From a virus, in the IMG/VR virus record IMGVR_UViG_3300042446_001469, positions 1 through 62,901 of that record: 62,901 nucleotides of DNA; one strand, 5' to 3'. Of the stretch, positions 1 to 62,901 are shown piece after piece (the stretch's first letter is position 1; every line of letters starts with the position of its first letter). The notes below the pieces were generated by a model that saw only the letters and a program-made list of their open reading frames with translations, ran no database searches and was not told the DNA's origin. The position numbers and the translations under genes were made by a program.

Positions 1-802
1 TATCATCTTCAATGTCTTTGTCAACTATGAGCTTGATGATGTTTCCTTCGATATCCTCCGCTTTGTAATTCTTGATCTTAGTCAGAGGAATTTTAATAAA
101 TTCAGGAGATGCCGTGTTCTTTACAAATTCGACAGAATCATCTTCTAGATTCAGAATGTGATAACCCTTGTCGTCCCCACAATCGTTAAAATCGTGATGG
201 AAAGTGTTACCAATGTATCGAATCGTTCCTTCGTTGTATTTCTTAATACTCTTGGTATGGAAGTGACCAGACCAAACATTGGTGGTTCGGGATGCTAAGA
301 AATCCATGACTTGGAATCCGTGATCACAAACCTTATAATTGTTCATTTGAAATGTCTGAATTTCAAAGTGTCCGAAAATATGGTCAAATTTACCGTCTGG
401 CAATTCGTGATTCCAAGGAACAAATAATATTTTTTTACCAAATGCCTCAAATTCCAAGTTCTGATCGATAATAGTAATATTGTCATGACCTTTGAGGAAA
501 CCCAAGCTATGCACATCACTACGATTTTTATAGAAAGCATCATGATTTCCAATTACCATGAACATGTTGAAGCCCTTGAACTTTGCAATCAATTCTGATG
601 CCACATGGATGGTTTGCACAGAGATTTCTGAACGATTATGGAAAAAGTCACCAAGGAAAAAGATATCAGTGATCTTCTTTTTCTTTAGATCGGTGACAAT
701 CCAATCTGCCCACTTGAGAGCGATTTCATGCCACTCCGTTGAATTTCCATATAGACCCAAATGAAGGTCGGAAAAAATAGCTACTGTAGGTTTCTTAATC
801 AT
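1..802 (-). CDS. 47: Partial gp47/SbcD-like nuclease subunit (metallophosphoesterase)
   Basis: Reading the minus strand from an ATG at 802 gives an open frame to the window edge, so the C-terminus is missing. The visible 267 residues hold the calcineurin-like phosphoesterase motifs in order: SDLHLG near residue 11, GDFFHNR near 51, GNHD near 83 and GHFH near 155. In T4, gp47 pairs with the ATPase gp46 (Mre11/Rad50, SbcCD type) to resect DNA ends for recombination-dependent replication. The ATG lies within the last codons of the gp55-like gene (8-bp overlap), so translation is probably coupled. Next to uvsW/uvsY/gp55-type genes the gp47 assignment is well supported; a gp46 partner would be expected beyond the left edge. 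Confidence 0.88.
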   Translation of the reverse strand, partial: MIKKPTVAIFSDLHLGLYGNSTEWHEIALKWADWIVTDLKKKKITDIFFLGDFFHNRSEISVQTIHVASELIAKFKGFNMFMVIGNHDAFYKNRSDVHSLGFLKGHDNITIIDQNLEFEAFGKKILFVPWNHELPDGKFDHIFGHFEIQTFQMNNYKVCDHGFQVMDFLASRTTNVWSGHFHTKSIKKYNEGTIRYIGNTFHHDFNDCGDDKGYHILNLEDDSVEFVKNTASPEFIKIPLTKIKNYKAEDIEGNIIKLIVDKDIEDD

Positions 803-1235
803 TGTCGTCATATTCATCTCCTTCCATAACTGGTTTTACATATACATGTCCCATCGCATCAGGACCAGACATTGAATCCATATATACCATTTCTTTATAT
901 TCATTCAGACCTTCGTGCTGTCCCTTTTCTTTATTAATACGATTGGTAAATGCGTTCCATGCAATACGATTGAAATAAGAAAATGGGTTAAATTCTGATT
1001 CAATGTTATATAATTTTTTCTCCAAAGCATGATACATTTTTACAATTGCATCTCCCACCATTTCCTCTTTCCAACTTCGAGAATATCGAATAAAGCGGTG
1101 ATTATATGATAATCCCTCTGCTATTTTAACAATGTTAGATGCCAAATCATTAGTCATATTGTCAGACTGATAATAATCGGTTAATAGCTGTCGGAACTCT
1201 TTGGAGTTCACATAATACTCACTTTTATTACTCAT
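795..1235 (-). CDS. 55: Late-transcription sigma factor, gp55-like
   Basis: A 146-residue protein resembling T4 gp55, the small sigma-like subunit that directs host RNA polymerase to late promoters. The recognisable core (about residues 57-105) is a sigma region 2-like stretch: EEMVGDAIVKM, then NPFSYFNRIAWNAF and a basic helix. It has no helix-turn-helix of region 4, as expected for gp55. It overlaps the uvsW-like gene by 8 bp upstream and the gp47-like gene downstream. It is the likely reader of the TAAATA boxes found in front of 28 genes in this window. The acidic C-terminal tail (DEYDDND) may be the clamp-binding tail known for gp55, but that is inference. Confidence 0.8.
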   Translation of the reverse strand: MSNKSEYYVNSKEFRQLLTDYYQSDNMTNDLASNIVKIAEGLSYNHRFIRYSRSWKEEMVGDAIVKMYHALEKKLYNIESEFNPFSYFNRIAWNAFTNRINKEKGQHEGLNEYKEMVYMDSMSGPDAMGHVYVKPVMEGDEYDDND

Positions 1236-2646
1236 TTATTTCAATTGTTCTTTCTGTCCATTGGATATCTTCTTTATCGTAAATTTCTTGTCTGTATTCA
1301 GCATGAGAAGATGAATATTTGGTATTATCCACGATGTCAAATATTCTCAATTTATCTTTACTATCATGCAAACGGAGTCCTCTACCAATTGATTGGACAA
1401 CACGGATAAAGCTCTTACCCAATCCAACAAACATAATATTTGGAAGATTTTTAATGTTGATACCAGTGGAAAAGATAGATGACATTGCAATACATATGAT
1501 ATTATCATTCTTTTCCATCATGTCAATTATTTTTTGTCTTTCTTGAACATCAACTTCACCTTTGACAAAATATATATGTCTATCCAATCTATTAGACAAC
1601 ACAGATAATAAAGAATCGCCATGTTCCAAATGATTGACCATGATAAGAACGTTGCCATTAAGTTTACTAGCCAATTTACAAATAAAATCATTCCGTTTTT
1701 CATTTTTATATAAGTATTCTAATTCTTGTTTATAATTTAATTTATGTGTTTTTGGATGCTTTAATTTTAAAATATTTATATTAACATTTGATAAATATTT
1801 CTCATCTCTCAATTCTTTGGATTTCTTCTCATAAATCACTGGTCCAAAGACACCAAGCGTTTTCCATTGATTCAATGGCTTATCAGATAATGTCCCTGTA
1901 AAACCAAACTTGTTTGGTGTTTTAATTTTATTAATAATTTTCGACAAATTGGCATCACTATTGACACCGTGACACTCATCGACTATCAATAAATTCACAT
2001 CAAGTATCCAAGGATTATCAGTAAATTTGGAACCTAAATTCTGAGTATTACATATGACAACTTGAGTATCTTGCAAAGGATTTTCACCAGTCCAACCTGA
2101 ATATGAAAATGTAACTTGGTAGTCCTCAAAATCTTTTTGTAACTGATTTACAAGAGAAAGACCTGGAACTACGATAAGACATTTGAATGTATCATTTGAT
2201 ACGTTTTCCATATAATTTTCTATCAGTAATGCTTGAGCTAAAGATTTACCTGCTCCTGTTGCTAATAGAAAAACACCATAACCTTTCTCTAGTCCAGCTA
2301 TGATAGAATCTTTTTGATAATAACGAGCATCATATTTAAGTTCATCTTTGAACTCGAATTTCCCAATGCCACATTTCAATCTATTACGAAATTCATCGGT
2401 GAATGTGATATCGGTAATTTGGTTATCTCTTAGATGTTTCAGAATCTCCCCATAAAATCCAAAGTCAAACAAACCAGTGGGTGTGATTGCATACTTACGA
2501 TCTTTTACAAAACGATGACCTTTCCTCTTAGCAAAAGAAGCACCATCATTCTTAACAGAAAAATGATTACGGATCATACTGAGTGTTTCGGAATCCGTAA
2601 TCAATTGCGCCTGTCGCTTAGTTGGTTTATAATCAAATGTTATCAT
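1228..2646 (-). CDS. uvsW: UvsW-like ATP-dependent helicase
   Basis: A 472-residue superfamily 2 helicase, close to the size of T4 UvsW. Visible motifs: Walker A ATGAGKS near residue 129, DECHG (motif II) near 222, GFTGTL (motif III-like) near 248 and QSIGRGLR (motif VI) near 417. T4 UvsW is a late DNA/RNA helicase that unwinds R-loops and migrates branched DNA, switching replication from origin-dependent to recombination-dependent mode. The ATG is 1 bp from the end of the uvsY-like gene, and the stop overlaps the gp55-like gene, so uvsY-uvsW-55-47 forms one compact minus-strand unit. Confidence 0.88.
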   Translation of the reverse strand: MITFDYKPTKRQAQLITDSETLSMIRNHFSVKNDGASFAKRKGHRFVKDRKYAITPTGLFDFGFYGEILKHLRDNQITDITFTDEFRNRLKCGIGKFEFKDELKYDARYYQKDSIIAGLEKGYGVFLLATGAGKSLAQALLIENYMENVSNDTFKCLIVVPGLSLVNQLQKDFEDYQVTFSYSGWTGENPLQDTQVVICNTQNLGSKFTDNPWILDVNLLIVDECHGVNSDANLSKIINKIKTPNKFGFTGTLSDKPLNQWKTLGVFGPVIYEKKSKELRDEKYLSNVNINILKLKHPKTHKLNYKQELEYLYKNEKRNDFICKLASKLNGNVLIMVNHLEHGDSLLSVLSNRLDRHIYFVKGEVDVQERQKIIDMMEKNDNIICIAMSSIFSTGINIKNLPNIMFVGLGKSFIRVVQSIGRGLRLHDSKDKLRIFDIVDNTKYSSSHAEYRQEIYDKEDIQWTERTIEINE

Positions 2647-3045
2647 TTACATTTCCTGTAGCTTCCGCAGTTCCAAAATGTTTTTAATGTCGTTACCAAT
2701 GAATGTAATCTGACTTACCAATTTTTCCAAATATTCAATCAAATATTCCTGTTCTTTAATTTTTTGATTGATTGCTTCCAATGATGGAGTCTTATCCAAA
2801 TCATCCAATACCTGCTTATTAAGAGCCACAGGAGACTCTTCCATAATTCTTTTCTGGAGAATGTGTTTGGTAGATGCTTTTAATTTGTAGAGCTTATCTT
2901 TCTCGATCTTCGCATCAATGAGCCGACATACCCAAAAGTGCTTTTCAGAAGGAACTCTGCGTGTGACATCTTCGAGATTGAAGTCTGTGATCTTAGCAAA
3001 TTCTTCATATTGTGTTTGATATTTTTTAATCAGTTCGTAACTCAT
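2647..3045 (-). CDS. uvsY: UvsY-like recombination mediator
   Basis: A 132-residue, largely helical, charged protein of the size of T4 UvsY (137 residues), placed directly upstream of uvsW as in T4-like genomes. The C-terminal part (about residues 88-132, with EYLIEYLEKLVSQ and NILELRKLQ) matches the pattern of the UvsY C-terminal helices. UvsY helps load the recombinase UvsX on gp32-coated single-stranded DNA. The call rests on weak sequence similarity plus gene order. The start is the ATG at 3045; a short upstream reading frame overlaps it (see 3026-3085). Confidence 0.68.
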   Translation of the reverse strand: MSYELIKKYQTQYEEFAKITDFNLEDVTRRVPSEKHFWVCRLIDAKIEKDKLYKLKASTKHILQKRIMEESPVALNKQVLDDLDKTPSLEAINQKIKEQEYLIEYLEKLVSQITFIGNDIKNILELRKLQEM

Positions 3046-3085
3046 AATTTTTCAATGATATTTCCATAGTGTTTATCAGGAGCAT
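3026..3085 (-). other. Possible 19-codon leader frame overlapping the uvsY start
   Basis: A short frame (starts MLLINTMEIS) begins 6 bp after a TAAATA box and ends inside the uvsY-like gene in another frame. It could couple translation of uvsY, or be chance. No homolog is recognisable. Confidence 0.25.
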
Positions 3086-3091
3086 GAAAGC

Positions 3092-3097
3092 TATTTA
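3092..3097 (-). promoter_or_regulatory. Late-type TAAATA box upstream of uvsY unit
   Basis: TAAATA on the minus strand, 46 bp upstream of the uvsY ATG and 6 bp before a short ATG frame. Matches the 3' six bases of the T4 late promoter core TATAAATA. Confidence 0.45.
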
Positions 3098-3119
3098 TTC
3101 ACTACTCTCATCATTTAGT

Positions 3120-3125
3120 TAAATA
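3120..3125 (+). promoter_or_regulatory. Late promoter box, 5 bp before ATG 3131
   Basis: TAAATA followed by ATAAC and the start codon. By T4 late-promoter spacing, transcription would begin on the ATG. Confidence 0.7.
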
Positions 3126-3130
3126 ATAAC

Positions 3131-3367
3131 ATGAACCAACCTTTTGTCAACGATAAAAATGAAATCGCCAACATTTATCAACAAATGTTGAATGAGGACA
3201 TGACTGCTGGGGGCGTGTATGGGGGGGATGTTGCTGGTCATGCTGGTATTGAAAACACCGATTGGTTTGCTCCAGGAGATGCTAGGAATCCTTATGGGAT
3301 GGGTGTCACCACCAGAAGAGGTAAATTGAAAAATAAAAAACGCAGGAAGAAAATTAAAAAGAATTAA
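3131..3367 (+). CDS. Small late protein with internal-protein-type N-terminus
   Basis: A 78-residue protein not recognised from any family. It starts MNQPFVNDKNEIANIYQQML, which contains the second signature shared by several proteins here (I-Y-x-x-M-L-x-E, residues 14-21). The middle is glycine-rich (AGGVYGGDVAGHAG) and the last 18 residues are almost all Lys/Arg, suggesting nucleic-acid contact. A perfectly spaced late box precedes the ATG. Inference: a virion-internal, DNA-associated protein. Convergent with the methyltransferase gene, 14 bp overlap. Confidence 0.6.
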   Translation: MNQPFVNDKNEIANIYQQMLNEDMTAGGVYGGDVAGHAGIENTDWFAPGDARNPYGMGVTTRRGKLKNKKRRKKIKKN

Positions 3368-4280
3368 TTCTCTTTCTCGCTACTTCACAATATTCGGAAT
3401 TTAAATCAAATCCAATATAATTCATACCTAATTGTTTGGCAACTGCTCCTGTTGTTCCTGAACCCATGAAGAAGTCCAATACGATACCATTTTCAGGGCA
3501 TCCACTCTTTAACATACGTTCTACCAATTCTTCAGGAAATGTGGCTGTGTGAACGGACTTGTTGGATTTGGTATTAATCTTCCACACTGCTCTCATGGAA
3601 CGTCCTCCTCGCTTACGCATTGCGTCCAGAATCCTTCTCTTCGTATCACTTGGGTTCTGTGCCTTCTGAGACTCATAATCCTTTGTAGCCTCTCCTGTAT
3701 ACACTTCATCAGGATTGGAAGAATTGGCAAATGGTTCAATTTGTTGTTTGAAATAATACGATTTGCTTTTCACGAACATGAATACTGATTCAAAATCAAC
3801 CACAAAACGATCTGTGACGCTCTGGGGGAGGGCATTTCCTTTATGCCATACGATATTATTTCTCAAAATCCATCCTCTATTCTGCATCTCGATGGCAAAA
3901 CGGAAAGGAATTAATGCCAATTGTTTTGGTTTTCTCCATCCTCCCAATTTCTCTTTGGGTTTTTCATTAAATTTGAATGATTCTTTTTGAAGCTCATCCT
4001 TATTTTTCCAAACACCTTTACCACTTCCAAGATAGGTATCCCCTAAGTTCACAAAAACAACACCATCATCTCGTAGAACACGATAAACTTCATCGTAGTA
4101 ATCACACAATCCATTGACAAACTCTTCAGGTGTCTCAGCCAATCCAAATTCATTTTCATCATCTGTGTATTGACGAAGGTTGTAATAGGGAGGTGATGTC
4201 AGGCTGCAATGGATCGATTTGTCAGGCAATTCCTTCAATCCAGCCATTGCGTCAATGTTTTTGATGTAATTCACGTTCAT
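3354..4280 (-). CDS. DNA adenine-N6/cytosine-N4 methyltransferase
   Basis: A 308-residue methyltransferase with the beta-class motif order: catalytic SPPYY at residues 29-33, target-recognition region in the middle, and the SAM-binding FMGSGTT near residue 271 followed by GFDLNSEYCEVARKR. Such enzymes methylate exocyclic amino groups of A or C; the SPPY form is compatible with either. No restriction nuclease is adjacent, so it is likely a solitary phage enzyme that protects DNA or changes gene control. It is transcribed from the AT-rich divergent region at 4281-4618, where a TTGACA/TATAAT-like promoter faces it. A second enzyme of the same class is at 18154-18933. Confidence 0.88.
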   Translation of the reverse strand: MNVNYIKNIDAMAGLKELPDKSIHCSLTSPPYYNLRQYTDDENEFGLAETPEEFVNGLCDYYDEVYRVLRDDGVVFVNLGDTYLGSGKGVWKNKDELQKESFKFNEKPKEKLGGWRKPKQLALIPFRFAIEMQNRGWILRNNIVWHKGNALPQSVTDRFVVDFESVFMFVKSKSYYFKQQIEPFANSSNPDEVYTGEATKDYESQKAQNPSDTKRRILDAMRKRGGRSMRAVWKINTKSNKSVHTATFPEELVERMLKSGCPENGIVLDFFMGSGTTGAVAKQLGMNYIGFDLNSEYCEVARKRINSF

Positions 4281-4618
4281 GTTTGGACAGTAGCACAGAT
4301 TTTTGGGATGTCAAACGGATGTTTTTTAATTTTCTGGCGATTAAATTTAACTAAATTTCTTTATTATATTGTACATCTATTCCCACCCCCCTCCCATTAA
4401 TTATACTCGCTATATTCATTTGTCAATAGTCAATTTATTATTATAATTAATTATCTTATTATTAGATATAGATTAGATATTAACTATGATTAAAGATAAC
4501 TAAAGAAAGAAACAAAAGAAAAAAAATTAATTAAAATCAATCTTCTTATCATTATCTATTGATTAAGATTAATGTACAATAAATATAATAAATCAGAATC
4601 AATTATAATTAAATATAA
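4281..4618. other. AT-rich divergent intergenic region
   Basis: 338 bp between two divergent genes without a convincing frame. It holds a pyrimidine run (4371-4396), repeated AT-rich short words and purine-rich stretches (4499-4530). Apart from the minus-strand promoter at 4400-4426 and a loose TAAATA box at 4610-4615, no structure was identified. Confidence 0.6.
4400..4426 (-). promoter_or_regulatory. Sigma70-like promoter for methyltransferase gene
   Basis: On the minus strand, TTGACA (4426-4421) and TATAAT (4405-4400) with a 15-bp spacer, about 120 bp upstream of the ATG at 4280. Spacer is shorter than ideal. Consistent with an early promoter read by host polymerase. Confidence 0.45.
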
Positions 4619-5095
4619 ATGCAAAAATCAGAAAGTCAACCCCAAAGCACATGGAAAAATTTCCCAACCGATACGGAAGGTGTCGTAGGATTTGTTTATC
4701 TCATTCGCAATGATCATCCAGAAGTCGTCAATACCGACAAACCTCAATATTACATTGGGCAGAAGAAGCTACTCAAGAAAGTAAAGCGCAAACCATTGAA
4801 AGGTAAGACGCGCAATAGAATTTCTTATGTGGACAACGATGTTGAAAAGTATTGGGGATCGTCCAAAGAATTGCTTGCTGACATTGAGAAATACGGTATT
4901 GAGCATTTTTCCAGAGAAGTGATAGAAGTCTGTCAATCAAAATTCCATATGTCATTCGCGGAAATGGATTGGCAGGTTAAATGTAAAGTATTATTTGATA
5001 AGAGATTCATGAACGGCATTATCAATGTCCGCTTAGGAGTCGTTCCCAAAAATTATGTTGACATCGAACGTGATCCTGTTACTCTCGAATTGTGA
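4619..5095 (+). CDS. GIY-YIG-like nuclease-fold protein
   Basis: A 158-residue protein whose central part has the GIY-YIG layout: GFVYLIRN near residue 24, YYIGQKK near 43, then a basic stretch, YWGSSKEL near 79, IEKYGIEHFSREVI near 90 and a conserved Glu in MSFAEMDWQVKC near 113. GIY-YIG domains cleave DNA with a catalytic Arg/Glu pair; here the Arg position is not obvious. Related frames occur in T4-like phages as possible mobile or repair nucleases. A homing role is possible, but no NUMOD DNA-binding repeats follow. The stop overlaps the GTG start of the next gene. Confidence 0.55.
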   Translation: MQKSESQPQSTWKNFPTDTEGVVGFVYLIRNDHPEVVNTDKPQYYIGQKKLLKKVKRKPLKGKTRNRISYVDNDVEKYWGSSKELLADIEKYGIEHFSREVIEVCQSKFHMSFAEMDWQVKCKVLFDKRFMNGIINVRLGVVPKNYVDIERDPVTLEL

Positions 5096-5589
5096 GTAGG
5101 ATTTCATTTCAAAACAAACAGATCATCGATATTGATGAAGTGTTTAAGGAAACCAATGAACATTTCTATTATTTGTTGGAAAATCTTGGATTGACAGCAA
5201 CTTTCGATTTCTCTAAAAGAAATAACAAAAAGCTATACACCCATCAATTTATCAAGACATTCACAGAATTTCTAAAATATCTCAACGGTGATTTTGTATT
5301 TTTCTCCAACACATTAACAAAGGATAAGTTCCGTAATCAGCTTTTGGCTAAAATCCACCGAATTTTCAAAATTAATATCGTGGGAAAAAATTACACATTT
5401 GAGCAATTGGAAAGCTATCTTGAATGTAGACACGCTGAAGTAATTTCCGAATTTGAATCGGTTTTTCAAAATAGAAAAACACCTTCATTTCGAAAAATTT
5501 CTAAATATCTGGAAAAAGAAGGTCTGACTTTTCTCAATGAGCAATATTTTCAAGAAGTTCTTAATAAGATGACTATTTTGATTAAATAA
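5092..5589 (+). CDS. Hypothetical protein, GTG start
   Basis: A 165-residue protein not recognised. It begins with GTG inside the TGA of the preceding gene (GTGA overlap), which fits translational coupling. It is rich in Phe, Lys and Asn, has no membrane segment, and contains a run of hydrophobic residues FLKYLNGDFVFF near residue 61. It lies just upstream of the small late genes. Confidence 0.6.
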   Translation: MSRISFQNKQIIDIDEVFKETNEHFYYLLENLGLTATFDFSKRNNKKLYTHQFIKTFTEFLKYLNGDFVFFSNTLTKDKFRNQLLAKIHRIFKINIVGKNYTFEQLESYLECRHAEVISEFESVFQNRKTPSFRKISKYLEKEGLTFLNEQYFQEVLNKMTILIK

Positions 5590-5593
5590 TGCT

Positions 5594-6058
5594 ATGAGTA
5601 AATTTTTGAAACTTATTGAAGAACATGATCCAGCTACTAAGCGTAGAATGGTTGATTCTTCCAAAGCTAAAAAAAGCAAATTTTTAGAAATTCTGGAACA
5701 ATATGATCCAGCTAATGAACAAAAAAGAGAAGATGCTTTCAAAGCTAAAATGCTTTTACATGAAAAGAAAAGACGATTCAAAAAGAAAAAATACGCTGAA
5801 GAGGATGAATCTATCAATGCTACAACAGGTACGTATGAAGTCGATAAAGAAGTCGAAGGATTGGCAGGTAAAGCTTCTGGTGGTTTGAAAGGTCTTGCAG
5901 GTAAATTGTTTGGCACTTCTGCACAAAAAGCAAAATCAGCAGTGAAAGAAAGACAAAATCTTGCCAATCAAGCAGTTGATGCTTATAGAAAAGGTTCCGT
6001 AAGAATTAAAAAAGGATTACAATCAGTAAAACAAACCGCAACTGGAAGAACTTATTAA
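5594..6058 (+). CDS. Basic late protein with duplicated head-targeting-like N-terminus
   Basis: A 154-residue basic protein. The N-terminus MSKFLKLIEEHDPATKRRM is repeated as SKFLEILEQYDPANEQKR from residue 28, an imperfect tandem copy of about 27 residues. Both copies fit the F-x-x-[LI]-x-E signature shared by other late proteins here. The rest is rich in Lys, Ala and Gly with a glycine-rich hinge near 92-108 and ends in a basic helix. It resembles T4-type internal or core proteins in character, not in sequence. It starts 4 bp after the previous stop and 1 bp before the next gene. Confidence 0.65.
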   Translation: MSKFLKLIEEHDPATKRRMVDSSKAKKSKFLEILEQYDPANEQKREDAFKAKMLLHEKKRRFKKKKYAEEDESINATTGTYEVDKEVEGLAGKASGGLKGLAGKLFGTSAQKAKSAVKERQNLANQAVDAYRKGSVRIKKGLQSVKQTATGRTY

Positions 6059-6059
6059 T

Positions 6060-6470
6060 ATGAAATCAAAAACATTACAATTAATTGAAAAATATGTTCG
6101 TCTTCTTGAACAAGACGAACAAGATCCCAATGCTGGTATGGAGCAAGCACCTCCTCAAGAAGGGCAACCAGCACCTGAAGCACCAGCGGAAGAAGCTAAT
6201 CCTGTTCCTCTCACTTCCATAGCAGAAATTAATTACATTAAACATGTTGTGATGGCATTGCTATACGCAACAACAACTAATGTATCGGAAGCAGATAAAT
6301 CAAATCTGAAGGAACTTGAAGTTGCTTTACAGGATGATGATGAAGCTCAAGAATTGTTACAACAGACTGGAAAGACTGGTAAAGAATTTTATGAAGAAGA
6401 AATCCTACCAATTATTATGGGAATCCAGAATGAAAAAGAAGAAGCACAGAATTTAAACTCAATTAGCTAA
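6060..6470 (+). CDS. Small acidic late protein
   Basis: A 136-residue acidic protein, not recognised. Start MKSKTLQLIEKYVRLLEQDE contains L-x-x-I-E and L-x-E, close to the shared N-terminal signature and the L/I-x-E rule of gp21-type prohead proteases. Residues 26-48 are a Pro/Ala/Glu-rich linker, followed by a compact helical part. Its TAA stop is the first three bases of the late promoter box for the next gene. Confidence 0.6.
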   Translation: MKSKTLQLIEKYVRLLEQDEQDPNAGMEQAPPQEGQPAPEAPAEEANPVPLTSIAEINYIKHVVMALLYATTTNVSEADKSNLKELEVALQDDDEAQELLQQTGKTGKEFYEEEILPIIMGIQNEKEEAQNLNSIS

Positions 6471-6473
6471 ATA
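6468..6473 (+). promoter_or_regulatory. Late promoter box fused to stop codon, 5 bp before ATG 6479
   Basis: TAAATA whose TAA is the stop codon of 6060-6470; followed by ATATT and ATG. Confidence 0.75.
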
Positions 6474-6478
6474 ATATT

Positions 6479-6940
6479 ATGAAATTCAAAGGTGAAGAAA
6501 ATAAAGTGATTTGGGAATCTTTCCGTGGTAAAGTTATGAACGAAAGATTTGATGACGAGATGGATGATGACTTCGGTGATGCCATGGAGTATGATGGTTT
6601 CGGTGACGACGATGAATTCGGTGGTGATGATGACTTTGGAGATGATGACTTCGGTGACGAAGGTGATTTTGATCAACCTGAAGCACAAGGAATGGTCATG
6701 GAATTTGACCCAATTAGTCCTGTTGAGAAGCACGAAGTTAATGAAGTTCTTCTTTCAGAGTTGAAAAAACTCGCTGAATATGCTGATCGTTTGTATGAAA
6801 TGAGAAACGATTGTGAATTTGAAGATTGGATGGTTTCAGCGATTACTATTTCTTCGACTTATGTTTCCGATGTTTGGCATCGCCTTGATGCTAAAGCTGA
6901 TTTTGCAAACACTGGATTTGAACAATCCGATGATTATTAA
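6479..6940 (+). CDS. Acidic Asp/Gly-repeat late protein
   Basis: A 153-residue protein with a strongly acidic low-complexity region (residues 24-63) of repeated D-D-x-F-G-D units, followed by a folded helical C-terminus with LLSELKKLAEYADRLYEMR near 92. The start MKFKGEENKVIWESFRGKVM is basic and ends before the acidic block at the motif VMNE. Family unknown. Acidic spacer-like character would suit a core or chaperone-like virion component. Late box with 5-bp spacing precedes the ATG. Confidence 0.62.
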   Translation: MKFKGEENKVIWESFRGKVMNERFDDEMDDDFGDAMEYDGFGDDDEFGGDDDFGDDDFGDEGDFDQPEAQGMVMEFDPISPVEKHEVNEVLLSELKKLAEYADRLYEMRNDCEFEDWMVSAITISSTYVSDVWHRLDAKADFANTGFEQSDDY

Positions 6941-6956
6941 TAATTTTGATAAATGA

Positions 6957-7415
6957 ATGACAAATTTCAAACAATTCTTTGTGGAGAAAAATATATTCGG
7001 TCTAATCGAAGATATTTTCGTTGATGGTATCGGAACTATTTCCTCTAAATTGGATACTGGTAACGGTGCTTACAATGTTTTACATGGAGAAGATATTGAA
7101 TTTGGAGAGGATAAAAAAACAGGCGAGAAGATAGTAAGATTTACAACCATCAATTCCATGAGATTAGAAAAACCTACAGAAGACACAATTATAATTAATA
7201 TCGGAGAAGGAAATACTATTGAAAGACCTGTGTGTCTTTTTGATTGTGTTATAGGAGGTAAAAAATTTAAAAGTATCCCCTTTTCTATTAGTAATCGATC
7301 TACTAATGACCACAAGGTTTTAATCGGAAAAGATTTTATCAAAAATGAATTGGATGCCCTGATCGATGTAGCATTAAACAATGTAGCAGACAAAAAATTA
7401 TCAGTCGATGTATAA
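6957..7415 (+). CDS. Retropepsin-like aspartyl protease domain (RimK-associated type) with head-targeting-like N-terminus
   Basis: A 152-residue protein. After the N-terminal MTNFKQFFVEKNIFG (shared late signature) comes a domain fitting the RimB/'ATP-dependent zinc protease' family, a retropepsin-like fold: KLDTGNGAYN at about 31-40 with the D-T-G active-site triad, a strand VRFTT near 62, IERPVC near 91 and a closing LIGKDFI near 129. One D-T-G per chain means it would act as a dimer. In bacteria these proteins accompany RimK/glutamate ligases. In a phage late operon it could be a maturation protease or an injected enzyme. Overlaps the next gene by 8 bp. Confidence 0.6.
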   Translation: MTNFKQFFVEKNIFGLIEDIFVDGIGTISSKLDTGNGAYNVLHGEDIEFGEDKKTGEKIVRFTTINSMRLEKPTEDTIIINIGEGNTIERPVCLFDCVIGGKKFKSIPFSISNRSTNDHKVLIGKDFIKNELDALIDVALNNVADKKLSVDV

Positions 7416-7962
7416 GTTATCACAAAGAGAATTATTGGAAGAGGGACTTTGGGACAAGTTTAAGGATTCCAAAGTTGGTAGAGGGCTTCGAAAAGTTGGT
7501 CAATTCGGGGCAGAAATTGCTAAAGTAGTTGCTCCAAATACTAGTTCTCAAGTTGGTTCTATTGTTCAAAAATACAGAGACGCAAAACAAAATATTTCAC
7601 AAGCTGGTAGAAAAATGGAAGATAGGGTTATCGAATTTTTAGATGGTTACAGTCTTATGCCTGATGATTCAGAAGTTAAAATGCTCAAAAGTTTTCCAAA
7701 TGGTGATTCGCAGTGGAGAGTCAAAGTTGGAAAAAAAGACGTTGATCCAAATACAGGTGAAAGTAAAGTTGTTCAAAGATATAATTTTCCTATTGCTATA
7801 ATCCTCCATGATAAAAAAAGCAATTCGTTTAAATTCCTAACAGAACCAGCACAAAGAAGAACGGGTGCTGTTAATAATACTACGCCTCCACCATCTACTA
7901 CGCCTCCACCATCTACTACGCCTCCACCATCTACTACGCCTCCACCAACTACTCGACCATAA
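7408..7962 (+). CDS. Late protein with PPPSTT tandem-repeat tail
   Basis: A 184-residue protein of unknown family. N-terminus MYKLSQRELLEEGLWDKFKD has an L-x-E-type site (LLEEG) similar to internal proteins. The middle (residues 20-150) is basic then mixed alpha/beta. The last 30 residues are four copies of T-T-P-P-P-S, encoded by an 18-bp tandem repeat at 7879-7950; repeat number probably varies among relatives. Overlaps the previous gene by 8 bp. Confidence 0.62.
   Translation: MYKLSQRELLEEGLWDKFKDSKVGRGLRKVGQFGAEIAKVVAPNTSSQVGSIVQKYRDAKQNISQAGRKMEDRVIEFLDGYSLMPDDSEVKMLKSFPNGDSQWRVKVGKKDVDPNTGESKVVQRYNFPIAIILHDKKSNSFKFLTEPAQRRTGAVNNTTPPPSTTPPPSTTPPPSTTPPPTTRP
7879..7950 (+). repeat. 18-bp tandem repeat, four copies, coding
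   Basis: Unit ACTACGCCTCCACCATCT; copies 1-3 identical, copy 4 differs only near its end. Encodes TTPPPS units at the C-terminus of the 7408-7962 protein. Confidence 0.95.
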
Positions 7963-7966
7963 GGTA

Positions 7967-7993
7967 TTGACATCCACAAATTATTCATAAATA
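7967..7993 (+). promoter_or_regulatory. Composite promoter: TTGACA, 15 bp, TAAATA
   Basis: TTGACA at 7967-7972 and TAAATA at 7988-7993, then TCACT and the ATG at 7999. One of four starts where a consensus -35 hexamer precedes the late box at the same or nearly the same spacing. Confidence 0.65.
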
Positions 7994-7998
7994 TCACT

Positions 7999-8178
7999 AT
8001 GAACGTAGAAATCGTAGTAAAAGAGGATGAGAATTTTAAAATTGTAGACGGTGTAGAAGAAGCACCGAAAGCTGTTGAGCAACCAATCAAAGTAGAAACA
8101 CCACAAAAACCACAACCAACCTTGGAAAATCCAAAAGGTCATTCATGGTTTGATGGCACTTCTTGGGGGACAAAGTGA
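7999..8178 (+). CDS. Small protein, 59 residues
   Basis: ATG at 7999, TGA at 8176-8178. The protein starts MNVEIVVKEDENFKIVDGVE, has a Pro/Glu-rich middle and ends GHSWFDGTSWGTK. Not recognised. The exact 5-bp spacing to a TAAATA box with an upstream TTGACA makes it very likely real despite its length. The C-terminal aromatic/Gly tail is unlike the other small proteins. Confidence 0.62.
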   Translation: MNVEIVVKEDENFKIVDGVEEAPKAVEQPIKVETPQKPQPTLENPKGHSWFDGTSWGTK

Positions 8179-8207
8179 TTGGTATTTATTGCTAAAATAA
8201 ATGCGCA

Positions 8208-8948
8208 CTACACCTTGAGTACTTGCGTGATATGCTTCAATATCTGCGATCTCACAATATCACTTATGTCAAATTTGACACATTGAATATCGTTTTTTAC
8301 TGAGAAATCAGTATCAAATGCATCATACACGAAAGTGAACCCCGAATCATTGATATCTGCTTGAGCAGCATCCCCCAATACAAAGTATCGAGAATGTCTA
8401 CCAAATCGTGTTAGGATAGTTGTTATCTCTCCCTTCGTCATATTTTGAGCTTCATCGATTATCACAGCACAGCGATGGAAGGTAAGACCTCTTACAAAAT
8501 TTACTGGTATTGCTTTAATATATTCGTTTTCCATCAAGTGAGTAATATCTGTTTTAGATAAAATTTCATTTAATTTATCCAACATTGGCATAATATAAGG
8601 TAAGAATTTTTCATTCTCATCACCTTTAAGGAATCCAATTGAACGTGAAGAACTTTCCACCACAGAACGAATGTAGATGATCTTATCAACATGCCCATTC
8701 TTCAAAAGCTCAAGGGCTGAAAATACAGCCAAATGCGTTTTTGCGCTTCCTGCTGGTCCGTTGACAAATACCATATTATTCTTCGGATGTTGCGACATAT
8801 AATAAAATTTCTGTTGGTTATCAGTCATTGGATAATTATTTTTCAAATATAAATTTGATAAATCAAACCCCTTTTTGATGTGTTCGGTATATTCCTCCGT
8901 CACATCCCGCTCTTTCCTCTTACGAGGAGGTGTCTTTTTTACTGACAT
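8208..8948 (-). CDS. phoH: PhoH-like ATPase
   Basis: A 246-residue PhoH family protein, common in marine and freshwater T4-like phages. Walker A GPAGSAKT near residue 64, Walker B IIDEAQNMT near 163, and the LGDAAQADI stretch near 191. The first 15 residues are Lys/Arg-rich. PhoH proteins are ATP-binding and linked to phosphate stress or RNA metabolism; the phage role is unproven. The ATG is 9 bp from a minus-strand TAAATA box (8958-8963). Confidence 0.88.
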   Translation of the reverse strand: MSVKKTPPRKRKERDVTEEYTEHIKKGFDLSNLYLKNNYPMTDNQQKFYYMSQHPKNNMVFVNGPAGSAKTHLAVFSALELLKNGHVDKIIYIRSVVESSSRSIGFLKGDENEKFLPYIMPMLDKLNEILSKTDITHLMENEYIKAIPVNFVRGLTFHRCAVIIDEAQNMTKGEITTILTRFGRHSRYFVLGDAAQADINDSGFTFVYDAFDTDFSVKNDIQCVKFDISDIVRSQILKHITQVLKV

Positions 8949-8957
8949 ATGTATTAT

Positions 8958-8963
8958 TATTTA
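8958..8963 (-). promoter_or_regulatory. Late-type box 9 bp before phoH ATG
   Basis: TAAATA on the minus strand; spacing to the ATG is the widest of the set. Confidence 0.5.
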
Positions 8964-9010
8964 ACAGAAAATCACTTGATTTTTGAGAATATGGTGGTAA
9001 ATTAATTAAT

Positions 9011-9748
9011 ATGAAAATTGCATTCGCAGGGGCGCACAATACTGGAAAATCGACACTTATTAAGTCATTTTTACAAAAATGGCAAATGTATAAAACACCG
9101 TCGAAAACATACAGAGATATTATCAAAGAAAAAGATTTGAAACATTCTTCCAATACCACAGCCGAAACACAATTGCTTATTTTGGATTGGATGACAGAGA
9201 CTTTAGAAGTTAATAAGGATGAGAAATATGTCGTCTATGATCGTTGTACTTTGGATAATTTGGCATATACTCTTCATGCTGCTGAGAAAGATTTGATATC
9301 GGAGGATGTTCTCGGAATTACTGTAGATATTGTTCGACGTTCTCTGAAAAATCTAGATATTATTTTTTGGATTAAATACGATCCCACTATCAAAGTTGTA
9401 GCAGACGGATTACGGGATACTAATTTGAATTATATTCAAGAGATTGATGATATCTTTGCTGGTCTTTATGAACAATATTCAGATCAGCTTGAGAACACAC
9501 CATTCTTCATTGCTGATGATATGCCAGCAATTATTCCCATTGAAAATATCCCGAATCTTGATGATCGAATTGCTTGGATAGGAGAATTTATTGATCAAAA
9601 AGGCGAATTAATTGAAACACAGGACAGTATCCTCGATCCTAAAAATCTGGAGATGATGGAACAAATGCTAAAAGATCAGAGTCAATGGACGGAAAAAGAT
9701 AATGAATTCAAGAATATCACAAATCAAATTAAGAATTTTAAAATATGA
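9011..9748 (+). CDS. P-loop nucleotide kinase-like NTPase
   Basis: A 245-residue AAA_28/NadR-like P-loop protein: GAHNTGKST (Walker A) at residues 7-15, VVYDRCTLDN near 75 with a DR pair typical of deoxynucleoside kinase-like proteins, and an acidic C-terminus. It could phosphorylate a nucleoside or another small substrate. It is the first gene of the long plus-strand glycan operon and overlaps the next gene by ATGA, but may act in nucleotide metabolism rather than glycan synthesis. Confidence 0.68.
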   Translation: MKIAFAGAHNTGKSTLIKSFLQKWQMYKTPSKTYRDIIKEKDLKHSSNTTAETQLLILDWMTETLEVNKDEKYVVYDRCTLDNLAYTLHAAEKDLISEDVLGITVDIVRRSLKNLDIIFWIKYDPTIKVVADGLRDTNLNYIQEIDDIFAGLYEQYSDQLENTPFFIADDMPAIIPIENIPNLDDRIAWIGEFIDQKGELIETQDSILDPKNLEMMEQMLKDQSQWTEKDNEFKNITNQIKNFKI

Positions 9749-10593
9749 GTGAAAAAATCGGAGTTGGTATTATCACATGTGGAAGAAAATCCATGTTTGA
9801 GAAGCTTTTCAATTCTCTTTTGGATTGTGGTGAACAAATTGATTATTTATATGTGGTTGAGGATACTAAAACCAATCGCAGTTATGATGATAATTACGCT
9901 GTCGATATTGCAAGATCTTGGAAGGGTGAACACATCACAGTGTTCACCCCAACTGCAAATTTAGGTGTCGCCAAAGCTAAGAATAGCGCATTGGCGCATC
10001 TTCTTGATGCAGGATGTGATCATATCTTTCTGATTGAAGATGATATGTTTATTAAAAATCCAAACATCTTCCAAGCATATATCGACGCTTCTAAGAAAAG
10101 TGGTATTCAACATTTGATGTTTGGTTATCATGGACCAGCTAATAAAAATGGAATCTCTCGTGGTAAACCATATCCTCGATTGGTTGTTGATTATGGGGAT
10201 TTCTCTCTCGCATTTAATCAGCATTGCGTTGGGGCATTTTGTTATTATTCCAGTAAGTGTCTAGAAGATGTCGGTCTAATCGATGAAAAATTTCGTAATG
10301 CTTTTGATCATGTTTCCCATAGTTATGAACTCGCTTTAAAGGGTTATTCCACTCCTTATTGGTGGTGGGCTGATCTGGCAAATTCTTTGGATTATATTGA
10401 AGAACAAGCGTGTTCAGAGGAAAATTCGTCCATCAAGACACCTGAATCCATGCAGAAATGGAGTGATAATATTCGAAGTTCCATGGAGTATTTCAAAGAG
10501 AAATTTGGCGTATTCCCGTTTGGGAATGATGGTGTCCTAGATACGAGAGAACAGGAAGTATTGACATTTTTGAAAAATACTATAAATCATTGA
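9745..10593 (+). CDS. Glycosyltransferase family 2-like
   Basis: A 282-residue GT-A glycosyltransferase. The N-terminus GVGIITCGRKSMFEKLFNSL is the usual nucleotide-binding strand and helix; LGVAKAKNSAL near 73 and the metal-binding IEDDMF near 95 follow. A tryptophan-rich stretch YWWWADL near 208 probably lies in the acceptor site. Sugar and acceptor cannot be read from the sequence. ATGA overlap with the gene upstream. Confidence 0.8.
   Translation: MSEKIGVGIITCGRKSMFEKLFNSLLDCGEQIDYLYVVEDTKTNRSYDDNYAVDIARSWKGEHITVFTPTANLGVAKAKNSALAHLLDAGCDHIFLIEDDMFIKNPNIFQAYIDASKKSGIQHLMFGYHGPANKNGISRGKPYPRLVVDYGDFSLAFNQHCVGAFCYYSSKCLEDVGLIDEKFRNAFDHVSHSYELALKGYSTPYWWWADLANSLDYIEEQACSEENSSIKTPESMQKWSDNIRSSMEYFKEKFGVFPFGNDGVLDTREQEVLTFLKNTINH
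9924..9949 (+). other. Perfect 10-bp stem hairpin inside a glycosyltransferase gene
   Basis: GGGTGAACAC, six-base loop, GTGTTCACCC. No T-run follows, so it is not a standard terminator. Confidence 0.7.
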
Positions 10594-10594
10594 A

Positions 10595-11404
10595 ATGAAA
10601 TCCGACTTGAATAATATTGGCTTGATGATTCATTTCCGTAGGGACGTGGATGATCGATTTCGCAATCTAGAAATGGTTGTAAAATTCTATCGTGAAAATT
10701 CTGAAAATCTCCAAATCGCCATTCTGAATGATGATAAGGAATTGGATGGGGACTTCAAAAGACTCTGTAAGCAATACGATTGTAAAGGTCTTTTTATGGT
10801 AAATCATGATGTTTATTGGAGAACCAAGGCATTCAATGAAATGTCTAAGATTCTGGAAGTTGATTATCTGATTGCGGGAGATACTGATGTGATCGTTGAT
10901 CCAAAATATATTCTGGAAGCGAAGCAATTGTTCGATGATAATGTGGGGATCGTGTATCCTTACGATGGAATGTTCATTCATTTGAAGCAACCAATGTTTG
11001 AAAAATTCATCGCAGATCAATCCTTAGTTGATCTATTGGATAAATCTAAAGCACTTAAACCAATCCCATACGATCAGGATGAGAATTTTCTCGTTGCACA
11101 TCCCCAAAGCAAGGGAGGAATGGTTATGTTTAGTAAAAAAGCTTTTACCGAATGTAATGGGTATAATCCAAATTTTAGAGGATGGGGTTATGAAGATGAT
11201 GAGATCTTAGCTAGATTTCAAAAAATGGGATGGGGGATTTTGAGAGTTGGTAATAAAGAGGCAATAGCGTGGCATCTACCTCATGAAAATACAGTGAGAG
11301 AAAAACACCAATACTATGATAATAATCGGAAACACTCCGATTTCGTTTGTGGTAATACTAAGTGGGAAGATTTGGAAAAATATATTTGGAGTTGGACACT
11401 GTGA
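10595..11404 (+). CDS. Galactosyltransferase-like GT-A glycosyltransferase
   Basis: A 269-residue protein with a DxD metal site in GDTDVIV near residue 95 and the C-terminal signature of the beta-4-galactosyltransferase/GalNAc-transferase type: GGMVMFSKKAFTECNGY near 175, then FRGWGYEDDEI. This signature binds the donor and metal. The donor is probably UDP-Gal or UDP-GalNAc by family, unproven. Starts 1 bp after the previous stop; its TGA overlaps the next GTG. Confidence 0.78.
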   Translation: MKSDLNNIGLMIHFRRDVDDRFRNLEMVVKFYRENSENLQIAILNDDKELDGDFKRLCKQYDCKGLFMVNHDVYWRTKAFNEMSKILEVDYLIAGDTDVIVDPKYILEAKQLFDDNVGIVYPYDGMFIHLKQPMFEKFIADQSLVDLLDKSKALKPIPYDQDENFLVAHPQSKGGMVMFSKKAFTECNGYNPNFRGWGYEDDEILARFQKMGWGILRVGNKEAIAWHLPHENTVREKHQYYDNNRKHSDFVCGNTKWEDLEKYIWSWTL

Positions 11405-12099
11405 AACCTAGATTTTCCATATGTGTTCCCGTTTGGGAGCAGCACGGATTTGGTCTTCAGTATTTGAAAGATCTGATCCATTCAATCCAAATCCAAACAT
11501 TTCAGGATTGGGAGATTGTGATTTCTGATCATAGTAAAAATTTTGATATTTTTGATTTTTGTTTAGCGGAATCGGAGAAAGATTATATATTACGATATTT
11601 CAAATACGAGGAAAATTATGGTAATGGTGTTGCCAATCTCAACAATGCTCTGAAAAGAGCGGAAGGAGAAATCATCAAGATCATGTTTCAAGATGACTTC
11701 ATGTTTGATCGTAGATGTTTGGAGAAATTCGATAAAGCATTCCAATGTGAAAATAATAAATGGGCTGTTTGTGGGTGTAATCATACGAGAGATGGTGTGA
11801 ATTTTGATAGATTCATGGTTCCGTCTTGGAATGATAGATTGTTGGAAGGTGTGAATACAATTAGTTCTCCGTCCGTGCTATCTTTTAGAAATGAAAATAT
11901 TGAATTGTTTGATGAGAACTTGACAATGCTCATGGATGTGGCATACTATTATCGAATGAATAAGCACCACGGATTACCCACGGTGATTGAAGACTGCTTG
12001 GTTACTAATCGGTGTCATGAGAATCAGATCAGTAGCAGGTATTCAGGAAATTTAGAAGACGAGATAAAATATTGTAAAGAAAAATATGATAGTAACTGA
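11401..12099 (+). CDS. Glycosyltransferase family 2
   Basis: A GT2 protein of about 232 residues. I chose GTG at 11401 because it overlaps the TGA of the upstream gene and gives KPRFSICVPVWEQ, the usual first strand; an in-frame ATG at 11362 would add 13 residues inside the previous gene. Motifs: NYGNGVANLNNAL and MFQDDFM (metal site). The stop overlaps the next gene by 14 bp. Confidence 0.8.
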   Translation: MKPRFSICVPVWEQHGFGLQYLKDLIHSIQIQTFQDWEIVISDHSKNFDIFDFCLAESEKDYILRYFKYEENYGNGVANLNNALKRAEGEIIKIMFQDDFMFDRRCLEKFDKAFQCENNKWAVCGCNHTRDGVNFDRFMVPSWNDRLLEGVNTISSPSVLSFRNENIELFDENLTMLMDVAYYYRMNKHHGLPTVIEDCLVTNRCHENQISSRYSGNLEDEIKYCKEKYDSN

Positions 12100-12982
12100 A
12101 ATATACAATGGACAGGGATTAGGTAATCAACTTGCTTGTTACGTGACAACAAGAGTCGTTGCCAAAGATAAGGGATTTGATTTTGGGATTATGAATCCCC
12201 ATAAATTTAAATGTTTGGATTTTATGGATTTAGATTTTGGATTACCCGTGATAGGTGGATATTCAGAAAAAGAAGGCGATATACCCATTACTTTACCAGA
12301 TGGTATTCAACATTCTTTCAAAGAAAGATGGTTGTATCTCTCAAATGGTTCCAATGTAACTATCGATGATCCTAATTTAGAATTGATTCAAGATAACACA
12401 CAAATTATCGGAATTTTTCAATCGGAAGATCGTATCATCCACCGCAAAGATGAAATTAGGCAGTGGTTGAAAATTAAACCAGAAAAGGATTGTTATGATT
12501 ATTCTGATCCAAATATCTGCATCATTAATTATCGTGGCGGGGAATATGCAAGTGTTGCCGATTTTCATTTGAATGGAAAGTATTGGGATGATGCGATTAC
12601 CAGAATGAGACAAATTAACCCAAATTTTAGATTCGTTGTTATCACTGATGATGTAGAAAGAGCAAGCAGACAATTCCCTGATTTTGAAGTGAAACATTAT
12701 GATATTGGAACAGATTTCACTATTATCAAGAATGCTCATTATTTGATTTTATCAAATTCCAGCTTCCCGTATTTTGCCACTTTACTAAGTGATACTGTAA
12801 AGTATATATTAGCTCCTAAATATTGGGGTCGCTATAATATATCAGATGGTTATTGGGCATGTGGCTACAACATTTTCAGGGATCATGTCTATATTGATAG
12901 GGAAGGAACATTGTTTGGATATGATGAATGTGTGGCAGAATTTGAAGAGTATAAGAAACGCGACCCCAATTTTTGGAAATGA
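12086..12982 (+). CDS. Fucosyltransferase-like (GT11-type) glycosyltransferase
   Basis: A 298-residue protein with the GT11 pattern: N-terminal GQGLGNQLACYVTTRVVAKD at residues 9-28, the donor-binding NYRGGEY near 148 (in place of the usual HIRRGDY) and NSSFPYFATLL near 222. Family members move L-fucose from GDP-fucose; here the arginine-rich motif is altered, so specificity may differ. A clearer GT11 enzyme is encoded at 17397-18161. Confidence 0.66.
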   Translation: MIVTEIYNGQGLGNQLACYVTTRVVAKDKGFDFGIMNPHKFKCLDFMDLDFGLPVIGGYSEKEGDIPITLPDGIQHSFKERWLYLSNGSNVTIDDPNLELIQDNTQIIGIFQSEDRIIHRKDEIRQWLKIKPEKDCYDYSDPNICIINYRGGEYASVADFHLNGKYWDDAITRMRQINPNFRFVVITDDVERASRQFPDFEVKHYDIGTDFTIIKNAHYLILSNSSFPYFATLLSDTVKYILAPKYWGRYNISDGYWACGYNIFRDHVYIDREGTLFGYDECVAEFEEYKKRDPNFWK

Positions 12983-13770
12983 TCTACGACATTTTTAGCT
13001 TTAATAACGAACTTGACATGTTGGAATTGAGATTGAATATTCTCGATCCCTACGTGGATAAATTTGTATTGGTAGAAGCGGATAAGACTTTCAGTGGTGT
13101 TGATAAGCCTTTGTATTACGAAGAGAATAAGGAACGCTTTGAGAAATTCCATGACAAGATTATTCATTACAAGGTTCTAGATTCTCCAACATCGTTTGAT
13201 GATCCAAATTGCGATCAGGAAATCTTACAGATGGCACTCAACAGTGATATGGTAACACGAGAACATATATGCTGGGTCGTTGAATTTTATCAGAAAGAAT
13301 CTATTAAAAAAGCTTTAATTAATTTGGAAGATGACGATATTTGCATAATTTCTGATGTTGATGAAATATGGAATTATGATATATCATTATCTCCAAATGG
13401 GGAAGAAATTTTGAAACCATTAATTAATAATTGCTATATAGAATATCTTAACGTTAAAACAAATGAAAATTGGACATATTTTACTGGTCCTATAATCACT
13501 AGATATGAAAATATTAAAAATATTAATCCAATGTGTCATTTAAGAGTATTGAAAAAATTTCAACATCTCTATAAGTTTATAGAGAATGGTGGATGGCATT
13601 TTAATGCTTTGGGTGGAATACAGAAAAAGATTGAAGATTTTAAGCATCCAGTATATCATAGTGGATACATGGAAATGAGAAAAAATGGATATAGAATAGA
13701 CGAAGTAGGATTGCCTATATTCATTTTAGAAAATATGGATAAATTAAAAAATAAGAAATTAATATTATAA
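12979..13770 (+). CDS. Glycosyltransferase family 17-like
   Basis: A 263-residue GT17-like protein. The start IYDIFSFNNELDMLELRL and the following DKFVLVEADKTFSG are characteristic of the family whose animal members add bisecting GlcNAc (MGAT3). A metal site DVDEIW lies near residue 121. I prefer ATG 12979 (ATGA overlap with the previous gene) to the TTG six bases earlier. Confidence 0.76.
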   Translation: MIYDIFSFNNELDMLELRLNILDPYVDKFVLVEADKTFSGVDKPLYYEENKERFEKFHDKIIHYKVLDSPTSFDDPNCDQEILQMALNSDMVTREHICWVVEFYQKESIKKALINLEDDDICIISDVDEIWNYDISLSPNGEEILKPLINNCYIEYLNVKTNENWTYFTGPIITRYENIKNINPMCHLRVLKKFQHLYKFIENGGWHFNALGGIQKKIEDFKHPVYHSGYMEMRKNGYRIDEVGLPIFILENMDKLKNKKLIL

Positions 13771-13771
13771 T

Positions 13772-14398
13772 ATGAATATAGAAAATAATGGAGAAAGAAT
13801 GGATATTGATTATTTCAATATGGAGTATGAAAATTTTGACATTTATCAGAAAAGTCATTATAAAAGATATGAATTTGCTAAAACTTTAATGAACGAAGGT
13901 GATATTGTCGGAGATATGGCATGTGGTTCTGGGTATGGTAGTATGATGCTTTTAGAAAAAAGTAAAGAAGTTTATTCTGTCGATATTGATCCAATCACTA
14001 TCAATGAAGTTGCTAATAGATACGAAAATGAAAATATCCATTTTGTTGTTGGAGATTTAATAGACCTAAAAGTTGAAAATAAATTTGATAAGATTGTCTC
14101 ATTTGAAACACTGGAGCATTTTACTCCAGATGATTTGAAAAAAGTCATAACAAATTTTCACAAAGCCTTGAAAAAAGATGGTAAATTAATTTTTTCCACT
14201 CCTTATAATCAAGAACAATCAGAAGCATCGATGAGATTTCATAAGACATTCTACATAACAGAGAATACCATTAATCAATTTTTCAAAAATTTATTCGAGA
14301 TTGATATAATCAAATATCAAGATTATCAAACACATACTGTAAAAGACGATGATGGGAATAAGAATTTTATTATAGGAGTTGTTAAAAAAATAAGTTAA
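13772..14398 (+). CDS. Class I SAM-dependent methyltransferase
   Basis: A 208-residue Methyltransf_11/23-like protein: SAM-binding DMACGSGYGSM at residues 48-58, VDIDPITI near 70, GDLIDL near 92 and FETLEHFTP near 108. In a glycan operon it is likely to methylate a sugar or a lipid-linked intermediate. Starts 1 bp after the preceding stop. Confidence 0.8.
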   Translation: MNIENNGERMDIDYFNMEYENFDIYQKSHYKRYEFAKTLMNEGDIVGDMACGSGYGSMMLLEKSKEVYSVDIDPITINEVANRYENENIHFVVGDLIDLKVENKFDKIVSFETLEHFTPDDLKKVITNFHKALKKDGKLIFSTPYNQEQSEASMRFHKTFYITENTINQFFKNLFEIDIIKYQDYQTHTVKDDDGNKNFIIGVVKKIS

Positions 14399-14402
14399 AA
14401 AT

Positions 14403-15137
14403 ATGAAAAAAATAAATAAAAATTTTGTAGTTGTCAGTGATTACAATTGGCTACCTGAAAATCTTGAAGATTCTTGGGTTGATAAATGGTGTGAAAATTA
14501 TCTAATTTATGATCGTTATCATCGATTTCCCGAATCTGAAAAAGTAAAGCATCAGAAAAATGTGGGGCAGAATGTTTATGATATATTCCATTTTATTTTA
14601 GAAAATTATGACAATCTTCCCGATTCCACATTGTTTTGTCGTGCGTGTCTAATGAATCAAAAGGATACTGGAACTCCACGATACGATGAAAATGGCAGGA
14701 TCATCTCTAATGGAAATTGCACGGAAGAATTTTTTCTTGATATTGCTAACAACACTAGATTTACAGAGATTCAAGATTTCACCAGTGAGCCTTGGAGGAT
14801 AAATTATATCGAAAATGCTATTGGACCTGAAAATAGTTATCTTGAGCGCAATACTTCATGGTATTTTGGAAAACATCAGGGAAAATATTATTCAAATATT
14901 AATGATTTTTTCAATGACATGTATGAAAATCCTGAGATTCCACCTTGGTTTAGATTTGCACCAGGTGTTAATTACATCATCCCAAAGGAGTATATTTTGA
15001 AATATTCGAGAAAATTTTATCAACGAATTCTTGATATTCTCGGATGGGATGTTATTGTTGGAGAAGCTCATATGATTGAGCGAGCATTGTGGACAATATT
15101 CCATAATGATTGGAAAGTTAAAGAAGAATATAGATAA
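14403..15137 (+). CDS. DUF3431-like putative glycan-modifying protein
   Basis: A 244-residue protein resembling DUF3431 proteins, which occur among polysaccharide genes: NFVVVSDYNWLPEN near the start, an NVGQNVYDIFHFI stretch near 56 and LPDSTLFCRACLM near 75, then WFRFAPGVNYIIPKEYIL near 185. The function of the family is not established; a glycosyltransferase-like fold has been suggested by its context. Its stop TAA shares a base with the next ATG. Confidence 0.6.
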   Translation: MKKINKNFVVVSDYNWLPENLEDSWVDKWCENYLIYDRYHRFPESEKVKHQKNVGQNVYDIFHFILENYDNLPDSTLFCRACLMNQKDTGTPRYDENGRIISNGNCTEEFFLDIANNTRFTEIQDFTSEPWRINYIENAIGPENSYLERNTSWYFGKHQGKYYSNINDFFNDMYENPEIPPWFRFAPGVNYIIPKEYILKYSRKFYQRILDILGWDVIVGEAHMIERALWTIFHNDWKVKEEYR

Positions 15138-15691
15138 TGCAACCATTACATTTAAGAAACATCCCACCCCCCGCCGAAACATTCAACCATACCGAATTTT
15201 TTGATCTGTTGTTCAAATGGATTCGTCCAGAACACTATCTTGAACTTGGTGTGAGGCATGGAGGCAATTTTGTCACGCTTGCCAAACACTGCAAAAAAGC
15301 AGTCGGAGTGGATATGATTCCTGCTGAATTTGGTTTGGAGGGTAATATGGAATATCATCAAAAAACAACTGATGATTATTTTGAATCATTAACTACTGAA
15401 CAATTTGATGCCGTGTTTATTGACGCTGATCATTCTCATCAACAATCTTTGAAAGATTTTAACAATGTAAAAGATAGAGTGATCGAAGATGGATTTATTT
15501 TCTTCCATGATACCTATCCTTGGGATTGGTCTATGACTGACAGAGGACAATGCGAGGATGTTTATAAAACTGCGAAACATATTAAACAAAATTTAATAGA
15601 TGATTTTGAAATCATAACTTTACCTTTCAATCCTGGAGTAACAATTTGTAAAAAGATTTCCAGAACGAAACAAATGATCTATGACTGGTGA
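15137..15691 (+). CDS. Class I SAM methyltransferase (Methyltransf_24-like)
   Basis: A 184-residue protein: ELGVRHGGNFVTLA near residue 36 (SAM loop), VGVDMI near 57, the FIDADHSH motif near 96, and FFHDTYPW near 119. This layout fits Methyltransf_24 and cephalosporin-hydroxylase-like enzymes seen in capsule clusters. Probable sugar O- or N-methylation. Overlaps the next gene by 11 bp. Confidence 0.75.
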   Translation: MQPLHLRNIPPPAETFNHTEFFDLLFKWIRPEHYLELGVRHGGNFVTLAKHCKKAVGVDMIPAEFGLEGNMEYHQKTTDDYFESLTTEQFDAVFIDADHSHQQSLKDFNNVKDRVIEDGFIFFHDTYPWDWSMTDRGQCEDVYKTAKHIKQNLIDDFEIITLPFNPGVTICKKISRTKQMIYDW

Positions 15692-16610
15692 AAAAATTTT
15701 CATAACGGGCGGTGCTGGATTTCTTGGTAGAAATCTAATTCGTCGCTTACATCAAGATAATGAAATCACCGTGTATTCACGCGATGAGTCCAAACATTAT
15801 TATCTAAAAAAAGAATACCCAAAAGTAAATTTTGTGGTTGGGGATATTCGCAATCGTGATCTATTGATTAGAAAATCAAGGTATCATACGATTGGTATTT
15901 TTGCAGCATCTCTGAAACAGATTGAAGCCTGTAATGACAATTATGAAGAAGCTTCAAAAATCATTATCGATGGTGCAATCAATTCCAGAATTGCAGCAGA
16001 GGAAAATAATTTCAAAGCTGCTTGCTTCATCTCATCTGATAAAAGCAGAGCAGCAACTACAATTTATGGTGCAATGAAATATGTAGCTGGTGAGTGTTTC
16101 ATTGCAGGTAAATCAAATTGTAACCTAACTACTGCCGTATATGGAAACGTAATGAATTCCACAGGATCGATTATTCCTTTGATATGGGAATATATCAAAA
16201 ACGGTAAAACACTTTCTCTCTATGGAGAAGAAATGACAAGATTTTTATTGGATGTTGAAGATGCTGTAGATTTGATTTTGAAATCTTTAAAGTATAAAGG
16301 ATGTAATGTTATCCCAGATTTAAAATCGTTTTTTGTAGTCGATCTTTTCAATATTTATAAAGAAAAATTTGGATTAAAATATGAAATTTCTGAACCTAGA
16401 ACTGGTGAAAAAATTCATGAAATCATGGCTTCTTCTGAAGAAATTAGACGAATGAGTTATGAATATGCTGATGATATTTATTTGATGTATCCACATAAAG
16501 ATTTAAATATGGTAGAATTTTCAAAAAATGAATATTCTTCGAGAGATAGTTCACTTGAATATATAGAACTTGAAAAATATTTAAAATCTAAAAATTATTT
16601 TAAACCATGA
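15681..16610 (+). CDS. Sugar-nucleotide 4,6-dehydratase (CapE/PseB-like SDR)
   Basis: A 309-residue extended short-chain dehydrogenase. Cofactor motif TGGAGFLGRNLIRRL at residues 9-23, GDIRNRDL near 55, and the region SSDKSRAATTIYGAMK near 113-128, which is where polysaccharide dehydratases of the FlaA1/CapE/PseB group carry their catalytic residues (S-x-DK, Y/M-x-x-x-K). These act on UDP-GlcNAc to give a 4-keto-6-deoxy sugar. Together with the reductase encoded next, a 6-deoxy amino sugar is a reasonable product; this is inference. Confidence 0.72.
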   Translation: MTGEKIFITGGAGFLGRNLIRRLHQDNEITVYSRDESKHYYLKKEYPKVNFVVGDIRNRDLLIRKSRYHTIGIFAASLKQIEACNDNYEEASKIIIDGAINSRIAAEENNFKAACFISSDKSRAATTIYGAMKYVAGECFIAGKSNCNLTTAVYGNVMNSTGSIIPLIWEYIKNGKTLSLYGEEMTRFLLDVEDAVDLILKSLKYKGCNVIPDLKSFFVVDLFNIYKEKFGLKYEISEPRTGEKIHEIMASSEEIRRMSYEYADDIYLMYPHKDLNMVEFSKNEYSSRDSSLEYIELEKYLKSKNYFKP

Positions 16611-17404
16611 AAATTATAGTATTTGGAAGCACTGGAATGTTGGGAACTTATTGTGTCAAGTTTTTCAAACAAAAAGGTTATACGGTATTACCAGTAGATA
16701 GAGAAATGTTAGATTTGACATCATCTCATGAAAATATATTAAATTTTTTGATATCGAATGTTTCTAGTGTGGATGTTATAATTAATGCTGCTGGTGTTAT
16801 TAAACAACGAAACACTGATATAGGTGATATGTATAAAGTTAATACTATATTTCCTCACATTTTATCTAAATTTAAAATGGAAAATGGGTGTAATGTTATC
16901 CATATAACGACTGATTGCGTGTTTAGTGGTAAAGATGGGTATTATAATGAATCATCTTTACCTGATTGTGAAGATGATTACGGTAAATCTAAATTATTAG
17001 GCGAAGCACCTAATTTATCAATCATTAGGACTTCTATTATTGGTGAAGAAATTAATAATAAATTATCATTACTTGAGTGGTGTAAGTCTAAACGCGAACA
17101 AACTGTCTATGGATATGTCGATCATTATTGGAACGGTGTAACATGTTTAGAATTGTGTAAAAGAATAAATCAATTATTGGAATATAAATCGTTTTGGGAG
17201 GGTGTTAGTATTTTACATTCACCAGAGATCGTATCGAAGTATAATTTAATCAATATGATTTCCGATGTATTTGATTTACAAATATCAATAACTCCAAAAA
17301 TCGGTGGTAAATGTTATAGAAATTTACAAAATGTGCGATGCATACCGACAGCATCATTGAAACAACAATTAGAAGAATTGAAAGAATTTAATATATATGA
17401 ATAG
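16607..17404 (+). CDS. RmlD-like sugar-nucleotide reductase
   Basis: A 265-residue SDR of the RmlD (dTDP-4-dehydrorhamnose reductase) type: GSTGMLGTY at residues 6-14, INAAGVIKQR near 62, HITTDCVFSGKDGYYNE near 101 and YGKSKLLGE near 126 (YxxxK). It would reduce a 4-keto sugar nucleotide, fitting the dehydratase just upstream (ATGA overlap). A cupin domain as in CapF/WbjC is absent. Confidence 0.75.
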   Translation: MKIIVFGSTGMLGTYCVKFFKQKGYTVLPVDREMLDLTSSHENILNFLISNVSSVDVIINAAGVIKQRNTDIGDMYKVNTIFPHILSKFKMENGCNVIHITTDCVFSGKDGYYNESSLPDCEDDYGKSKLLGEAPNLSIIRTSIIGEEINNKLSLLEWCKSKREQTVYGYVDHYWNGVTCLELCKRINQLLEYKSFWEGVSILHSPEIVSKYNLINMISDVFDLQISITPKIGGKCYRNLQNVRCIPTASLKQQLEELKEFNIYE

Positions 17405-18161
17405 TTGCTATGTAAATGTTATTGGTGGCGTGGGCAATCAGTTATTTCAAATAGCTGCTGGTTATGCTTATGCCAAGAAACATGGTAAGAAATTGATCAT
17501 CAACCCTTATAATTGGTTTGCTGGTCAGGGGTCTAATCCTCTAGTGTATAAAGATAACATTTTTAAAAATTTTGAATATGGTAATTATAGTGGAAATGTC
17601 GTTCCTATTCAAGAAAAAAGATTTAATTATGATGAATTACCCTTCATAGAAGGCTCTGTATCATTGAATGGATATTTCCAATCTTTGAAATACTTCGAAG
17701 AATACAAAGATGAATTTATTTCTTTATTGAACTTGCCAGAAGTCGATGTTCTTCCTAAATGGGGAAACAATCTGAATATTGCATTTCATATAAGACGAGG
17801 TGATTACTTGAACCATGCAACAATACATTATGTGTGTAGAACCGAATACTTTAATAAATTATTTGATATTTTCACACCTGAAATAGTAAAGAATACTAAA
17901 ATTCTTGTATTTACAGATTCACCCGAAATTGTTTTAGAAGAATTTAAAGGCAAAGAATTTATTATAATGAAATCAGATTCTGATATTAAAGAACTTGCAT
18001 ACATGTCAAAGTGTGATATCGTAGTGGGGAGCAACTCTACCTTTTCTTGGTGGGCAGCTTTGATTGGTGATAAGACATCTTATTTCCCTTCCAAGTGGTT
18101 CGCAGATGGTGGAGAAGCGACTGATATTTACTACGATAAAATGATTAAATGTAATGTTTGA
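17397..18161 (+). CDS. Alpha-1,2-fucosyltransferase-like GT11
   Basis: A 254-residue GT11 enzyme with canonical motifs: IGGVGNQLFQIAAGYAYA at residues 9-26, HIRRGDYL near 133 (donor binding) and GSNSTFSWWAALIG near 213. The family transfers L-fucose or related 6-deoxyhexoses from GDP-sugars in alpha-1,2 linkage. Overlaps its neighbours by 8 bp on both sides. Confidence 0.85.
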   Translation: MNSCYVNVIGGVGNQLFQIAAGYAYAKKHGKKLIINPYNWFAGQGSNPLVYKDNIFKNFEYGNYSGNVVPIQEKRFNYDELPFIEGSVSLNGYFQSLKYFEEYKDEFISLLNLPEVDVLPKWGNNLNIAFHIRRGDYLNHATIHYVCRTEYFNKLFDIFTPEIVKNTKILVFTDSPEIVLEEFKGKEFIIMKSDSDIKELAYMSKCDIVVGSNSTFSWWAALIGDKTSYFPSKWFADGGEATDIYYDKMIKCNV

Positions 18162-18933
18162 AATTAATAAAATATATAATGAAAATTGTCTGGATACTAT
18201 GAATAGTATGCCAGAAGAATCCATTGATTTAACTGTTACCAGCCCTCCATATGATGATTTGCGAACTTATAATGGTTATTCTTTCGACTTTGAAAATGTA
18301 GCCAAGGGGCTTTTCAAAGTCACTAAGAAAGGTGGAGTTGTTGTTTGGGTAGTTGGTGATCAGACAAAAGATGGTGATAAATCTGGAACGAGTTTCCGAC
18401 AAGCTCTTTACTTCAAAGAAATTGGCTTCAAATTACATGATGTCATCATTTATGAGAAGAGTGGTGTCTCACCAGTGAAAAATAGATATTACCCTGCATT
18501 TGAATATATGTTTGTTTTATCCAAAGATAAAATCAAAACATTCAATCCTATTTGCGATAGACCAAATAAATGGAGAGAGCGTTGGGGTAAGACTCGCCAA
18601 CGTAGAAAAGCAGATGGAACTATGGGTGAGAAATATGAAAGTAAGATTGCTCCTGAATTTGGTATTCGACGTAACATTTGGAAGTATACACAAGGAGGTG
18701 GTTATGGGTCTGATGATAAAATCGCATATAAACATCCAGCAATCTTTCCCGAAAAATTAGCAGAAGATCATATTTTAAGTTGGTCAAATGAAGGCGATTT
18801 GGTATACGATCCATTCATGGGAAGTGGGACTACTGCTAAAATGGCAAAGCTAAATAATAGAAATTACATTGGTAGTGAGATCAGTGGGGAATATATAAAC
18901 ATCATCAATAATCGCTTATGTTTAACACAATAA
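18154..18933 (+). CDS. DNA adenine-N6/cytosine-N4 methyltransferase
   Basis: A 259-residue beta-class DNA methyltransferase: SPPYDDL at 30-36, FMGSGTT near residue 222 and the closing IGSEISGEYI. The target-recognition region contains a basic stretch (near 140-155). No nuclease partner. It sits inside the glycan operon, overlapping the fucosyltransferase and the gp62-like gene, so it is expressed with them. Distinct from the methyltransferase at 3354-4280. Confidence 0.87.
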   Translation: MFEINKIYNENCLDTMNSMPEESIDLTVTSPPYDDLRTYNGYSFDFENVAKGLFKVTKKGGVVVWVVGDQTKDGDKSGTSFRQALYFKEIGFKLHDVIIYEKSGVSPVKNRYYPAFEYMFVLSKDKIKTFNPICDRPNKWRERWGKTRQRRKADGTMGEKYESKIAPEFGIRRNIWKYTQGGGYGSDDKIAYKHPAIFPEKLAEDHILSWSNEGDLVYDPFMGSGTTAKMAKLNNRNYIGSEISGEYINIINNRLCLTQ

Positions 18934-19178
18934 ATCACATTCTTTTTGATAAGAAAGGGGAGATGACAAATGAATTGTTGGAAGAGTTCTCTCCTTATAT
19001 GGTGACTCGTTACTTGAGTTTCTATGATAAAGATCTGTTGAATTATGCTAATGAGACAGTGAACAGATACTCACAGATATTCGATACGGATGAAGAAGCA
19101 TTTCGATTCTTTGAAAATGTGATTCCCAAATTGAAACGAAAAAATATCAAATATATATCCAAAAAAAGAGAAAAATGA
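18918..19178 (+). CDS. Small gp62-like clamp-loader subunit candidate
   Basis: An 86-residue protein resembling the short gp62 proteins of T4-like phages: a helix with EFSPYMVTRYLSFYDKDLL, then NRYSQIFDTDEEAF and a basic tail KLKRKNIKYISKK. gp62 with gp44 loads the sliding clamp gp45, which is needed for replication and for gp55-dependent late transcription. Position inside a glycosylation operon is odd; gp44 is not in the window. Overlaps the methyltransferase gene by 16 bp. Confidence 0.5.
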   Translation: MFNTINHILFDKKGEMTNELLEEFSPYMVTRYLSFYDKDLLNYANETVNRYSQIFDTDEEAFRFFENVIPKLKRKNIKYISKKREK

Positions 19179-19789
19179 ATGCTTTAAATAATTTTTTCAA
19201 AAAAATCTATTGTATAAATTTGGATAGACGACCTGATCGTTGGGAACATGCTTCCAAACAATTTGAAAAATTTGGAATAAATGTTGAGAGATTTTCTGCA
19301 ATAGATCATGAACATTTGGATAACATACCTCCAAATATTAAGCGAGGAGCATACGGATGCACATTAAGTCATTGTGGAATAATTGAAAAGTGTAAAAACG
19401 ATAATGTTGAAAATGTTTTGATTTTTGAAGACGATGTTGTATTGGACGATGATATTTTAAACGTTTTTGAAAATAATATAAATCATATTCCGAGATGGGA
19501 TATGATTTATTTTGGAGGGTATCACATACATCGCCCAACGCACATAGAAAAAAATATCTACAAATTGCATTATAGCTATGCGTTGCATAGCTACGCATGT
19601 AATCACACCATGTATGATATTTTACTAAAACTCGAAAACCATATTTGTTTTGATGTTAGTGTAGCAGAAATCCATAATACGCATGATTGTTTTTTACTTA
19701 CCAAAGATGACGGTTCATCTTTGACAAAACAATATTTAAATTTTAGTGATATTGAAAATGGATATAAAGATTATACGAATATACTATGA
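19175..19789 (+). CDS. Glycosyltransferase family 25 (LPS type)
   Basis: A 204-residue GT25 protein: KIYCINLDRRPDRWEHASKQ near residue 10 is the family start, GCTLSHCGIIEKC near 63, and the metal/donor site VLIFEDDVVL near 83. GT25 includes lipooligosaccharide galactosyltransferases. Shorter than many members (about 250), possibly lacking part of the C-terminus. Confidence 0.8.
   Translation: MNALNNFFKKIYCINLDRRPDRWEHASKQFEKFGINVERFSAIDHEHLDNIPPNIKRGAYGCTLSHCGIIEKCKNDNVENVLIFEDDVVLDDDILNVFENNINHIPRWDMIYFGGYHIHRPTHIEKNIYKLHYSYALHSYACNHTMYDILLKLENHICFDVSVAEIHNTHDCFLLTKDDGSSLTKQYLNFSDIENGYKDYTNIL
19573..19593 (+). other. Hairpin inside the GT25 gene
   Basis: Nine-bp stem (TAGCTATGC / GCATAGCTA) around a 3-base loop; it encodes a local peptide near-repeat SYALHSYAC. 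Confidence 0.6.
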
Positions 19790-20553
19790 AAGCACTTGTT
19801 GTATGTCCAACTTATGGAAGACTCCCTTATCTGGGGAGATTGTTAGCATCATTTTTACATCAAGACTATGATGACAAGCATTTGGTTATCATCAATGATG
19901 ATAAAAAAATCACATTGGAATGTGATTATGATAATGTCACTGTTATGAATTTGACCAAAAAGATATCGGTAGGGGAAAAAAGAAACTTGGGGGCAGCATA
20001 CGGACATTTTGATGTGATACATCCATGGGATGATGATGATATTTTCTTACCCAACCGTTTATCAAATCATATGAAACAATACGCCGATCCTTCTGTGGAA
20101 GCATACAGAAATTTTCCCTCATATACTATATATGCGGATAAATTTGCTTCGTGTAGTGGGGGGACGAACAATAAATCATATCGAAAAAAAATGTTTTTTG
20201 ATGTTGGAGGATATGGCAGCACTAATAATTTTCAAGAAGATGCGGAATTACATCACAAATTAAGAAATTTTAAAAAAGATGAAAATGAAAATGAACGCGA
20301 TTTTGTTTATGGATTTTCAACATCTAATTTTCATTTATCGTGTCAACCCACGGAATTACAAATACAAAAAATTTCATATGACCAATTAATAGAATTAAAT
20401 TTATTAAACAAAAAATTTATCATAACGCCTGACTTCGATGAATATAATAAATATCTACTGTTAGATGAAATTTTTAAAAAAAAGGGTGAAAGTATTGAGA
20501 TTGATGTCTTACCAAATGGTAAAATTAAAATACTAAATGTGGACAATGAATGA
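19786..20553 (+). CDS. Glycosyltransferase family 2
   Basis: A 255-residue GT2 protein: LVVCPTYGRLPYLGRLLASF at the start, KISVGEKRNLGAAYG near 61, the metal site HPWDDDDIFLPNR near 82. The last 60 residues are Lys/Asn-rich. Last gene of the plus-strand operon; convergent with the sulfotransferase gene 37 bp downstream. Confidence 0.8.
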   Translation: MKALVVCPTYGRLPYLGRLLASFLHQDYDDKHLVIINDDKKITLECDYDNVTVMNLTKKISVGEKRNLGAAYGHFDVIHPWDDDDIFLPNRLSNHMKQYADPSVEAYRNFPSYTIYADKFASCSGGTNNKSYRKKMFFDVGGYGSTNNFQEDAELHHKLRNFKKDENENERDFVYGFSTSNFHLSCQPTELQIQKISYDQLIELNLLNKKFIITPDFDEYNKYLLLDEIFKKKGESIEIDVLPNGKIKILNVDNE

Positions 20554-20590
20554 TTACGCATTCATGCATATTCCCAACGCAGGTAGAGGA

Positions 20591-21109
20591 TCAATCCTCC
20601 ATATAAAAAGATTCCAAAAATTGTGATATTCTTTTATTATATTCAATTGCTAAGTTCTTTCCCTGCTCTATTGAAATCCCGTTTCTTTTGTGTAGGGACG
20701 TGGCAATATCTTTAAGATTTCTATAACATACAACAAATTGAGGATTTGGTAGATGTTTATACCAAGCATCTATGGTCAATGATGTTCTAGGATCTTTAAA
20801 CCCCCAACTTTCCATATTTTTACTCTGTGCTGTTGCAACCTCATCAGCGACGATCCGTTTAATATGATCTTCATAATTTTTACCAATTTCAATTATTTTT
20901 TCTCTTGGTGGGGGATCAAACCAACTACCACCAGAATTGTGTAATATCTCATCATTTATTTTAATTATCTCAATGTTTTCATAATGACCCTTTGGATTGT
21001 CTACTAATCCGATCAACAATTTTTTTCCCATATGAACTTCAGAATTTAAAGTTCTGGCAACTAATGAGGTTGCTGATCTATGCATTCCCAATACGACTAT
21101 TGTTTTCAT
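20591..21109 (-). CDS. Sulfotransferase-like protein
   Basis: A 172-residue P-loop protein with the PAPS-binding loop VLGMHRSATSLVARTL at residues 5-20 and a 3'-phosphate-binding-like CYRNLKDIATS near 132. PAPS-dependent sulfotransferases normally exceed 200 residues, so it is a compact version or acts on a small acceptor. Sulfation of a glycan is plausible from the neighbours. Overlaps the upstream glycosyltransferase by 4 bp. Confidence 0.68.
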   Translation of the reverse strand: MKTIVVLGMHRSATSLVARTLNSEVHMGKKLLIGLVDNPKGHYENIEIIKINDEILHNSGGSWFDPPPREKIIEIGKNYEDHIKRIVADEVATAQSKNMESWGFKDPRTSLTIDAWYKHLPNPQFVVCYRNLKDIATSLHKRNGISIEQGKNLAIEYNKRISQFLESFYMED

Positions 21110-21849
21110 ATTTTCAAATAATTTTCTAAAAGTTGTTTATAGTCGGTGTTCCATTTTGGCTTTAGTTCAATATCACCAATTGGAATTTTTCCCTCTTTTT
21201 TTAAATTATCAATGTGTTTCGAATGTCTAATAATTACATTTTCTCTATCTGGTGTATCCTTACTTTGACCCGACATATGATAACTTCTACCGCCCCATAA
21301 ATACATCCACGAAATTTCTTCATCTGGTGGGGAAGCATTTACCACTCTACAATTATATTCTCCTTTCAATTTAATAACAAATGACATATCATATCCCGCA
21401 TTTTCAAGAGGATGTTTACTCGATCTCTCCCATATCTCTTTAGTATAAATGATGCCAGAATTTCCCAGAGAAGTCAGAGCATGTATTTTATTATGATTAA
21501 CCAACGCACCTCTATTCCAATGAAGTAAATCGTAACTTGGAAAATATTTGTTTATATTACCTAAGTGATTCGATAATGCAATATCATCATCATCCCAAAC
21601 TGCTATTGTATTGTAGCTACAATTTTCTACCGCAAAATTTTCCTTAGCTCCAATTGTTTCAAATGTTTTATCGAAATTAATTATTTTAACTTTCGGGTGA
21701 TCGAAATATAATTTTTGTTCAGGATAGTCATTCACGATAACCATCTCACTATCACCATCATATTCTTGATTTAAAAAACTGTATAATGATTCTTCTAATA
21801 AATCAACTCGTCCGTATGTGATACATTTACATGAAATAGGAATTGCCAT
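21106..21849 (-). CDS. Glycosyltransferase family 2
   Basis: A 247-residue GT2-like protein: CKCITYGRVDLLEESLYSFL near the start, TIGAKENFAVENC near 66 and the metal site AVWDDDDIALS near 84, mirroring the layout of the 19786-20553 protein, from which it may derive by duplication. Paired with the sulfotransferase gene. Confidence 0.78.
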   Translation of the reverse strand: MAIPISCKCITYGRVDLLEESLYSFLNQEYDGDSEMVIVNDYPEQKLYFDHPKVKIINFDKTFETIGAKENFAVENCSYNTIAVWDDDDIALSNHLGNINKYFPSYDLLHWNRGALVNHNKIHALTSLGNSGIIYTKEIWERSSKHPLENAGYDMSFVIKLKGEYNCRVVNASPPDEEISWMYLWGGRSYHMSGQSKDTPDRENVIIRHSKHIDNLKKEGKIPIGDIELKPKWNTDYKQLLENYLKI

Positions 21850-21880
21850 ATTTGTTTATTTAATAATAAAAAAATATTCA

Positions 21881-21907
21881 TTGACAAATAAATAATACCA
21901 ATAAATA
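21881..21907 (+). promoter_or_regulatory. Composite promoter: TTGACA, 15 bp, TAAATA
   Basis: TTGACA 21881-21886, TAAATA 21902-21907, then TATTT and ATG at 21913. Confidence 0.65.
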
Positions 21908-21912
21908 TATTT

Positions 21913-22338
21913 ATGTCCGTATCTATTGATGTTTTAGCCCCTCAAAAATCCCACATTGATCTCAGTGATAAAGCACTACCAAGTGATTTTGGTTTGGATG
22001 ATTATAGTCTATCCAAACTTTTTGATGATGTGATGCTTCTTGAATATTGTGATTTGGTCACAGGAGAAGAATCAGGTGATTATATTTTACGTGGAGGTAT
22101 TGCGATTCCTGTTGCTCAAGTTCATAATGCTTGGAGAAAAGGTAAAGTCATCCTTAAAGGACCAAACGTGCGATACACTGAAGTTGGTGATATCGTAGTG
22201 TTCCCCAATAATATGGGTATTCCAATCTCCAACTTGGAAGTAACAGGTCATGGTAAAGTGAAGAACGCTTTGTTCTTGAACGAGCAGCGCATGTTTGGCG
22301 TTTGTGATATAAATGCTAAAAAAATTAAAGAGAAATGA
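21913..22338 (+). CDS. GroES/gp31-like co-chaperonin candidate
   Basis: A 141-residue protein whose second half fits the GroES beta-barrel: GIAIPVAQVHNAWRKGKVIL near residue 61, GPNVRYTEVGDIVVFPNN near 83 and a closing hydrophobic strand. T4 gp31 replaces GroES so that GroEL can fold gp23. A phage with gp23-type capsid would benefit from such a protein. The mobile loop would be the Asp/Gly-rich segment near 51-60. Similarity is of pattern, not strong identity. Confidence 0.55.
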   Translation: MSVSIDVLAPQKSHIDLSDKALPSDFGLDDYSLSKLFDDVMLLEYCDLVTGEESGDYILRGGIAIPVAQVHNAWRKGKVILKGPNVRYTEVGDIVVFPNNMGIPISNLEVTGHGKVKNALFLNEQRMFGVCDINAKKIKEK

Positions 22339-22726
22339 GTTACAAACGTTATTGAAAAATAACATTTGTGATTTATTAATTGTTCGTAGACGACCTGAAC
22401 GCTCACCAGGACGACCTTATATTCGCCAGATGTTGTGTACGAACAGTATGGAGATTCTCAATTCCTATAATGGTAAAACAACTTTGAACTTTTCAGGTTC
22501 CTTTGAACCTAAAAAAGTCGATGAGCGTAAACATAATTTAGTAGTTACATGGGATATCTTCATGCAGGACTTTAGAAATGTCTCGATGGATATGTGCTAT
22601 CTCGTTCAAAAAATCCCAGCAGACGATAACTTTTGGAAGTTTTTCAATGAAAATATATTCCCCATGAGTCCAAACGAGAAATTGCGATACATGGACAATG
22701 AACTTAATCTCGACCCTTACCCATGA
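22313..22726 (+). CDS. Hypothetical protein
   Basis: A 137-residue protein overlapping the preceding gene by 26 bp. It has a basic N-terminus (MLKKLKRNELQTLLKNN), an RRRPERSPGRP stretch and then a mixed alpha/beta part with WDIFMQDFRNVSMD near 81. The layout recalls small proteins of T4-like cyanophages that start with LLK-x-N-V/I-C, but I do not recognise a named family. Confidence 0.55.
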   Translation: MLKKLKRNELQTLLKNNICDLLIVRRRPERSPGRPYIRQMLCTNSMEILNSYNGKTTLNFSGSFEPKKVDERKHNLVVTWDIFMQDFRNVSMDMCYLVQKIPADDNFWKFFNENIFPMSPNEKLRYMDNELNLDPYP

Positions 22727-23052
22727 ATAGAATCGAAGAACATTTAAAAAAATTAATTTTCCGTGATGTGAAATTTGTATTGAATTCCCGAACAATCAAA
22801 GGGGGTAAAATACAAATGTTTAACACAAAACAAAATTTTGTAAGATTTAAAATTGAAGAAGATGGAGACATCAAAGAATGGGAAATCTCTTATCCTTATG
22901 ATATTAAAAAAATTGAAAATGGATTTATTTTTGATTATTCTCTGAGTGCATTCTGTCCTAGAACTGAAGAGGTTTATTGGAAGATGAAAGCAATTAACAA
23001 AACAGATATTTCTAAATTTTTCGATAATTATCTTTACGTCTTGACATCTTAA
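22723..23052 (+). CDS. Hypothetical protein
   Basis: A 109-residue soluble protein, not recognised; predominantly beta by residue pattern, with EEDGDIKEWEISYPYDIKK near 44. ATGA overlap with the preceding gene suggests coupled translation. Confidence 0.55.
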   Translation: MNRIEEHLKKLIFRDVKFVLNSRTIKGGKIQMFNTKQNFVRFKIEEDGDIKEWEISYPYDIKKIENGFIFDYSLSAFCPRTEEVYWKMKAINKTDISKFFDNYLYVLTS

Positions 23053-23113
23053 AATTGCGTGGTAGGATTTCCATAATAAATGTCCTTAGATGTTGAAATT
23101 GAAATCTTAAAAA

Positions 23114-24739
23114 ATGCGTAACTTAATATTAAACTTCCCAGAGGGATTCAATCCTCGTGATAAACAAGCAAAAGCTCTTAATGCCATTGAAAAAGCATTT
23201 GAGAATGGTAAAAAATTCGTAATTGTTCATGCAGACACAGGGGTAGGTAAGACACACTTAGCTAAAACCCTTGGGAATGTATCTAAAGATGTTCCTGTTG
23301 AATTTGAAAGAATAGTAAAGAATTATAGTATTTTTGCTGAAAATGGTGCAGAATTGATGAAAGATATTGATCCATTTGGGTGTTATTCTTTGACAATTAC
23401 TAAATCACTCCAAGATCAATACCAGAATACTTTCGATGATACAGGAGTTTTGAAAGGTAAGAGTAATTACCAGTGTGATGTGGATGATACCCTGTCAGTT
23501 GATATTGCGCCATGTATTTATGTGGCAAACCAAAAGAATGAGTGTTGGAAAGCTAATCGTTGTCCTTATTACAACTCTCGTAATAATATGCTAACGTCAA
23601 GGTTTTCCGCTTTGAATTACAGTATGTTTTTCTCTCTTCCCAACCACCTCAAGAAAAGACAGATTATTGTATGTGATGAGGGTTCAGAATTAGAAGAGCA
23701 GTTAGTTGGTCAATTTACATGTGTAGTGGATATCCCATTTCTTATGAAGACTCAAACACTCGTCACACCATTTCCCAATGATGATAACAACAAAACCAAA
23801 GTGTTGGCGTGGATTAGTAAGGTTACAGAGAGCGTAACAAATTCCTTAGATGAATACAAAAGTTGGTTTAGTGAGAATAGTAATAAAAAGGATATTATCA
23901 CTTTCAATAAAAAGAAACAGGAATATACCAAACTTACCAATCTTCAAAATTCCTTACAATTATTGATTGATACTTTCTACGATAGCGATTACATCGTAGA
24001 ACGATTGGAAAATGCTATCCGATTTATTCCTTTAAAAGTTGATGTTCTTTCAAAATATTTGTTTGATTATGCTGAAAAAGTAGTAATTCTTTCTGCGACA
24101 ATTATTGATCCCGATGCTTATTGCAAATCTCTTGGTATTAAAGATCATGAATATATCCACATTGGAACAGACTTTAATCCAGAGAAGTCACCGATTCATA
24201 TCATGGCAAAACAGAAATTAAATTTTCAAAATTTAAAATCTATGCTTCCAACTTTGATGAAACAGATCAAAGGTATCATGGAACATCATAAAGATGAAAA
24301 GGGTATCATTCATACTCACACTCAATATTTGGCAGATTATATTCGAGAAAATATAAAATCAGATCGTTTGCTTTGTAGGGAAGCAGGAGTGAATAATGAA
24401 CAGCTTTTGGAAACTCATGAATCGTCCAGTGAACCGACCATTTTGGTATCTCCTTCAATGACATATGGTGTGGACTTAAAAGGTGATTTGTCTCGCTTCC
24501 AAATCATTCTCAAAGCACCATGGCTACCGACAAAGGATGTTCGAGTAGAGAAGCTGATGAAAATTGATAAGGATTGGTATGGTAATGCTATGCTCAAGAC
24601 TCTGCTTCAGGCTTGTGGTCGTAGTGTTCGCGCCCATGATGACTGGTGTGAAACATATATACTTGACGGAAGCATTTTTGATGCTATTAATAGGAACAAG
24701 AAGAAGCTTCCCAAGTTCTTCCTAGACAGATTTAACTGA
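23114..24739 (+). CDS. XPD/DinG-family DNA helicase with Fe-S cysteines
   Basis: A 541-residue superfamily 2 helicase. Walker A HADTGVGKTH near residue 39, four cysteines spread over about 122-158 (YQCDVDD, APCIY, ECWKANRCPYY) in the position of the 4Fe-4S cluster of XPD/DinG, a DEAH-like CDEGSELEE near 183, motif III-like SATI near 322 and motif VI QACGRSVRAHDDW near 497. Family members unwind DNA 5' to 3'. The arch domain is present but reduced. Starts ATG 23114. Confidence 0.85.
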   Translation: MRNLILNFPEGFNPRDKQAKALNAIEKAFENGKKFVIVHADTGVGKTHLAKTLGNVSKDVPVEFERIVKNYSIFAENGAELMKDIDPFGCYSLTITKSLQDQYQNTFDDTGVLKGKSNYQCDVDDTLSVDIAPCIYVANQKNECWKANRCPYYNSRNNMLTSRFSALNYSMFFSLPNHLKKRQIIVCDEGSELEEQLVGQFTCVVDIPFLMKTQTLVTPFPNDDNNKTKVLAWISKVTESVTNSLDEYKSWFSENSNKKDIITFNKKKQEYTKLTNLQNSLQLLIDTFYDSDYIVERLENAIRFIPLKVDVLSKYLFDYAEKVVILSATIIDPDAYCKSLGIKDHEYIHIGTDFNPEKSPIHIMAKQKLNFQNLKSMLPTLMKQIKGIMEHHKDEKGIIHTHTQYLADYIRENIKSDRLLCREAGVNNEQLLETHESSSEPTILVSPSMTYGVDLKGDLSRFQIILKAPWLPTKDVRVEKLMKIDKDWYGNAMLKTLLQACGRSVRAHDDWCETYILDGSIFDAINRNKKKLPKFFLDRFN

Positions 24740-24740
24740 T

Positions 24741-25886
24741 ATGAGCAAATTAAAAGAAACAATCAAAAAAGCACTGGAGAAAACCTATTGGGTAAATTCA
24801 GTTGGTGAATTTAAGAACCCTTCCGACTACCCTCAAGAATTTGAACAGAAATTTGGTAATATTTCTCTGAATACGATTGTACTTGATGATTATCTAATAG
24901 ATGCTCGAAGACTCGATGATATTCATGATCTTTTCAAAAGATGGAAATTTGATGTAACTCATCAATATAAAATCAATGATTTCAAATCTGGATATTATTT
25001 TAATGAATTTTTATATTTGATGGTTCGTTGTAATTTCGGTTTACCTGAAAACAAAATTAATAAAGAAGATGATGATGATGATATAGAATTTATTTCTATG
25101 GAAAGTGGAGTCGTTTCCATATCGTTTTGCCCTCTTCTTAAAAATAAAAATGCCATTGAAAAATTGCTAGAGGAGTTAATCGACATGAATGTTCTTTTTA
25201 TTCCTGATTCGGAGAAGAACTTTTACATGATCGCTCAGAATGCTCAAGGTTTGTATAAACAAAAAACCACTTTCAATAATATTGAAATTAAAGACGGGAG
25301 GTATGATCTATATTATGGTAAAAAATGTCCTATTGATAAATTTAAACAATTTATGAGAGATGACAACACTGAAAGTCTTTTGCTTTTACATGGCGATCCT
25401 GGTGCTGGAAAATCTAATATGTTAAAGAATTTAATTTTAGAGACGGATGAAGATGTTATTTATGTTCCACCTTCTATGGTATCAGTGATTTCATCTCCTG
25501 ATTTTATTTCATTCATGATCAAAAACAAAAAAAACTTTTTGATTATCGAAGATGCCGAGGAAATTTTATCAGTTGATAGAAATTCTGGAACAAATAACCT
25601 ACTATCAATATGTGACGGATTTCTTAAAGATGCATTACAGATGAAAATTATATGCACTTTTAACTGCGATCTAAACAAGATCGATCCAGCTTTGTTGAGA
25701 AAAGGTCGATTATTTTTCGAATACAAATTTGGTGCGTTATCAAAAGAAGAGGTTCAAGATTTATCAAATTTTTGTAATTTAGGGTTGAAAGTTGATAAAG
25801 AAATGACGTTAGCAGAGATTTTCAACAGCGAAAAAGATGTGAGCATTGAAAATTCATTTGAAGAGAGACGGATCGGATTCTTTTAA
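24741..25886 (+). CDS. AAA+ ATPase
   Basis: A 381-residue protein with a poorly conserved N-terminal half and a C-terminal AAA+ core: Walker A HGDPGAGKSNML near residue 214, Walker B FLIIEDAEEIL near 265, sensor 1 ICTFNCDLNKID near 308 and arginine-containing RKGRLFFEY near 325. Resembles Bcs1/ClpX-like AAA proteins; role unknown. It follows the helicase by 1 bp. Its 3' end overlaps the convergent homing endonuclease gene by 33 bp. Confidence 0.75.
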   Translation: MSKLKETIKKALEKTYWVNSVGEFKNPSDYPQEFEQKFGNISLNTIVLDDYLIDARRLDDIHDLFKRWKFDVTHQYKINDFKSGYYFNEFLYLMVRCNFGLPENKINKEDDDDDIEFISMESGVVSISFCPLLKNKNAIEKLLEELIDMNVLFIPDSEKNFYMIAQNAQGLYKQKTTFNNIEIKDGRYDLYYGKKCPIDKFKQFMRDDNTESLLLLHGDPGAGKSNMLKNLILETDEDVIYVPPSMVSVISSPDFISFMIKNKKNFLIIEDAEEILSVDRNSGTNNLLSICDGFLKDALQMKIICTFNCDLNKIDPALLRKGRLFFEYKFGALSKEEVQDLSNFCNLGLKVDKEMTLAEIFNSEKDVSIENSFEERRIGFF

Positions 25887-26606
25887 TAATTTATTTCTTT
25901 TTCGAGATTCCAACATTTTAATTCTTTGTTCCTCTGGCATTTTCTTTCCTTTATTAACATTCGGGATTCCTTTCCTCAACCCTGCCAATCTTTGACGTTC
26001 TTCTTCAGAAACTTTTTTGCCATAATTATTATGTTTTTCGCCACTTCTAGCTATCGACATATTTATTCTCGCTTCATCACTCATTTTAGTTCCTTTTTTT
26101 AATTCCGACATTCGTTTTTTACATTCTTCAGTATGTTTGAATCCTGTGAAAGATTTCACCCTATTTGATATTGCTTCGGGCGACATCTTCTTACCCATTC
26201 CACCCAAAGATATTTTTTTACGATGTTCTTCTGATAATTTCTTCCCTGTTCTAACTTTTGATAATTTTTGTTTGGTTTCATCCGAATGATTAAAACCTAT
26301 CATGCTCTGTCCTCTTTTTAATACATTATAACCATTTGGTTCCAGTGAATTAAATTTTATAATAAGTTGTTCTTCTAAATCGTGTAATCCTTTTTTATCA
26401 AAATCTGTGAGATAATAAATATCGATATCAAAATTTTCAATACCATATTTGTTTATAGCATTATGAATAATTTGTTTTCCTTTACTTCTATAACCACAAA
26501 CTCTCTGATACATATTAATACTTTCCCCAATATAATACTTCCCATTCACTTCATTGCGAATGATATAAACACCAGCCTTCTTTTCAAATTTATCAGTTAA
26601 TTTCAT
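25854..26606 (-). CDS. GIY-YIG homing endonuclease with NUMOD3 repeats
   Basis: A 250-residue Seg-like enzyme. The nuclease domain has GVYIIRNEVNGKYYIGESIN at residues 12-31, RVCGYRSKGKQIIHNAINKY and the conserved Glu in LEEQLIIKF near 76. From residue 100 on there are at least five NUMOD3-type DNA-binding repeats (G-x-x-x-S-x-E-x-x-x-K/R). Seg proteins of T4 promote spread of their own gene. Its ATG overlaps the ribbon-helix-helix gene, and its 3' end lies on the AAA+ gene. Confidence 0.88.
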   Translation of the reverse strand: MKLTDKFEKKAGVYIIRNEVNGKYYIGESINMYQRVCGYRSKGKQIIHNAINKYGIENFDIDIYYLTDFDKKGLHDLEEQLIIKFNSLEPNGYNVLKRGQSMIGFNHSDETKQKLSKVRTGKKLSEEHRKKISLGGMGKKMSPEAISNRVKSFTGFKHTEECKKRMSELKKGTKMSDEARINMSIARSGEKHNNYGKKVSEEERQRLAGLRKGIPNVNKGKKMPEEQRIKMLESRKRNKLLKESDPSLFK

Positions 26607-26736
26607 TCAACGTCTCCTCTAGTATTCTTTTGATATATTCGGTCATAGTCAGACCAGATTTCTTTGCAATCTTACGAATTTGCTCCTTCATTTCCAAAGT
26701 CACATAGAGTTCTATTTTTTTCTTTATTGTTTCCAT
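26593..26736 (-). CDS. Ribbon-helix-helix-like small regulator
   Basis: A 47-residue protein: a strand KKKIELYVTLEM, helix EQIRKIAKKSGLT and helix MTEYIKRILEETLNE, the arrangement of Arc/CopG-type repressors. Stop at 26593; the final codons overlap the homing endonuclease ATG (14-bp overlap), so both come from one message. It may repress the endonuclease or bind its DNA site. Confidence 0.7.
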   Translation of the reverse strand: METIKKKIELYVTLEMKEQIRKIAKKSGLTMTEYIKRILEETLNEIN

Positions 26737-26823
26737 ATATCATTACTTAGTAAATTTTAATGATTTTTTCATGATTTTTACATAAAAAGTTTAATTAGGA
26801 ATTTTTAATTAAGTAATACTGTA

Positions 26824-27903
26824 ATGCGTGATTACAGTTATTTTTTTGAAAATTCCAATCTCCTCAATATGTTTGTGGCAGCATTTGACGATGCATTTGT
26901 GTATCGTTATGATGCAAAAACCAGACAATCGAAGGAGAAAATTGAAGTTCGGTATGTAAACGGACCTAAACACCGTGTCCTACATGATCTCACTGATCGA
27001 GCCAAGACACTGACATTGCCAGTAGTAACGATTGAGCAAACAAGTTTAGCTCGTGATCCTTCCAGAATTTCAAATAAAGATCAATTTCTGTATAGAAAAC
27101 AGTTGGATTCTACCAATAGACTTGCGAAAATTCCAACACCAATTCCAGTAAATCTCACTCTGGATGTGAATATCATCTGTTATTTCAAAGAAGATTTGGA
27201 TCAGATCATCCAGAATTTCGTCGTAAATTGTAATCCATATATCATTGTTTCTTGGCAATTTCCTGAAAAGTTCAACATGCCATTCATTGATGAGATTCGT
27301 TCAGAAATTCAATGGTCAGGTGATATTTCCTACGAAAATCCCAAAGATTTGTCACCTGATACAAAATGGAGAATTTCTGCATCTACATCATTCACGATCA
27401 AAGGTTGGTTGTTCAAAGATTATAACCAAACTCAAGCACCGATCTATGTGGTTAATGCAGATTTCCATGCTCTAGCTGTCAGTAATAGATTTTGTGATTA
27501 CAATCTCTTCGATGCTATCAGTGCAGAAGGTGTTCAAACAGAAAGCGTATCGATTAGTGCGTATCCAGAATTCACCAATTATTTCATCAATGGTATCCAT
27601 CAAGGAGATTCTTTGATTGTAACTGAGTTGAATGAAAGAAATTTCCAATTCTATGGGAAGCGATTCGGTTACAATAACACTTGGTATCTGTCTGGTGCAT
27701 ATAATATTCCTCAATTGGTTTACACTGAGATTGATACTGCCAAGTTCCCCACGATTTCCGCTTATCTATTACCAGAGAATGTGATCACAGTAGTGAATGA
27801 TAATATTGTCACAATATCCCTAAGTTCAAATTATTTTAGTAATTTGTCGGGAAACCATGTTTTTGTGACGGCAAATGACGCAGGGTGGGTAGCATCCTAT
27901 TAA
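26824..27903 (+). CDS. Tail terminator / sheath stabiliser, gp15-like
   Basis: A 359-residue protein. Its N-terminal 210 residues fit the pattern of T4 gp15: a start with FFENSNLLNMFVAAFDD, then TLPVVTIEQTSLARD near 65, PVNLTLDVNIICYFKEDLDQ near 109 (gp15 has a comparable strand followed by YEDDM), and SFTIKGWLF near 190 (compare gp15 VNGWMY). gp15 caps the sheath and joins tail to head. The C-terminal 150 residues are an extension not found in T4. It precedes the portal gene. Confidence 0.6.
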   Translation: MRDYSYFFENSNLLNMFVAAFDDAFVYRYDAKTRQSKEKIEVRYVNGPKHRVLHDLTDRAKTLTLPVVTIEQTSLARDPSRISNKDQFLYRKQLDSTNRLAKIPTPIPVNLTLDVNIICYFKEDLDQIIQNFVVNCNPYIIVSWQFPEKFNMPFIDEIRSEIQWSGDISYENPKDLSPDTKWRISASTSFTIKGWLFKDYNQTQAPIYVVNADFHALAVSNRFCDYNLFDAISAEGVQTESVSISAYPEFTNYFINGIHQGDSLIVTELNERNFQFYGKRFGYNNTWYLSGAYNIPQLVYTEIDTAKFPTISAYLLPENVITVVNDNIVTISLSSNYFSNLSGNHVFVTANDAGWVASY

Positions 27904-27918
27904 AAAAAACAATTTGAC

Positions 27919-27924
27919 TAAATA
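27919..27924 (+). promoter_or_regulatory. Late promoter box, 5 bp before ATG 27930
   Basis: TAAATA, ATATC, ATG. Confidence 0.7.
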
Positions 27925-27929
27925 ATATC

Positions 27930-28337
27930 ATGACTACGAAAGATCAGATCGCAATTGCTAAATTGTATATGGAGGGAAATACTTGGGCTGGGTCTATCGC
28001 AGATGCCCATAATAAAAATATAACAAATTGGGGGTCTTTTTCAAGAGCCATACTGAAAAAATTTCCAGATTTTGAAGAAAAAAATGATAGATTCGGTAAC
28101 ACCGAACGAGAAATATTAGAATATTCAACTGGTAATTTATCATTGGAAATAAAATTTGAGAATGGGAAAGTAAGCGTTGAATTATATTTTGAGAATGAGC
28201 AAATGGCTAATAAATATAATCAATATAAATCATTTGATGATGATTTTGATTCAGCATATGAGTTTGTTTTACAAATGGCGAAAAAGATAAAAATATCCAG
28301 CCATGATTTTGATCAAGATATTTATGGGGACGATTGA
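27930..28337 (+). CDS. Hypothetical late protein
   Basis: A 135-residue protein, not recognised. Starts MTTKDQIAIAKLYMEGNTWA, with a helix that ends in LYMEG, then a beta-rich middle (LSLEIKFENGKVSVELYFEN near 69) and a helical end. Lies between the tail terminator and portal genes and has its own late box, so a virion component is likely. Confidence 0.58.
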   Translation: MTTKDQIAIAKLYMEGNTWAGSIADAHNKNITNWGSFSRAILKKFPDFEEKNDRFGNTEREILEYSTGNLSLEIKFENGKVSVELYFENEQMANKYNQYKSFDDDFDSAYEFVLQMAKKIKISSHDFDQDIYGDD

Positions 28338-28368
28338 TCTATTTAATTGAATAATTGAAGATTCCCCC

Positions 28369-28374
28369 TAAATA
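28369..28374 (+). promoter_or_regulatory. Late promoter box, 6 bp before portal ATG
   Basis: TAAATA, ATAAGT, ATG at 28381. Confidence 0.68.
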
Positions 28375-28380
28375 ATAAGT

Positions 28381-30207
28381 ATGGCGGGTTCCGATAGTTC
28401 TTCTACACAATCTTCAAATAAATCCTACGTTAGTAATGACGGTAAGGGTTCCACTTTCGATAGGAATATGCAATCTTATTTGAAGAATCGTGGGAATTTT
28501 ATTCAGCAAACTCCTGATGAAGCAAAGAATACAAAATATAAATATTTCCAAAAAATCGGGTTACGCAGACCTGAAGCAATTGCTAAGAACTCTGTAGCTC
28601 TTAATAACGACTGGAATAACACAGCGTTTTCCGCTATTTACCAAGACAAATCCTTTACGGATTTGATGTATTCCCAAGCATCGGAAGAAAAACCAGGTCG
28701 TCTTAGAGACTACCGTATGATGGCTGCTTACTCTGAAGTGGCAGATGCTTTGGATGAAATTTGTGATGAAACCATTAACGTTGATGAAGATGGGGAAATC
28801 GTAACTCTTGATTTCCGTAACGCTGATTTGGAATCAGAGAAAAAAGAGGAAATACAAAAAGAATTTTCTAAATTCTGTTCCATGTTGGATTTGGATGATA
28901 ATGGATGGCATTATTTCCGACAATTTCTTGTTGAAGGTGAACTCTTTTTTGAACTTATTCTGAAAGATGATTACATCAAACAAGGTGTTGTTGCCATTAA
29001 AAATCTTCCTGCTGATCAATTCGATCCTGTTTATGACAACATCCAGACGATGTTAGTCAAAGCATTTATTTATAAGAAGCCTATTTTTTCTAGCATCGAT
29101 AATAAAAAAGTTGAACGGTATGAATATATTCCATTTGAAAAGAACCAAGTTCTTTATGTAAATAGTGGACAATATAATGAAACAAAAGATTTTATCATTC
29201 CTTTCATTGAGAATTGCCGTAGAGCTTATAGACAGCTTTCGATGATCGAAGATTCTGTGGTTATCCATAGAATGGTTCATGCACCTCTCCGTTTCCTTTT
29301 CAATGTGGATGTAGGTAGATTACCAGTTCCTCAAGCTGAAGCATATCTGAGAAAATTACAATCTCAATATTGGTCTACCAAGACTTTCGATTTGGATCAA
29401 AGTGATGTCGTTAAAAAATATGCACCACAGTCTACTTTGGATTCTTTCTGGTTTGCTAAAAGACAAGGACAAGAAGCAACAACTGTTGAAACATTTGGTG
29501 GTCAACAATCAGATGGTAATATGGAGCCTCTAGATTGGTTCATCAAGAAACTTTATCGTTCTCTGAAGACTCCTACTTCTCGTTTGAATAATGAAACGGG
29601 ATATAATGATGGGACAGAAATGCTTCGTGAAGAGCTTAAATTTGCGAAGATGATCATTCGTCAACAACAAAGATTTGCTCAAGGCATCAAAAGAGCATTT
29701 GTCACTCATCTCAAATTCAAAGAAATGTTCGAAGAATATGATCTTTTCGAAGATAATATTCAAGTGGAATTTAATGTTCCGACGAATTTCTATGACATGA
29801 GAGAAAGTCAAAAGCTTGAATTAAAAATTAACACCTTTACCAGTATTACAAACAGTGAATTTGTCTCCAAAACCTTTGCTATGAAAAAATATTTGGATTG
29901 GAAAGATTCAGACATTCTTGCTAATCGTCACTTCCTGAGAAACGAAGCAGAGTTCCTATACGAAATTGAACAAATTAAAGCCAACGGACCTAACTGGAAA
30001 GAACTTGCAGCACAACAAGCTGAAGGTGCTGCGGGAGGAGAAGGTGGTGACATGAGCGACTTGGGTGGCGGTGGTGGTGGCGGTGGTGGCGTTCCAGACT
30101 TTGGAGGAGGAGGAGCCGCTATTAGTGGTGGAGAAGCTGATTTGGGCGGTGGCGAAGCACCTCCAGCAGAAGAAGCACCTCCAGCAGAAGAAGCACCACC
30201 AGTTTAA
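28381..30207 (+). CDS. 20: Portal vertex protein, gp20-like
   Basis: A 608-residue portal protein. The core matches T4 gp20 in order: GRLRDYRMMAAYSEVADALD near residue 103, ALDEICDETINVDEDG, VNSGQYNETKD near 260, VIHRMVHAPLRFLFNVDVG near 297 and GYNDGTEMLREELKFAKMI near 408. It forms the dodecameric ring for DNA entry and exit. The last 60 residues are low-complexity: a run of Gly with Asp/Val, then repeated P-P-A-E-E-A units; such a tail is absent from T4 gp20. Confidence 0.92.
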   Translation: MAGSDSSSTQSSNKSYVSNDGKGSTFDRNMQSYLKNRGNFIQQTPDEAKNTKYKYFQKIGLRRPEAIAKNSVALNNDWNNTAFSAIYQDKSFTDLMYSQASEEKPGRLRDYRMMAAYSEVADALDEICDETINVDEDGEIVTLDFRNADLESEKKEEIQKEFSKFCSMLDLDDNGWHYFRQFLVEGELFFELILKDDYIKQGVVAIKNLPADQFDPVYDNIQTMLVKAFIYKKPIFSSIDNKKVERYEYIPFEKNQVLYVNSGQYNETKDFIIPFIENCRRAYRQLSMIEDSVVIHRMVHAPLRFLFNVDVGRLPVPQAEAYLRKLQSQYWSTKTFDLDQSDVVKKYAPQSTLDSFWFAKRQGQEATTVETFGGQQSDGNMEPLDWFIKKLYRSLKTPTSRLNNETGYNDGTEMLREELKFAKMIIRQQQRFAQGIKRAFVTHLKFKEMFEEYDLFEDNIQVEFNVPTNFYDMRESQKLELKINTFTSITNSEFVSKTFAMKKYLDWKDSDILANRHFLRNEAEFLYEIEQIKANGPNWKELAAQQAEGAAGGEGGDMSDLGGGGGGGGGVPDFGGGGAAISGGEADLGGGEAPPAEEAPPAEEAPPV

Positions 30208-30878
30208 TTCAAAGGTATATTATAATTCCTAGCACATTCTTTCGATTTCTGATCGAACGGATAAATTGTTCCGTGCCAAAGGTAATCTTTGCCACCTTCA
30301 ATTGGACCTAAAGGACGAACTTTTATCAACCATTCTCCCATATATTCCCCACGGGAATTTTTAAATTTTAATTTACCTGAAAATTGGGAAGATGCATCAG
30401 TAGATTCTTCCCATCTACGCATGTAATCATCCAACTGGATTTCGTCTTCTATGAAATTTTTCCAATTCAAACGAAGTAATTCTTCCGATGAAGTCGCGCA
30501 CAAATGACAATATGTTTCATTAACTTGAATATTTATTGCTTTGGAAGTAGTGCGAAAAGATGGTTTAGGATTCAACCAAAACATTGCTTCTATTTCTGCT
30601 TTGATGATTTTCAGAGAATCCTTCATGGAACCACCACCATTAGGGGAGATTTCATACTCAACATTCTTTAATCGAGTGTCTAAATTACCAATTCCCGATT
30701 TAATTTCTTGTAAAATTTCTGGTATTTCATGTTTAGATTTACTATAAATTTTATGTTGTTCATATTTTTTAATAATAAATTTTTTAATTTTTTTGAAAAA
30801 AACCAAGAAGGTGCTTACCAATCCAATAACAATTGAAATAGTTTGCGCGTTTTGCATTAAGAAAATCCATAAATCCAT
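30204..30878 (-). CDS. Membrane-anchored PAS-domain protein
   Basis: A 224-residue protein. One membrane segment (about residues 11-28, SIVIGLVSTFLVFF) is followed by a basic patch, a short coiled stretch, the motif NGGGSMKDSLKIIK near 81, and a PAS-like domain from about 105: NETYCHLCATSSEELLRLNW, a linker, then GEYMGEWLIKVRPLG and a final WHGTIYPF. The pattern is that of PAS sensor domains, but no output domain follows. Convergent with the portal gene (4-bp overlap). It could sense a ligand at the membrane and influence lysis or infection; not known. Confidence 0.65.
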   Translation of the reverse strand: MDLWIFLMQNAQTISIVIGLVSTFLVFFKKIKKFIIKKYEQHKIYSKSKHEIPEILQEIKSGIGNLDTRLKNVEYEISPNGGGSMKDSLKIIKAEIEAMFWLNPKPSFRTTSKAINIQVNETYCHLCATSSEELLRLNWKNFIEDEIQLDDYMRRWEESTDASSQFSGKLKFKNSRGEYMGEWLIKVRPLGPIEGGKDYLWHGTIYPFDQKSKECARNYNIPLN

Positions 30879-30883
30879 GATAT

Positions 30884-30889
30884 TATTTA
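30884..30889 (-). promoter_or_regulatory. Late promoter box fused to a stop codon
   Basis: TAAATA on the minus strand, ATATC, ATG at 30878. Its TAA is the stop codon of the 30887-31183 gene. Confidence 0.72.
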
Positions 30890-31183
30890 TTCACAAAAGC
30901 TGACGCAATTAAATGCTGAGTTATAATAAAATTTAGTTCCGTTATTAGATAGTGGAGACCACCCAGTATCAGTTGATTTATTACACACGTAAAAATAGTA
31001 TTGACTACCATTATTAGCTGATGGCTGAACGAAAATAGTGCTTTGACCCCAAAGTATGAAATCGTTGGAAGATAGGTAATAATATTTGGAACCATTATTG
31101 TTATTAGGATTCCAACCTGAAACAGTTGGAACACCACAAGAAAGTTGGTAATAAACAGAACCATTATTGGATTCAAATGACAT
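30887..31183 (-). CDS. NNG-repeat late protein
   Basis: A 98-residue protein built of about four imperfect units of 22-29 residues, each with NNG[ST]-x-[YF]-Y (SNNGSVYYQLSCG, NNNGSKYYYLSS, NNGSQYYFYVC, SNNGTKFYYN). Aromatic- and Asn-rich, with five cysteines. It resembles short beta-repeat surface proteins, but no family is recognised. Its ATG is 28 bp from the divergent neck-protein ATG, each with its own late box. Confidence 0.6.
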   Translation of the reverse strand: MSFESNNGSVYYQLSCGVPTVSGWNPNNNNGSKYYYLSSNDFILWGQSTIFVQPSANNGSQYYFYVCNKSTDTGWSPLSNNGTKFYYNSAFNCVSFCE

Positions 31184-31188
31184 ATTAT

Positions 31189-31194
31189 TATTTA
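31189..31194 (-). promoter_or_regulatory. Late promoter box, 5 bp before ATG 31183
   Basis: TAAATA on the minus strand, ATAAT, ATG; forms an inverted repeat with the box at 31201-31206. Confidence 0.75.
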
Positions 31195-31200
31195 GCTTAT

Positions 31201-31206
31201 TAAATA
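31201..31206 (+). promoter_or_regulatory. Late promoter box, 5 bp before ATG 31212
   Basis: TAAATA, ATAAT, ATG; mirror image of the minus-strand box 6 bp away. Confidence 0.75.
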
Positions 31207-31211
31207 ATAAT

Positions 31212-32354
31212 ATGAGTCTCTGTCAATTAGAACCAATTTCAGCTTTCATGTCCACTAATCTTAATTCAAAGATTGAGTGTTATCAACGTTTGGGAGAAAG
31301 AATCTTGAGACTATTGGGACATCCAATGATCAATGTTGAATTGCATTATGACCAACTTTATGAAGCAATTTCAATGGCAACGGATTTTTATACAAAATAC
31401 GCTGGATATTCAAAAGAATATGTAATTTTTGATAGTAACTTATATGAAAGTGGCAAAGGAATCAGATTGGATACTCTTTTCACTGTGGCAAATTCTGGAT
31501 ATACACCATCGGAAAAATTAAATGATAAGAAAATCGGACCTAATCCTGATTATGAAGTGAAAATTCCTGATGTGTTGTATGTTTCCTTATCCACCATACC
31601 AAATTCTTATTTTGCTTCTTCTTCCTCTTTGAGTGCTGTAGTTCCATCCGATGGTATTACATCCATGCAAATTATTGATAAAACCACTTATAATTTATTC
31701 ACCACGTTCAGACCTTCTTTGAGTTCTTTGTTTCAACAATCTTATCAAAAACCTTTCACTGTTCAATGTGAACCACAAGAAGATGTTCGCACATACAACA
31801 ATATGTTTGATTATGATATCATGGATTATCGAAAAGTTGTTGATGTCGTATCGTTTGAAGAAGGTTCTACGACTGGTGTGAATACATTGTTCTCCGTGGA
31901 ACAAACTATGGCACAACAATCATATCACGCATATTCTCTTGGGAATTATGGTTTTGATATTCTTTCTTGGCATACTGTCAAAGATTGGATTGATACCAGA
32001 GAAAAAATGTTTGCCACCAGAAGAGATATTTATTTCGATCCCAGAACACAATATTTACGCTTGATACCACAGCCGAAAAACACCACATTCTATGGTTTAT
32101 TGGAATGTTATGTGGAAAAACCGCTTCGAGATTTGGTAAAAGAAAAATGGGTATTGGAATACTCCACTGCTTTGTGTAAAGTCATGTGGGGAAGGATTCT
32201 CACTAAAATTAGTGGCGTGGGTTTTCCTGGTGGTGGTTCTATCAATGGTGATTCCATTTTGTCAGAAGGTGTTGCAGAGAAAAAAGAATTGGAACAATTC
32301 TTAATTGAAGGTGGGTACGGAGATTTCGACCCAGTATCTTTCTCTGTTTTTTAA
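31212..32354 (+). CDS. Probable neck / head-completion protein
   Basis: A 380-residue protein. I place the start at ATG 31212 because it follows a late box at 5 bp; an upstream in-frame ATG at 31167 would run through that promoter and the opposite gene. The N-terminal part (RILRLLGHPMINVELHYDQL, then AISMATDFYTKYAG) has the adaptor pattern of phage neck proteins, and the C-terminal part contains WVLEYSTALCKVMWGRIL, seen in gp13/gp14-type proteins of T4-like phages. It lies after the portal gene, as a neck gene should. Exact T4 counterpart uncertain. Confidence 0.55.
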   Translation: MSLCQLEPISAFMSTNLNSKIECYQRLGERILRLLGHPMINVELHYDQLYEAISMATDFYTKYAGYSKEYVIFDSNLYESGKGIRLDTLFTVANSGYTPSEKLNDKKIGPNPDYEVKIPDVLYVSLSTIPNSYFASSSSLSAVVPSDGITSMQIIDKTTYNLFTTFRPSLSSLFQQSYQKPFTVQCEPQEDVRTYNNMFDYDIMDYRKVVDVVSFEEGSTTGVNTLFSVEQTMAQQSYHAYSLGNYGFDILSWHTVKDWIDTREKMFATRRDIYFDPRTQYLRLIPQPKNTTFYGLLECYVEKPLRDLVKEKWVLEYSTALCKVMWGRILTKISGVGFPGGGSINGDSILSEGVAEKKELEQFLIEGGYGDFDPVSFSVF

Positions 32355-32363
32355 TAATTATAA

Positions 32364-32390
32364 TTGACATAATAACCATTTGACTAAATA
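32364..32390 (+). promoter_or_regulatory. Composite promoter: TTGACA, 15 bp, TAAATA
   Basis: TTGACA 32364-32369, TAAATA 32385-32390, then 6 bp to ATG 32397. Confidence 0.65.
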
Positions 32391-32396
32391 TAAAAG

Positions 32397-34661
32397 ATGA
32401 GATTGTTTAGCGAAGAGGTAAAAGTTACCTCGTCTAACTCTCCTCTGAACATCCTTCAAGTTAAAGATTTTCAAGAAGTCTTTTTCGGTGTTTTCGAGGT
32501 GCAGATAAACGAAAAAAAATATGTGGCAGAAAAGATTTCCGAAGAAAACGGAAATCCAATCGTATCTATTCTTGTGGAGGAAGGAAACGAGAAAGCACAA
32601 TATCCTTTCTTACTTCTGAAAGGGAAACAAGAAATTTATTTCAATTCGCAAAGCGAACCAGTTGAAATCTTTGAATCAAATATTGAGAATGAAGAAGATG
32701 AAGATTTAGAAGTTGAAGAGCTTATCAAAGAAACTTTCGATAATTCTGAAATTGTTGAAGATAAAAAACAAGAAATTCTTGAAGAAATAAAAAGAGTAAA
32801 GAGAAATGCTGTAAAGAAATCTCTTGAAATTTTAGAACATAATAAAGCAAAAAATATTCAAGATATTAAGAATGAGAGTAGGAAAAAGGAAAAAGCTCTC
32901 AAAGGGTATTTGGAATCAGCAAGAGAAAATCTTGTAGATGAATTTACTATCATTTCTGGAAAAATTAAAAATGAATTAATTTCAGATAATGATTATAAAT
33001 TTGATGAGATTCGTGAAAGCATTGATCTTAAAATTCAAGATATTGCTGACAATCTAAATGAATCTCTTGGAAAGAACTTTGAAAATTCTTCTAAGTTGAT
33101 TGATAAGTCTGTCAAACAATTAGTCAAAGAATTATATGAAAGAAATATCAACCCGAAAGTTGATAAAGAATTAAAAGATATTGCTGAAGAAATTGTTGAA
33201 AAGGTATCAGAAATTGATAAAAATCTCAACGATAAATTGGATGAAAAAGCTGATGTTTCTTTAATTGAAAGTGTTAATAAGGAATTGGATGCAATTCGTG
33301 ATGCCAATATTGAACTTAATAATTCCTTGAACAAAGGTGTCCAAAAAGCCCTCTCTCGTGTAGGAAATGTCGATAAGAAAATTTTAGAGATTTCTGAGAA
33401 ATTTGATAATAAAATCTCAGAAACAGAACAAGAAATCACGCAATATTTCGATGAAAAGTTATCCTTAGTAAAGGAAGAAACATTAGATATTACAGATGAA
33501 GCGAGAAAATATTTTCAAAATCTTATTCAAGAAAGTAGAAATGGATTACTTTCTGAGATTCGTAAAATCAAAAATGAAAAGCCAATTGAATATATTTTAG
33601 AATCTAAAACAGGGAAACCAATTGTTAAAGAATGGGACTCCATTGAAAAGGATTGGAATAAAAAAATTCACGATAAATTTGAAAATTATAAAACCGATTT
33701 AAGAAAATATGTAGCTGTTTATGCTTCTGGTGGAGGGACGAATGCCACTCAATACCAAGATGGTGGCACGATGAATGGTGATTTGACTATTGTCGGAAAG
33801 CTTTCTGCTGGTGATATCTATTCAAATGGTAATAGAGTTGCAACAGTTGTCACTCCTACACGCACTACACTATCTGGCAACGGTATATTATCATCGTTTG
33901 CCATCGATGGAGCAGAAAGTCTCACTAATCCATCTGCGCTCATTGTCGCTATTGATGGTGCGCTACAAGAACCATCTGTAGATTACTCTGTTGGCAGCGG
34001 AAACATTACCTTTACTTCTCCATTAGCAAGTGGAGCAAAAGCAGTTGTGGTATCTCCTACAAATACTGTCCAAGTGCTTGATATGATTCCTTCAGATGGG
34101 AGTGTGACAAGTGCAAAATTAGCAAGTGGGTTGAGCATTTCTGCGCCTACACTGACCAATGCCGTAATAAGTGGGTCTACTACTTTTAGTACATCAGGTG
34201 CAGCGACAGCACTAAACACCTCTCTTGGAACGCGAAGAGTCAGGAGAACAACTCTTGCAACAAGAACAAGCTCATCTATGGTAGCAGATGACACACTAGT
34301 TTTGTCAGTCGTCAGCGGCGTGACATATCGCATTAAAGTTCATTCGCTAACCAAAAATTCAACCGCGACAGTTGGGATGGTTTTACGCATTGACCACCCT
34401 GGTATCACAGCAAGCGGAAGCGATACCGTAGGTCACTTTACAAACGGTGGCGGCAACTCAACGATTACGCCATCAACCTCAACATCGCTGACAAACTCGG
34501 TCAACCAGAACGGGCAGAATCTAAGCACAATTTCAGAGGTTATTTTAACACCAACAGCGTCAGGTAACGTAACTGTAATGTGGGGGGCGCGTGTTCCTGC
34601 TGGTGTAGAAACAGCAGGATTGAACGCTAACAGTTATATGGAAATTACAGAACTAAGTTAA
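32397..34661 (+). CDS. Coiled-coil virion protein with fibre-like C-terminus
   Basis: A 754-residue two-part protein. Residues about 1-90 form a small N-terminal domain; 100-440 are a long charged coiled coil (many Glu/Lys heptads); from about 445 the sequence turns into Ser/Thr/Gly/Ala-rich beta material (GGGTNATQYQDGGTMNGDLT, then repeated strand motifs) typical of tail-fibre shafts and tips. The DNA changes too: the 5' part is very AT-rich, while the 3' part from about 33720 is visibly richer in G+C. This suggests that the receptor-binding end was exchanged. Likely a long fibre or whisker. Confidence 0.65.
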   Translation: MRLFSEEVKVTSSNSPLNILQVKDFQEVFFGVFEVQINEKKYVAEKISEENGNPIVSILVEEGNEKAQYPFLLLKGKQEIYFNSQSEPVEIFESNIENEEDEDLEVEELIKETFDNSEIVEDKKQEILEEIKRVKRNAVKKSLEILEHNKAKNIQDIKNESRKKEKALKGYLESARENLVDEFTIISGKIKNELISDNDYKFDEIRESIDLKIQDIADNLNESLGKNFENSSKLIDKSVKQLVKELYERNINPKVDKELKDIAEEIVEKVSEIDKNLNDKLDEKADVSLIESVNKELDAIRDANIELNNSLNKGVQKALSRVGNVDKKILEISEKFDNKISETEQEITQYFDEKLSLVKEETLDITDEARKYFQNLIQESRNGLLSEIRKIKNEKPIEYILESKTGKPIVKEWDSIEKDWNKKIHDKFENYKTDLRKYVAVYASGGGTNATQYQDGGTMNGDLTIVGKLSAGDIYSNGNRVATVVTPTRTTLSGNGILSSFAIDGAESLTNPSALIVAIDGALQEPSVDYSVGSGNITFTSPLASGAKAVVVSPTNTVQVLDMIPSDGSVTSAKLASGLSISAPTLTNAVISGSTTFSTSGAATALNTSLGTRRVRRTTLATRTSSSMVADDTLVLSVVSGVTYRIKVHSLTKNSTATVGMVLRIDHPGITASGSDTVGHFTNGGGNSTITPSTSTSLTNSVNQNGQNLSTISEVILTPTASGNVTVMWGARVPAGVETAGLNANSYMEITELS

Positions 34662-34665
34662 TTAT

Positions 34666-34673
34666 TATAAATA
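34666..34673 (+). promoter_or_regulatory. Exact T4 late promoter core TATAAATA
   Basis: TATAAATA, then 4 bp to ATG 34678. The only full 8-base match noted. Confidence 0.75.
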
Positions 34674-34677
34674 AAAT

Positions 34678-36726
34678 ATGGCAACAACTAAAATCACATC
34701 AAGATCCCTAGAAACTGGAGCAGCATTAGCAAATCTTAATGCTGGTGCAAGTGTGGCATTGACTGTTCCAGTCACAGCAACTAACTATAATCCAGGAACA
34801 AATGTAGCGACATTTTTAGCTACTCCCACAAGTGCAAATTTACTAGCGGCGGTGACAGATGAAACAGGGACGGGTAGCTTGGTTTTTGCGACATCGCCAA
34901 CTATCACAACTCCAACAATAGCACAAATCAATGGCGGCATTGCAGCTAACGATGACCTGACTTTGCAAGGCACAACAAATGCCACACGGACAACGAGCTA
35001 TGTTAATCTACAACCTAGCGGTGGCAATGTAGGGATCGGCACAGCTACTCCATCAGCGACTCTGCACACAATCGCGCTGACAGAACAAATGCGAATCGGC
35101 TATGATGCCGCAAACTACACTAGCCTAACCGTATCAAGTGCTGGCAACGTAACTCGTAACAACACTGGCACTTTTGTTAGTCAAACGCTCAGTGGCAATC
35201 AAGCACTCTATCAAGGGTTCTCAAGTTCTGCGGTGTATATGACTATAGGAGGAACTACCCGTGGTGATGGTAGCTTAGGTAAGTTTAACGTATTCGGCAC
35301 AGGCACTACCAGTGACGCACCTATTTATGTTATCTGGCATACCACAGATGACTCAGCAGGTAAGAACGCAGGGCTTATAACTAAGACTAGGATGGGTAGT
35401 AGGTATCTTAAAACCTACCAAACAATAGGGCAAAACGATAACTCATTCGGCAATGCTGGGCTTGTTCAGTTTACTGCATTTGAGTACTCTAACAGCACTT
35501 ATACCACTCTCGCAACACCAACAGAGTTCACTGGTTGGAACTATCAGTATTACAATGGAGCAGCATACGAGTCTTTGCTTGCAGTCAGAAAAGCGGGAGT
35601 TGGAGTTGGAGTAGTATCTCCAAACGCTAAAGCGAAGCTGCAAGTTGATTCAACAACACAAGGGTTTCTTCCCCCGCGCATGGATACAACGCAGCGTAAC
35701 GCTATTGCATCGCCTCCCGCTGGATTGGTCATCTACAATACAACCACAAGCAATCTCAATTCGTATAGTGGCTCTGCTTGGGTGGAACTAGTCGATAGTG
35801 CTGATCTCGGCACAAACGTAGCGACATTTTTAGCTACTCCCACAAGCGCGAATCTAGCATCGGCACTCACCGACGAGAACGGAACAGGCGGCGGCTTCGT
35901 GCGAGCAGAGGGCGCGACTTTGACGAGTCCATCAATCGCAGGAACGGCATCTTTTACGGATACAACTCGCCCGACATCGGCAGGAACGGGAACGCCAGCG
36001 GCTACATCTCTGATGACAAGAGACGATGTTGCACTAGAGCCTTTTTACAGTCTCGGCAGTGTTTTTCGCGTATCAGCAACGCCAGCTTTTGCAAATAGCG
36101 GCACTGGATCGGCGGCATTACAAGGAACGGGTGACCGATGGGTAGCATTAAGCTCAGGAACTTCTAATAGTGGCTATGGCAGAGCGCAAATCGGACGGGG
36201 AATCACAACAGTTCCGTCTTATTCAGGCGGTGGCATCAACTTTGCTTCAAAGCTGGGCGTTTCTATTATTTTATGGATCGCGAATTCCGCTGCGACTGAC
36301 ACCTTGAACATTTTCAGATTGCGATTCGGGTCAGACAATACTCCTGTTGCTGATGGAGTTGACGCTGTTGCATATCGCGGATTTGGCGTGGAAATTAAAG
36401 CGCGTGGAACCTCGCATGATTGGCGAGTGTACGGACATGACGGAACATCAATAACATACAGTGCATGGTCAAATACAGGATTGAACGCAAACATATTACA
36501 AACTCGAATTTCTTTATCCGTGATGAGCAATGGAAGTGGAACTATTACCGCCAGCCTTGGATCAAATGGATCAAGAACATTGTCAACTATAACGACAACT
36601 GGAGGTCCCACTGCGACAGGAACTTCCGCGCAATCATACGTTGAAGCGCATGTTGCAAATTCCGCTAGCGGAGTAACGTCTGTATCTGCCGCGCTTTACG
36701 ACGCACTCTTTTACGCTCAAACTTAA
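34678..36726 (+). CDS. Tail fibre protein
   Basis: A 682-residue Ser/Thr/Ala/Gly-rich beta protein typical of phage fibres. The segment NVATFLATPTSANL occurs twice (near residues 42 and 380), marking an internal duplication also visible in DNA (34804-34832 and 35818-35846). Between them are GGNVGIGTATPSATLH and FLPPRMDTTQRNAI, motifs common in fibres that end in an intramolecular chaperone region, though an obvious self-cleaving peptidase is not seen. Higher G+C than its neighbours and shares style with the end of 32397-34661. Probably the host-recognition fibre. Confidence 0.75.
   Translation: MATTKITSRSLETGAALANLNAGASVALTVPVTATNYNPGTNVATFLATPTSANLLAAVTDETGTGSLVFATSPTITTPTIAQINGGIAANDDLTLQGTTNATRTTSYVNLQPSGGNVGIGTATPSATLHTIALTEQMRIGYDAANYTSLTVSSAGNVTRNNTGTFVSQTLSGNQALYQGFSSSAVYMTIGGTTRGDGSLGKFNVFGTGTTSDAPIYVIWHTTDDSAGKNAGLITKTRMGSRYLKTYQTIGQNDNSFGNAGLVQFTAFEYSNSTYTTLATPTEFTGWNYQYYNGAAYESLLAVRKAGVGVGVVSPNAKAKLQVDSTTQGFLPPRMDTTQRNAIASPPAGLVIYNTTTSNLNSYSGSAWVELVDSADLGTNVATFLATPTSANLASALTDENGTGGGFVRAEGATLTSPSIAGTASFTDTTRPTSAGTGTPAATSLMTRDDVALEPFYSLGSVFRVSATPAFANSGTGSAALQGTGDRWVALSSGTSNSGYGRAQIGRGITTVPSYSGGGINFASKLGVSIILWIANSAATDTLNIFRLRFGSDNTPVADGVDAVAYRGFGVEIKARGTSHDWRVYGHDGTSITYSAWSNTGLNANILQTRISLSVMSNGSGTITASLGSNGSRTLSTITTTGGPTATGTSAQSYVEAHVANSASGVTSVSAALYDALFYAQT
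34804..34832 (+). repeat. 29-bp direct repeat, copy 1
   Basis: Identical to 35818-35846; part of a longer diverged duplication inside the fibre gene. Confidence 0.9.
35818..35846 (+). repeat. 29-bp direct repeat, copy 2
   Basis: Identical to 34804-34832; a likely recombination point for fibre domain exchange. Confidence 0.9.
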
Positions 36727-36750
36727 AACATAATCTTTATTAAAAAACAT

Positions 36751-37182
36751 ATGAACGAACAAATAGACGAAGAAATGACATCGCAGGAATATGAAAAATT
36801 CCTAACACAACGAGCAATCAAAGGTATCTACCATGCTGTAGTAACCTTTGAGGAATGCTATAGATTATTTTGGGGCAGACAACCTGAAACGATCATCGCA
36901 TCTTTAAACGAAAATGTTCCTAAAACATTAGCACGATTCGCTTCTAATACAGAAATTGGAAATGCTCTTAATTATCAAATGGCAAAAACAAAACACACTG
37001 TGCGTGTGCCTGTTACAATGCCAGAAGGATATGGTTTTGATGGAGAATGTTTTACTTATAACATACCCGTAGTGGCGACACCTGAACCAGAGATTATCAT
37101 AGATCTAAATCCAGTTCTAGAGCCACCAGTATTAGATGTCATTGAATCAGAAGTTATTGTCGAAGAGCCAATGATACAGTAA
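36751..37182 (+). CDS. Hypothetical protein next to tail fibre
   Basis: A 143-residue protein, not recognised. Helical N-terminal half (EEMTSQEYEKFLTQRAIKGI) and a Pro/Glu/Val-rich acidic C-terminus from about 108. Position directly after the fibre gene would suit a fibre chaperone or accessory protein; this is only context. ATG of the next gene overlaps its stop. Confidence 0.55.
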   Translation: MNEQIDEEMTSQEYEKFLTQRAIKGIYHAVVTFEECYRLFWGRQPETIIASLNENVPKTLARFASNTEIGNALNYQMAKTKHTVRVPVTMPEGYGFDGECFTYNIPVVATPEPEIIIDLNPVLEPPVLDVIESEVIVEEPMIQ

Positions 37183-37643
37183 TGGGTAATCTACCTTTAA
37201 AAAAAGATTCGAGATTTAAACAAGGATTTTTTGCCCCTAAAAATCCTCAAAAGTATATTGGTAAATTGGATAATATAATTTTTCGATCTGGTTTAGAATT
37301 GAAATTGTTTCGATGGGCAGATAATAATGTAAATGTTTTGGAATGGAATAGCGAAGAATTTACTATTCCTTATTTTGATAGTCTTCAAAGGAAAAATCGT
37401 AAGTATTTTATTGATGCTTACGTAAAAATAAAAGAAGGAGATAAAATTAAAAAATATCTTATAGAAGTTAAACCTTGGAAACAGACTCAAGAACCAAAAG
37501 CTACTAAAAATAAAAAGAAATCCAATCTGCTTTATGAACAAGTAGCATGGAAGAATAATTGTGATAAATGGGCATTTGCCAAAGAATTCGCGAAGAAGCA
37601 TGGCATGGATTTTATTATTATTACAGAAAAAGAATTAAATTAA
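37182..37643 (+). CDS. 4: Head-completion protein gp4-like (nuclease fold)
   Basis: A 153-residue protein matching T4 gp4 in size and motifs: PKNPQKYIGKLDNIIFRSGL near residue 19, NVLEWNSEEFTIPY near 50, YFIDAYVKI near 73, the PD-(D/E)xK-like IEVKPWKQTQEPK near 91 and a C-terminal FIIITEKEL. gp4 finishes the packaged head; the Asp and E-x-K residues suggest a nuclease fold. ATG at 37182. Confidence 0.88.
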   Translation: MGNLPLKKDSRFKQGFFAPKNPQKYIGKLDNIIFRSGLELKLFRWADNNVNVLEWNSEEFTIPYFDSLQRKNRKYFIDAYVKIKEGDKIKKYLIEVKPWKQTQEPKATKNKKKSNLLYEQVAWKNNCDKWAFAKEFAKKHGMDFIIITEKELN

Positions 37644-37665
37644 TAGAATTTACAATCATTAAACA

Positions 37666-37671
37666 TAAATA
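37666..37671 (+). promoter_or_regulatory. Late promoter box, 5 bp before ATG 37677
   Basis: TAAATA, ATATT, ATG. Confidence 0.75.
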
Positions 37672-37676
37672 ATATT

Positions 37677-38342
37677 ATGGCGTTGAAACTTAAATTAATC
37701 GCAGAAAATCCTGATGTGTTTGATAACTTTGAAGTTATCGAAGAACAATCCAATCGAAACAGTACATCCAATCTTTATGTTAAAGGACCGTTCATCGGTT
37801 GCAATAGCGTGAATAAAAATAAAAGAATGTATAAACTTGATGATACGAGAACTGAAGTTCAAAGATATATCAATGAGATGGTTCTTCCAGGTAGAGCGAT
37901 GGGTGAGTTGAATCACCCTACTAGTGCTGATGTTAATCTGGAGAGAGCTTGCCATTTGGTAACAGAATTGACTGAAGTTAATGATTATTTTGTTGGTAAA
38001 GCGAAAGTCTTGTCAACACCTACTGGTCAGATCCTCCGTGCGCTTATCAATGATGGTGTTAAAGTCGGTATGTCCACTCGTGCATTGGGACAATTGATGG
38101 AAAATAATGATTACAATCTAGTTCAAAATATGCACTTGGTAGCTATTGATGCTGTTGCAGATCCATCTTATCCAAAAGCATTCGTTAATGGTATTTTGGA
38201 AAGTAAAACATACGTTGTTGAACAAGACGGTTCTTTTGAAGAAGTATATGAAAATTTTGAAAAGTCTCTCAAAACTATTCCAAAGCATGATATTGAATCT
38301 TATCTTCGTAAACAAATCATAAAATTCATTAATTCTATTTGA
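37677..38342 (+). CDS. 21: Prohead core protease, gp21-like
   Basis: A 221-residue protein of the phage prohead protease family. The catalytic His is in GELNHPTSADV near residue 79 and the Ser in GVKVGMSTRALG near 130. Order protease-core-scaffold-capsid is the T4 order. In T4, gp21 cleaves core, capsid and internal proteins after L/I-x-E, which bears on the N-terminal signatures found in this window. The C-terminal 50 residues may be a self-cleaved tail. Confidence 0.9.
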   Translation: MALKLKLIAENPDVFDNFEVIEEQSNRNSTSNLYVKGPFIGCNSVNKNKRMYKLDDTRTEVQRYINEMVLPGRAMGELNHPTSADVNLERACHLVTELTEVNDYFVGKAKVLSTPTGQILRALINDGVKVGMSTRALGQLMENNDYNLVQNMHLVAIDAVADPSYPKAFVNGILESKTYVVEQDGSFEEVYENFEKSLKTIPKHDIESYLRKQIIKFINSI

Positions 38343-38344
38343 TA

Positions 38345-39016
38345 ATGAAAAAGCTACCTTTCTGGAAATTTAGAAAATGGTTTTCTGATAAAGGGAAAAT
38401 TGGAGAATTTTTCGCTGATCCTATATCACAACCAGAATTTCTAACTAGGTTAAAATGGTTGTCCGAAGGTTCTTTGGAATATCATCTATCTAAATTTACA
38501 TCACCATGGACACATGGTGGAATTCCAGAAGAAAAACAACTTTATAAAGAATTTGAAGAATACGTGATAAATAATAATATGGGTAAAACATTCAAAGATA
38601 TGAAAAAAGACGGTAAAGTTACTTTTGATGGTCCTAAAGTAAAAGACCGCAAACCATTTGCACCTGGCACTCAGAAACATAAAGCCAAAAAAGGTAAAGG
38701 TTCTTATGATCGTAAACCACCTGAAGAAGATGCTGAATTTAAAAAAGGTGAAACGAGCGAAGCGAAAAAAGATAGTCTGAGGCGTATGCGCGAAGAAAAT
38801 AAAGGTAAAAAATTACCTCCTCCACAAAAAATGGAAATGAAAGGAGGACTTCAGAAAAAACTTAAAGAAACACTCGGAGAATCAGCATCTATCATCAAAT
38901 TTATTGAAGCTATCATGACTGAAGACCATGCAAATGCTCATAAATATCTGAAAGATACCATCAATAAAAAGATTCAGGAGAAAATTTCTCAAGAAATTGA
39001 AAAACCTTTGTTCTAA
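38345..39016 (+). CDS. Prohead core protein (gp67/68-like position)
   Basis: A protein of about 223 residues; ATG 38345 is preferred to TTG 38339. The N-terminus KLPFWKFRKWFSD is basic-aromatic, the middle (about 80-170) is very Lys-rich, and the end SIIKFIEAIMTEDHANAHKY then IQEKISQEIEKPLF matches the C-terminal pattern of small prohead core proteins of T4-like phages. Lies between protease and scaffold genes. Several L/I-x-E-type sites are present. Basic composition suggests DNA contact after cleavage. Confidence 0.65.
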   Translation: MKKLPFWKFRKWFSDKGKIGEFFADPISQPEFLTRLKWLSEGSLEYHLSKFTSPWTHGGIPEEKQLYKEFEEYVINNNMGKTFKDMKKDGKVTFDGPKVKDRKPFAPGTQKHKAKKGKGSYDRKPPEEDAEFKKGETSEAKKDSLRRMREENKGKKLPPPQKMEMKGGLQKKLKETLGESASIIKFIEAIMTEDHANAHKYLKDTINKKIQEKISQEIEKPLF

Positions 39017-39042
39017 AACATAAAAAAGTTATATCAAATCTC

Positions 39043-39048
39043 TAAATA
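39043..39048 (+). promoter_or_regulatory. Late promoter box, 5 bp before scaffold ATG
   Basis: TAAATA, ATATT, ATG 39054; likely also serves the capsid gene, which lacks its own close box. Confidence 0.75.
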
Positions 39049-39053
39049 ATATT

Positions 39054-39938
39054 ATGAAGAAAAACAAACAGAATCTTTTCTCTGAAGACGTTCAAAAAAG
39101 TCTCGGTCTTTCCGACGAATCCGTTAGTGCTATCCAAAAAGCATTGGAAGCTAAAGTAGATCTTGCAGTTGAAGCTGCATTGGTTGAACAGGATGAAGTG
39201 TATGCTACTAAATTGGGATCGGTCATGGAATCGCTCGATAAAGATCGCACCATCAAAATGAAAAAATTGATGGAAGCTTTTGATAAAGATAAGACTACCA
39301 AATTAGTTAAAGTTGTTAAGAAATACGAAAGAGAACAGCAAGTTGATCTAATTAGATTTAAAAAACAACTCACTGAATCTGTTAGTGCCTATTTGGAAGA
39401 ATTTTTGAGTGAATCCATTCCTGCTAAAGATATTGAGCAAGCAGTTAAGAATAAAACCGCTATGAACGTGTTGGGAAATCTCCGCAAAGTGTTTGCAATT
39501 GATTCTGCTATCATGAAAGAATCTGTGTCCGATGCAATTCTACAAGGTAAAAATGAATTGGATAAACTTCGTAATGAGAACGCTTCTTTGAAGAGCAATC
39601 TCAAAGTTATCACTGAAGAGAAAAATAACACACAAGTTAAACTCTTCCTCGAAGGTAAAACTTCCAAGTATCCTGAATCTAAAAAGAACTTCATCAAGAA
39701 AGCTCTTGGCGATAAATCCCTTACCTTTATCAAAGAAAATTTCGATTACACCGTGCGTCTCTTTGAAAAACAAGAGAAAAAACAACTTGAAGTAATCAAG
39801 GAAGAAGCTCTCCAAAACCGTAAACATAAGCCAGATTTCGTGAAAAATCAAAAAATTATCACGGAACAAGTAAGTAATGATGTAGAGGAGAATGATCCTT
39901 ATCTGAGTGTCCTTCAAACGATGGAATTCAGAAGATAA
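39054..39938 (+). CDS. 22: Prohead scaffold protein, gp22-like
   Basis: A 294-residue helical, Lys/Glu-rich protein placed between protease and capsid genes as gp22 is in T4. Long coiled-coil segments (about 50-130 and 165-205). Conserved-looking parts: YATKLGSVMESLDKDRTIK near 49 and the end DPYLSVLQTMEFRR. It forms the assembly core and is expected to be degraded by the gp21-like protease. Confidence 0.82.
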   Translation: MKKNKQNLFSEDVQKSLGLSDESVSAIQKALEAKVDLAVEAALVEQDEVYATKLGSVMESLDKDRTIKMKKLMEAFDKDKTTKLVKVVKKYEREQQVDLIRFKKQLTESVSAYLEEFLSESIPAKDIEQAVKNKTAMNVLGNLRKVFAIDSAIMKESVSDAILQGKNELDKLRNENASLKSNLKVITEEKNNTQVKLFLEGKTSKYPESKKNFIKKALGDKSLTFIKENFDYTVRLFEKQEKKQLEVIKEEALQNRKHKPDFVKNQKIITEQVSNDVEENDPYLSVLQTMEFRR

Positions 39939-40000
39939 TTTCCACCCCGCACTATGAGGAATTAATTCCTGAACAAATGTGAATAGAAAATCAAATATAT

Positions 40001-41452
40001 ATGAATATCCCACAAACTGATTTAAATGGCTCAAAAATGCAACGCGCAGTCGCTAAATGGCGTAAAGTGCTGGACTATAGCTCGAACTCGATTCCTGCTA
40101 TCCAGAACGAACACGTCTATAAGACAACCGCTATGCTGCTTGAGAACCAAGAACAGTGGTGCTTTCAAGAATCAAACAACGCTGGTAGTAACGGCGTTTT
40201 TGGCGCAACGTCTTCCATTGGCAATGGTATCGCTAACAGCGACTCCTATGCTGCTGGTGATGCTCGTTTGCCAAAGATTCTGATTCCTATGATTAGACGT
40301 ACTTTCCCAGAATTGATTTCTAATGAAATCGTCGGTGTCCAGCCAATGGGCGGTCCTGTCGGACTCGCCTTCGCTCTCCGTTATGCTTATCAAGGCGAAA
40401 CCCTTGGTGCAGACGGTGTTGATGGCAAAGCATTCACCTCTACTTCCCGTGGCAACCAGCCTTGGGATCAGTATGCAGGTGGTACAGGTCTTCCGAACGA
40501 CGAAATGGGCTATCAATTACTGGACACACGTTTCACTGGCACATCTGCTGGTTTCCTCTCTGGTCATGCTGAGTGGACATTCGCAGATCAAGACCGTGGT
40601 ATTGCTGAACTATTGAGTAATTACGAATTGACAGGTAAAATCCCTCAAATCGAACTCAAGTTTGACAAAACTGCTGTTGAAGCTGGGACACGTAGACTTG
40701 CAACTCGTTGGAGTGTTGAGTTGGAACAAGACATCAAAAACATGAACGGCATCGATATCGATGGAGAACTTACGAATGCTATGTCGTATGAGATCCAAGC
40801 TGAAATCGACCGTGAAGTTGTGATGCGTATGATCCAAACAGCCTTTAATGCTGGTGCTGGCGCAGGTTTCTCCATCTGGAGTCCTGTTAGTGCGGATGGT
40901 CGTTGGACTGCTGAAAGAAATATTACCTTCTATCAACGCCTTATTATCGAAAGTGGTCGTATGGCTGCTCGTAACCGTAGAGGTGCCGCTAACTTTGTTA
41001 TCGCCACTCCTCGCGTTTGCAGCATCCTCGAAATGCTTCCTGACTTTAAGGTTTACGAAATCAACGGAACCGTTTCGACGGCTGGTGTTGGTATCGCAAA
41101 AGTTGGTACTGTTGGTAGCCGCTGGACGGTTTATCGTGATACTCGGACTGAAGTTCAGAACACTTCACTCTATAGCCCTAACTACTACTCTGGTCAAACC
41201 AGCGGTGTAGAATATGCGCTATTGGGTTACAAAGGTTCTGAATACTATGACACAGGTATTATTTACTGCCCATACATCCCGATTATGGTGCAACGCACAA
41301 TTGGACCGAATGATTTCGCTCCTCGCGTTGGACTCATGACCCGTTATGGTATTGTAAACAATATCTTCGGTGCTAATCTTTATTATCACCTGATCATTGT
41401 CAAAGGTCTTGGTACTGCGTTTACACCTGGTTCTGTTAGCACTTACCTGTAA
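40001..41452 (+). CDS. 23: Major capsid protein, gp23-like
   Basis: A 483-residue HK97-fold capsid protein of the gp23 type: LPKILIPMIRRTFPELISNE near residue 89, IVGVQPMGGPVGLAFALRY near 109, and near the C-terminus the conserved segment with PYIPIMVQRTIGPNDFAPRV. The N-terminal segment AMLLENQEQWCFQES near 44-58 holds L-L-E and F-Q-E, plausible sites for prohead-protease trimming. Codon and base use are visibly less AT-rich than the neighbours, as expected for a highly expressed gene. A strong terminator follows. Confidence 0.93.
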   Translation: MNIPQTDLNGSKMQRAVAKWRKVLDYSSNSIPAIQNEHVYKTTAMLLENQEQWCFQESNNAGSNGVFGATSSIGNGIANSDSYAAGDARLPKILIPMIRRTFPELISNEIVGVQPMGGPVGLAFALRYAYQGETLGADGVDGKAFTSTSRGNQPWDQYAGGTGLPNDEMGYQLLDTRFTGTSAGFLSGHAEWTFADQDRGIAELLSNYELTGKIPQIELKFDKTAVEAGTRRLATRWSVELEQDIKNMNGIDIDGELTNAMSYEIQAEIDREVVMRMIQTAFNAGAGAGFSIWSPVSADGRWTAERNITFYQRLIIESGRMAARNRRGAANFVIATPRVCSILEMLPDFKVYEINGTVSTAGVGIAKVGTVGSRWTVYRDTRTEVQNTSLYSPNYYSGQTSGVEYALLGYKGSEYYDTGIIYCPYIPIMVQRTIGPNDFAPRVGLMTRYGIVNNIFGANLYYHLIIVKGLGTAFTPGSVSTYL

Positions 41453-41484
41453 GTCTAATTTAGCAGACACGCTGAACAAATTTG

Positions 41485-41514
41485 AAACCCGATGCACCGA
41501 AGAGCATCGGGTTT
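41485..41514 (+). terminator. Rho-independent-type terminator after capsid gene
   Basis: Perfect 11-bp stem AAACCCGATGC / GCATCGGGTTT with an 8-base loop, 32 bp after the gp23 stop. The T-tract is only three bases. Confidence 0.8.
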
Positions 41515-41528
41515 CCTCGTTTATACGT

Positions 41529-41534
41529 TAAATA
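41529..41534 (+). promoter_or_regulatory. Late promoter box, 6 bp before ATG 41541
   Basis: TAAATA, ATATCA, ATG. Confidence 0.7.
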
Positions 41535-41540
41535 ATATCA

Positions 41541-42065
41541 ATGCAATTATTCAATCAATTTTTCCAAATCCACGAAAGTCTTGATAATCCATACCCTTGG
41601 AAGAATACGTTCAAAACCGAAGAAGTCGTAGATGATTGGGATGATAGTGGAGATGAATATCCCAAAGATGTTCTTACACCAACTCAAATAATACATTTCA
41701 AAACAGATGAAGGTGTTCCATACATTTGGTATGCAAAGCAAAATAGATACAACGATAAATATTGGGAAATTGCATTCGGGATTGTTGAAAAAGATAAAGG
41801 AGATGGTGGCTATGAAACAAATATTGAAAAAACGGGAACAGGCAATGCATTTCGTGTATTCGCTACAGTAATTGAAATTACAAATTATTTCGTGGAATGG
41901 GATGGAGATAATTATGAAGTTCAAAATTTAACCTTTTCATCTAAAGGTAATAACCGAACATCTCTTTATAAAAAATATCTAGTTCCCCGAATTGAAAATT
42001 TTGAAATATCTGATGAACAGAAAAATGGTGATGAAACAGAAATCCATCTTCAACGTAATTTCTAA
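41541..42065 (+). CDS. Late protein with head-targeting-like N-terminus
   Basis: A 174-residue protein starting MQLFNQFFQIHESLD, which fits the shared signature, with I-H-E as an I-x-E cleavage candidate. The rest is mixed alpha/beta: YIWYAKQNRYNDKYWEIAFG near 61 and GTGNAFRVFATVIEITNYF near 98. No named family. Gene position directly after the capsid gene. Confidence 0.62.
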   Translation: MQLFNQFFQIHESLDNPYPWKNTFKTEEVVDDWDDSGDEYPKDVLTPTQIIHFKTDEGVPYIWYAKQNRYNDKYWEIAFGIVEKDKGDGGYETNIEKTGTGNAFRVFATVIEITNYFVEWDGDNYEVQNLTFSSKGNNRTSLYKKYLVPRIENFEISDEQKNGDETEIHLQRNF

Positions 42066-42082
42066 AATTTGATCAATTTTGC

Positions 42083-42088
42083 TAAATA
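42083..42088 (+). promoter_or_regulatory. Late promoter box, 5 bp before ATG 42094
   Basis: TAAATA, ATAAT, ATG. Confidence 0.75.
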
Positions 42089-42093
42089 ATAAT

Positions 42094-42546
42094 ATGAGCA
42101 TTTTTACGTTCCAACAAAACCTTCTTTCCGCTGAAAAAACTGGTAATCCTAATCTTACCAATACTACACTCTCCGCAACAGGTGTCACATTCCTATCTGG
42201 TGCTAACGTAGTTGTTGCAACTAGACAATTAGGTGTGGTATCTCTGTCCACTACTGATGTGGGTATTGCATTCGATCCTGTTGAATTTTCAGTAGGCTCT
42301 ACAGTTAATACCGCATCTGCATTCTCCCTTGCTGCTTATCCAAGTGTCACGGTAAATGTTCTTGGTTCAAGATTTAATATTCCAGCATCGCTTCACAATA
42401 CTCAAATGGCTATCGTGAATACTGATAATTCATATTCTGTGTTCCCATTCCTGAGTTCTGTCACGACTGTTCCAACATCAGCATTCTCAGAAACCTTCTC
42501 TGTATCTACCCCTGATGCTCGTAGAAAGAGATTGCTAGGATATTAA
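42094..42546 (+). CDS. Hypothetical structural protein
   Basis: A 150-residue protein. Start ATG 42094 is chosen for its late box; the in-frame TTG at 42079 lies upstream of the promoter core. Thr/Ser/Val-rich, beta-type pattern (VTFLSGANVVVATRQLGVVS), with a basic end PDARRKRLLGY. The make-up suits a capsid decoration protein, unproven. A terminator follows. Confidence 0.58.
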   Translation: MSIFTFQQNLLSAEKTGNPNLTNTTLSATGVTFLSGANVVVATRQLGVVSLSTTDVGIAFDPVEFSVGSTVNTASAFSLAAYPSVTVNVLGSRFNIPASLHNTQMAIVNTDNSYSVFPFLSSVTTVPTSAFSETFSVSTPDARRKRLLGY

Positions 42547-42579
42547 TAATAAGATACTTTTAATCTTTATTGGTATATG

Positions 42580-42606
42580 AAAGCACACGGTTGATTCGTG
42601 TGCTTT
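42580..42606 (+). terminator. Terminator hairpin before the spike genes
   Basis: 10-bp stem AAAGCACACG / CGTGTGCTTT, 7-base loop, followed by TCTC; a late box starts 6 bp later. Confidence 0.8.
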
Positions 42607-42611
42607 TCTCT

Positions 42612-42617
42612 TAAATA
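42612..42617 (+). promoter_or_regulatory. Late promoter box, 5 bp before ATG 42623
   Basis: TAAATA, GTAAT, ATG. Confidence 0.72.
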
Positions 42618-42622
42618 GTAAT

Positions 42623-43348
42623 ATGTATAATAGGGGAAGTGGTTCAGGCGCAGAATCCAAAAGAACTGACGAATCATTTTATAGTGGTATTGTCGTGAAG
42701 AACGATGATCCTTTGAAATTGAATAGAGTAAAAATTTATATTCCCGAATTATCTAACCAACCTTTTGACAATTGGTTGGAAGAATACGATGAAATCAATG
42801 TTAAAATGGCAGGTGTCAATAATCCAACTGATAATTGGAACGACATTGCAATATTTAAAGAAATAGCCAATAACCTCCCATGGGCAGACCCATGCTACCC
42901 AATAATCGGTGAATCGGGAAATGCTCGATATTACCAAAACGATGAAGATAGTATTTCAACTATTTCTGATTGTAATTATGAAGAAGGGTTTCAAGTGAAT
43001 GATGAAGAACCCCCAACATTACAAACGGGATCATTCTCACCAGCATTTATCTATGAAAACAAAGATACCATTATGGGAGACGCTTTCAATAAACCAATTG
43101 ATGTATTCTCTGTGAAGTGTAATACATATTCATTTGGTTACAAATCACAAAAATTTAGTAATAAAACAAAGGGTATAATCGGTGTTCCTGAAGTTGGTTC
43201 TAAAGTATGGGTATTCCATTACATGGGAGATTTAAATTTCCCTGTTTATTTTGGTGTTATACAAGATTACAGAAGCCTTACACTTATCAATAGAACTGAT
43301 AATGAATCCAACATTTCTCCTTATTACCCATCTGACTTCGAAAATTAA
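42623..43348 (+). CDS. Baseplate hub OB-domain protein (gp5 N-terminal-like)
   Basis: A 241-residue protein with the gp5-type OB-fold layout: YSGIVVKNDDPLKLNRVKIY near residue 20, NLPWADPCYPIIG near 83, VPEVGSKVWVFHYMGDLNFP near 193 and YFGVIQDY. T4 gp5 joins an OB domain, a lysozyme and a beta-helix spike; here only the OB part is present, and the next gene supplies spike-like sequence. No lysozyme domain is visible. Confidence 0.7.
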   Translation: MYNRGSGSGAESKRTDESFYSGIVVKNDDPLKLNRVKIYIPELSNQPFDNWLEEYDEINVKMAGVNNPTDNWNDIAIFKEIANNLPWADPCYPIIGESGNARYYQNDEDSISTISDCNYEEGFQVNDEEPPTLQTGSFSPAFIYENKDTIMGDAFNKPIDVFSVKCNTYSFGYKSQKFSNKTKGIIGVPEVGSKVWVFHYMGDLNFPVYFGVIQDYRSLTLINRTDNESNISPYYPSDFEN

Positions 43349-43350
43349 TT

Positions 43351-44943
43351 ATGTCTAAAAAGAAATATAGAAACCGCACAGTATTAAACCAAAGAGGGGG
43401 AGCAATTGTTATCAATAATACAACTGATAATGAATCTCTACATATTTCTCAAAGATCGGGTAGTAATATTCTATTGAATAATACTGTCAATTCTGAATTA
43501 GCGACAAATAATAAACAAACTCTAGTATTGAATGATAAATTTGATACCATAAAAGGAGATTCTAGTGAATTTGTAGTAGGTGGGAAAAACGAAAGAGTTG
43601 GTGGCACGGTTTACAATTATAAAGGATTTATAGATGAATCAGAAATTCAAGCATTCCAAGAGTGGAAAGATTTAGTAAAACCAATTGCTGATAATAATTC
43701 AAAATTTAAAATAAAAAGAGGTGGATTATCATTACCTAATGGTGTATCCAGTTCTCCATCGGGAACTCGCGATGACAATCCCGTGATAGGTTCTAAAGTA
43801 TTCGTAGTTGAAAATAAATTTGGAGGTTACACCAAATTACCATATAGAACATCTAAGAGTGATGAAGTCACTGCTTATACACCAGTTCCAGAGAGGACGG
43901 GAAATCCAGCAAAAGAAGATTCTATCACATTACAAAATATCGAAAAGAGTGCTGGTGGTGCTGGATCTCAAGCTCCAGGTGTTTTAGAATTTGGTGCTTC
44001 CAAATCTGCTGCAACCGAAAATGGTGAATGGGAGAAAGATCAAGATGCATTGGACATCGACAAACAATTTTTAGATGCTCAGGAACAATTAACCAAGATT
44101 GAAGAAAAAATGGGTGATGGTGGGGATGAACATCTTATCACTAAAAGAAATAAATTTGAAACAATTGGAGCAGTATTCAACGATTTACCATCAGTTCGCA
44201 TTGATGAAAAAGGTAGAAGTCAACCATTTGAAATGTTAGTATCCGATAAAGGAATTTATAAAAATCATGATTATGTTCCTTTAGTCGAAGAAGTTGATAA
44301 CTCTTCCAATTTTCCTTGTGGGAAGGATCACGTAATTGTTGGAAATTCTTTCAGTAGAATTGTGGGATCAGGGGGTATATCTCTGAAAACCACTGGTTCT
44401 TTTGAAATGGGAGGAACTGTTTTACGAGGTGGTTTCAAACAAATTAATTTAAATGCTTCCCATGGTGTTCACATTGCTTCAGAGAGTAATCTAGAATTAC
44501 AATCTTTAAAGACAATCGTTCTTCGGACAAATAGACAAGTGTATGTCGAATCTTCCATGGGAATTAAAAATAATTTAATTGTAGGGGGTGGATTGGCAGT
44601 AGAGGGGGAAACATACCTCCAACATGTTACCGCCCCCTTGGAGGTGCAGCAAACAGAGAATACGGTAGTGCTTGGTAAATTTGCTATCGATCAAGATCGT
44701 AGATTGATTATTGGTGAATGTAATATTGCAGGGGAATTTTACCCAGTCTATGCTAAAGCAACTGATGATTTAATTGTGACTTATCCACATAGTCACCATT
44801 TCAATAATATTCCTCTCAAACTTATGGAATCTAATGAGGATGTTCGTAAAGATGCTCACAATAATAAAATAAATGCGCATAACACTGTTGCTCAGTCCTA
44901 TGCGCAATTACACGAGAAGAAAATACCTGTTAAAATTAATTAA
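43351..44943 (+). CDS. Baseplate spike protein (gp5 C-terminal-like beta-helix)
   Basis: A 530-residue protein starting 2 bp after the OB-domain gene. N-terminal strands with repeated NN/TT turns, then a disordered middle, and from about residue 330 a regular beta pattern (SFSRIVGSGGISLKTTGSFE, HGVHIASESNLELQSLKTIV) typical of needle-like spikes. HSHHFN near 475 might bind metal, as spike tips often do, though it is not at the extreme end. Convergent with nrdA (4-bp overlap). Confidence 0.66.
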   Translation: MSKKKYRNRTVLNQRGGAIVINNTTDNESLHISQRSGSNILLNNTVNSELATNNKQTLVLNDKFDTIKGDSSEFVVGGKNERVGGTVYNYKGFIDESEIQAFQEWKDLVKPIADNNSKFKIKRGGLSLPNGVSSSPSGTRDDNPVIGSKVFVVENKFGGYTKLPYRTSKSDEVTAYTPVPERTGNPAKEDSITLQNIEKSAGGAGSQAPGVLEFGASKSAATENGEWEKDQDALDIDKQFLDAQEQLTKIEEKMGDGGDEHLITKRNKFETIGAVFNDLPSVRIDEKGRSQPFEMLVSDKGIYKNHDYVPLVEEVDNSSNFPCGKDHVIVGNSFSRIVGSGGISLKTTGSFEMGGTVLRGGFKQINLNASHGVHIASESNLELQSLKTIVLRTNRQVYVESSMGIKNNLIVGGGLAVEGETYLQHVTAPLEVQQTENTVVLGKFAIDQDRRLIIGECNIAGEFYPVYAKATDDLIVTYPHSHHFNNIPLKLMESNEDVRKDAHNNKINAHNTVAQSYAQLHEKKIPVKIN

Positions 44944-46649
44944 CCCTCGCAGGATTTACAGTTCATAATCGATCTAGCCAGATTTTGTGCTGGATTAGAG
45001 CTTCTTTGATAATACAACCCTTTAATACCCTGCTCCCAAGCAAAAATCATCAGTTCATTGACTTCTTTTAATTTGGTGTTTGGGGGAATTGTGATGTTTA
45101 GAGACTGACCCTGATCGATATATTTTTGTCTTTGTGCTGCCTGAATAATGATTTCCTTTTGGGAGATTTCACCAAACGTCTTGAACACATCTTTTTCATC
45201 TTGTGAGAGAAAATCTAAATGCTGAACACTGCCACCGTGAGTAAGAATTGATTTCCATGTGACGGAATCATTCTTACCTTTACATTGAAGCAAATTCATA
45301 AGGTATGGATTCTTATATGTGAAGTTTCCTTTGGCAAGAGCTTTTACAAAATAACAACTGTTCAAAGGTTCAATCGATGGTGATGTTTGACCAAGGATAA
45401 AGCTACTAGATGTTGTTGGTGCTACTGCGAGAGTGGTAACATTTCTGCGACCATATCCTTCGAGAAGTGGTGCTTCCCCAAAAATCTTCGCCAATTCTTC
45501 TGTTGCATGATCTGCCTTTGTTCTGATGTGACTCCAGATATCAATATTCAAAAACTTAGCGTCCATAGACTCCCATGGAATCATCTTCGACTGAAGAAGA
45601 GAGTGCCACCCAAGAACCCCAACACCAAGAGCGCGTTGGTTGATTGCAAACTTACGAGGTGCTTCCATAAACTCTAACCCCTTTGTTTTATTGATGAATT
45701 CTGTCATCACAGCATCCAAGAAATATACCAACGTTTCAACAGCATCTGTATCTTTCCAATTTTCCCACTCTTCAAGATTTAGAGATGACAAATCACATAC
45801 GAACGATTCGTCTTCAGAATTACTCAGAGCGATTTCGTTACAAAGATTTTGGTGATGGATTTTTAATCCTTTATCTTTATAAACTTGGGGTGCATTGTTG
45901 TTGAGCGTATCTGTGAATGAAATGTATGGGTATCCACTCTCTGCTCTCTTCTTGATTACCAGTGACCAGATTTTTCTAGCTTGTTTATCGCCATCGATCA
46001 TCTTTTGCATCCATTCATCAGAAACACATACGCCGATAGACATATCCTGAATAGCGTTACCCTCAGATTTAATTTTTAAGAATTCCTCGATATCTGGGTG
46101 ATCGATTGGAAGATAAGCTGCCATACTACCACGACGAACGTTTCCTTGAGAAACTACTCCCATAAGCTTATCAAATAATTCAAGACTATAATCCAATTTA
46201 TGAATTGGTGTTCCTGCGAGATAATTGAGTCTTTCCGATATTTCCATGAAATGAACTGCTCCAGTAGATGATCCACCAGAAGAAATTGGTTCTCCTCTTC
46301 CTCTCAATTCTCCAAAATATGCAGATGTTCCACCTCCCATTTTTGTCATGATTGCAATCTCTGAAGACTTTCTAGCGATTCCCGCCATCGTATCGGGAAT
46401 ATAGCTCCCAAAGCATGAAATTGGCAATCCTCTTTCACGACCAAAGTTGCTCCAGATCGGTGATGCTAGAGAATATGCTCCCATATGTAAGTAAGCCTCG
46501 AATTTGTCAGCAAACCCATCAAGCCCTAAAAGTTTTTCTGCTGCTTCTGCAATGTCTCTCATCCGTTGTTCTGGAGTTTCCCCTTCCAACAGATATCCTC
46601 TTTCTAGAAATTTTCTAGAGTCTTCGTTTAACCATTTTATATTACTCAT
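44940..46649 (-). CDS. nrdA: Ribonucleotide reductase class I, large subunit
   Basis: A 569-residue NrdA lacking the N-terminal ATP-cone, so it is much shorter than T4 or E. coli NrdA (about 750) and probably not inhibited by dATP. Catalytic elements are present: first redox Cys in ISCFGSY near residue 77, radical Cys and Glu in NLCNEIAL near 266, second redox Cys in FVCDLSSLN near 282, the tyrosine pair in LYYQRSSNP near 546, and the C-terminal C-x-x-C (CKSCEG) for thioredoxin/glutaredoxin. It makes dNTP precursors with the NrdB encoded just upstream. Confidence 0.92.
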   Translation of the reverse strand: MSNIKWLNEDSRKFLERGYLLEGETPEQRMRDIAEAAEKLLGLDGFADKFEAYLHMGAYSLASPIWSNFGRERGLPISCFGSYIPDTMAGIARKSSEIAIMTKMGGGTSAYFGELRGRGEPISSGGSSTGAVHFMEISERLNYLAGTPIHKLDYSLELFDKLMGVVSQGNVRRGSMAAYLPIDHPDIEEFLKIKSEGNAIQDMSIGVCVSDEWMQKMIDGDKQARKIWSLVIKKRAESGYPYISFTDTLNNNAPQVYKDKGLKIHHQNLCNEIALSNSEDESFVCDLSSLNLEEWENWKDTDAVETLVYFLDAVMTEFINKTKGLEFMEAPRKFAINQRALGVGVLGWHSLLQSKMIPWESMDAKFLNIDIWSHIRTKADHATEELAKIFGEAPLLEGYGRRNVTTLAVAPTTSSSFILGQTSPSIEPLNSCYFVKALAKGNFTYKNPYLMNLLQCKGKNDSVTWKSILTHGGSVQHLDFLSQDEKDVFKTFGEISQKEIIIQAAQRQKYIDQGQSLNITIPPNTKLKEVNELMIFAWEQGIKGLYYQRSSNPAQNLARSIMNCKSCEG

Positions 46650-46660
46650 GTTTATATATT

Positions 46661-47635
46661 TTAAAATAACTCGTCTTCGTCAAATGCTTGATTTTTCTTG
46701 GAATATTCTGTGGGCTTACCGTGGAAAAAATCAACCATACTGTTACCAAGCAATTGCTCATCAAACCACATTGTATCACCAATTAGCGTTTCGTCAATAT
46801 CAAAAGCTTTGGAAAATCCAATCTGGATCAACGACTCGTTGATTCGACTCTTGATCAACTCTTTTAGTAATGGTGCTGATAATCCTTCTTCATCGATACC
46901 ATTAACCATCCAGTCAATAATTTTGGACTCTGCGTTGAAAGCTTCTTGTGATTCTTGGATGATTTTCTCTTCGAATTCTTCGTCAAAAAGTTCTGGACAT
47001 TCTTCTCTGATCGTATTGATGATCTTGATACCTACTAAGGCATGTATAAGTTCTTCGTTTCGTGTGTAGCAAACTTGTTGATTGGTATCTTTCAGAACAT
47101 TTTTCTTGGTGTTGAACCAATTGATAACGTAAAATTGTGAGAACAGAGAAACGTTTTCAACAAACAAAGTGAACAACACCAAGGCATATAGATATTGTTT
47201 TTTTGAATCTTTGTAGAATCGGTGTGTATATTTTTTCAAATACTTGACCCTACCTTGAATCCAATCCAACTTTAGATTTTCCTCAAACACATCATTCAGT
47301 TCCAATACATCCAATAGACGTTCATATGCATTGTTATGGATCACCTCAACATTTGCCATAACGAACCCCAAATCCTGTAAAGATGGATGTGGTAAATTGT
47401 CTCCAAGCTTGCTCCAGAAAGTTTTTACAGCTACTTCTATCTGTCCAATAGCTGATAGTGTTCGGATGATGATCTCTCGCTCTTGGTCGTTTAAAACAGT
47501 TTTAAATTGATGTAGATCGCTCTTAAATGAAAACTCTTTGTCTGTCCAGAAACCATTATGCATAGCTTCAATAAACTGTTCTGTCCATGGGTATTTGTTT
47601 GGTTTTCTACTAATTTGTTCGTCAAAAATGCTCAT
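46661..47635 (-). CDS. nrdB: Ribonucleotide reductase class I, small subunit
   Basis: A 324-residue NrdB. Iron ligands and radical site can be followed: GQIEVAVKTFW near residue 63, VEVIHNNAYERLLD near 97 with Glu, His and the radical Tyr in the E-x-x-H-x-x-x-Y spacing of class Ia, ENVSLFSQF near 158 and RNEELIHALVGIKI near 192. The last 20 residues, ending in DEDELF, fit the tail that binds NrdA. First gene of the nrdB-nrdA pair. Confidence 0.92.
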   Translation of the reverse strand: MSIFDEQISRKPNKYPWTEQFIEAMHNGFWTDKEFSFKSDLHQFKTVLNDQEREIIIRTLSAIGQIEVAVKTFWSKLGDNLPHPSLQDLGFVMANVEVIHNNAYERLLDVLELNDVFEENLKLDWIQGRVKYLKKYTHRFYKDSKKQYLYALVLFTLFVENVSLFSQFYVINWFNTKKNVLKDTNQQVCYTRNEELIHALVGIKIINTIREECPELFDEEFEEKIIQESQEAFNAESKIIDWMVNGIDEEGLSAPLLKELIKSRINESLIQIGFSKAFDIDETLIGDTMWFDEQLLGNSMVDFFHGKPTEYSKKNQAFDEDELF

Positions 47636-47738
47636 AATTGTCTATTACTTATCCTCTGCTTTCTCTCGTTTTTCTTTTAATTTTTTTTGGTTCGTTTTGC
47701 TAAATATACCACGAACTAAAAAAAATCAACCCCCTTTT

Positions 47739-48377
47739 TTAGAGAATTTCATCGATGATCCCATAATCAAGACATTCTTGAGCATCCAACCAAATATCTC
47801 TCTTCATAAGATCATCCAATTTTTTCATTGGAACTTTGGTGTGTTTTTTATAAAAATCTTTGAGAACTTTCATCAATTTAGTGCATGTGGCGATTTCATC
47901 CTCCATTTCTGAGAACTTACCATAGACACCAGAACTTAATTGGTGAATGAGGAAATGAGCATGTTGTCCCATATATCTTTTATGACCACTTAAACTAATC
48001 AGAGTTCCAGCGGATGCGGTATTACCATCGACATATGTGTAGACTTTAGATTTTAATCTACGGATTGTATCGACAGTAGAAAATGCTGCAAAAATAACAC
48101 CTCCAAAGGTATTAAGATGGAGATGGATGATAGGTTCATAATTATCATCAAAGATTTTAATACTTTGTAATTTACAATCCAATTCGAGTAAAACACGGTT
48201 TAATTCCAAAACAGATCCTTCATCAATATCAGCATAGAATAAAATTTTATTATTAATAACTCGAATACCACTATTAACGGTTGCTTGTTCTTCATTTGCA
48301 GATGTTATGATGATATTTGGTATATTTGAGTTATTTTCCTCTTTTTCCTCCTCGTTTCGATATCCCCACCTTTTCAT
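47739..48377 (-). CDS. ClpP-like serine protease
   Basis: A 212-residue ClpP/crotonase-fold protease. HLHLNTFGG near residue 86 forms the oxyanion loop, the catalytic Ser is in GNTASAGTLISL near 118, the His in HFLIHQLSSG near 141, and the likely Asp in WLDAQECLDYG near 196. The first 50 residues are an acidic extension. Phage ClpP-like proteins often act in head maturation; here a gp21-type protease already exists, so another target (host or virion) is possible. No ClpA/X partner is identified, though an AAA+ protein lies at 24741-25886. Confidence 0.8.
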   Translation of the reverse strand: MKRWGYRNEEEKEENNSNIPNIIITSANEEQATVNSGIRVINNKILFYADIDEGSVLELNRVLLELDCKLQSIKIFDDNYEPIIHLHLNTFGGVIFAAFSTVDTIRRLKSKVYTYVDGNTASAGTLISLSGHKRYMGQHAHFLIHQLSSGVYGKFSEMEDEIATCTKLMKVLKDFYKKHTKVPMKKLDDLMKRDIWLDAQECLDYGIIDEIL

Positions 48378-48384
48378 ATAACAT

Positions 48385-48390
48385 TATTTA
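48385..48390 (-). promoter_or_regulatory. Late promoter box, 7 bp before ClpP-like ATG
   Basis: TAAATA on the minus strand, ATGTTAT, ATG 48377; divergent from the box at 48415. Confidence 0.6.
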
Positions 48391-48414
48391 ACATTGAAAT
48401 CTATGTTATCAAAT

Positions 48415-48420
48415 TAAATA
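48415..48420 (+). promoter_or_regulatory. Late promoter box, 5 bp before ATG 48426
   Basis: TAAATA, ATATT, ATG. Confidence 0.75.
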
Positions 48421-48425
48421 ATATT

Positions 48426-48743
48426 ATGGATAAATTTTTACAACAAATCTATACTGATTTGATTTTGGAATATCAAAGTGGTTTCAACCCACCCCAAAGA
48501 GTGCCAAAGCAAGAAGTTCCTCAAGAAGCGGGAACTAAATTGTCTTACAATAAACAAATAATTGGAATAGCACCACCGATGGTGACTTCCCACGTTTATG
48601 GTGAGCAAGAAGAAGAATTGGGAGGAATTTTAAAAATTATCCAAGATGTTGAAGATGAATATATCGGAGATTCCCCAATTAATAATGCTGTCAGATTAGC
48701 ACTTGGAACATTGAGAGAAAAATTGGATAAATCGAATAAGTAA
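48426..48743 (+). CDS. Small late protein with both N-terminal signatures
   Basis: A 105-residue protein. MDKFLQQIYTDLILEYQSGF combines the M-x-x-F start with the I-Y-x-x-[LM] signature and an I-L-E site (I-x-E). A Pro-rich linker follows and then a short acidic helical part. Not recognised; likely virion-internal by its N-terminus. Confidence 0.6.
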   Translation: MDKFLQQIYTDLILEYQSGFNPPQRVPKQEVPQEAGTKLSYNKQIIGIAPPMVTSHVYGEQEEELGGILKIIQDVEDEYIGDSPINNAVRLALGTLREKLDKSNK

Positions 48744-48750
48744 TATTGTC

Positions 48751-48912
48751 ATGAAAAAATTAATTTTAGCATTTGTAAGTGTATTCTTGTTTAATTCTTG
48801 TGGAGTTCCTTTTAAATTGGAATCCCCCAATGGCATATTCCGTAAAAGTGAAGACGGTTCCGTATTTTTCGGGTATAAGTTTGAAAAACCAACGGTTTCT
48901 GATGGAAAATAA
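48751..48912 (+). CDS. Small lipoprotein
   Basis: 53 residues, ATG 48751 to TAA 48910-48912, starting MKKLILAFVSVFLFNSCGVP. A basic start, a hydrophobic segment and the lipobox LFNSC point to export and lipidation at Cys17. In phages such small lipoproteins are often outer-membrane spanins (o-spanin) or superinfection-exclusion proteins. It lies 15 bp from the convergent amidase gene, favouring lysis, but no i-spanin was found. Confidence 0.6.
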   Translation: MKKLILAFVSVFLFNSCGVPFKLESPNGIFRKSEDGSVFFGYKFEKPTVSDGK

Positions 48913-48927
48913 CCATCACAAACATAT

Positions 48928-49503
48928 TTAAAATCCGCAATATTTACGAAATTCCTCCATGGGGAATGCTGGTCCTGGATCAACTTTGCGATCAGGTGCA
49001 ATGTCCTCGTGTCCTAAAATAGCATCTAGAGTATAACGTTTGGTTAGAACATTGCTCAATTCTTTACCAGTTGCAATTTGTTCTGAAGTATATTGTTCCC
49101 ATTCACAAATTGGACCACCATTCTTATGTTTGGCTCTAAGAGGTGGTAATTTAGAATAGCGTCGAATTAAATTCGTAGAATCCCCGGCATTAGCATATTC
49201 TATACCAATCGAACAGGAATTTAAGTTTTCATAGGTTTTTCCAGCATGAGTCCATTTTGATTTACCAGCATGTCCACATGTAAGATTGCAAGGACGACAT
49301 TGATATAATGTGCCGTCTCTATCAATTACGAAATGTGCTGATGCCCCTTTAGCATCTGGTGTTTTCCAAAAATTAATTGAGGACATTCCAGTTGCACCAC
49401 TTGTAAAATGTTGGATAAGAAATCTACGAACGCTCATTTTACTCCCACCTTCCAATGGAACTCTTTTTGCAGTGTCTACCCAATGATCTTCCAAAACTTT
49501 CAT
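48928..49503 (-). CDS. N-acetylmuramoyl-L-alanine amidase (endolysin)
   Basis: A 191-residue Amidase_2 family protein. Zinc ligands: His in LIQHFTSG near residue 31, His in ILGHEDIAPDRKVDPG near 164 and the closing Asp in the DPGPAFP segment; AHFVIDRDGTLYQ near 56 and CSIGIEYAN near 97 are also typical. It cuts the amide between MurNAc and the stem peptide. No signal peptide, so export would need a holin. Late box at 5 bp. Confidence 0.9.
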   Translation of the reverse strand: MKVLEDHWVDTAKRVPLEGGSKMSVRRFLIQHFTSGATGMSSINFWKTPDAKGASAHFVIDRDGTLYQCRPCNLTCGHAGKSKWTHAGKTYENLNSCSIGIEYANAGDSTNLIRRYSKLPPLRAKHKNGGPICEWEQYTSEQIATGKELSNVLTKRYTLDAILGHEDIAPDRKVDPGPAFPMEEFRKYCGF

Positions 49504-49508
49504 ATTAT

Positions 49509-49514
49509 TATTTA
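49509..49514 (-). promoter_or_regulatory. Late promoter box, 5 bp before amidase ATG
   Basis: TAAATA on the minus strand, ATAAT, ATG 49503. It lies over the last codons of the DUF1353 gene. Confidence 0.75.
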
Positions 49515-49916
49515 GTGTCCGTAATTTTTAATTCTTTTTTTCCATATAGGATAAGAACCAGCAACCACAGCAGAATAGATAGTCCATCTCATGGTGAATC
49601 CAACTCCAGCTTCTTTCATCAATTCGAGAAACATCCAATTTGACGTTTTCCAATCATATTCAGTATTAAATGGTGAAAATAACCAATCATGGACTAGAGC
49701 GGCAGGGAAAGCAGGTCCATAAGGTCCGATAATAGCCCATGAAAATTTGGGTGCTGATATACCATCAGTAATAAATCCTTTGGGAACGGTAATTAATTTA
49801 CCTTTGTAATAACAACGAAAATCTGCCAAAAGACGAAATTTTCTCGTTCCTTTGACAATACCCAAATCTTCCAATTTAATGGTATCGGGAAAAACATTTT
49901 TATTTAATTCACTCAT
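49512..49916 (-). CDS. DUF1353 family protein
   Basis: A 134-residue protein with the DUF1353 signature: VPKGFITDGISAPKFSWAII near residue 44, then YGPAFPAALVHDWLF with a conserved His-Asp near 76. This family occurs next to endolysins in many phages; function is unknown. The C-terminal part includes a hydrophobic stretch (WTIYSAVVAGSYPIW) that might contact membrane. Confidence 0.78.
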   Translation of the reverse strand: MSELNKNVFPDTIKLEDLGIVKGTRKFRLLADFRCYYKGKLITVPKGFITDGISAPKFSWAIIGPYGPAFPAALVHDWLFSPFNTEYDWKTSNWMFLELMKEAGVGFTMRWTIYSAVVAGSYPIWKKRIKNYGH

Positions 49917-49921
49917 ATTAT

Positions 49922-49927
49922 TATTTA
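49922..49927 (-). promoter_or_regulatory. Late promoter box, 5 bp before DUF1353 ATG
   Basis: TAAATA on the minus strand, ATAAT, ATG 49916. Confidence 0.75.
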
Positions 49928-49931
49928 GTAC

Positions 49932-49959
49932 TTGACAAATGAAAAAAATATGCTAAATT
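49932..49959 (+). promoter_or_regulatory. Promoter TTGACA, 16 bp, TAAATT
   Basis: TTGACA 49932-49937 and TAAATT 49954-49959, 6 bp before ATG 49966. A variant of the composite promoters, with a one-base change in the -10 box; it may allow host-polymerase reading. Confidence 0.55.
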
Positions 49960-49965
49960 GGAAAC

Positions 49966-50346
49966 ATGTTGAAAATATCTTGTATATTATTGTTTATGAT
50001 GTTATGTGGTAATTCTGAAGAATACACTGCTAGAGTCACTTATTATTGGTCAGGAAATGGTGGTCAAGTTGGATCACAAACTTCTACTGGTAAAAAAGCG
50101 ATCTGTGGAAAAACCGTAGCAGTTGATCCAAAAATTATTCCTTATGGTAGTAAAGTAATTATTCCTCAAATGGGTATAACTGCTACAGCAATTGATACTG
50201 GTAGTGCAGTGAAAGCTAGAACTGCTTCTAAAAAAATTGGTAAAAATAATATTGTGATCGATGTTTTTTGTGCTTCTAAAAAAATCGCGCAACAACGAAT
50301 CAAGAATTTTCCAATGTTTATGAAAATTATTGTGGAGAAAAAATAA
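49966..50346 (+). CDS. Secreted 3D-domain (RlpA/MltA-like barrel) protein
   Basis: A 126-residue protein. Signal-like start MLKISCILLFMMLCGNSEE, possibly a lipobox at Cys14, then a 3D domain: YTARVTYYW near 20, CGKTVAVDPKIIPYGSKVII near 45, AIDTGSAVK near 75 and IVIDVFCASKKIAQQRI near 96. The three Asp residues give the domain its name; in MltA-like enzymes it cuts peptidoglycan glycan strands. A role in lysis or entry is likely. Confidence 0.75.
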   Translation: MLKISCILLFMMLCGNSEEYTARVTYYWSGNGGQVGSQTSTGKKAICGKTVAVDPKIIPYGSKVIIPQMGITATAIDTGSAVKARTASKKIGKNNIVIDVFCASKKIAQQRIKNFPMFMKIIVEKK

Positions 50347-50363
50347 AATAGATACAATCTAAT

Positions 50364-51032
50364 ATGTCATACCTAGTCGCGAATATACCACCCGTTGAAG
50401 TTTTTGTACGCAAAGAATTCCTTTATGACTTTCTACCCGATGAAGATGGAAGACCTCTTGGGTTTGGTGAATATGAAGCTGCACATTGGATAACCACAAA
50501 GAGTATCCAAAATCAGGCACTATATTTTGAATCTTTCCTACATGATTATGGTGCGCTTTATGATAAGCTGCCATTACACGCATTCCTATGGCGTACTGAT
50601 GTTGACACCTCAAATCTATACCCATTGGATTGGTTGCAACTATGGGATTGCTTTTCATATAATATCACTGTAATAAAAAAGCAAAGGTTACGCAATGCTA
50701 GATGTGAAGTCTTAATGAAAGATCGTTCATGTGCTAATGGGACTTATCTATTTACAATTGACTCATGTGCCTCAGAGCCAAATGAAATTGATGTATCATG
50801 GTCTGAGACACCCAATGAACACAAGTCATTTAATATTATCAAATTGGATAATGGACAATTTGCAGCACAGCCTAATAATCGTATCATTTGGAAACACCAA
50901 TCACAAACACCATCGGAGCTTTTAAAAGTTCCTTACTTTAAATTTTCAACACGGACATGGGTATGTGAAAATAGCGATAGATGGAGTGCATCGGCTGCAA
51001 CCACGTTTACATATGAAAATGAAAACCTATAA
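50364..51032 (+). CDS. Conserved T4-like phage protein of unknown function
   Basis: A 222-residue protein starting MSYLVANIPPVEVFVRKEFL, a beginning I associate with a conserved hypothetical of T4-like cyanophages (VRKEFLYDF, ALYFESFLHDYGALYDKLP, FLWRTDVDTS). Contains five cysteines. Function unknown. No late box at its start. Confidence 0.6.
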   Translation: MSYLVANIPPVEVFVRKEFLYDFLPDEDGRPLGFGEYEAAHWITTKSIQNQALYFESFLHDYGALYDKLPLHAFLWRTDVDTSNLYPLDWLQLWDCFSYNITVIKKQRLRNARCEVLMKDRSCANGTYLFTIDSCASEPNEIDVSWSETPNEHKSFNIIKLDNGQFAAQPNNRIIWKHQSQTPSELLKVPYFKFSTRTWVCENSDRWSASAATTFTYENENL

Positions 51033-51062
51033 ATTATTTTTATCAGCAAATACTATTAAATT

Positions 51063-51728
51063 ATGAAAAACACAGTAGAACTACTTGGATATTATGGTAG
51101 CGATGAAATTATCGCTTGCAGTGCATGGACTTCTACTTCACGGGAACTCTCGGATGAAAAACGAAAACGTATCCCTAAGCTTATCAACATGCTATGGAAT
51201 GATGGACACGAAAGTCCATTTGAAAAAGGAACTGTCCACTTCCTTGTCGATACTGACATTGCAACTCACATCCATTTACTCAAGCATCGTATCAGCAGCA
51301 TGAACGCTGAGAGCGCACGTTATAAGGAACTGAAGGAAGACAAGTATTACCTACCTGAAGACTGGGCAGGCATCAAAGGAACTGTGGTCGATCCTTTCAC
51401 ATTTGCACCAAAACAGTTTGAATGGTTGGATCAGCTTGAAGCATATACTAAGCAAGGGAACCTATTATATCATGCATGTCTCGCCGATCTTACGCCAGTT
51501 CTTGGTCGTAAACGTGCCAAAGAAAGCGCACGTTTCTTCAAGACTTACAACAGTCAAATCCAGGGAGATGTTAGTTTCAATATGCGCAGCTTTGCTAACT
51601 TCATTAAGCTGCGAAACAGTGAACATGCACAAGTTGAGGTTCGTGAACTTGCGCAAGAAATGCTACAGCTTGTGAAAAACATCGATGGTAATCCGTTTGA
51701 ACACACGCTAAAAGCATGGGGCTATTAA
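51063..51728 (+). CDS. thyX: FAD-dependent thymidylate synthase
   Basis: A 221-residue ThyX. The ThyX motif R-H-R-x7-S is present as KHRISSMNAESARY near residue 78, with Lys for the first Arg and Ala for the usual Glu; HESPFEKGTVHFLV near 50 and RSFANFIKLRNSEHAQVEVR near 178 are also typical. It methylates dUMP to dTMP with FADH2 and methylene-tetrahydrofolate. With NrdAB it supplies DNA precursors. Confidence 0.92.
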   Translation: MKNTVELLGYYGSDEIIACSAWTSTSRELSDEKRKRIPKLINMLWNDGHESPFEKGTVHFLVDTDIATHIHLLKHRISSMNAESARYKELKEDKYYLPEDWAGIKGTVVDPFTFAPKQFEWLDQLEAYTKQGNLLYHACLADLTPVLGRKRAKESARFFKTYNSQIQGDVSFNMRSFANFIKLRNSEHAQVEVRELAQEMLQLVKNIDGNPFEHTLKAWGY

Positions 51729-51781
51729 TATGCGTTGTATGTTTTAAAGATAAAAAATCATTGATTTCTCGAATATTCGGA

Positions 51782-51787
51782 TAAATA
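51782..51787 (+). promoter_or_regulatory. Late promoter box, 7 bp before ATG 51795
   Basis: TAAATA, ATTTAGT, ATG. Confidence 0.6.
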
Positions 51788-51794
51788 ATTTAGT

Positions 51795-51992
51795 ATGATC
51801 AAAGTATTGACAAATAATAGTGTTAAATTGTGCTGCAAAGGAAAAAGTTGCCCAGTAGTTACAGAACTCACAGACGGCATGGTAGAAATTACTGATGATT
51901 TTGGTAACAAAATTATTGTGAGAAAAGAAGAAGCACTCCTGATTTCCGATGGTGTAAAAACGATTGATAATCAAAAACTTATTCTAGGATGA
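51795..51992 (+). CDS. Small Cys-containing late protein
   Basis: 65 residues, not recognised. A C-C-K-G-K-S-C-P cluster at about 13-20 could bind metal or form a disulfide; the rest is a short beta/alpha pattern. ATGA overlap with the membrane-protein gene. Confidence 0.58.
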   Translation: MIKVLTNNSVKLCCKGKSCPVVTELTDGMVEITDDFGNKIIVRKEEALLISDGVKTIDNQKLILG

Positions 51993-52270
51993 GTCTTTGG
52001 TTTCAATCTTTTGTATTGATTGGTGCTTGTCTGATCCTGAAATACGGATCAATTCTAAATCCTATTCGAGATCGTTTGATTAAAATGAAATTCTTTGAGA
52101 AATTGTTTAAGTGTTGCATGTGTCTTGGATTTTGGGTGGGATGTTTCTTTGGAATGTTTTGGACAGGCACACCATTCTTGATTCCCCTATGGGGATTCTA
52201 CGCATCTTCCATTTGTTGGTTTGCTGATTATTTCACCATGGTGATTGACAAATATTTGGGGAATGATTAA
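51989..52270 (+). CDS. Small membrane protein, DUF1360-like
   Basis: 93 residues with two to three membrane segments (about 5-17, 46-62 and 66-84) and the motif KCCMCLGFWVGCFFG near 40, which recalls DUF1360 membrane proteins with a C-x-x-C-L-x-x-W pattern. A holin role is conceivable from size and topology but the gene is not next to the amidase. Its TAA is part of the next late box. Confidence 0.6.
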   Translation: MSLWFQSFVLIGACLILKYGSILNPIRDRLIKMKFFEKLFKCCMCLGFWVGCFFGMFWTGTPFLIPLWGFYASSICWFADYFTMVIDKYLGND

Positions 52271-52273
52271 ATA
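52268..52273 (+). promoter_or_regulatory. Late promoter box fused to stop codon, 5 bp before ATG 52279
   Basis: TAAATA starting with the stop codon of 51989-52270; then ATAGA and ATG. Confidence 0.75.
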
Positions 52274-52278
52274 ATAGA

Positions 52279-52893
52279 ATGCAGTCATTCTATAAATTTT
52301 TTTGGGAAGCATTCTCAGACATTGGTAAATTATCACCTGAACAATTAAAAATCAGTAGAAAACTAACACCTGAAGATTCTGGAAAATTTAAAAAAGTTGA
52401 TTGGCGATCATTTTATAAAATCATCAATGCTTACATGGAATCAGATACTAAACGTGCTGACCCTGAACACAAAGAACATGAATGGTTTAAAGATATTAAA
52501 AATAACATCACCATTTACAAACCAGAAGAATACGCAGAGATGGAATGTTTTATCGGACCAAACAATACCAGCGGATATTGCATCAAAAAGGGTGATGAAT
52601 TGGTTTCGGTTTTTTCTGGCATACAATCTTCGGGGGATGCGGCAGTAAAAAGTGCTATTAAAAATGGTGTTAGACGTTTAGATTGTTTTGCGGAACAAGA
52701 TGGTGATGGTAATATCATACCAAAAAAATTATTCAAACTCTACAGTCGAAATGGTTTTGTTATTGACAAAGATAAAAACGATGATACAATGCCTTATCCA
52801 GTGTTCAATGGTATTTCCTATGGTGTTGACGACGATGGCAACATCGACAGAAATTCCAAAACAGTGGTTGTTTACATGAAATTAGCACGATGA
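52279..52893 (+). CDS. GNAT-like domain protein with head-targeting-like N-terminus
   Basis: A 204-residue protein. MQSFYKFFWEAFSDIGKL fits the shared signature. The second half resembles GNAT-like domains found in phage and polyvalent proteins: SGYCIKKGDELVSVFSGIQS near 98, then GDAAVKSAIKNGVRRLDCFA near 119 and LFKLYSRNGFVID near 153. That pattern (self G-x-L-V-S-V-F, L-D-C-F, L-Y-x-x-x-G-F) is strong, so an acetyltransferase-type activity is plausible. No Q/R-x-x-G-x-G/A loop is obvious. Confidence 0.6.
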   Translation: MQSFYKFFWEAFSDIGKLSPEQLKISRKLTPEDSGKFKKVDWRSFYKIINAYMESDTKRADPEHKEHEWFKDIKNNITIYKPEEYAEMECFIGPNNTSGYCIKKGDELVSVFSGIQSSGDAAVKSAIKNGVRRLDCFAEQDGDGNIIPKKLFKLYSRNGFVIDKDKNDDTMPYPVFNGISYGVDDDGNIDRNSKTVVVYMKLAR

Positions 52894-53174
52894 CAGTAAT
52901 TTATCCAAGAGAACATATGATTAACGCTCCGAATAGTGATGGAGTAGAAGTTATTTTTACAGGCGATCCAATTCCCCTTCCATCAGGAATGTATGATACA
53001 GTATTGATGATTGTTGAACATGAGCCTAAAATGGTTGATTTGAATTACGAATCGTCATATAAGTCCTGTATGCATACTGTAAAGACTATGATTGATTGTA
53101 ATTTTCAATCTAGAAATTTGGAATTATTAATAAAAAAATTTAAAACAATAGAAGATATTTGGAATTATGAGTGA
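52890..53174 (+). CDS. Hypothetical protein
   Basis: 94 residues, not recognised; DPIPLPSGMYDTVLMIVEHE near 30. Its 3' end is partly repeated after the next gene (53096-53119 and 54075-54098). ATGA overlap upstream, 8-bp overlap downstream. Confidence 0.55.
   Translation: MTVIYPREHMINAPNSDGVEVIFTGDPIPLPSGMYDTVLMIVEHEPKMVDLNYESSYKSCMHTVKTMIDCNFQSRNLELLIKKFKTIEDIWNYE
53096..53119 (+). repeat. 24-bp direct repeat, copy 1
   Basis: Identical to 54075-54098; inside the 3' end of the 52890-53174 gene. The similarity continues downstream with a small deletion. Confidence 0.9.
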
Positions 53175-54069
53175 TGAATTAAACATAAGAGAATTATATA
53201 ATAAAATTCTGGAAAAACGTGCAGCAGCAAGAGGAATTGTTTTATCGGAAAACGTAAAAATACCAGTCACTAGAAGTAGTCCTGATAAACTCGAATTTGA
53301 TGGTATTGTTAAAAATTTTGACGACAACACCAGACCATTTTGTTTTATTGGGGAAAATTCAGAATTGATTGGAACAATAAACCACAATGAAGGTACACAT
53401 CCGTATATATTTTCTGCTTTTACTAAGTTAGCAGCAGCTTTAAAAATTATACCTTTTCCAGCAATGATGAGTTATCTGCAATCAATGTATTCAGATACTA
53501 CAATTAAAGATGTTAAAAAGATTCTTAAAGACGATGATGTGTCTTTCTTGGGTAAATTTGACATGTCAAACTTGGAATTTTTTGCAAAGAAACAGAAATC
53601 AGGAATGACAACAGACACTAGACGGAATACCAGAGCGGGTAGAATATGGTTTTCGGTCGCATCTAAAACATTGAAAAAAAATGTCAATGTAATTGTTTTT
53701 TGGTGTAGAGAACGTCAATTGAAACCAGATGATTTAAAAAGTTTGAATAAATATTTTAAATTGGGTGATTTTTTCTGGTCTGCAACTGATTCAAGTCAGT
53801 TCAATTATTTTGGTGACAATTATAGAGAGAGCGAATCTGGTGAGACTAAAGAACTCAAAAGTAAAATCTATCCCGAATTGTCACACGATGAGATTGTTGA
53901 TATTCTAATGAGAGCGCATACTGGATTTAATATGACACCATATGAAAAGAAAATTGTATGGGAATTTAGAGGATTTGATCCATCGGACTTGAAACAGGTT
54001 ACGGGAGGGTATCCTTCTGCTGCTGAATATGGATATCGTAAAAAATTAAGTGAGAGTGTCGATGATTAG
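53167..54069 (+). CDS. Late protein with IY-type N-terminal signature
   Basis: A 300-residue protein, not recognised. MSDELNIRELYNKILEKRAA contains the L-Y-x-x-I-L-E signature. A middle region has RIWFSVASKTLKKNVNVIVF near 158 and the C-terminus DILMRAHTGFNMTPYEKKIV near 238. It is flanked by a direct repeat, as if inserted behind the preceding gene. Confidence 0.58.
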   Translation: MSDELNIRELYNKILEKRAAARGIVLSENVKIPVTRSSPDKLEFDGIVKNFDDNTRPFCFIGENSELIGTINHNEGTHPYIFSAFTKLAAALKIIPFPAMMSYLQSMYSDTTIKDVKKILKDDDVSFLGKFDMSNLEFFAKKQKSGMTTDTRRNTRAGRIWFSVASKTLKKNVNVIVFWCRERQLKPDDLKSLNKYFKLGDFFWSATDSSQFNYFGDNYRESESGETKELKSKIYPELSHDEIVDILMRAHTGFNMTPYEKKIVWEFRGFDPSDLKQVTGGYPSAAEYGYRKKLSESVDD

Positions 54070-54074
54070 TTAAA

Positions 54075-54098
54075 TTGTAATTTTCAATCTAGAAATTT
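54075..54098 (+). repeat. 24-bp direct repeat, copy 2
   Basis: Identical to 53096-53119; noncoding remnant after the 53167-54069 gene. Confidence 0.9.
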
Positions 54099-54124
54099 AA
54101 AGCAATAGAAGAAATTTGAATAAT

Positions 54125-54823
54125 ATGAAAAATAAAGACAATAATGAAATTGGAGATATTTACACTGACTTACTACAAGAAAGTGGATTAAATAGAGTTC
54201 GTAATAAAATTCAGAAACATGCTGCTGGAATTGTTACAGCATTTAGGAATGATAAATCATACAAAGAAAATATGCTCAACAATAAAAAAATATTAGCATA
54301 TCTCCAATCGAAAAGATATTCCATTACCACAGTATTGGGAACATTTATCGAAGATTTTATCGATGATGATAAGCGTGAGGAAATTCTAGCTAGAAAAGGT
54401 GGTGGTGATGCTTATAATCCAGTTGAAAAACATGTTAATGAGCGTTCGTTTTTCGTAGTCAATGACAAAGTAGAAGGCGATGATGATGGGGAACTGGCGA
54501 AAGATTTATATAAAATGGGTAAAGCTTTTAATCAAGATTCAGTCTTAATCATTCCAGCGGGTGGAATAGGTGTTTATTTATGGGGAACTTCCGATGGAGA
54601 AGACGCATATCCTGGTTTAGATGTTAAACAAACCGTTGGTGAAGGAAAATTCGGTAAACATTCAGGTCCGTTCCTATCCAAAGTTAAAGGACGTGATTTT
54701 GCATTTGAAAAAGAACGTGATTTTGTATTTGAAGAAGTTGGACAACCTAAAACCATTAATGGCAAAAGAAGTCGATATCTATTACTGAAAGAGATTCAAA
54801 AAATTGTAGATAACTTAAAATGA
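54125..54823 (+). CDS. Late protein with IY-type signature, DUF3293-like pattern
   Basis: A 232-residue protein. ATG 54125 chosen over TTG 54116. The start MKNKDNNEIGDIYTDLLQES carries I-Y-x-x-L-L-x-E. Later parts (NERSFFVVNDKV near 105, LAKDLYKMGKAFNQDSVLII near 122, then GVYLWGTSDG) resemble DUF3293-type phage proteins in layout. Function unknown. ATGA overlap with the next gene. Confidence 0.55.
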   Translation: MKNKDNNEIGDIYTDLLQESGLNRVRNKIQKHAAGIVTAFRNDKSYKENMLNNKKILAYLQSKRYSITTVLGTFIEDFIDDDKREEILARKGGGDAYNPVEKHVNERSFFVVNDKVEGDDDGELAKDLYKMGKAFNQDSVLIIPAGGIGVYLWGTSDGEDAYPGLDVKQTVGEGKFGKHSGPFLSKVKGRDFAFEKERDFVFEEVGQPKTINGKRSRYLLLKEIQKIVDNLK

Positions 54824-55584
54824 ATAACTTTAAAACTTTTTTTGAAAGATTCGCAAATGGGGAATTACCTCCTGTAAATAAAAGAAGAAAAATTCTTTTA
54901 GAAGCTCAATATGTTTACCCATCCTCTGGTGATAAAGCTATCATGGATTTGTATGCGCTATATGCTCTATGGTGGGAATTGGGGGGTGGCAAATCAGCAT
55001 ACAATTACGAAGATACCAATGTTCGTAATTATAAAGTAAGAGAAAAAGTTGATCGATATTTTGAAGAAGCATTGGTAGTTATAGCAAATACTCTTCTACA
55101 GGAATCTAAAGAAGCGATTGCTGATGAAGCAGAAAATATTTTCGATGAATATTTAATACCTTCAAAAGAAGTAGTTACATGGTTTAAAGAGAATAACCTC
55201 CTCCCAAAATTAGCAAAAGCACACAACGAAGGAAAAGGTGGTATATGGTTTGATGTTTTTGATTATAACGATACTACTAGTATTATGTCTGCTCCTTTTT
55301 GGGAAAAAAATGCTAATTTATATGGTGGTAAAAAATGGGCTGAAATCACTCAAGCAGTGAAAGAATTAGACAATGCCATCCGCAGAGAAAAAGTATCCGC
55401 TCTAATGGGTTCATTTGACAAGTTGATGGACTTGGAACACAACACGGGAAATCTTTATTCTAAACTTAATAAAATGAAAGTGTCAAAAGATACTTTAGAT
55501 TTGAGAGCAGGATTTGGATCACCAAAAGATTTCCAACCATATGTCAGTGATCAAGTTGCAAAATTGATTAATTTAATTAGATAA
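54820..55584 (+). CDS. Late protein with head-targeting-like N-terminus
   Basis: A 254-residue helical protein starting MNNFKTFFERFANGELPPVN, matching the shared signature. No known domain. Notable stretches: LYALYALWWELGGGKSAYNY near 46 and GIWFDVFDYNDTTSIMSAPF near 146. Confidence 0.58.
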   Translation: MNNFKTFFERFANGELPPVNKRRKILLEAQYVYPSSGDKAIMDLYALYALWWELGGGKSAYNYEDTNVRNYKVREKVDRYFEEALVVIANTLLQESKEAIADEAENIFDEYLIPSKEVVTWFKENNLLPKLAKAHNEGKGGIWFDVFDYNDTTSIMSAPFWEKNANLYGGKKWAEITQAVKELDNAIRREKVSALMGSFDKLMDLEHNTGNLYSKLNKMKVSKDTLDLRAGFGSPKDFQPYVSDQVAKLINLIR

Positions 55585-55590
55585 TAAATA
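55585..55590 (+). promoter_or_regulatory. Late promoter box, 5 bp before ATG 55596
   Basis: TAAATA directly after the TAA stop of the previous gene; ATACT, ATG. Confidence 0.75.
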
Positions 55591-55595
55591 ATACT

Positions 55596-55820
55596 ATGAA
55601 AAAATTCCAAGATTTCTTTAATGACTACTTCAAGAAAGTTGAAAAAAAAGATCTTCCTAAACCAGAGGTTTCCAAAGGAGAAGAAGTAGAACAAGAACAT
55701 ATTGCTCCTTCCAAGAGAAAAACAAAGTTAGGAAAGAAGTTGGCGAAAACGATTGCTAAACAGCATGTGGAAGAAGATCCAAAATATTACTCCAAGATGG
55801 AGAAACAGCACAAAGATTAA
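55596..55820 (+). CDS. Small basic late protein with head-targeting-like N-terminus
   Basis: 74 residues: MKKFQDFFNDYFKKVEKKDL (shared signature) then a Glu-rich link and a Lys-rich end (SKRKTKLGKKLAKTIAKQH). Charge layout resembles T4 internal proteins. Family unknown. Convergent with the HhH-type gene 9 bp away. Confidence 0.6.
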   Translation: MKKFQDFFNDYFKKVEKKDLPKPEVSKGEEVEQEHIAPSKRKTKLGKKLAKTIAKQHVEEDPKYYSKMEKQHKD

Positions 55821-55829
55821 ATTATTATT

Positions 55830-57248
55830 TTAATGATTAAATGATTCGGTGTAAGGATCTACCACAACTTTTCTTGCGGTTATATCTACTGGTTTTCTGA
55901 TCATGACATCATCAGTCATAGGTGATTTATTTGTAGATGAATGCATATTGTCTTTTATTTTATTAATACCTCTTCTGAGAAAAGAAAGAGTTTCTGTTCT
56001 ACTTTTATCAGTCATCCCCGCCAAATATTTCAAAGTGTTGGTATCTAATTTTTCCGTGATCGCCATCATATCAGATGGATTGATCTTTGTCAATGCTTGA
56101 ATTGTATCTTTTCTGGATAATGTTTTATTTTTGATTGAATCTACAATCACTTGTCGTTGTTGTTTGGTCATCATACTTGGTATGTATCCTCCAACGCTTT
56201 CGATGATCTGCTCAACAGCTTTATCCCATTTCTGATCAAAGTCTTCTACGTATTCCTTCATTAACATTTCATATTGTTGATCGAATGATTCTTTTTTGAT
56301 GAAGGGTTCTATATCTTTAAAAATGGTGTAGTGATCTTTACTAACATTTCTTCCATCCATTTTAGAACCTTTCAATCTCTTATTGGTATAATCTTCCAAT
56401 CTATCTTTGGTTCTTTTATTTGGTGCGTATGCTGTTTGATATTTGATATTATCTCCTTTTTTAGTTGCTATTACTTTATGCTCGTCTCTCGCTTTTTCTT
56501 CTTTAGAAAACTTGCCAGCATATAAAAATTTATGCTCAACAATTTTACACCAATCGTCCCACAAAATTTGTGACATTGGACTACTATATTCAATATATGA
56601 TTCTAAATTTTTCCTACCACCTTTGGTCAATTTACCATGCTTATCTCTGGCGGGACTAGCCATATTTAATCCAGTGACATCATATGATTTGACATTAATA
56701 CTATCGAAACATCCTAAATCACCACTTATCAGTTGCACTACAAAAGCAGCTTTAGCTTTTGCTAAACCTTTTATGGTTGTAACGTAGTCGAAAAGTTCAA
56801 AAACATCGTCTATTCTTTTGACAACATTTTCATAAATGGTTTGTCTGTTATCATAAACATCATAAAATTGTGATAATCTTTGAGTCGATAATCCAGTTTC
56901 TTTATGCTTACCAGTCATTTGATGACCCAGAAACGATGGTGGTTCCACATTTCTATTAACCACTAATCGATTCCCCTTTCTCACAACTGCTTTCGTATAA
57001 AACCACTCAATAAATTTTGGGAAACCATGTAACACTTCTGCCCAAGGTGTTTGCATAGTATAAAATACAAAGGCGAATACCATCGCTAAATTATCTGGAT
57101 TTGATAATGCGAATGCTTTTATAAGAGGATTGTCATCTTTGAAACCACTGTCTTTGTCATCTCTCTTTATACCTAAAGGAATAGTGACTTTTGGTTGCCA
57201 AATGACACTCTCCATCAATTCCTTATACAATTTATTAAAGCTACGCAT
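55830..57248 (-). CDS. Large late protein with HhH-like motif and head-targeting-like N-terminus
   Basis: A 472-residue protein starting MRSFNKLYKELMESVIWQPK. Around residue 157 it has KGLAKAKAAFVVQLISGDLG followed by CFDSIN, a pattern like the helix-hairpin-helix and Cys/Asp region of HhH-GPD DNA glycosylases. The C-terminal half is basic and helical. A DNA-binding, perhaps lesion-recognising, virion protein is possible. Similar frames are seen in T4-like phages as hypotheticals. Confidence 0.55.
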   Translation of the reverse strand: MRSFNKLYKELMESVIWQPKVTIPLGIKRDDKDSGFKDDNPLIKAFALSNPDNLAMVFAFVFYTMQTPWAEVLHGFPKFIEWFYTKAVVRKGNRLVVNRNVEPPSFLGHQMTGKHKETGLSTQRLSQFYDVYDNRQTIYENVVKRIDDVFELFDYVTTIKGLAKAKAAFVVQLISGDLGCFDSINVKSYDVTGLNMASPARDKHGKLTKGGRKNLESYIEYSSPMSQILWDDWCKIVEHKFLYAGKFSKEEKARDEHKVIATKKGDNIKYQTAYAPNKRTKDRLEDYTNKRLKGSKMDGRNVSKDHYTIFKDIEPFIKKESFDQQYEMLMKEYVEDFDQKWDKAVEQIIESVGGYIPSMMTKQQRQVIVDSIKNKTLSRKDTIQALTKINPSDMMAITEKLDTNTLKYLAGMTDKSRTETLSFLRRGINKIKDNMHSSTNKSPMTDDVMIRKPVDITARKVVVDPYTESFNH

Positions 57249-57256
57249 TATAATAC

Positions 57257-57730
57257 TTAATATAATTCGTCCTGAATAGTAGTTAAATACTCCCCATCGA
57301 TCTCTTCAACCATCTTAGATTCAACCACACTGTCAGGATTGATGATGATAATGGAAAGATTCTCATTTCTGATATCACCTTCTCCTGTATTTTTGTAGAA
57401 AGCAATATCATAATCACCCAAATCTTTTACATAATCATATCCATGATCTGTTCCATCATCAGGTAGTAACTTGGGATACACTTTATCAATTCTAATAGTT
57501 AATTCATAAAGATAATACTTGTCGAATCTCCCTTCGTCATTGATCATATAATCAGCACGAATCAGAGCTTGTTGCTTAGTTCCCGCATGAGAACCTGAAG
57601 TATAGTCGTTCTTATTGGGACGAGCCGAAGAACGATACACTTTAAGATAGTGAGTATTCGAGATATCTCGTAGCTTACTATTCGGAGATAGCTCTTGGAT
57701 ATCATAGAAAGATTCTAGAAAAGTTCTCAT
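57257..57730 (-). CDS. ADP-ribosyltransferase-like late protein with head-targeting-like N-terminus
   Basis: About 157 residues. I place the start at ATG 57730 because a minus-strand TAAATA box (57736-57741) lies exactly 5 bp upstream; the longer frame to 57802 would cross it. The N-terminus MRTFLESFYDIQELS fits the shared signature. The body resembles polyvalent ART-type domains: LKVYRSSARPNKNDYTSGSH near 29, GTKQQALIRADYM near 50, a YLYELTIRIDKVYPKLL strand, YDIAFYKNTGEGD near 113 and LSIIIINPDSV near 130. The conserved active-site Glu is uncertain. Confidence 0.55.
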   Translation of the reverse strand: MRTFLESFYDIQELSPNSKLRDISNTHYLKVYRSSARPNKNDYTSGSHAGTKQQALIRADYMINDEGRFDKYYLYELTIRIDKVYPKLLPDDGTDHGYDYVKDLGDYDIAFYKNTGEGDIRNENLSIIIINPDSVVESKMVEEIDGEYLTTIQDELY

Positions 57731-57735
57731 AAAAA

Positions 57736-57741
57736 TATTTA
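57736..57741 (-). promoter_or_regulatory. Late promoter box, 5 bp before ATG 57730
   Basis: TAAATA on the minus strand, TTTTT, ATG; decides the start of the ART-like gene. Confidence 0.72.
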
Positions 57742-57817
57742 ATCTATTGACAGGGGAAGGAAATATTTCATACCATGGTGGAACATATGGAGAAATATCC
57801 ATAATGTGATTAATATT

Positions 57818-58462
57818 TTAAGCTCTTAGCTTGTGACCAATGAAATCGAACACTTCCATTTTATCATCGTCTATTTCAGTATTAATCATTTCCTGTTTAT
57901 TAACTCTTAAACCAACCATCTTATCAAATCCATAAGTTCTCCATTTCACATCAGTTTCAAATTTACCACCTGAAGATGGATACATATATTGTTTGGCTTC
58001 TTCCTTATCAATTTCTTTTAAGTTTCCCTGATTATCTCGAATGACATAAAACGTTACGTTATTCTTAATTAGATTAGAATTAAACATGATTAAAGATAAT
58101 CCTCTCTTAGAAATCCCCACACTACGGGAGAGTCTTTCTCCTACAGTATTACTTGACTGTGCTTCAAAATCCCCTTCATCACCCCTTTTAGTTAATTGTC
58201 TATTAACTTCTTTTTGGTATTCCCCCAATTCTCCAATCGTTTGAGTGATTTTATATAATTGTTGGTGAGGGAATTGTTTTTCATATTTTCTTGGTGTGGT
58301 AACTGCGGTAAAGCTAAAAGGGATTGTGGTGTTTGGTTTCTCTTTATCTGCCTTAATTACAAAGTCCATCATACCTTTAATATCCATAGGTATTGATCCT
58401 TCTGCAAAACCATATGCCATTTCCATGTAAATATTCTCCAATATGATACGATCTTTGTTCAT
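57818..58462 (-). CDS. Late protein with IY-type N-terminal signature
   Basis: A 214-residue protein with start at ATG 58462, set by a late box 5 bp upstream. MNKDRIILENIYMEMAYGFA shows the I-Y-x-x-M-A signature. The rest is not recognised: FSFTAVTTPRKYEKQF near 49 and NNVTFYVIRDNQGNLKEIDK near 134. Confidence 0.58.
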   Translation of the reverse strand: MNKDRIILENIYMEMAYGFAEGSIPMDIKGMMDFVIKADKEKPNTTIPFSFTAVTTPRKYEKQFPHQQLYKITQTIGELGEYQKEVNRQLTKRGDEGDFEAQSSNTVGERLSRSVGISKRGLSLIMFNSNLIKNNVTFYVIRDNQGNLKEIDKEEAKQYMYPSSGGKFETDVKWRTYGFDKMVGLRVNKQEMINTEIDDDKMEVFDFIGHKLRA

Positions 58463-58467
58463 GATAA

Positions 58468-58473
58468 TATTTA
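58468..58473 (-). promoter_or_regulatory. Late promoter box, 5 bp before ATG 58462
   Basis: TAAATA on the minus strand, TTATC, ATG. Confidence 0.72.
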
Positions 58474-58550
58474 ATATAATAAAGTTAAATATTTCTTTTG
58501 AAAAAAATTTTTGAGGGGCAACCACCGAAACGATATATTCCAATTATGAT

Positions 58551-58556
58551 TAAATA
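58551..58556 (+). promoter_or_regulatory. Late promoter box, 5 bp before ATG 58562
   Basis: TAAATA, ATAGA, ATG. Confidence 0.75.
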
Positions 58557-58561
58557 ATAGA

Positions 58562-59416
58562 ATGAACCAAGACGAACTTTCCCTACAACAAATCTACCAA
58601 GAAATGGCTTTGACCAATCTACAAAAGATTGGAAAGTGGGAAGACAAAAAGAATCGTCATGGTTATGATAAAGCATCAATTGGTATCCTATCTTCTCCCG
58701 CAGGACTGAAGAAATTGGAAAATACTTTCAATCGCATTGGTAATTGGGATTTTAATTTATATTTCGTAAAAAAAGCGGGAGCATGGAAAGAAGCAGAAAA
58801 AGGTCTAGTGACTCCCGAATTTGTAAAAGAACATCTGGGTCTGGAAGTAGGTAAAGATTTCCCCCAACCAGAGAACGACCAAATCACAGTATTCTTCACC
58901 AATAATGCAGCAGCAGAAAAAGTCCCTCTGACTCCATGGACAATTGCCCATAGAATTGGACATAGCTTCGCAGCAACATTTAGGAGAAATAATGATTTAA
59001 ATTATATTAATAGAAACATATCAAACATCCTAAAAAATCTTTTTGAACAAGCTTACAATATAAACACAAGTAATTCCAGAGACTTACGCTATTCATCTGA
59101 TTATTATGTAAGAGACTTCTTCCAAAAGATCGGTAAGTTCCGTAGCGCAAGAATGGGTAAGCTCGTAAGACCCGCAGAATTCTATCACGAAGCATTTGCC
59201 TATTGGTTACTACATGATGGAGAATTGACTTTCAATGACCCGCCAAAAATTCTACAAGACAGTAACAAACAAGCATGGGGTAAATCAACAGCACGTAATT
59301 ACAGATTACAAGATGAAGATGAAGCTTGGGAATATATTAATCAATTCAAATGGGCTTTAGATGAAATGTTCAATGTCATGATCGGTAAGCACATGGGAAC
59401 AATGTCCATTATGTGA
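58562..59416 (+). CDS. HRxGH zincin-like late protein
   Basis: A 284-residue protein. MNQDELSLQQIYQEMALTNL has the I-Y-x-x-M-A signature. Near residue 126, LTPWTIAHRIGHSFAATFR is laid out like a zincin helix H-E-x-x-H, but Glu is replaced by Arg (HRIGH). A later EFYHEAFAYWLLHDGE near 214 could supply a third ligand. It may be an inactive or altered metallopeptidase. The next gene encodes a canonical HExxH protein. Confidence 0.6.
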   Translation: MNQDELSLQQIYQEMALTNLQKIGKWEDKKNRHGYDKASIGILSSPAGLKKLENTFNRIGNWDFNLYFVKKAGAWKEAEKGLVTPEFVKEHLGLEVGKDFPQPENDQITVFFTNNAAAEKVPLTPWTIAHRIGHSFAATFRRNNDLNYINRNISNILKNLFEQAYNINTSNSRDLRYSSDYYVRDFFQKIGKFRSARMGKLVRPAEFYHEAFAYWLLHDGELTFNDPPKILQDSNKQAWGKSTARNYRLQDEDEAWEYINQFKWALDEMFNVMIGKHMGTMSIM

Positions 59417-59417
59417 T

Positions 59418-59423
59418 TAAATA
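59418..59423 (+). promoter_or_regulatory. Late promoter box, 5 bp before ATG 59429
   Basis: TAAATA, ATAGG, ATG. Confidence 0.75.
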
Positions 59424-59428
59424 ATAGG

Positions 59429-60823
59429 ATGATATCTTTCCACGAATACTTTTTAATAAGAGAAGCAAAATTCTCCCAATCAAAAAAGGTAATCCCCATA
59501 ACAAAATTACCTATGTTCTCTGTTTATCTTTTCAAAGATGATGTAGATAAAGTAGAGAGCATAAATGAATTGAAAGAAAAAATAACGAACGCTTGCACGG
59601 AAGCAAGAAAGATAATCACCAAGATGGGTTTCCCTTCCATGCATTCCAACATATTGATCAAGGATTTGTCAGAGGAAGTGAATTGGGTATCGGGGGGAGG
59701 AGTTGGGGGTTATGCTCATCGCAAAGGAAAATACATGACAGTATCCTTAAATCAAATCAATGATCCAAATTATCTAATCAAAGTGATAGTCCATGAATGG
59801 GCGCACCTATGGATGTTCAACAATTCCGAAGGATTTAAAAGAGCTGTCAGCGAATACTACAATACTCTATTAAACCAATACAAAACAAATTTCTCCACCG
59901 CTCAAAAACAGAAGGAAAAGGAACCATTCAAAAATATTTATAAGTATACTAATTTTGAAAAAACAGAAGAATTATTGGGCAGTGGTTATAACAGTTTAAT
60001 TTGGAACGAAGTTGTTAAAGATATGATGTATACAGTCAGAAATATCTATCAAAGTTATGTTTCCAACAAGTATGATGAAGACGGTTCCCCATGGAAAATA
60101 AATGACCAAGAATTTTTTAAAGTCTGGAGAGACAACTTCAAAAGTAAAACCAGAAAATTAATATTAAAAATAATTAATGACATGCAAAACAAATCACAAT
60201 TTTGGCATGTTGATATGGGAATTTATAATAAACAACTTAATTATCTAAGCAATGCCCTGACAAAGTTATTTTATGACAATCTAATAAAGAATATAAAACG
60301 TTCAGTGGAAGCGGATGAGAGTGATTGGAATTGGGCGAAGGAAGATGGAGAAGATTGGGTATCAGAATTTGAATCCATTTCTGATTATCTATTAAGTGAA
60401 ACAAAACATAACGAGAATTTTATATTCGCTAATGATGATTCTTATACGGAAGTTAGTAATAAATTTGATGAATTAGATACTCATAGATTGGGTATTGTTG
60501 TCCTTATAATCAATTTCGTATTCAATATCTTTGAAATTACTATAAATCAAAAAAACTTCCCCCAATCAGGAGATAACCTTGCAGGAAAGGAACAATCTCC
60601 ATTTAGGGAACAGATGAAAGATCTGGTAAAGTGGGTAGATTCTTATGGAATGTCAAATAATGATGAGTTATGGGCAACGGGAGTGGAGGAATTTCTCAAG
60701 CTCCCTTCAAACCATAAAAAAGCTATATTAAAATTAATGGGAACCCAAGGAGAACGACCTCTACCCAATCGGAGATATAAAAAATATATCAAAACGATTG
60801 ATACCGATGGTCTTACACTTTAA
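59429..60823 (+). CDS. HExxH metallopeptidase-like late protein with head-targeting-like N-terminus
   Basis: A 464-residue protein: MISFHEYFLIREAKFSQSKK (shared signature, I-R-E as cleavage candidate), then a zincin motif IVHEWAHLWMFN near residue 121-132 (H-E-x-x-H), preceded by a glycine-rich strand GGGVGGYAHRKG. A possible third ligand is in WATGVEEFLKL near 428. The middle 250 residues are helical and unrecognised. Likely an active zinc protease carried in the virion; targets unknown. Confidence 0.65.
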   Translation: MISFHEYFLIREAKFSQSKKVIPITKLPMFSVYLFKDDVDKVESINELKEKITNACTEARKIITKMGFPSMHSNILIKDLSEEVNWVSGGGVGGYAHRKGKYMTVSLNQINDPNYLIKVIVHEWAHLWMFNNSEGFKRAVSEYYNTLLNQYKTNFSTAQKQKEKEPFKNIYKYTNFEKTEELLGSGYNSLIWNEVVKDMMYTVRNIYQSYVSNKYDEDGSPWKINDQEFFKVWRDNFKSKTRKLILKIINDMQNKSQFWHVDMGIYNKQLNYLSNALTKLFYDNLIKNIKRSVEADESDWNWAKEDGEDWVSEFESISDYLLSETKHNENFIFANDDSYTEVSNKFDELDTHRLGIVVLIINFVFNIFEITINQKNFPQSGDNLAGKEQSPFREQMKDLVKWVDSYGMSNNDELWATGVEEFLKLPSNHKKAILKLMGTQGERPLPNRRYKKYIKTIDTDGLTL

Positions 60824-61114
60824 ATCATTGTTCTCCTTACAAAAAAAATATTTTTTGAAAGAGACGCGAATATAGGAAAATTCCAATTTTTCCATAAAAA
60901 AAATTTTTTTTCAATAGGTGGATTTCCAAGAATTTTATATAAAATAATTTAGCCATGGCATCCTACCCCCCTCCCCCCCTCCACTTAAAAACTAAGCAAA
61001 TCCAAACAGACCCCCCTAGTTTTTAAACACACCCTCTTAAAAACTAGACTACAGGTAAATAAAAAAACGCCCACGATCTGTTAGACCGTGGGCGTTTCTG
61101 TTAGATGTTAGATG
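60824..61114. other. Noncoding boundary with homopolymer tracts and TAGTTTTTAA motifs
   Basis: Long A and T runs (60838-60910) followed by a pyrimidine tract of C runs (60964-60981), another C run near 61011, and two opposed copies of the CTAGTTTTTAA word (61016-61026 and, inverted, 61036-61047). It marks the change from AT-rich structural genes to the G+C-richer small-gene block. The terminator at 61066-61096 is inside it. Confidence 0.6.
61066..61096 (-). terminator. Terminator for minus-strand small-gene block
   Basis: 10-bp perfect stem AACGCCCACG / CGTGGGCGTT, 11-base loop, with an A-run at its plus-strand left side that is a T-run for minus-strand transcripts. It lies 19 bp after the last minus gene. 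Confidence 0.82.
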
Positions 61115-61444
61115 TTAGATACCGACAAGCTCTCTAACAAGAAGCTCCTTGACATCGGATGCCCAACTACCACCAGCACCTCCCCAGTTCACATCGACCG
61201 TGGAAAGGTCGAACCCGAATTGGTGAAGCACCACTTCACGCAGTGCTTGTTGAGCGAACCCGAAAGCAGACTTGCTGCTGCTCAGGTTGGTGGGAAGCGG
61301 AGAACCATCCGCATCGGCGGTGTTGAGTTGCTCCATTGCTTCGCAAAGGTGTTGGATGATGTCGCGAACGACTTTCCAGTCTTCGTGAAGTTCAAGGCGA
61401 GTGATATATAATTTAGGTGTCATGGTAGTATTGGTAGTAGGCAT
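61115..61444 (-). CDS. Small protein, MPTTN-leader type
   Basis: 109 residues, not recognised. Starts MPTTNTTMTPKLYITRLELH; the first seven residues are near-identical in three genes of this block, so real initiation may be at the second ATG (Met8). A helical middle (AFGFAQQALREVVLHQFGF) and a Gly/Ala/Trp-rich end. Last gene before the terminator. Confidence 0.58.
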   Translation of the reverse strand: MPTTNTTMTPKLYITRLELHEDWKVVRDIIQHLCEAMEQLNTADADGSPLPTNLSSSKSAFGFAQQALREVVLHQFGFDLSTVDVNWGGAGGSWASDVKELLVRELVGI

Positions 61445-61508
61445 GTCACCAGCTTACGCTAGTTTTTAAATGAGCGTGTAGGATGCGCTCCCCCCTTTGA
61501 TTCTTATG
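61441..61508. repeat. 68-bp intergenic cassette, copy A
   Basis: Runs from the ATG of 61115-61444 to just past the stop of 61504-61833. Differs from copy B (62487-62554) at only two positions. Holds TTAAAAACTAG (minus strand), a small GAGCG/CGCTC inverted repeat and a G-run. Confidence 0.92.
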
Positions 61509-61833
61509 CTACGCGGATGGTGATCTTGCCGAAGTTGGTGTCATCAGCCTGATAGACTCCATCAGCAATTTGAACCATCTCACCAAGGTGAGTGTATTCA
61601 TGGCAATCAGGGGCATTTCCACCCATGAACCATTCAGGATAATGGATTGCCCACCCGTCAAAGTTAGTCTCCTCTTCGTAGTAAGAAGGGAAGAAAAAGT
61701 TAGGGATGAAAACGATTTCACCCTTTTCAACGAAACCGTCTTCAAATTCGACGGTGACTTTTGTTAGGGTGGTGAACAAGTTTTTGGTGGTGGTGGATTT
61801 AATGGTCATGGTGTTGTTGTTGGTAGTAGGCAT
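61504..61833 (-). CDS. Small protein, MPTTN-leader type
   Basis: 109 residues starting MPTTNNNTMTIKSTTTKNLF. After the leader, a beta-rich acidic domain (TKVTVEFEDGFVEKGEIVF near 25, DGWAIHYPEWFMGG near 58). Rich in aromatic residues. No family recognised. Confidence 0.58.
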   Translation of the reverse strand: MPTTNNNTMTIKSTTTKNLFTTLTKVTVEFEDGFVEKGEIVFIPNFFFPSYYEEETNFDGWAIHYPEWFMGGNAPDCHEYTHLGEMVQIADGVYQADDTNFGKITIRVA

Positions 61834-61860
61834 GTCACCAGCTTGCGCTAGTTTTTAAAA

Positions 61861-62088
61861 TCAATCCCATTCTTCGAAAATGACCTTGCCATCGCACTCA
61901 AGTTTGGAGAGTGACATGATAGGGCAACCCTCAACGCCTGTGAAGCGCGAGAAGGTAGCACCTCGAAAGGTGGTAGCCTTTTTGGGGCTATTGGAGAAGC
62001 ACACGCGGGTGTATGTGCCGCTATCCCAGTTCCCACCGAGCGAAGGTGGGTTCTGCTGATACTCGGTGACGGTGTATTTATATCTCAT
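61861..62088 (-). CDS. Small hypothetical protein
   Basis: 75 residues from ATG 62088 (a TTG six bases upstream is possible). Starts MRYKYTVTEYQQNPPSLGGN; one GTYTRVCFSN segment and a C-terminal acidic end. Beta-type pattern, family unknown. A TTAAAAACTAGC word lies 16 bp upstream of the ATG. Confidence 0.55.
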   Translation of the reverse strand: MRYKYTVTEYQQNPPSLGGNWDSGTYTRVCFSNSPKKATTFRGATFSRFTGVEGCPIMSLSKLECDGKVIFEEWD

Positions 62089-62121
62089 ACGCAATCAGTT
62101 TAAGCTAGTTTTTAAAAGGGA

Positions 62122-62490
62122 TTAACCCTTGCTTTTGGCAAGGGCAATCTCATTGAGTTGACGGGAGTATTTCACAATGCGCGGATACCCTTTGCGACCT
62201 TGCGGAGCGAGCCATGGCTCAACTTGCCAGTCTTGGAGCGTTCCATGCTTCAGGAAATACTTGGCGGTGATTGTCCCGCGCTTTGCGTCCGAGTGCTGGA
62301 AACCCAGATCGTTTTCGTGATGGGTGGCGTTCGTGTCCTTTTCATCCCCCGTTTGACGGTGGAAGAGAGCGACAAGAGCGCGACCGACGACTTTGGCTTG
62401 ACGCTCGCGGGACGCTTGCAGCATGGCAAGCAACGACTCTTTAGTTACAATAGTAGGCATGGTAGTATTGGTAGTATTGGTAGTAGGCAT
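62122..62490 (-). CDS. Small basic protein, MPTTN-leader type
   Basis: 122 residues starting MPTTNTTNTTMPTIVTKESL; the leader contains repeated TNT units, and a second ATG at residue 11 may be the true start. The body is basic (LQASRERQAKVVGRALVALF) and ends RQLNEIALAKSKG. Possibly nucleic-acid binding; not recognised. Confidence 0.58.
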   Translation of the reverse strand: MPTTNTTNTTMPTIVTKESLLAMLQASRERQAKVVGRALVALFHRQTGDEKDTNATHHENDLGFQHSDAKRGTITAKYFLKHGTLQDWQVEPWLAPQGRKGYPRIVKYSRQLNEIALAKSKG

Positions 62491-62554
62491 GTCACTAGCT
62501 TACGCTAGTTTTTAAATGAGCGTGTCGGATGCGCTCCCCCCTTTGATTCTTATG
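62487..62554. repeat. 68-bp intergenic cassette, copy B
   Basis: Runs from the ATG of 62122-62490 to just past the stop of 62550-62801; 66 of 68 bases equal copy A. Confidence 0.92.
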
Positions 62555-62801
62555 CGGGAAATTGAATGATATTGTCATCGCACGTCACCAGATTGGTGAC
62601 ATCGCAAATGGAAATATCATCACCAGCAACGCCCAAGGCACTGGCAATGATTGCTTTCGCACCGTTGAAGTCAATGCCTTTCTTGGCAAAGACTAGCAAT
62701 TCTGCTGGCGTGGCATTGACGTTAGTTTTCTTAGAGCGACCAGACTTGGTGGTGCTGTAAGTAACCCAGTTGAAGAAGCGGATGATGTGTGGTTGTTTCA
62801 T
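62550..62801 (-). CDS. Small hypothetical protein
   Basis: 83 residues starting MKQPHIIRFFNWVTYSTTKS. A short basic N-terminus (KSGRSKKTN) precedes an Ala-rich helical part and an acidic C-terminus. Family unknown. A TTAAAAACTAGC word lies 16-17 bp upstream of the ATG. Confidence 0.55.
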   Translation of the reverse strand: MKQPHIIRFFNWVTYSTTKSGRSKKTNVNATPAELLVFAKKGIDFNGAKAIIASALGVAGDDISICDVTNLVTCDDNIIQFPA

Positions 62802-62817
62802 AACGTAATCAGTTTAA

Positions 62818-62856
62818 GCTAGTTTTTAAATGAGCGTGTAGGATGCGCTCCCCCCT
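62818..62856. repeat. 39-bp partial intergenic cassette, copy C
   Basis: Identical to 61458-61496 of copy A; upstream of the 62550-62801 gene. A further TAGTTTTTAA word follows at 62856-62865. Confidence 0.9.
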
Positions 62857-62901
62857 AGTTTTTAAGCAAGATGACGGGGGATGATCATCTGAACACCTCC
62901 G

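Follow-up and report, generated by a model that had tools for sequence, protein, structure and literature searches.

A short N-terminal tag apparently shared by more than 20 otherwise unrelated proteins of a T4-like virus, probably for packing into the virus head

A T4-like virus seems, from its sequence, to carry the same short removable tag on more than 20 otherwise unrelated proteins, and by analogy with phage T4 this tag probably serves to pack them into the virus head and to deliver them into the next cell. The stretch of DNA analysed (62,901 nucleotides; hereafter the window) encodes a T4-type portal, protease, major capsid protein (MCP) and late sigma factor. In the window and its relatives we observed a shared N-terminal motif, late promoters, one exchange of a type 1 for a type 2 tag, internal copies of the tag and a prohead protease gene (Table 1). 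Capsid targeting followed by gp21-type cleavage, as proposed in the initial annotation, is of all readings the one in best agreement with the conserved positions 4, 7, 8 and 10, the S77 protease, the swaps at xE boundaries and the tags inside fusions. We consider it highly probable that these common N-termini act as T4-like capsid-targeting propeptides, for head packing, cutting by a gp21-like protease and exit with the DNA.

Table 1. Tagged genes, head genes and late sigma factor of the window (slash, boundary behind a tag or predicted propeptide site)
Feature	Coordinates	Strand	Basis or remark
Late sigma factor, gp55-like	795..1235	-	Match to G001:94005-94331, E 4.7e-12, mapped to window
Type 2 tag ..NEIANIYQQMLNE/DMTAGG of 78-aa protein, gene 3131-3367	3131..3196	+	Late promoter at -11
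Type 1 tag protein MSKFLKLIEE	5594..6058	+	Residues 28-36 (SKFLEILEQ) form another tag-like copy
Type 1 tag MTNFKQFFVE/K	6957..7415	+	PF05618 domain, residues 14-146, E 9.5e-9; 5/5 family members tagged
Probable further type 2 member, absent from the initial annotation	27930..28337	+	MTTKDQIAIAKLYMEG; late promoter
gp21-like prohead protease (S77)	37677..38342	+	PF03420, E 1.4e-28; phrog_207, 4.6e-53
Scaffold (gp22-like) candidate	39054..39938	+	Gene order, between gp21 and gp23
Major capsid protein gp23	40001..41452	+	Predicted propeptide site WCFQE/S
Type 1 tag MQLFNQFFQIHE/S, gene 41541-42065	41541..41576	+	Comparison with the G012 orthologue
Tag MDKFLQQIYTDLILE/Y of gene 48426-48743	48426..48470	+	Sequence
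Type 1 tag MQSFYKFFWE/A, gene 52279-52893	52279..52308	+	phrog_2563 body from residue 38
Protein with type 2 tag NIRELYNKILE	53167..54069	+	Without own late promoter
Type 2 tag ..EIGDIYTDLLQE/S, gene 54116-54823	54116..54181	+	Start uncertain; phrog_30877 match spans residues 2-202
Type 1 tag protein MNNFKTFFER	54820..55584	+	3/3 family members tagged
Type 1 tag protein MKKFQDFFND	55596..55820	+	Homologue in G013
Type 1 tag protein MRSFNKLYKE	55830..57248	-	N-domain of two-domain protein
Internal tag SFDQQYEMLMKE/YVEDF, residues 321-332, domain junction	56253..56288	-	Aligns with stand-alone N-termini
Type 1-like tag MRTFLESFYDIQE/L on 157-aa protein	57257..57730	-	ADP-ribosyltransferase-like predicted fold
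Type 2 tag MNKDRIILENIYME/M	57818..58462	-	Start shifted from 58543
Type 2 tag MNQDELSLQQIYQE/M, gene 58562-59416	58562..58603	+	Sequence
Type 1 tag MISFHEYFLIRE/A, gene 59429-60823	59429..59464	+	HEWAH motif

The initial annotation had listed about 17 proteins beginning with one of two signatures, type 1 (M-x-x-F-x-x-[FLI]-[FIY]) or type 2 ([IL]-Y-x-x-[MLI]-[LA]). This sharing is real, and the sequences read as given there. Twelve of the 17 fit the patterns strictly, seven as type 1 (genes 5594, 6957, 41541, 52279, 54820, 55596 and 55830) and five as type 2 (3131, 53167, 54116, 57818 and 58562). Three more are near fits: 57257 and 59429 deviate from type 1 only at residue 7 (S, where L181 and L182 have F, and Y, respectively), and 48426 fits either type only loosely. 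The starts at 6060 and 7408, already described as looser, fit neither pattern, and both are weak members; an additional tagged member, preceded by a late promoter, is probable at 27930. As written starts the two signatures stand, but as separate classes they look like one tag class with the motif [YF]xx[FYILM][FYILM]xE, the full core with its E being found in 7/17 window proteins. Fixed patterns A or B match 13/17 of the listed proteins, and [LIFY]xE ends at residues 8–28 in 16/17, the exception being 55596. As to the proposed cut after L/I-x-E, xE sites adjoin the tags, and the predicted cleavage pattern here seems broader, namely [LIFY]xE. E occupies residue 10 in only 9/38 type-A-like clusters (4/14 of the late ones), so the cut often must lie elsewhere. 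A first, broader regular expression gave 16 matches in the window, of which seven were outside the annotated list (795, 11362, 12973, 18154, 19175, 26824 and 49966), and the pattern alone is insufficient to call membership. Proteins that are not cargo can match by chance, an example being 26824, a tail sheath stabilizer (phrog_227).

Type 1 N-termini of the window and its relatives have the features of a T4-type capsid-targeting sequence (CTS), with aromatic or hydrophobic residues at positions 4 and 7, a hydrophobic residue at 8 and E10 or a nearby xE. One account of mutations in T4 IPIII assigns CTS positions 4 and 7 to targeting and 8 and 10 to cleavage (PMC9026906). The capsid-targeting reading is supported because these mutated positions are the ones conserved in type 1.

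TAAATA stands exactly 11 bases before the ATG in 22/86 window genes; a spacing of 11 occurs at 24 of 2659 ATGs, and no other spacing between 6 and 30 is found at more than 8. Late mRNAs appear to be leaderless, and the putative gp55-like sigma factor is consistent with TAAATA late promoters. Ten of the 17 listed genes have such a promoter at 11–12 bases. On the minus strand, starts were corrected to 57730 and 58462, where the ATG follows a TAAATA box at a distance of exactly 11 bases.

Chance was assessed in six genomes, namely G001, which is the phage of the window (the window record being omitted as a duplicate), and five relatives, using proteins of at least 60 aa and one representative per body cluster. 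ORFs were called greedily, starts were shifted to promoter-linked ATGs without use of the motif (13–18 per genome in these six), and the far ends of some sequences were left out (G002, 2.5 kb; G005, 11.2 kb; G006, 1.0 kb; G013, 1.6 kb). Patterns A or B were found in 37/132 late body clusters versus 17/614 non-late ones, and in 1.2% of internal windows and 2.1% of shuffled N-termini. The T4-type core with E matched 18/132 late versus 9/614 non-late clusters, and 19 of the 33 core matches in late representatives fall within the first 20 residues. Unsupervised motif discovery over the N-termini of these genomes, a form of a check suggested by the initial annotation, bore out the shared motif: at width 9 the late set reached 229.5–235.4 in three runs, and controls with equal starts did not exceed 172.6 (30 shuffles) or 191.1 (30 non-late samples). 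The first round had used 30 starts for the late set versus 12 for the controls; the gap remains in this repeat at width 9.

Because the regular expressions A, B and core were composed after seeing the first six genomes, we tested them on new bodies, taken from four additional relatives. Type A was present in 10/42 late versus 8/248 other bodies, and [LIF]xE within residues 6–25 in 22/42 versus 57/248. On these new bodies the narrow type 2 expression did not replicate (1/42 versus 2/248, not significant), and the core with E replicated weakly (2/42 versus 2/248, p 0.10). No pattern match was found among the 51 ORFs of a cyanophage stretch, two distant relatives (L236 and L237) showed no clear tag by eye, and neither T4 ipI nor Alt is matched by the patterns. 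By the broad expression, one phage has about 20 genes that combine a late promoter with a tag-like N-terminus. For genome spread and divergence a broader expression defined the tagged set (47 late clusters instead of 37): tagged late families are less widely spread across the genomes than the remaining late ones (one-sided p 0.006), and 22/47 occur in one genome only. The idea that tags diverge faster than bodies was rejected (residues 2–10, 0.56; bodies, 0.59; p 0.22 versus other late families).

We compared tags between orthologues. In the 52279 family, the G006 orthologue has a type 2 tag in place of type 1 at the same xE boundary (LVE/A versus FWE/A). In the 41541 family, IHE/S in the window corresponds to IFE/S in G012 (MKFDQLFTIFE/S), with the same body behind. 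A paralogue of the 59429 protein (G001 80391) has a different tag. Fusions are present in G001, G005, G015 and G013, with a known domain only in the PolyA_pol/HD part. Internal tags at fusion junctions of the window, G005 and G015 correspond to stand-alone N-termini in G002, L086 and L168, the G002 counterpart of the 56253..56288 junction being a PolyA_pol/HD protein; in G013, a homologue of 55596 (36% over 74 columns) is joined to the 58562 family. The type 1/type 2 swap and the tags at fusion junctions fit a removable tag, and there are apparent cleavable polyproteins among the tagged cargo. We tentatively propose, at somewhat less than an even chance, that in this clade enzymes gained by horizontal transfer are fitted with interchangeable prohead tags, and that junction tags both target and mark the cut, polyproteins being packed whole and separated in the head before injection.

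The gp21-like protease anticipated at 37677 indeed belongs to family S77. It shares GELxHP, GxSxR and a D, which we take to be catalytic, with T4 gp21 and cyanophage gp21, and its own N-terminus is MALKLKLIAE/N. The scaffold candidate matched no PHROG family. The MCP reads WC[FYI][QE]E/[SA] in 9/10 genomes, G013 lying outside the reach of the search pattern. The body of the 3131 protein resembles the N-arm of the MCP (aligned with WCFQE/SNNAG) and ends in a basic tail.

By analogy with T4, we infer core binding, cleavage, packaging and injection. The amphipathic helix [YF]xx[FYILM][FYILM] would attach to the growing prohead at its scaffold core and bring the protein into the head, where the gp21-like protease would cleave behind the adjoining [LIFY]xE and release the cargo among the DNA; the cargo would then leave together with the DNA when the next cell is infected. 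The tag would have been acquired by unrelated enzymes and ORFans and be exchangeable between proteins, and fused cargoes would retain a junction tag at which the same protease could part them.

Recognised cargo comprises kinases, a tRNA-nucleotidyltransferase-like enzyme, a Nudix protein, a helicase and an ADP-ribosyltransferase (ART)-like fold, several of them apparently expressed late. PF01743+HD, NUDIX, PF05618, the phrog_15752 kinase and the ART-like fold are clearly tagged; a DEAD helicase and a PF18762 kinase are loosely tagged. One round of Pfam scans covered 40 proteins chosen by eye, some of them from the phage of the window, and most tagged proteins scanned against PHROG and Pfam had no family. 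For the predicted fold of 57257-57730, the best Foldseek E-value was 0.0065 (none below 1e-3), and the top rows of VIA-align 2 were nearly all ART-fold chains, where Z below 8 can reflect a common arrangement: 5i82 (Z 7.9, rmsd 3.6, 127 aligned), ParT 6d0i (7.4, 3.4, 118) and NatT 8qnl (7.1, 3.7, 129). By sequence, no known ART family was significantly matched: Pfam and PHROG gave nothing at E 0.05 or better (query 57257-57802), and the best hit in a PDB search (E 0.39) was not an ART. The 59429 protein looks metallopeptidase-like by eye, with a profile match below the cut-off. The model of 58562 (pLDDT 70.6, residues 1–55 below 50) gave a best Foldseek E-value of 0.77 and VIA-align Z of at most 3.9; weak metallopeptidase rows were among others in this search.

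Other explanations of the motif were weighed. It might be a DNA or mRNA signal, the first codons of leaderless late mRNAs being shaped by translation initiation, as the strict 11-base spacing of TAAATA could suggest. However, the tagged genes 6957, 53167, 54116, 54820 and 55830 lack this promoter, the late portal, the head-tail adaptor and a fibre gene lack the motif, Phe codons in the tags vary (TTT 14, TTC 13), the type 2 Y ranges from residue 9 to 16, and the copies in fused proteins are remote from any start; we regard such a signal as very improbable. Chance or the composition of A+T-rich genes, which the seven unlisted matches among 16 might evoke, has next to no probability in view of 1–2% in shuffled and internal controls versus 28%, and of the replication of type A on new bodies.

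A hydrophobic helix is also a generic docking element, and the tail protein 26824 resembles the motif, so that the tags might dock proteins to a tail, baseplate or membrane, unrelated to the head. This is quite improbable, as the T4 targeting positions agree, xE sites adjoin, a swap occurs at such a site and the predicted MCP site has a similar pattern. Finally, the tagged proteins might mainly be prohead-core or scaffold components, like T4 gp67 and gp68, degraded in maturation and not injected. Several families are shared by all six genomes (5594, and in G001 numbering 68537, 28600 and 81103), and the same protease cuts T4 core proteins in one account (PMC9026906). Yet nearly half of the tagged late families are confined to single genomes and the few bodies that could be recognised are enzymes, and we consider this explanation unlikely overall. 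It may hold for a conserved minority: some of the tagged proteins, possibly the 5594 protein among them, may belong to the prohead core and would then not be effectors for injection.

Positions 30000-54000 of the window had no DNA match in a phage collection from which near records are possibly absent. The top-ranked MCP rows were cyanophages (~33% identity), and a contig scan yielded only two distant MCPs (45–49%), on MAG contigs from the gut with the labels Lachnospiraceae and Paludibacteraceae, in which no clear tags were visible by eye. Our guess at the host is Bacteroidota.

The kind of system is already known from T4 internal proteins and Alt; the larger modular cargo and the apparent cleavable polyproteins differ. 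Like the proteins here, T4 IPI, IPII and IPIII (N-termini MKTFKEF.. and MKTYQEFIAEA among ipI, ipII and ipIII) combine an N-terminal tag of 10–19 residues, key positions 4/7 and 8/10, unrelated bodies and an S77 protease. Unlike them, one phage here has about 20 tag-like late-promoter genes; the two tag styles are interchangeable, the cargo includes enzymes and tags are retained inside fusions. Similar to the injected ADP-ribosyltransferase Alt, 57257-57730 is tagged, late and of ART-like predicted fold, but it is 157 aa long, its sequence matches no known ART significantly and its N-terminus differs from that of Alt (MELITELFDE). Accounts of phiKZ and SPN3US prohead-protease cargo and of P1 Dar proteins (P1 DdrB) likewise describe many head proteins with cleaved propeptides. 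Those phages have another capsid lineage and cleavage motif. One review describes T4 internal proteins as a highly diverse set in which only the CTS is conserved (PMC3012670, PMC9026906). Polyvalent proteins are similarly proposed to be injected enzymes, including a PF18762-type kinase, mainly in phages of Bacteroidetes and Verrucomicrobia-Chlamydia according to one source (PMC5512222); in contrast, the proteins here are mostly single, each tagged, with fusions tagged at the junction.

If the capsid-targeting reading is true, the injected proteins of a whole uncultured phage clade would be readable from tag and late promoter, giving, ahead of virion proteomics, dozens of candidate host-takeover or anti-defence proteins, most without a known family. 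About a dozen codons would suffice for a phage to load a new enzyme into its head, and natural variation would make the T4 targeting-sequence code testable.

The window is a complete IMG/VR virus record of 62,901 bases, and its gene homologies identify the phage as T4-like. It codes for a T4-type portal (PF07230, E 3.7e-94), a gp23-like capsid protein, a gp55-like late sigma factor and the gp21-like protease named in the initial annotation, which is now backed by PF03420 (E 1.4e-28) and phrog_207 (4.6e-53). The top matches of the capsid protein are cyanophage proteins (~33% identity). No close isolate was found, and the DNA of positions 30000-54000 had no match in the phage collection, which may lack records near to this phage. 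A longer record of 154 kb (G001) represents the same phage, as positions 1-61067 of the window match it at 99.97-100% over aligned blocks. Two other regions were noted by eye. Positions 9011-20553 hold a row of genes whose products resemble glycosyltransferases, sugar epimerases and methyltransferases from their N-termini. Small ORFs lie on the minus strand at 61115-62801, three of them starting with MPTTN and having near-identical leaders (AACTAGCGTAAGCTGGTGAC and variants), which look like repeated promoter or operator units.

Late genes were recognized by a T4-like promoter, TAAATAATA, present for instance at 3131, 5594, 37677, 39054, 52279 and 58562. TAAATA lies exactly 11 bases upstream of the ATG in 22 of 86 window genes, in 40-52 genes per genome in a test set of six genomes (G001 and the relatives G002, G005, G006, G007 and G012) and in 26-46 per genome in four further relatives (G008, G011, G013 and G014). 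Among all 2659 ATGs of the window, 24 have TAAATA at this spacing, whereas no other distance between 6 and 30 bases is represented more than eight times; the peak at 11 bases recurs in nine relatives. The T4 late promoter is described as a TATA box of 8 bp that lies roughly one turn of the helix upstream of the transcription start (PMC2988020). By comparison with T4, the late mRNAs of this phage probably begin at the AUG itself, i.e. are leaderless. The promoter labels late genes independently of any N-terminal motif. TAAATA boxes are also present in two distant gp23 relatives (45-49% identity; L236 and L237), found on large contigs in gut MAGs; clear tags were sought by eye in both, and none was seen.

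Late sigma factor gene and start codons corrected by means of the late promoter
Feature	Position	Strand	N-terminus	Remark
gp55-like late sigma factor	795-1235	minus		homologues in 6 of 6 genomes searched
Corrected start	57730	minus	MRTFLESFYD	fixed by late promoter
Corrected start	58462	minus	MNKDRIILENIYMEM	fixed by late promoter

Internal proteins with a capsid targeting sequence (CTS) are a classic T4 system, and the initial annotation had proposed CTS-like tags of two types on 17 window proteins. Their N-termini read as it had written them. Its strict patterns fit 12 of the 17 and miss three more at a single place, while 6060 and 7408 fit neither. We fixed two patterns, type A (close to type 1) and type B (a narrow type 2), and clustered the proteins of the six genomes on their bodies, with the first 25 residues removed. 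Type A or B starts 37 of 132 late clusters versus 17 of 614 others (Fisher 6e-18); the control frequencies were 1.2% for internal windows of these late proteins and 2.1% for N-termini after shuffling. The motif discovery across relatives that had been suggested as a check gave the same answer: with no pattern supplied (width 9), late N-termini scored 229.5-235.4 in three runs, versus at most 172.6 in 30 shuffles and 191.1 in 30 non-late samples with equal starts. With the patterns frozen, we then considered only those clusters of the four further relatives whose bodies lack homologues among the six genomes tested before. Type A was again enriched (10/42 late versus 8/248 non-late, p 2.7e-5), as was [LIF]xE at residues 6-25 (22/42 versus 57/248, p 1.6e-4). 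Narrow type B (1/42 versus 2/248) and the core pattern with E (2/42 versus 2/248) were not significant in this set.

The two types need not be kept apart. Type 1, MxxFxx[FY][FY]xE, aligns with type 2, IYxx[ILM]LxE, as a single motif, [YF]xx[FYILM][FYILM]xE. The full motif including E is found in seven of the 17 window proteins, and [LIFY]xE ending at residues 8-28 in 16. The conserved positions of type 1 are residues 4, 7, 8 and 10 of T4 IPIII; amber-suppressor tests of IPIII, as summarized in a review, assign targeting mainly to residues 4 and 7 and processing to 8 and 10 (PMC9026906). In T4, ipII and ipIII start with MKTYQEFIAEA and ipI with MKTFKEF...ITEA. Applied to 161 ORFs of T4 stretches, the fixed patterns gave six matches, of which two are ipII and ipIII; ipI and Alt were not caught. 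Thus, the fixed pattern is informative, yet neither complete nor specific.

Tags appear to be exchangeable between homologues. Four members of the 52279 family have type 1 tags (MQSFYKFFWE↓AFSD, MRPFYDFYLE↓KFSD, MKTFYQFFWE↓AFSD and MKSFYQFFWE↓KFTD; arrows mark predicted cut positions). The G006 member has a type 2 tag instead, MKLTQKDQSEIANLYSEILVE↓AFSD, and its body resumes directly after the glutamate. Similarly, MQLFNQFFQIHE and MKFDQLFTIFE both precede an identical SLDNPYPW in the 41541 family. In general, tagged families show no greater divergence at residues 2-10 than in their bodies. In the 3131 protein, LNE↓D aligns with the predicted maturation site of the capsid protein, WCFQE↓S. The body of this tagged protein of 78 residues (3131-3367) resembles the major capsid protein's N-arm and finishes with a lysine-rich tail; the protein is possibly a capsid-arm mimic. 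Capsid proteins in nine of ten genomes have WC[FYI][QE]E↓[SA] at the predicted site, that of G013 having been missed by the search pattern. Judged by the swap boundaries and the capsid-protein sites, P3 in this clade is predicted to be somewhat broader than in L/I-x-E, the site reported for the T4 head protease and adopted in the initial annotation.

Tags also occur in mid-chain, in window protein 55830 (SFDQQYEMLMKE↓YVEDF), an 815-residue protein of G005 (SFNYQYKMLIKE↓YVEDF) and a protein of the relative G015 (SFDQEYEMLMRE↓YVEDF). Stand-alone proteins of G002 (MIRFHKLYRQLMRE↓YVEDF) and of the relatives L086 and L168 begin with the same segment; the N-termini of those of G012 and G006 deviate at the last residues (MIPFKKFFFESVNNNLDDF and MKSFKNFYTEQYIEDF). 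The stand-alone proteins of G002 and G012 are PolyA_pol/HD proteins (PF01743, 1.5e-25 and 5.1e-24); 55830 has no Pfam match. G013 encodes a fusion of a 55596 homologue (36% over 74 columns; E 3.6e-10 when only these two sequences are compared) with a member of the 58562 family. Its junction is GFKESYLSE↓MALSN where other members have QIYQE↓MALTN. These arrangements suggest that the head protease could separate tagged polyproteins at the internal copies.

Such internal copies argue against reading the N-terminal motif as a DNA-level or translation-start signal. This explanation is disfavoured also because codons vary (Phe is TTT 14 times and TTC 13 times), some tagged genes have no late promoter and some late genes have no tag. 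That the motif docks proteins elsewhere than in the head seems improbable to us. Within a head-targeting reading, some conserved members (5594, and 68537 and 28600 of G001) likely have a prohead-core role rather than one as cargo.

From the phage and its relatives, we chose forty proteins with tags or tag-like starts by eye and scanned them against Pfam. The scan returned PolyA_pol/HD (two), NUDIX, a DEAD/SNF2-type helicase, a polyvalent-protein kinase (PF18762, 7.7e-36) and, weakly, a Zn-peptidase; no usable match was obtained for the remaining 34. The helicase and the PF18762 kinase bear loose tags that the fixed patterns do not catch. Another kinase family has a clear tag, MISFSEFYLIKE↓A, and matches phrog_15752 (1.1e-7), annotated as a protein kinase inhibiting host transcription (T7 gp0.7). 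Window protein 6957 belongs to PF05618, and the domain begins at residue 14. The model of 57257-57730 (pLDDT 83; first ten residues 59) is ADP-ribosyltransferase (ART)-like in nearly all of its 50 best matches, which remain below firm thresholds (VIA-align Z at most 7.9; Foldseek best E 0.0065). Starts of the YHxT/LHT type in five proteins that are tagged or late (G002 68113, G012 52767, G011 79167 and 123976, G006 21809) also look ART-like by eye; three of these proteins were scanned, with no significant ART match.

Packaging into the head was proposed earlier, from gene context, for ARTs, Nudix proteins and polyvalent kinases (PMC9503650, PMC5512222), and the CTS has been suggested in a review as an evolutionary route to load diverse proteins into heads (PMC9026906). 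The titles and opening abstract lines of the open PMC papers found on capsid targeting yielded no description of this clade, of interchangeable tags or of internal tags. Interchangeable tags and tags inside fused proteins would set this clade apart from T4 CTS cargo. Tagged late families are spread over fewer genomes than the late families without tags (one-sided p 0.006), with 22 of 47 versus 26 of 85 in a single genome, a split made with a broader pattern than the type A or B count. Enzymes that would act on the host, are made from late promoters and bear the tag are probably best explained as cargo destined for the next host cell.
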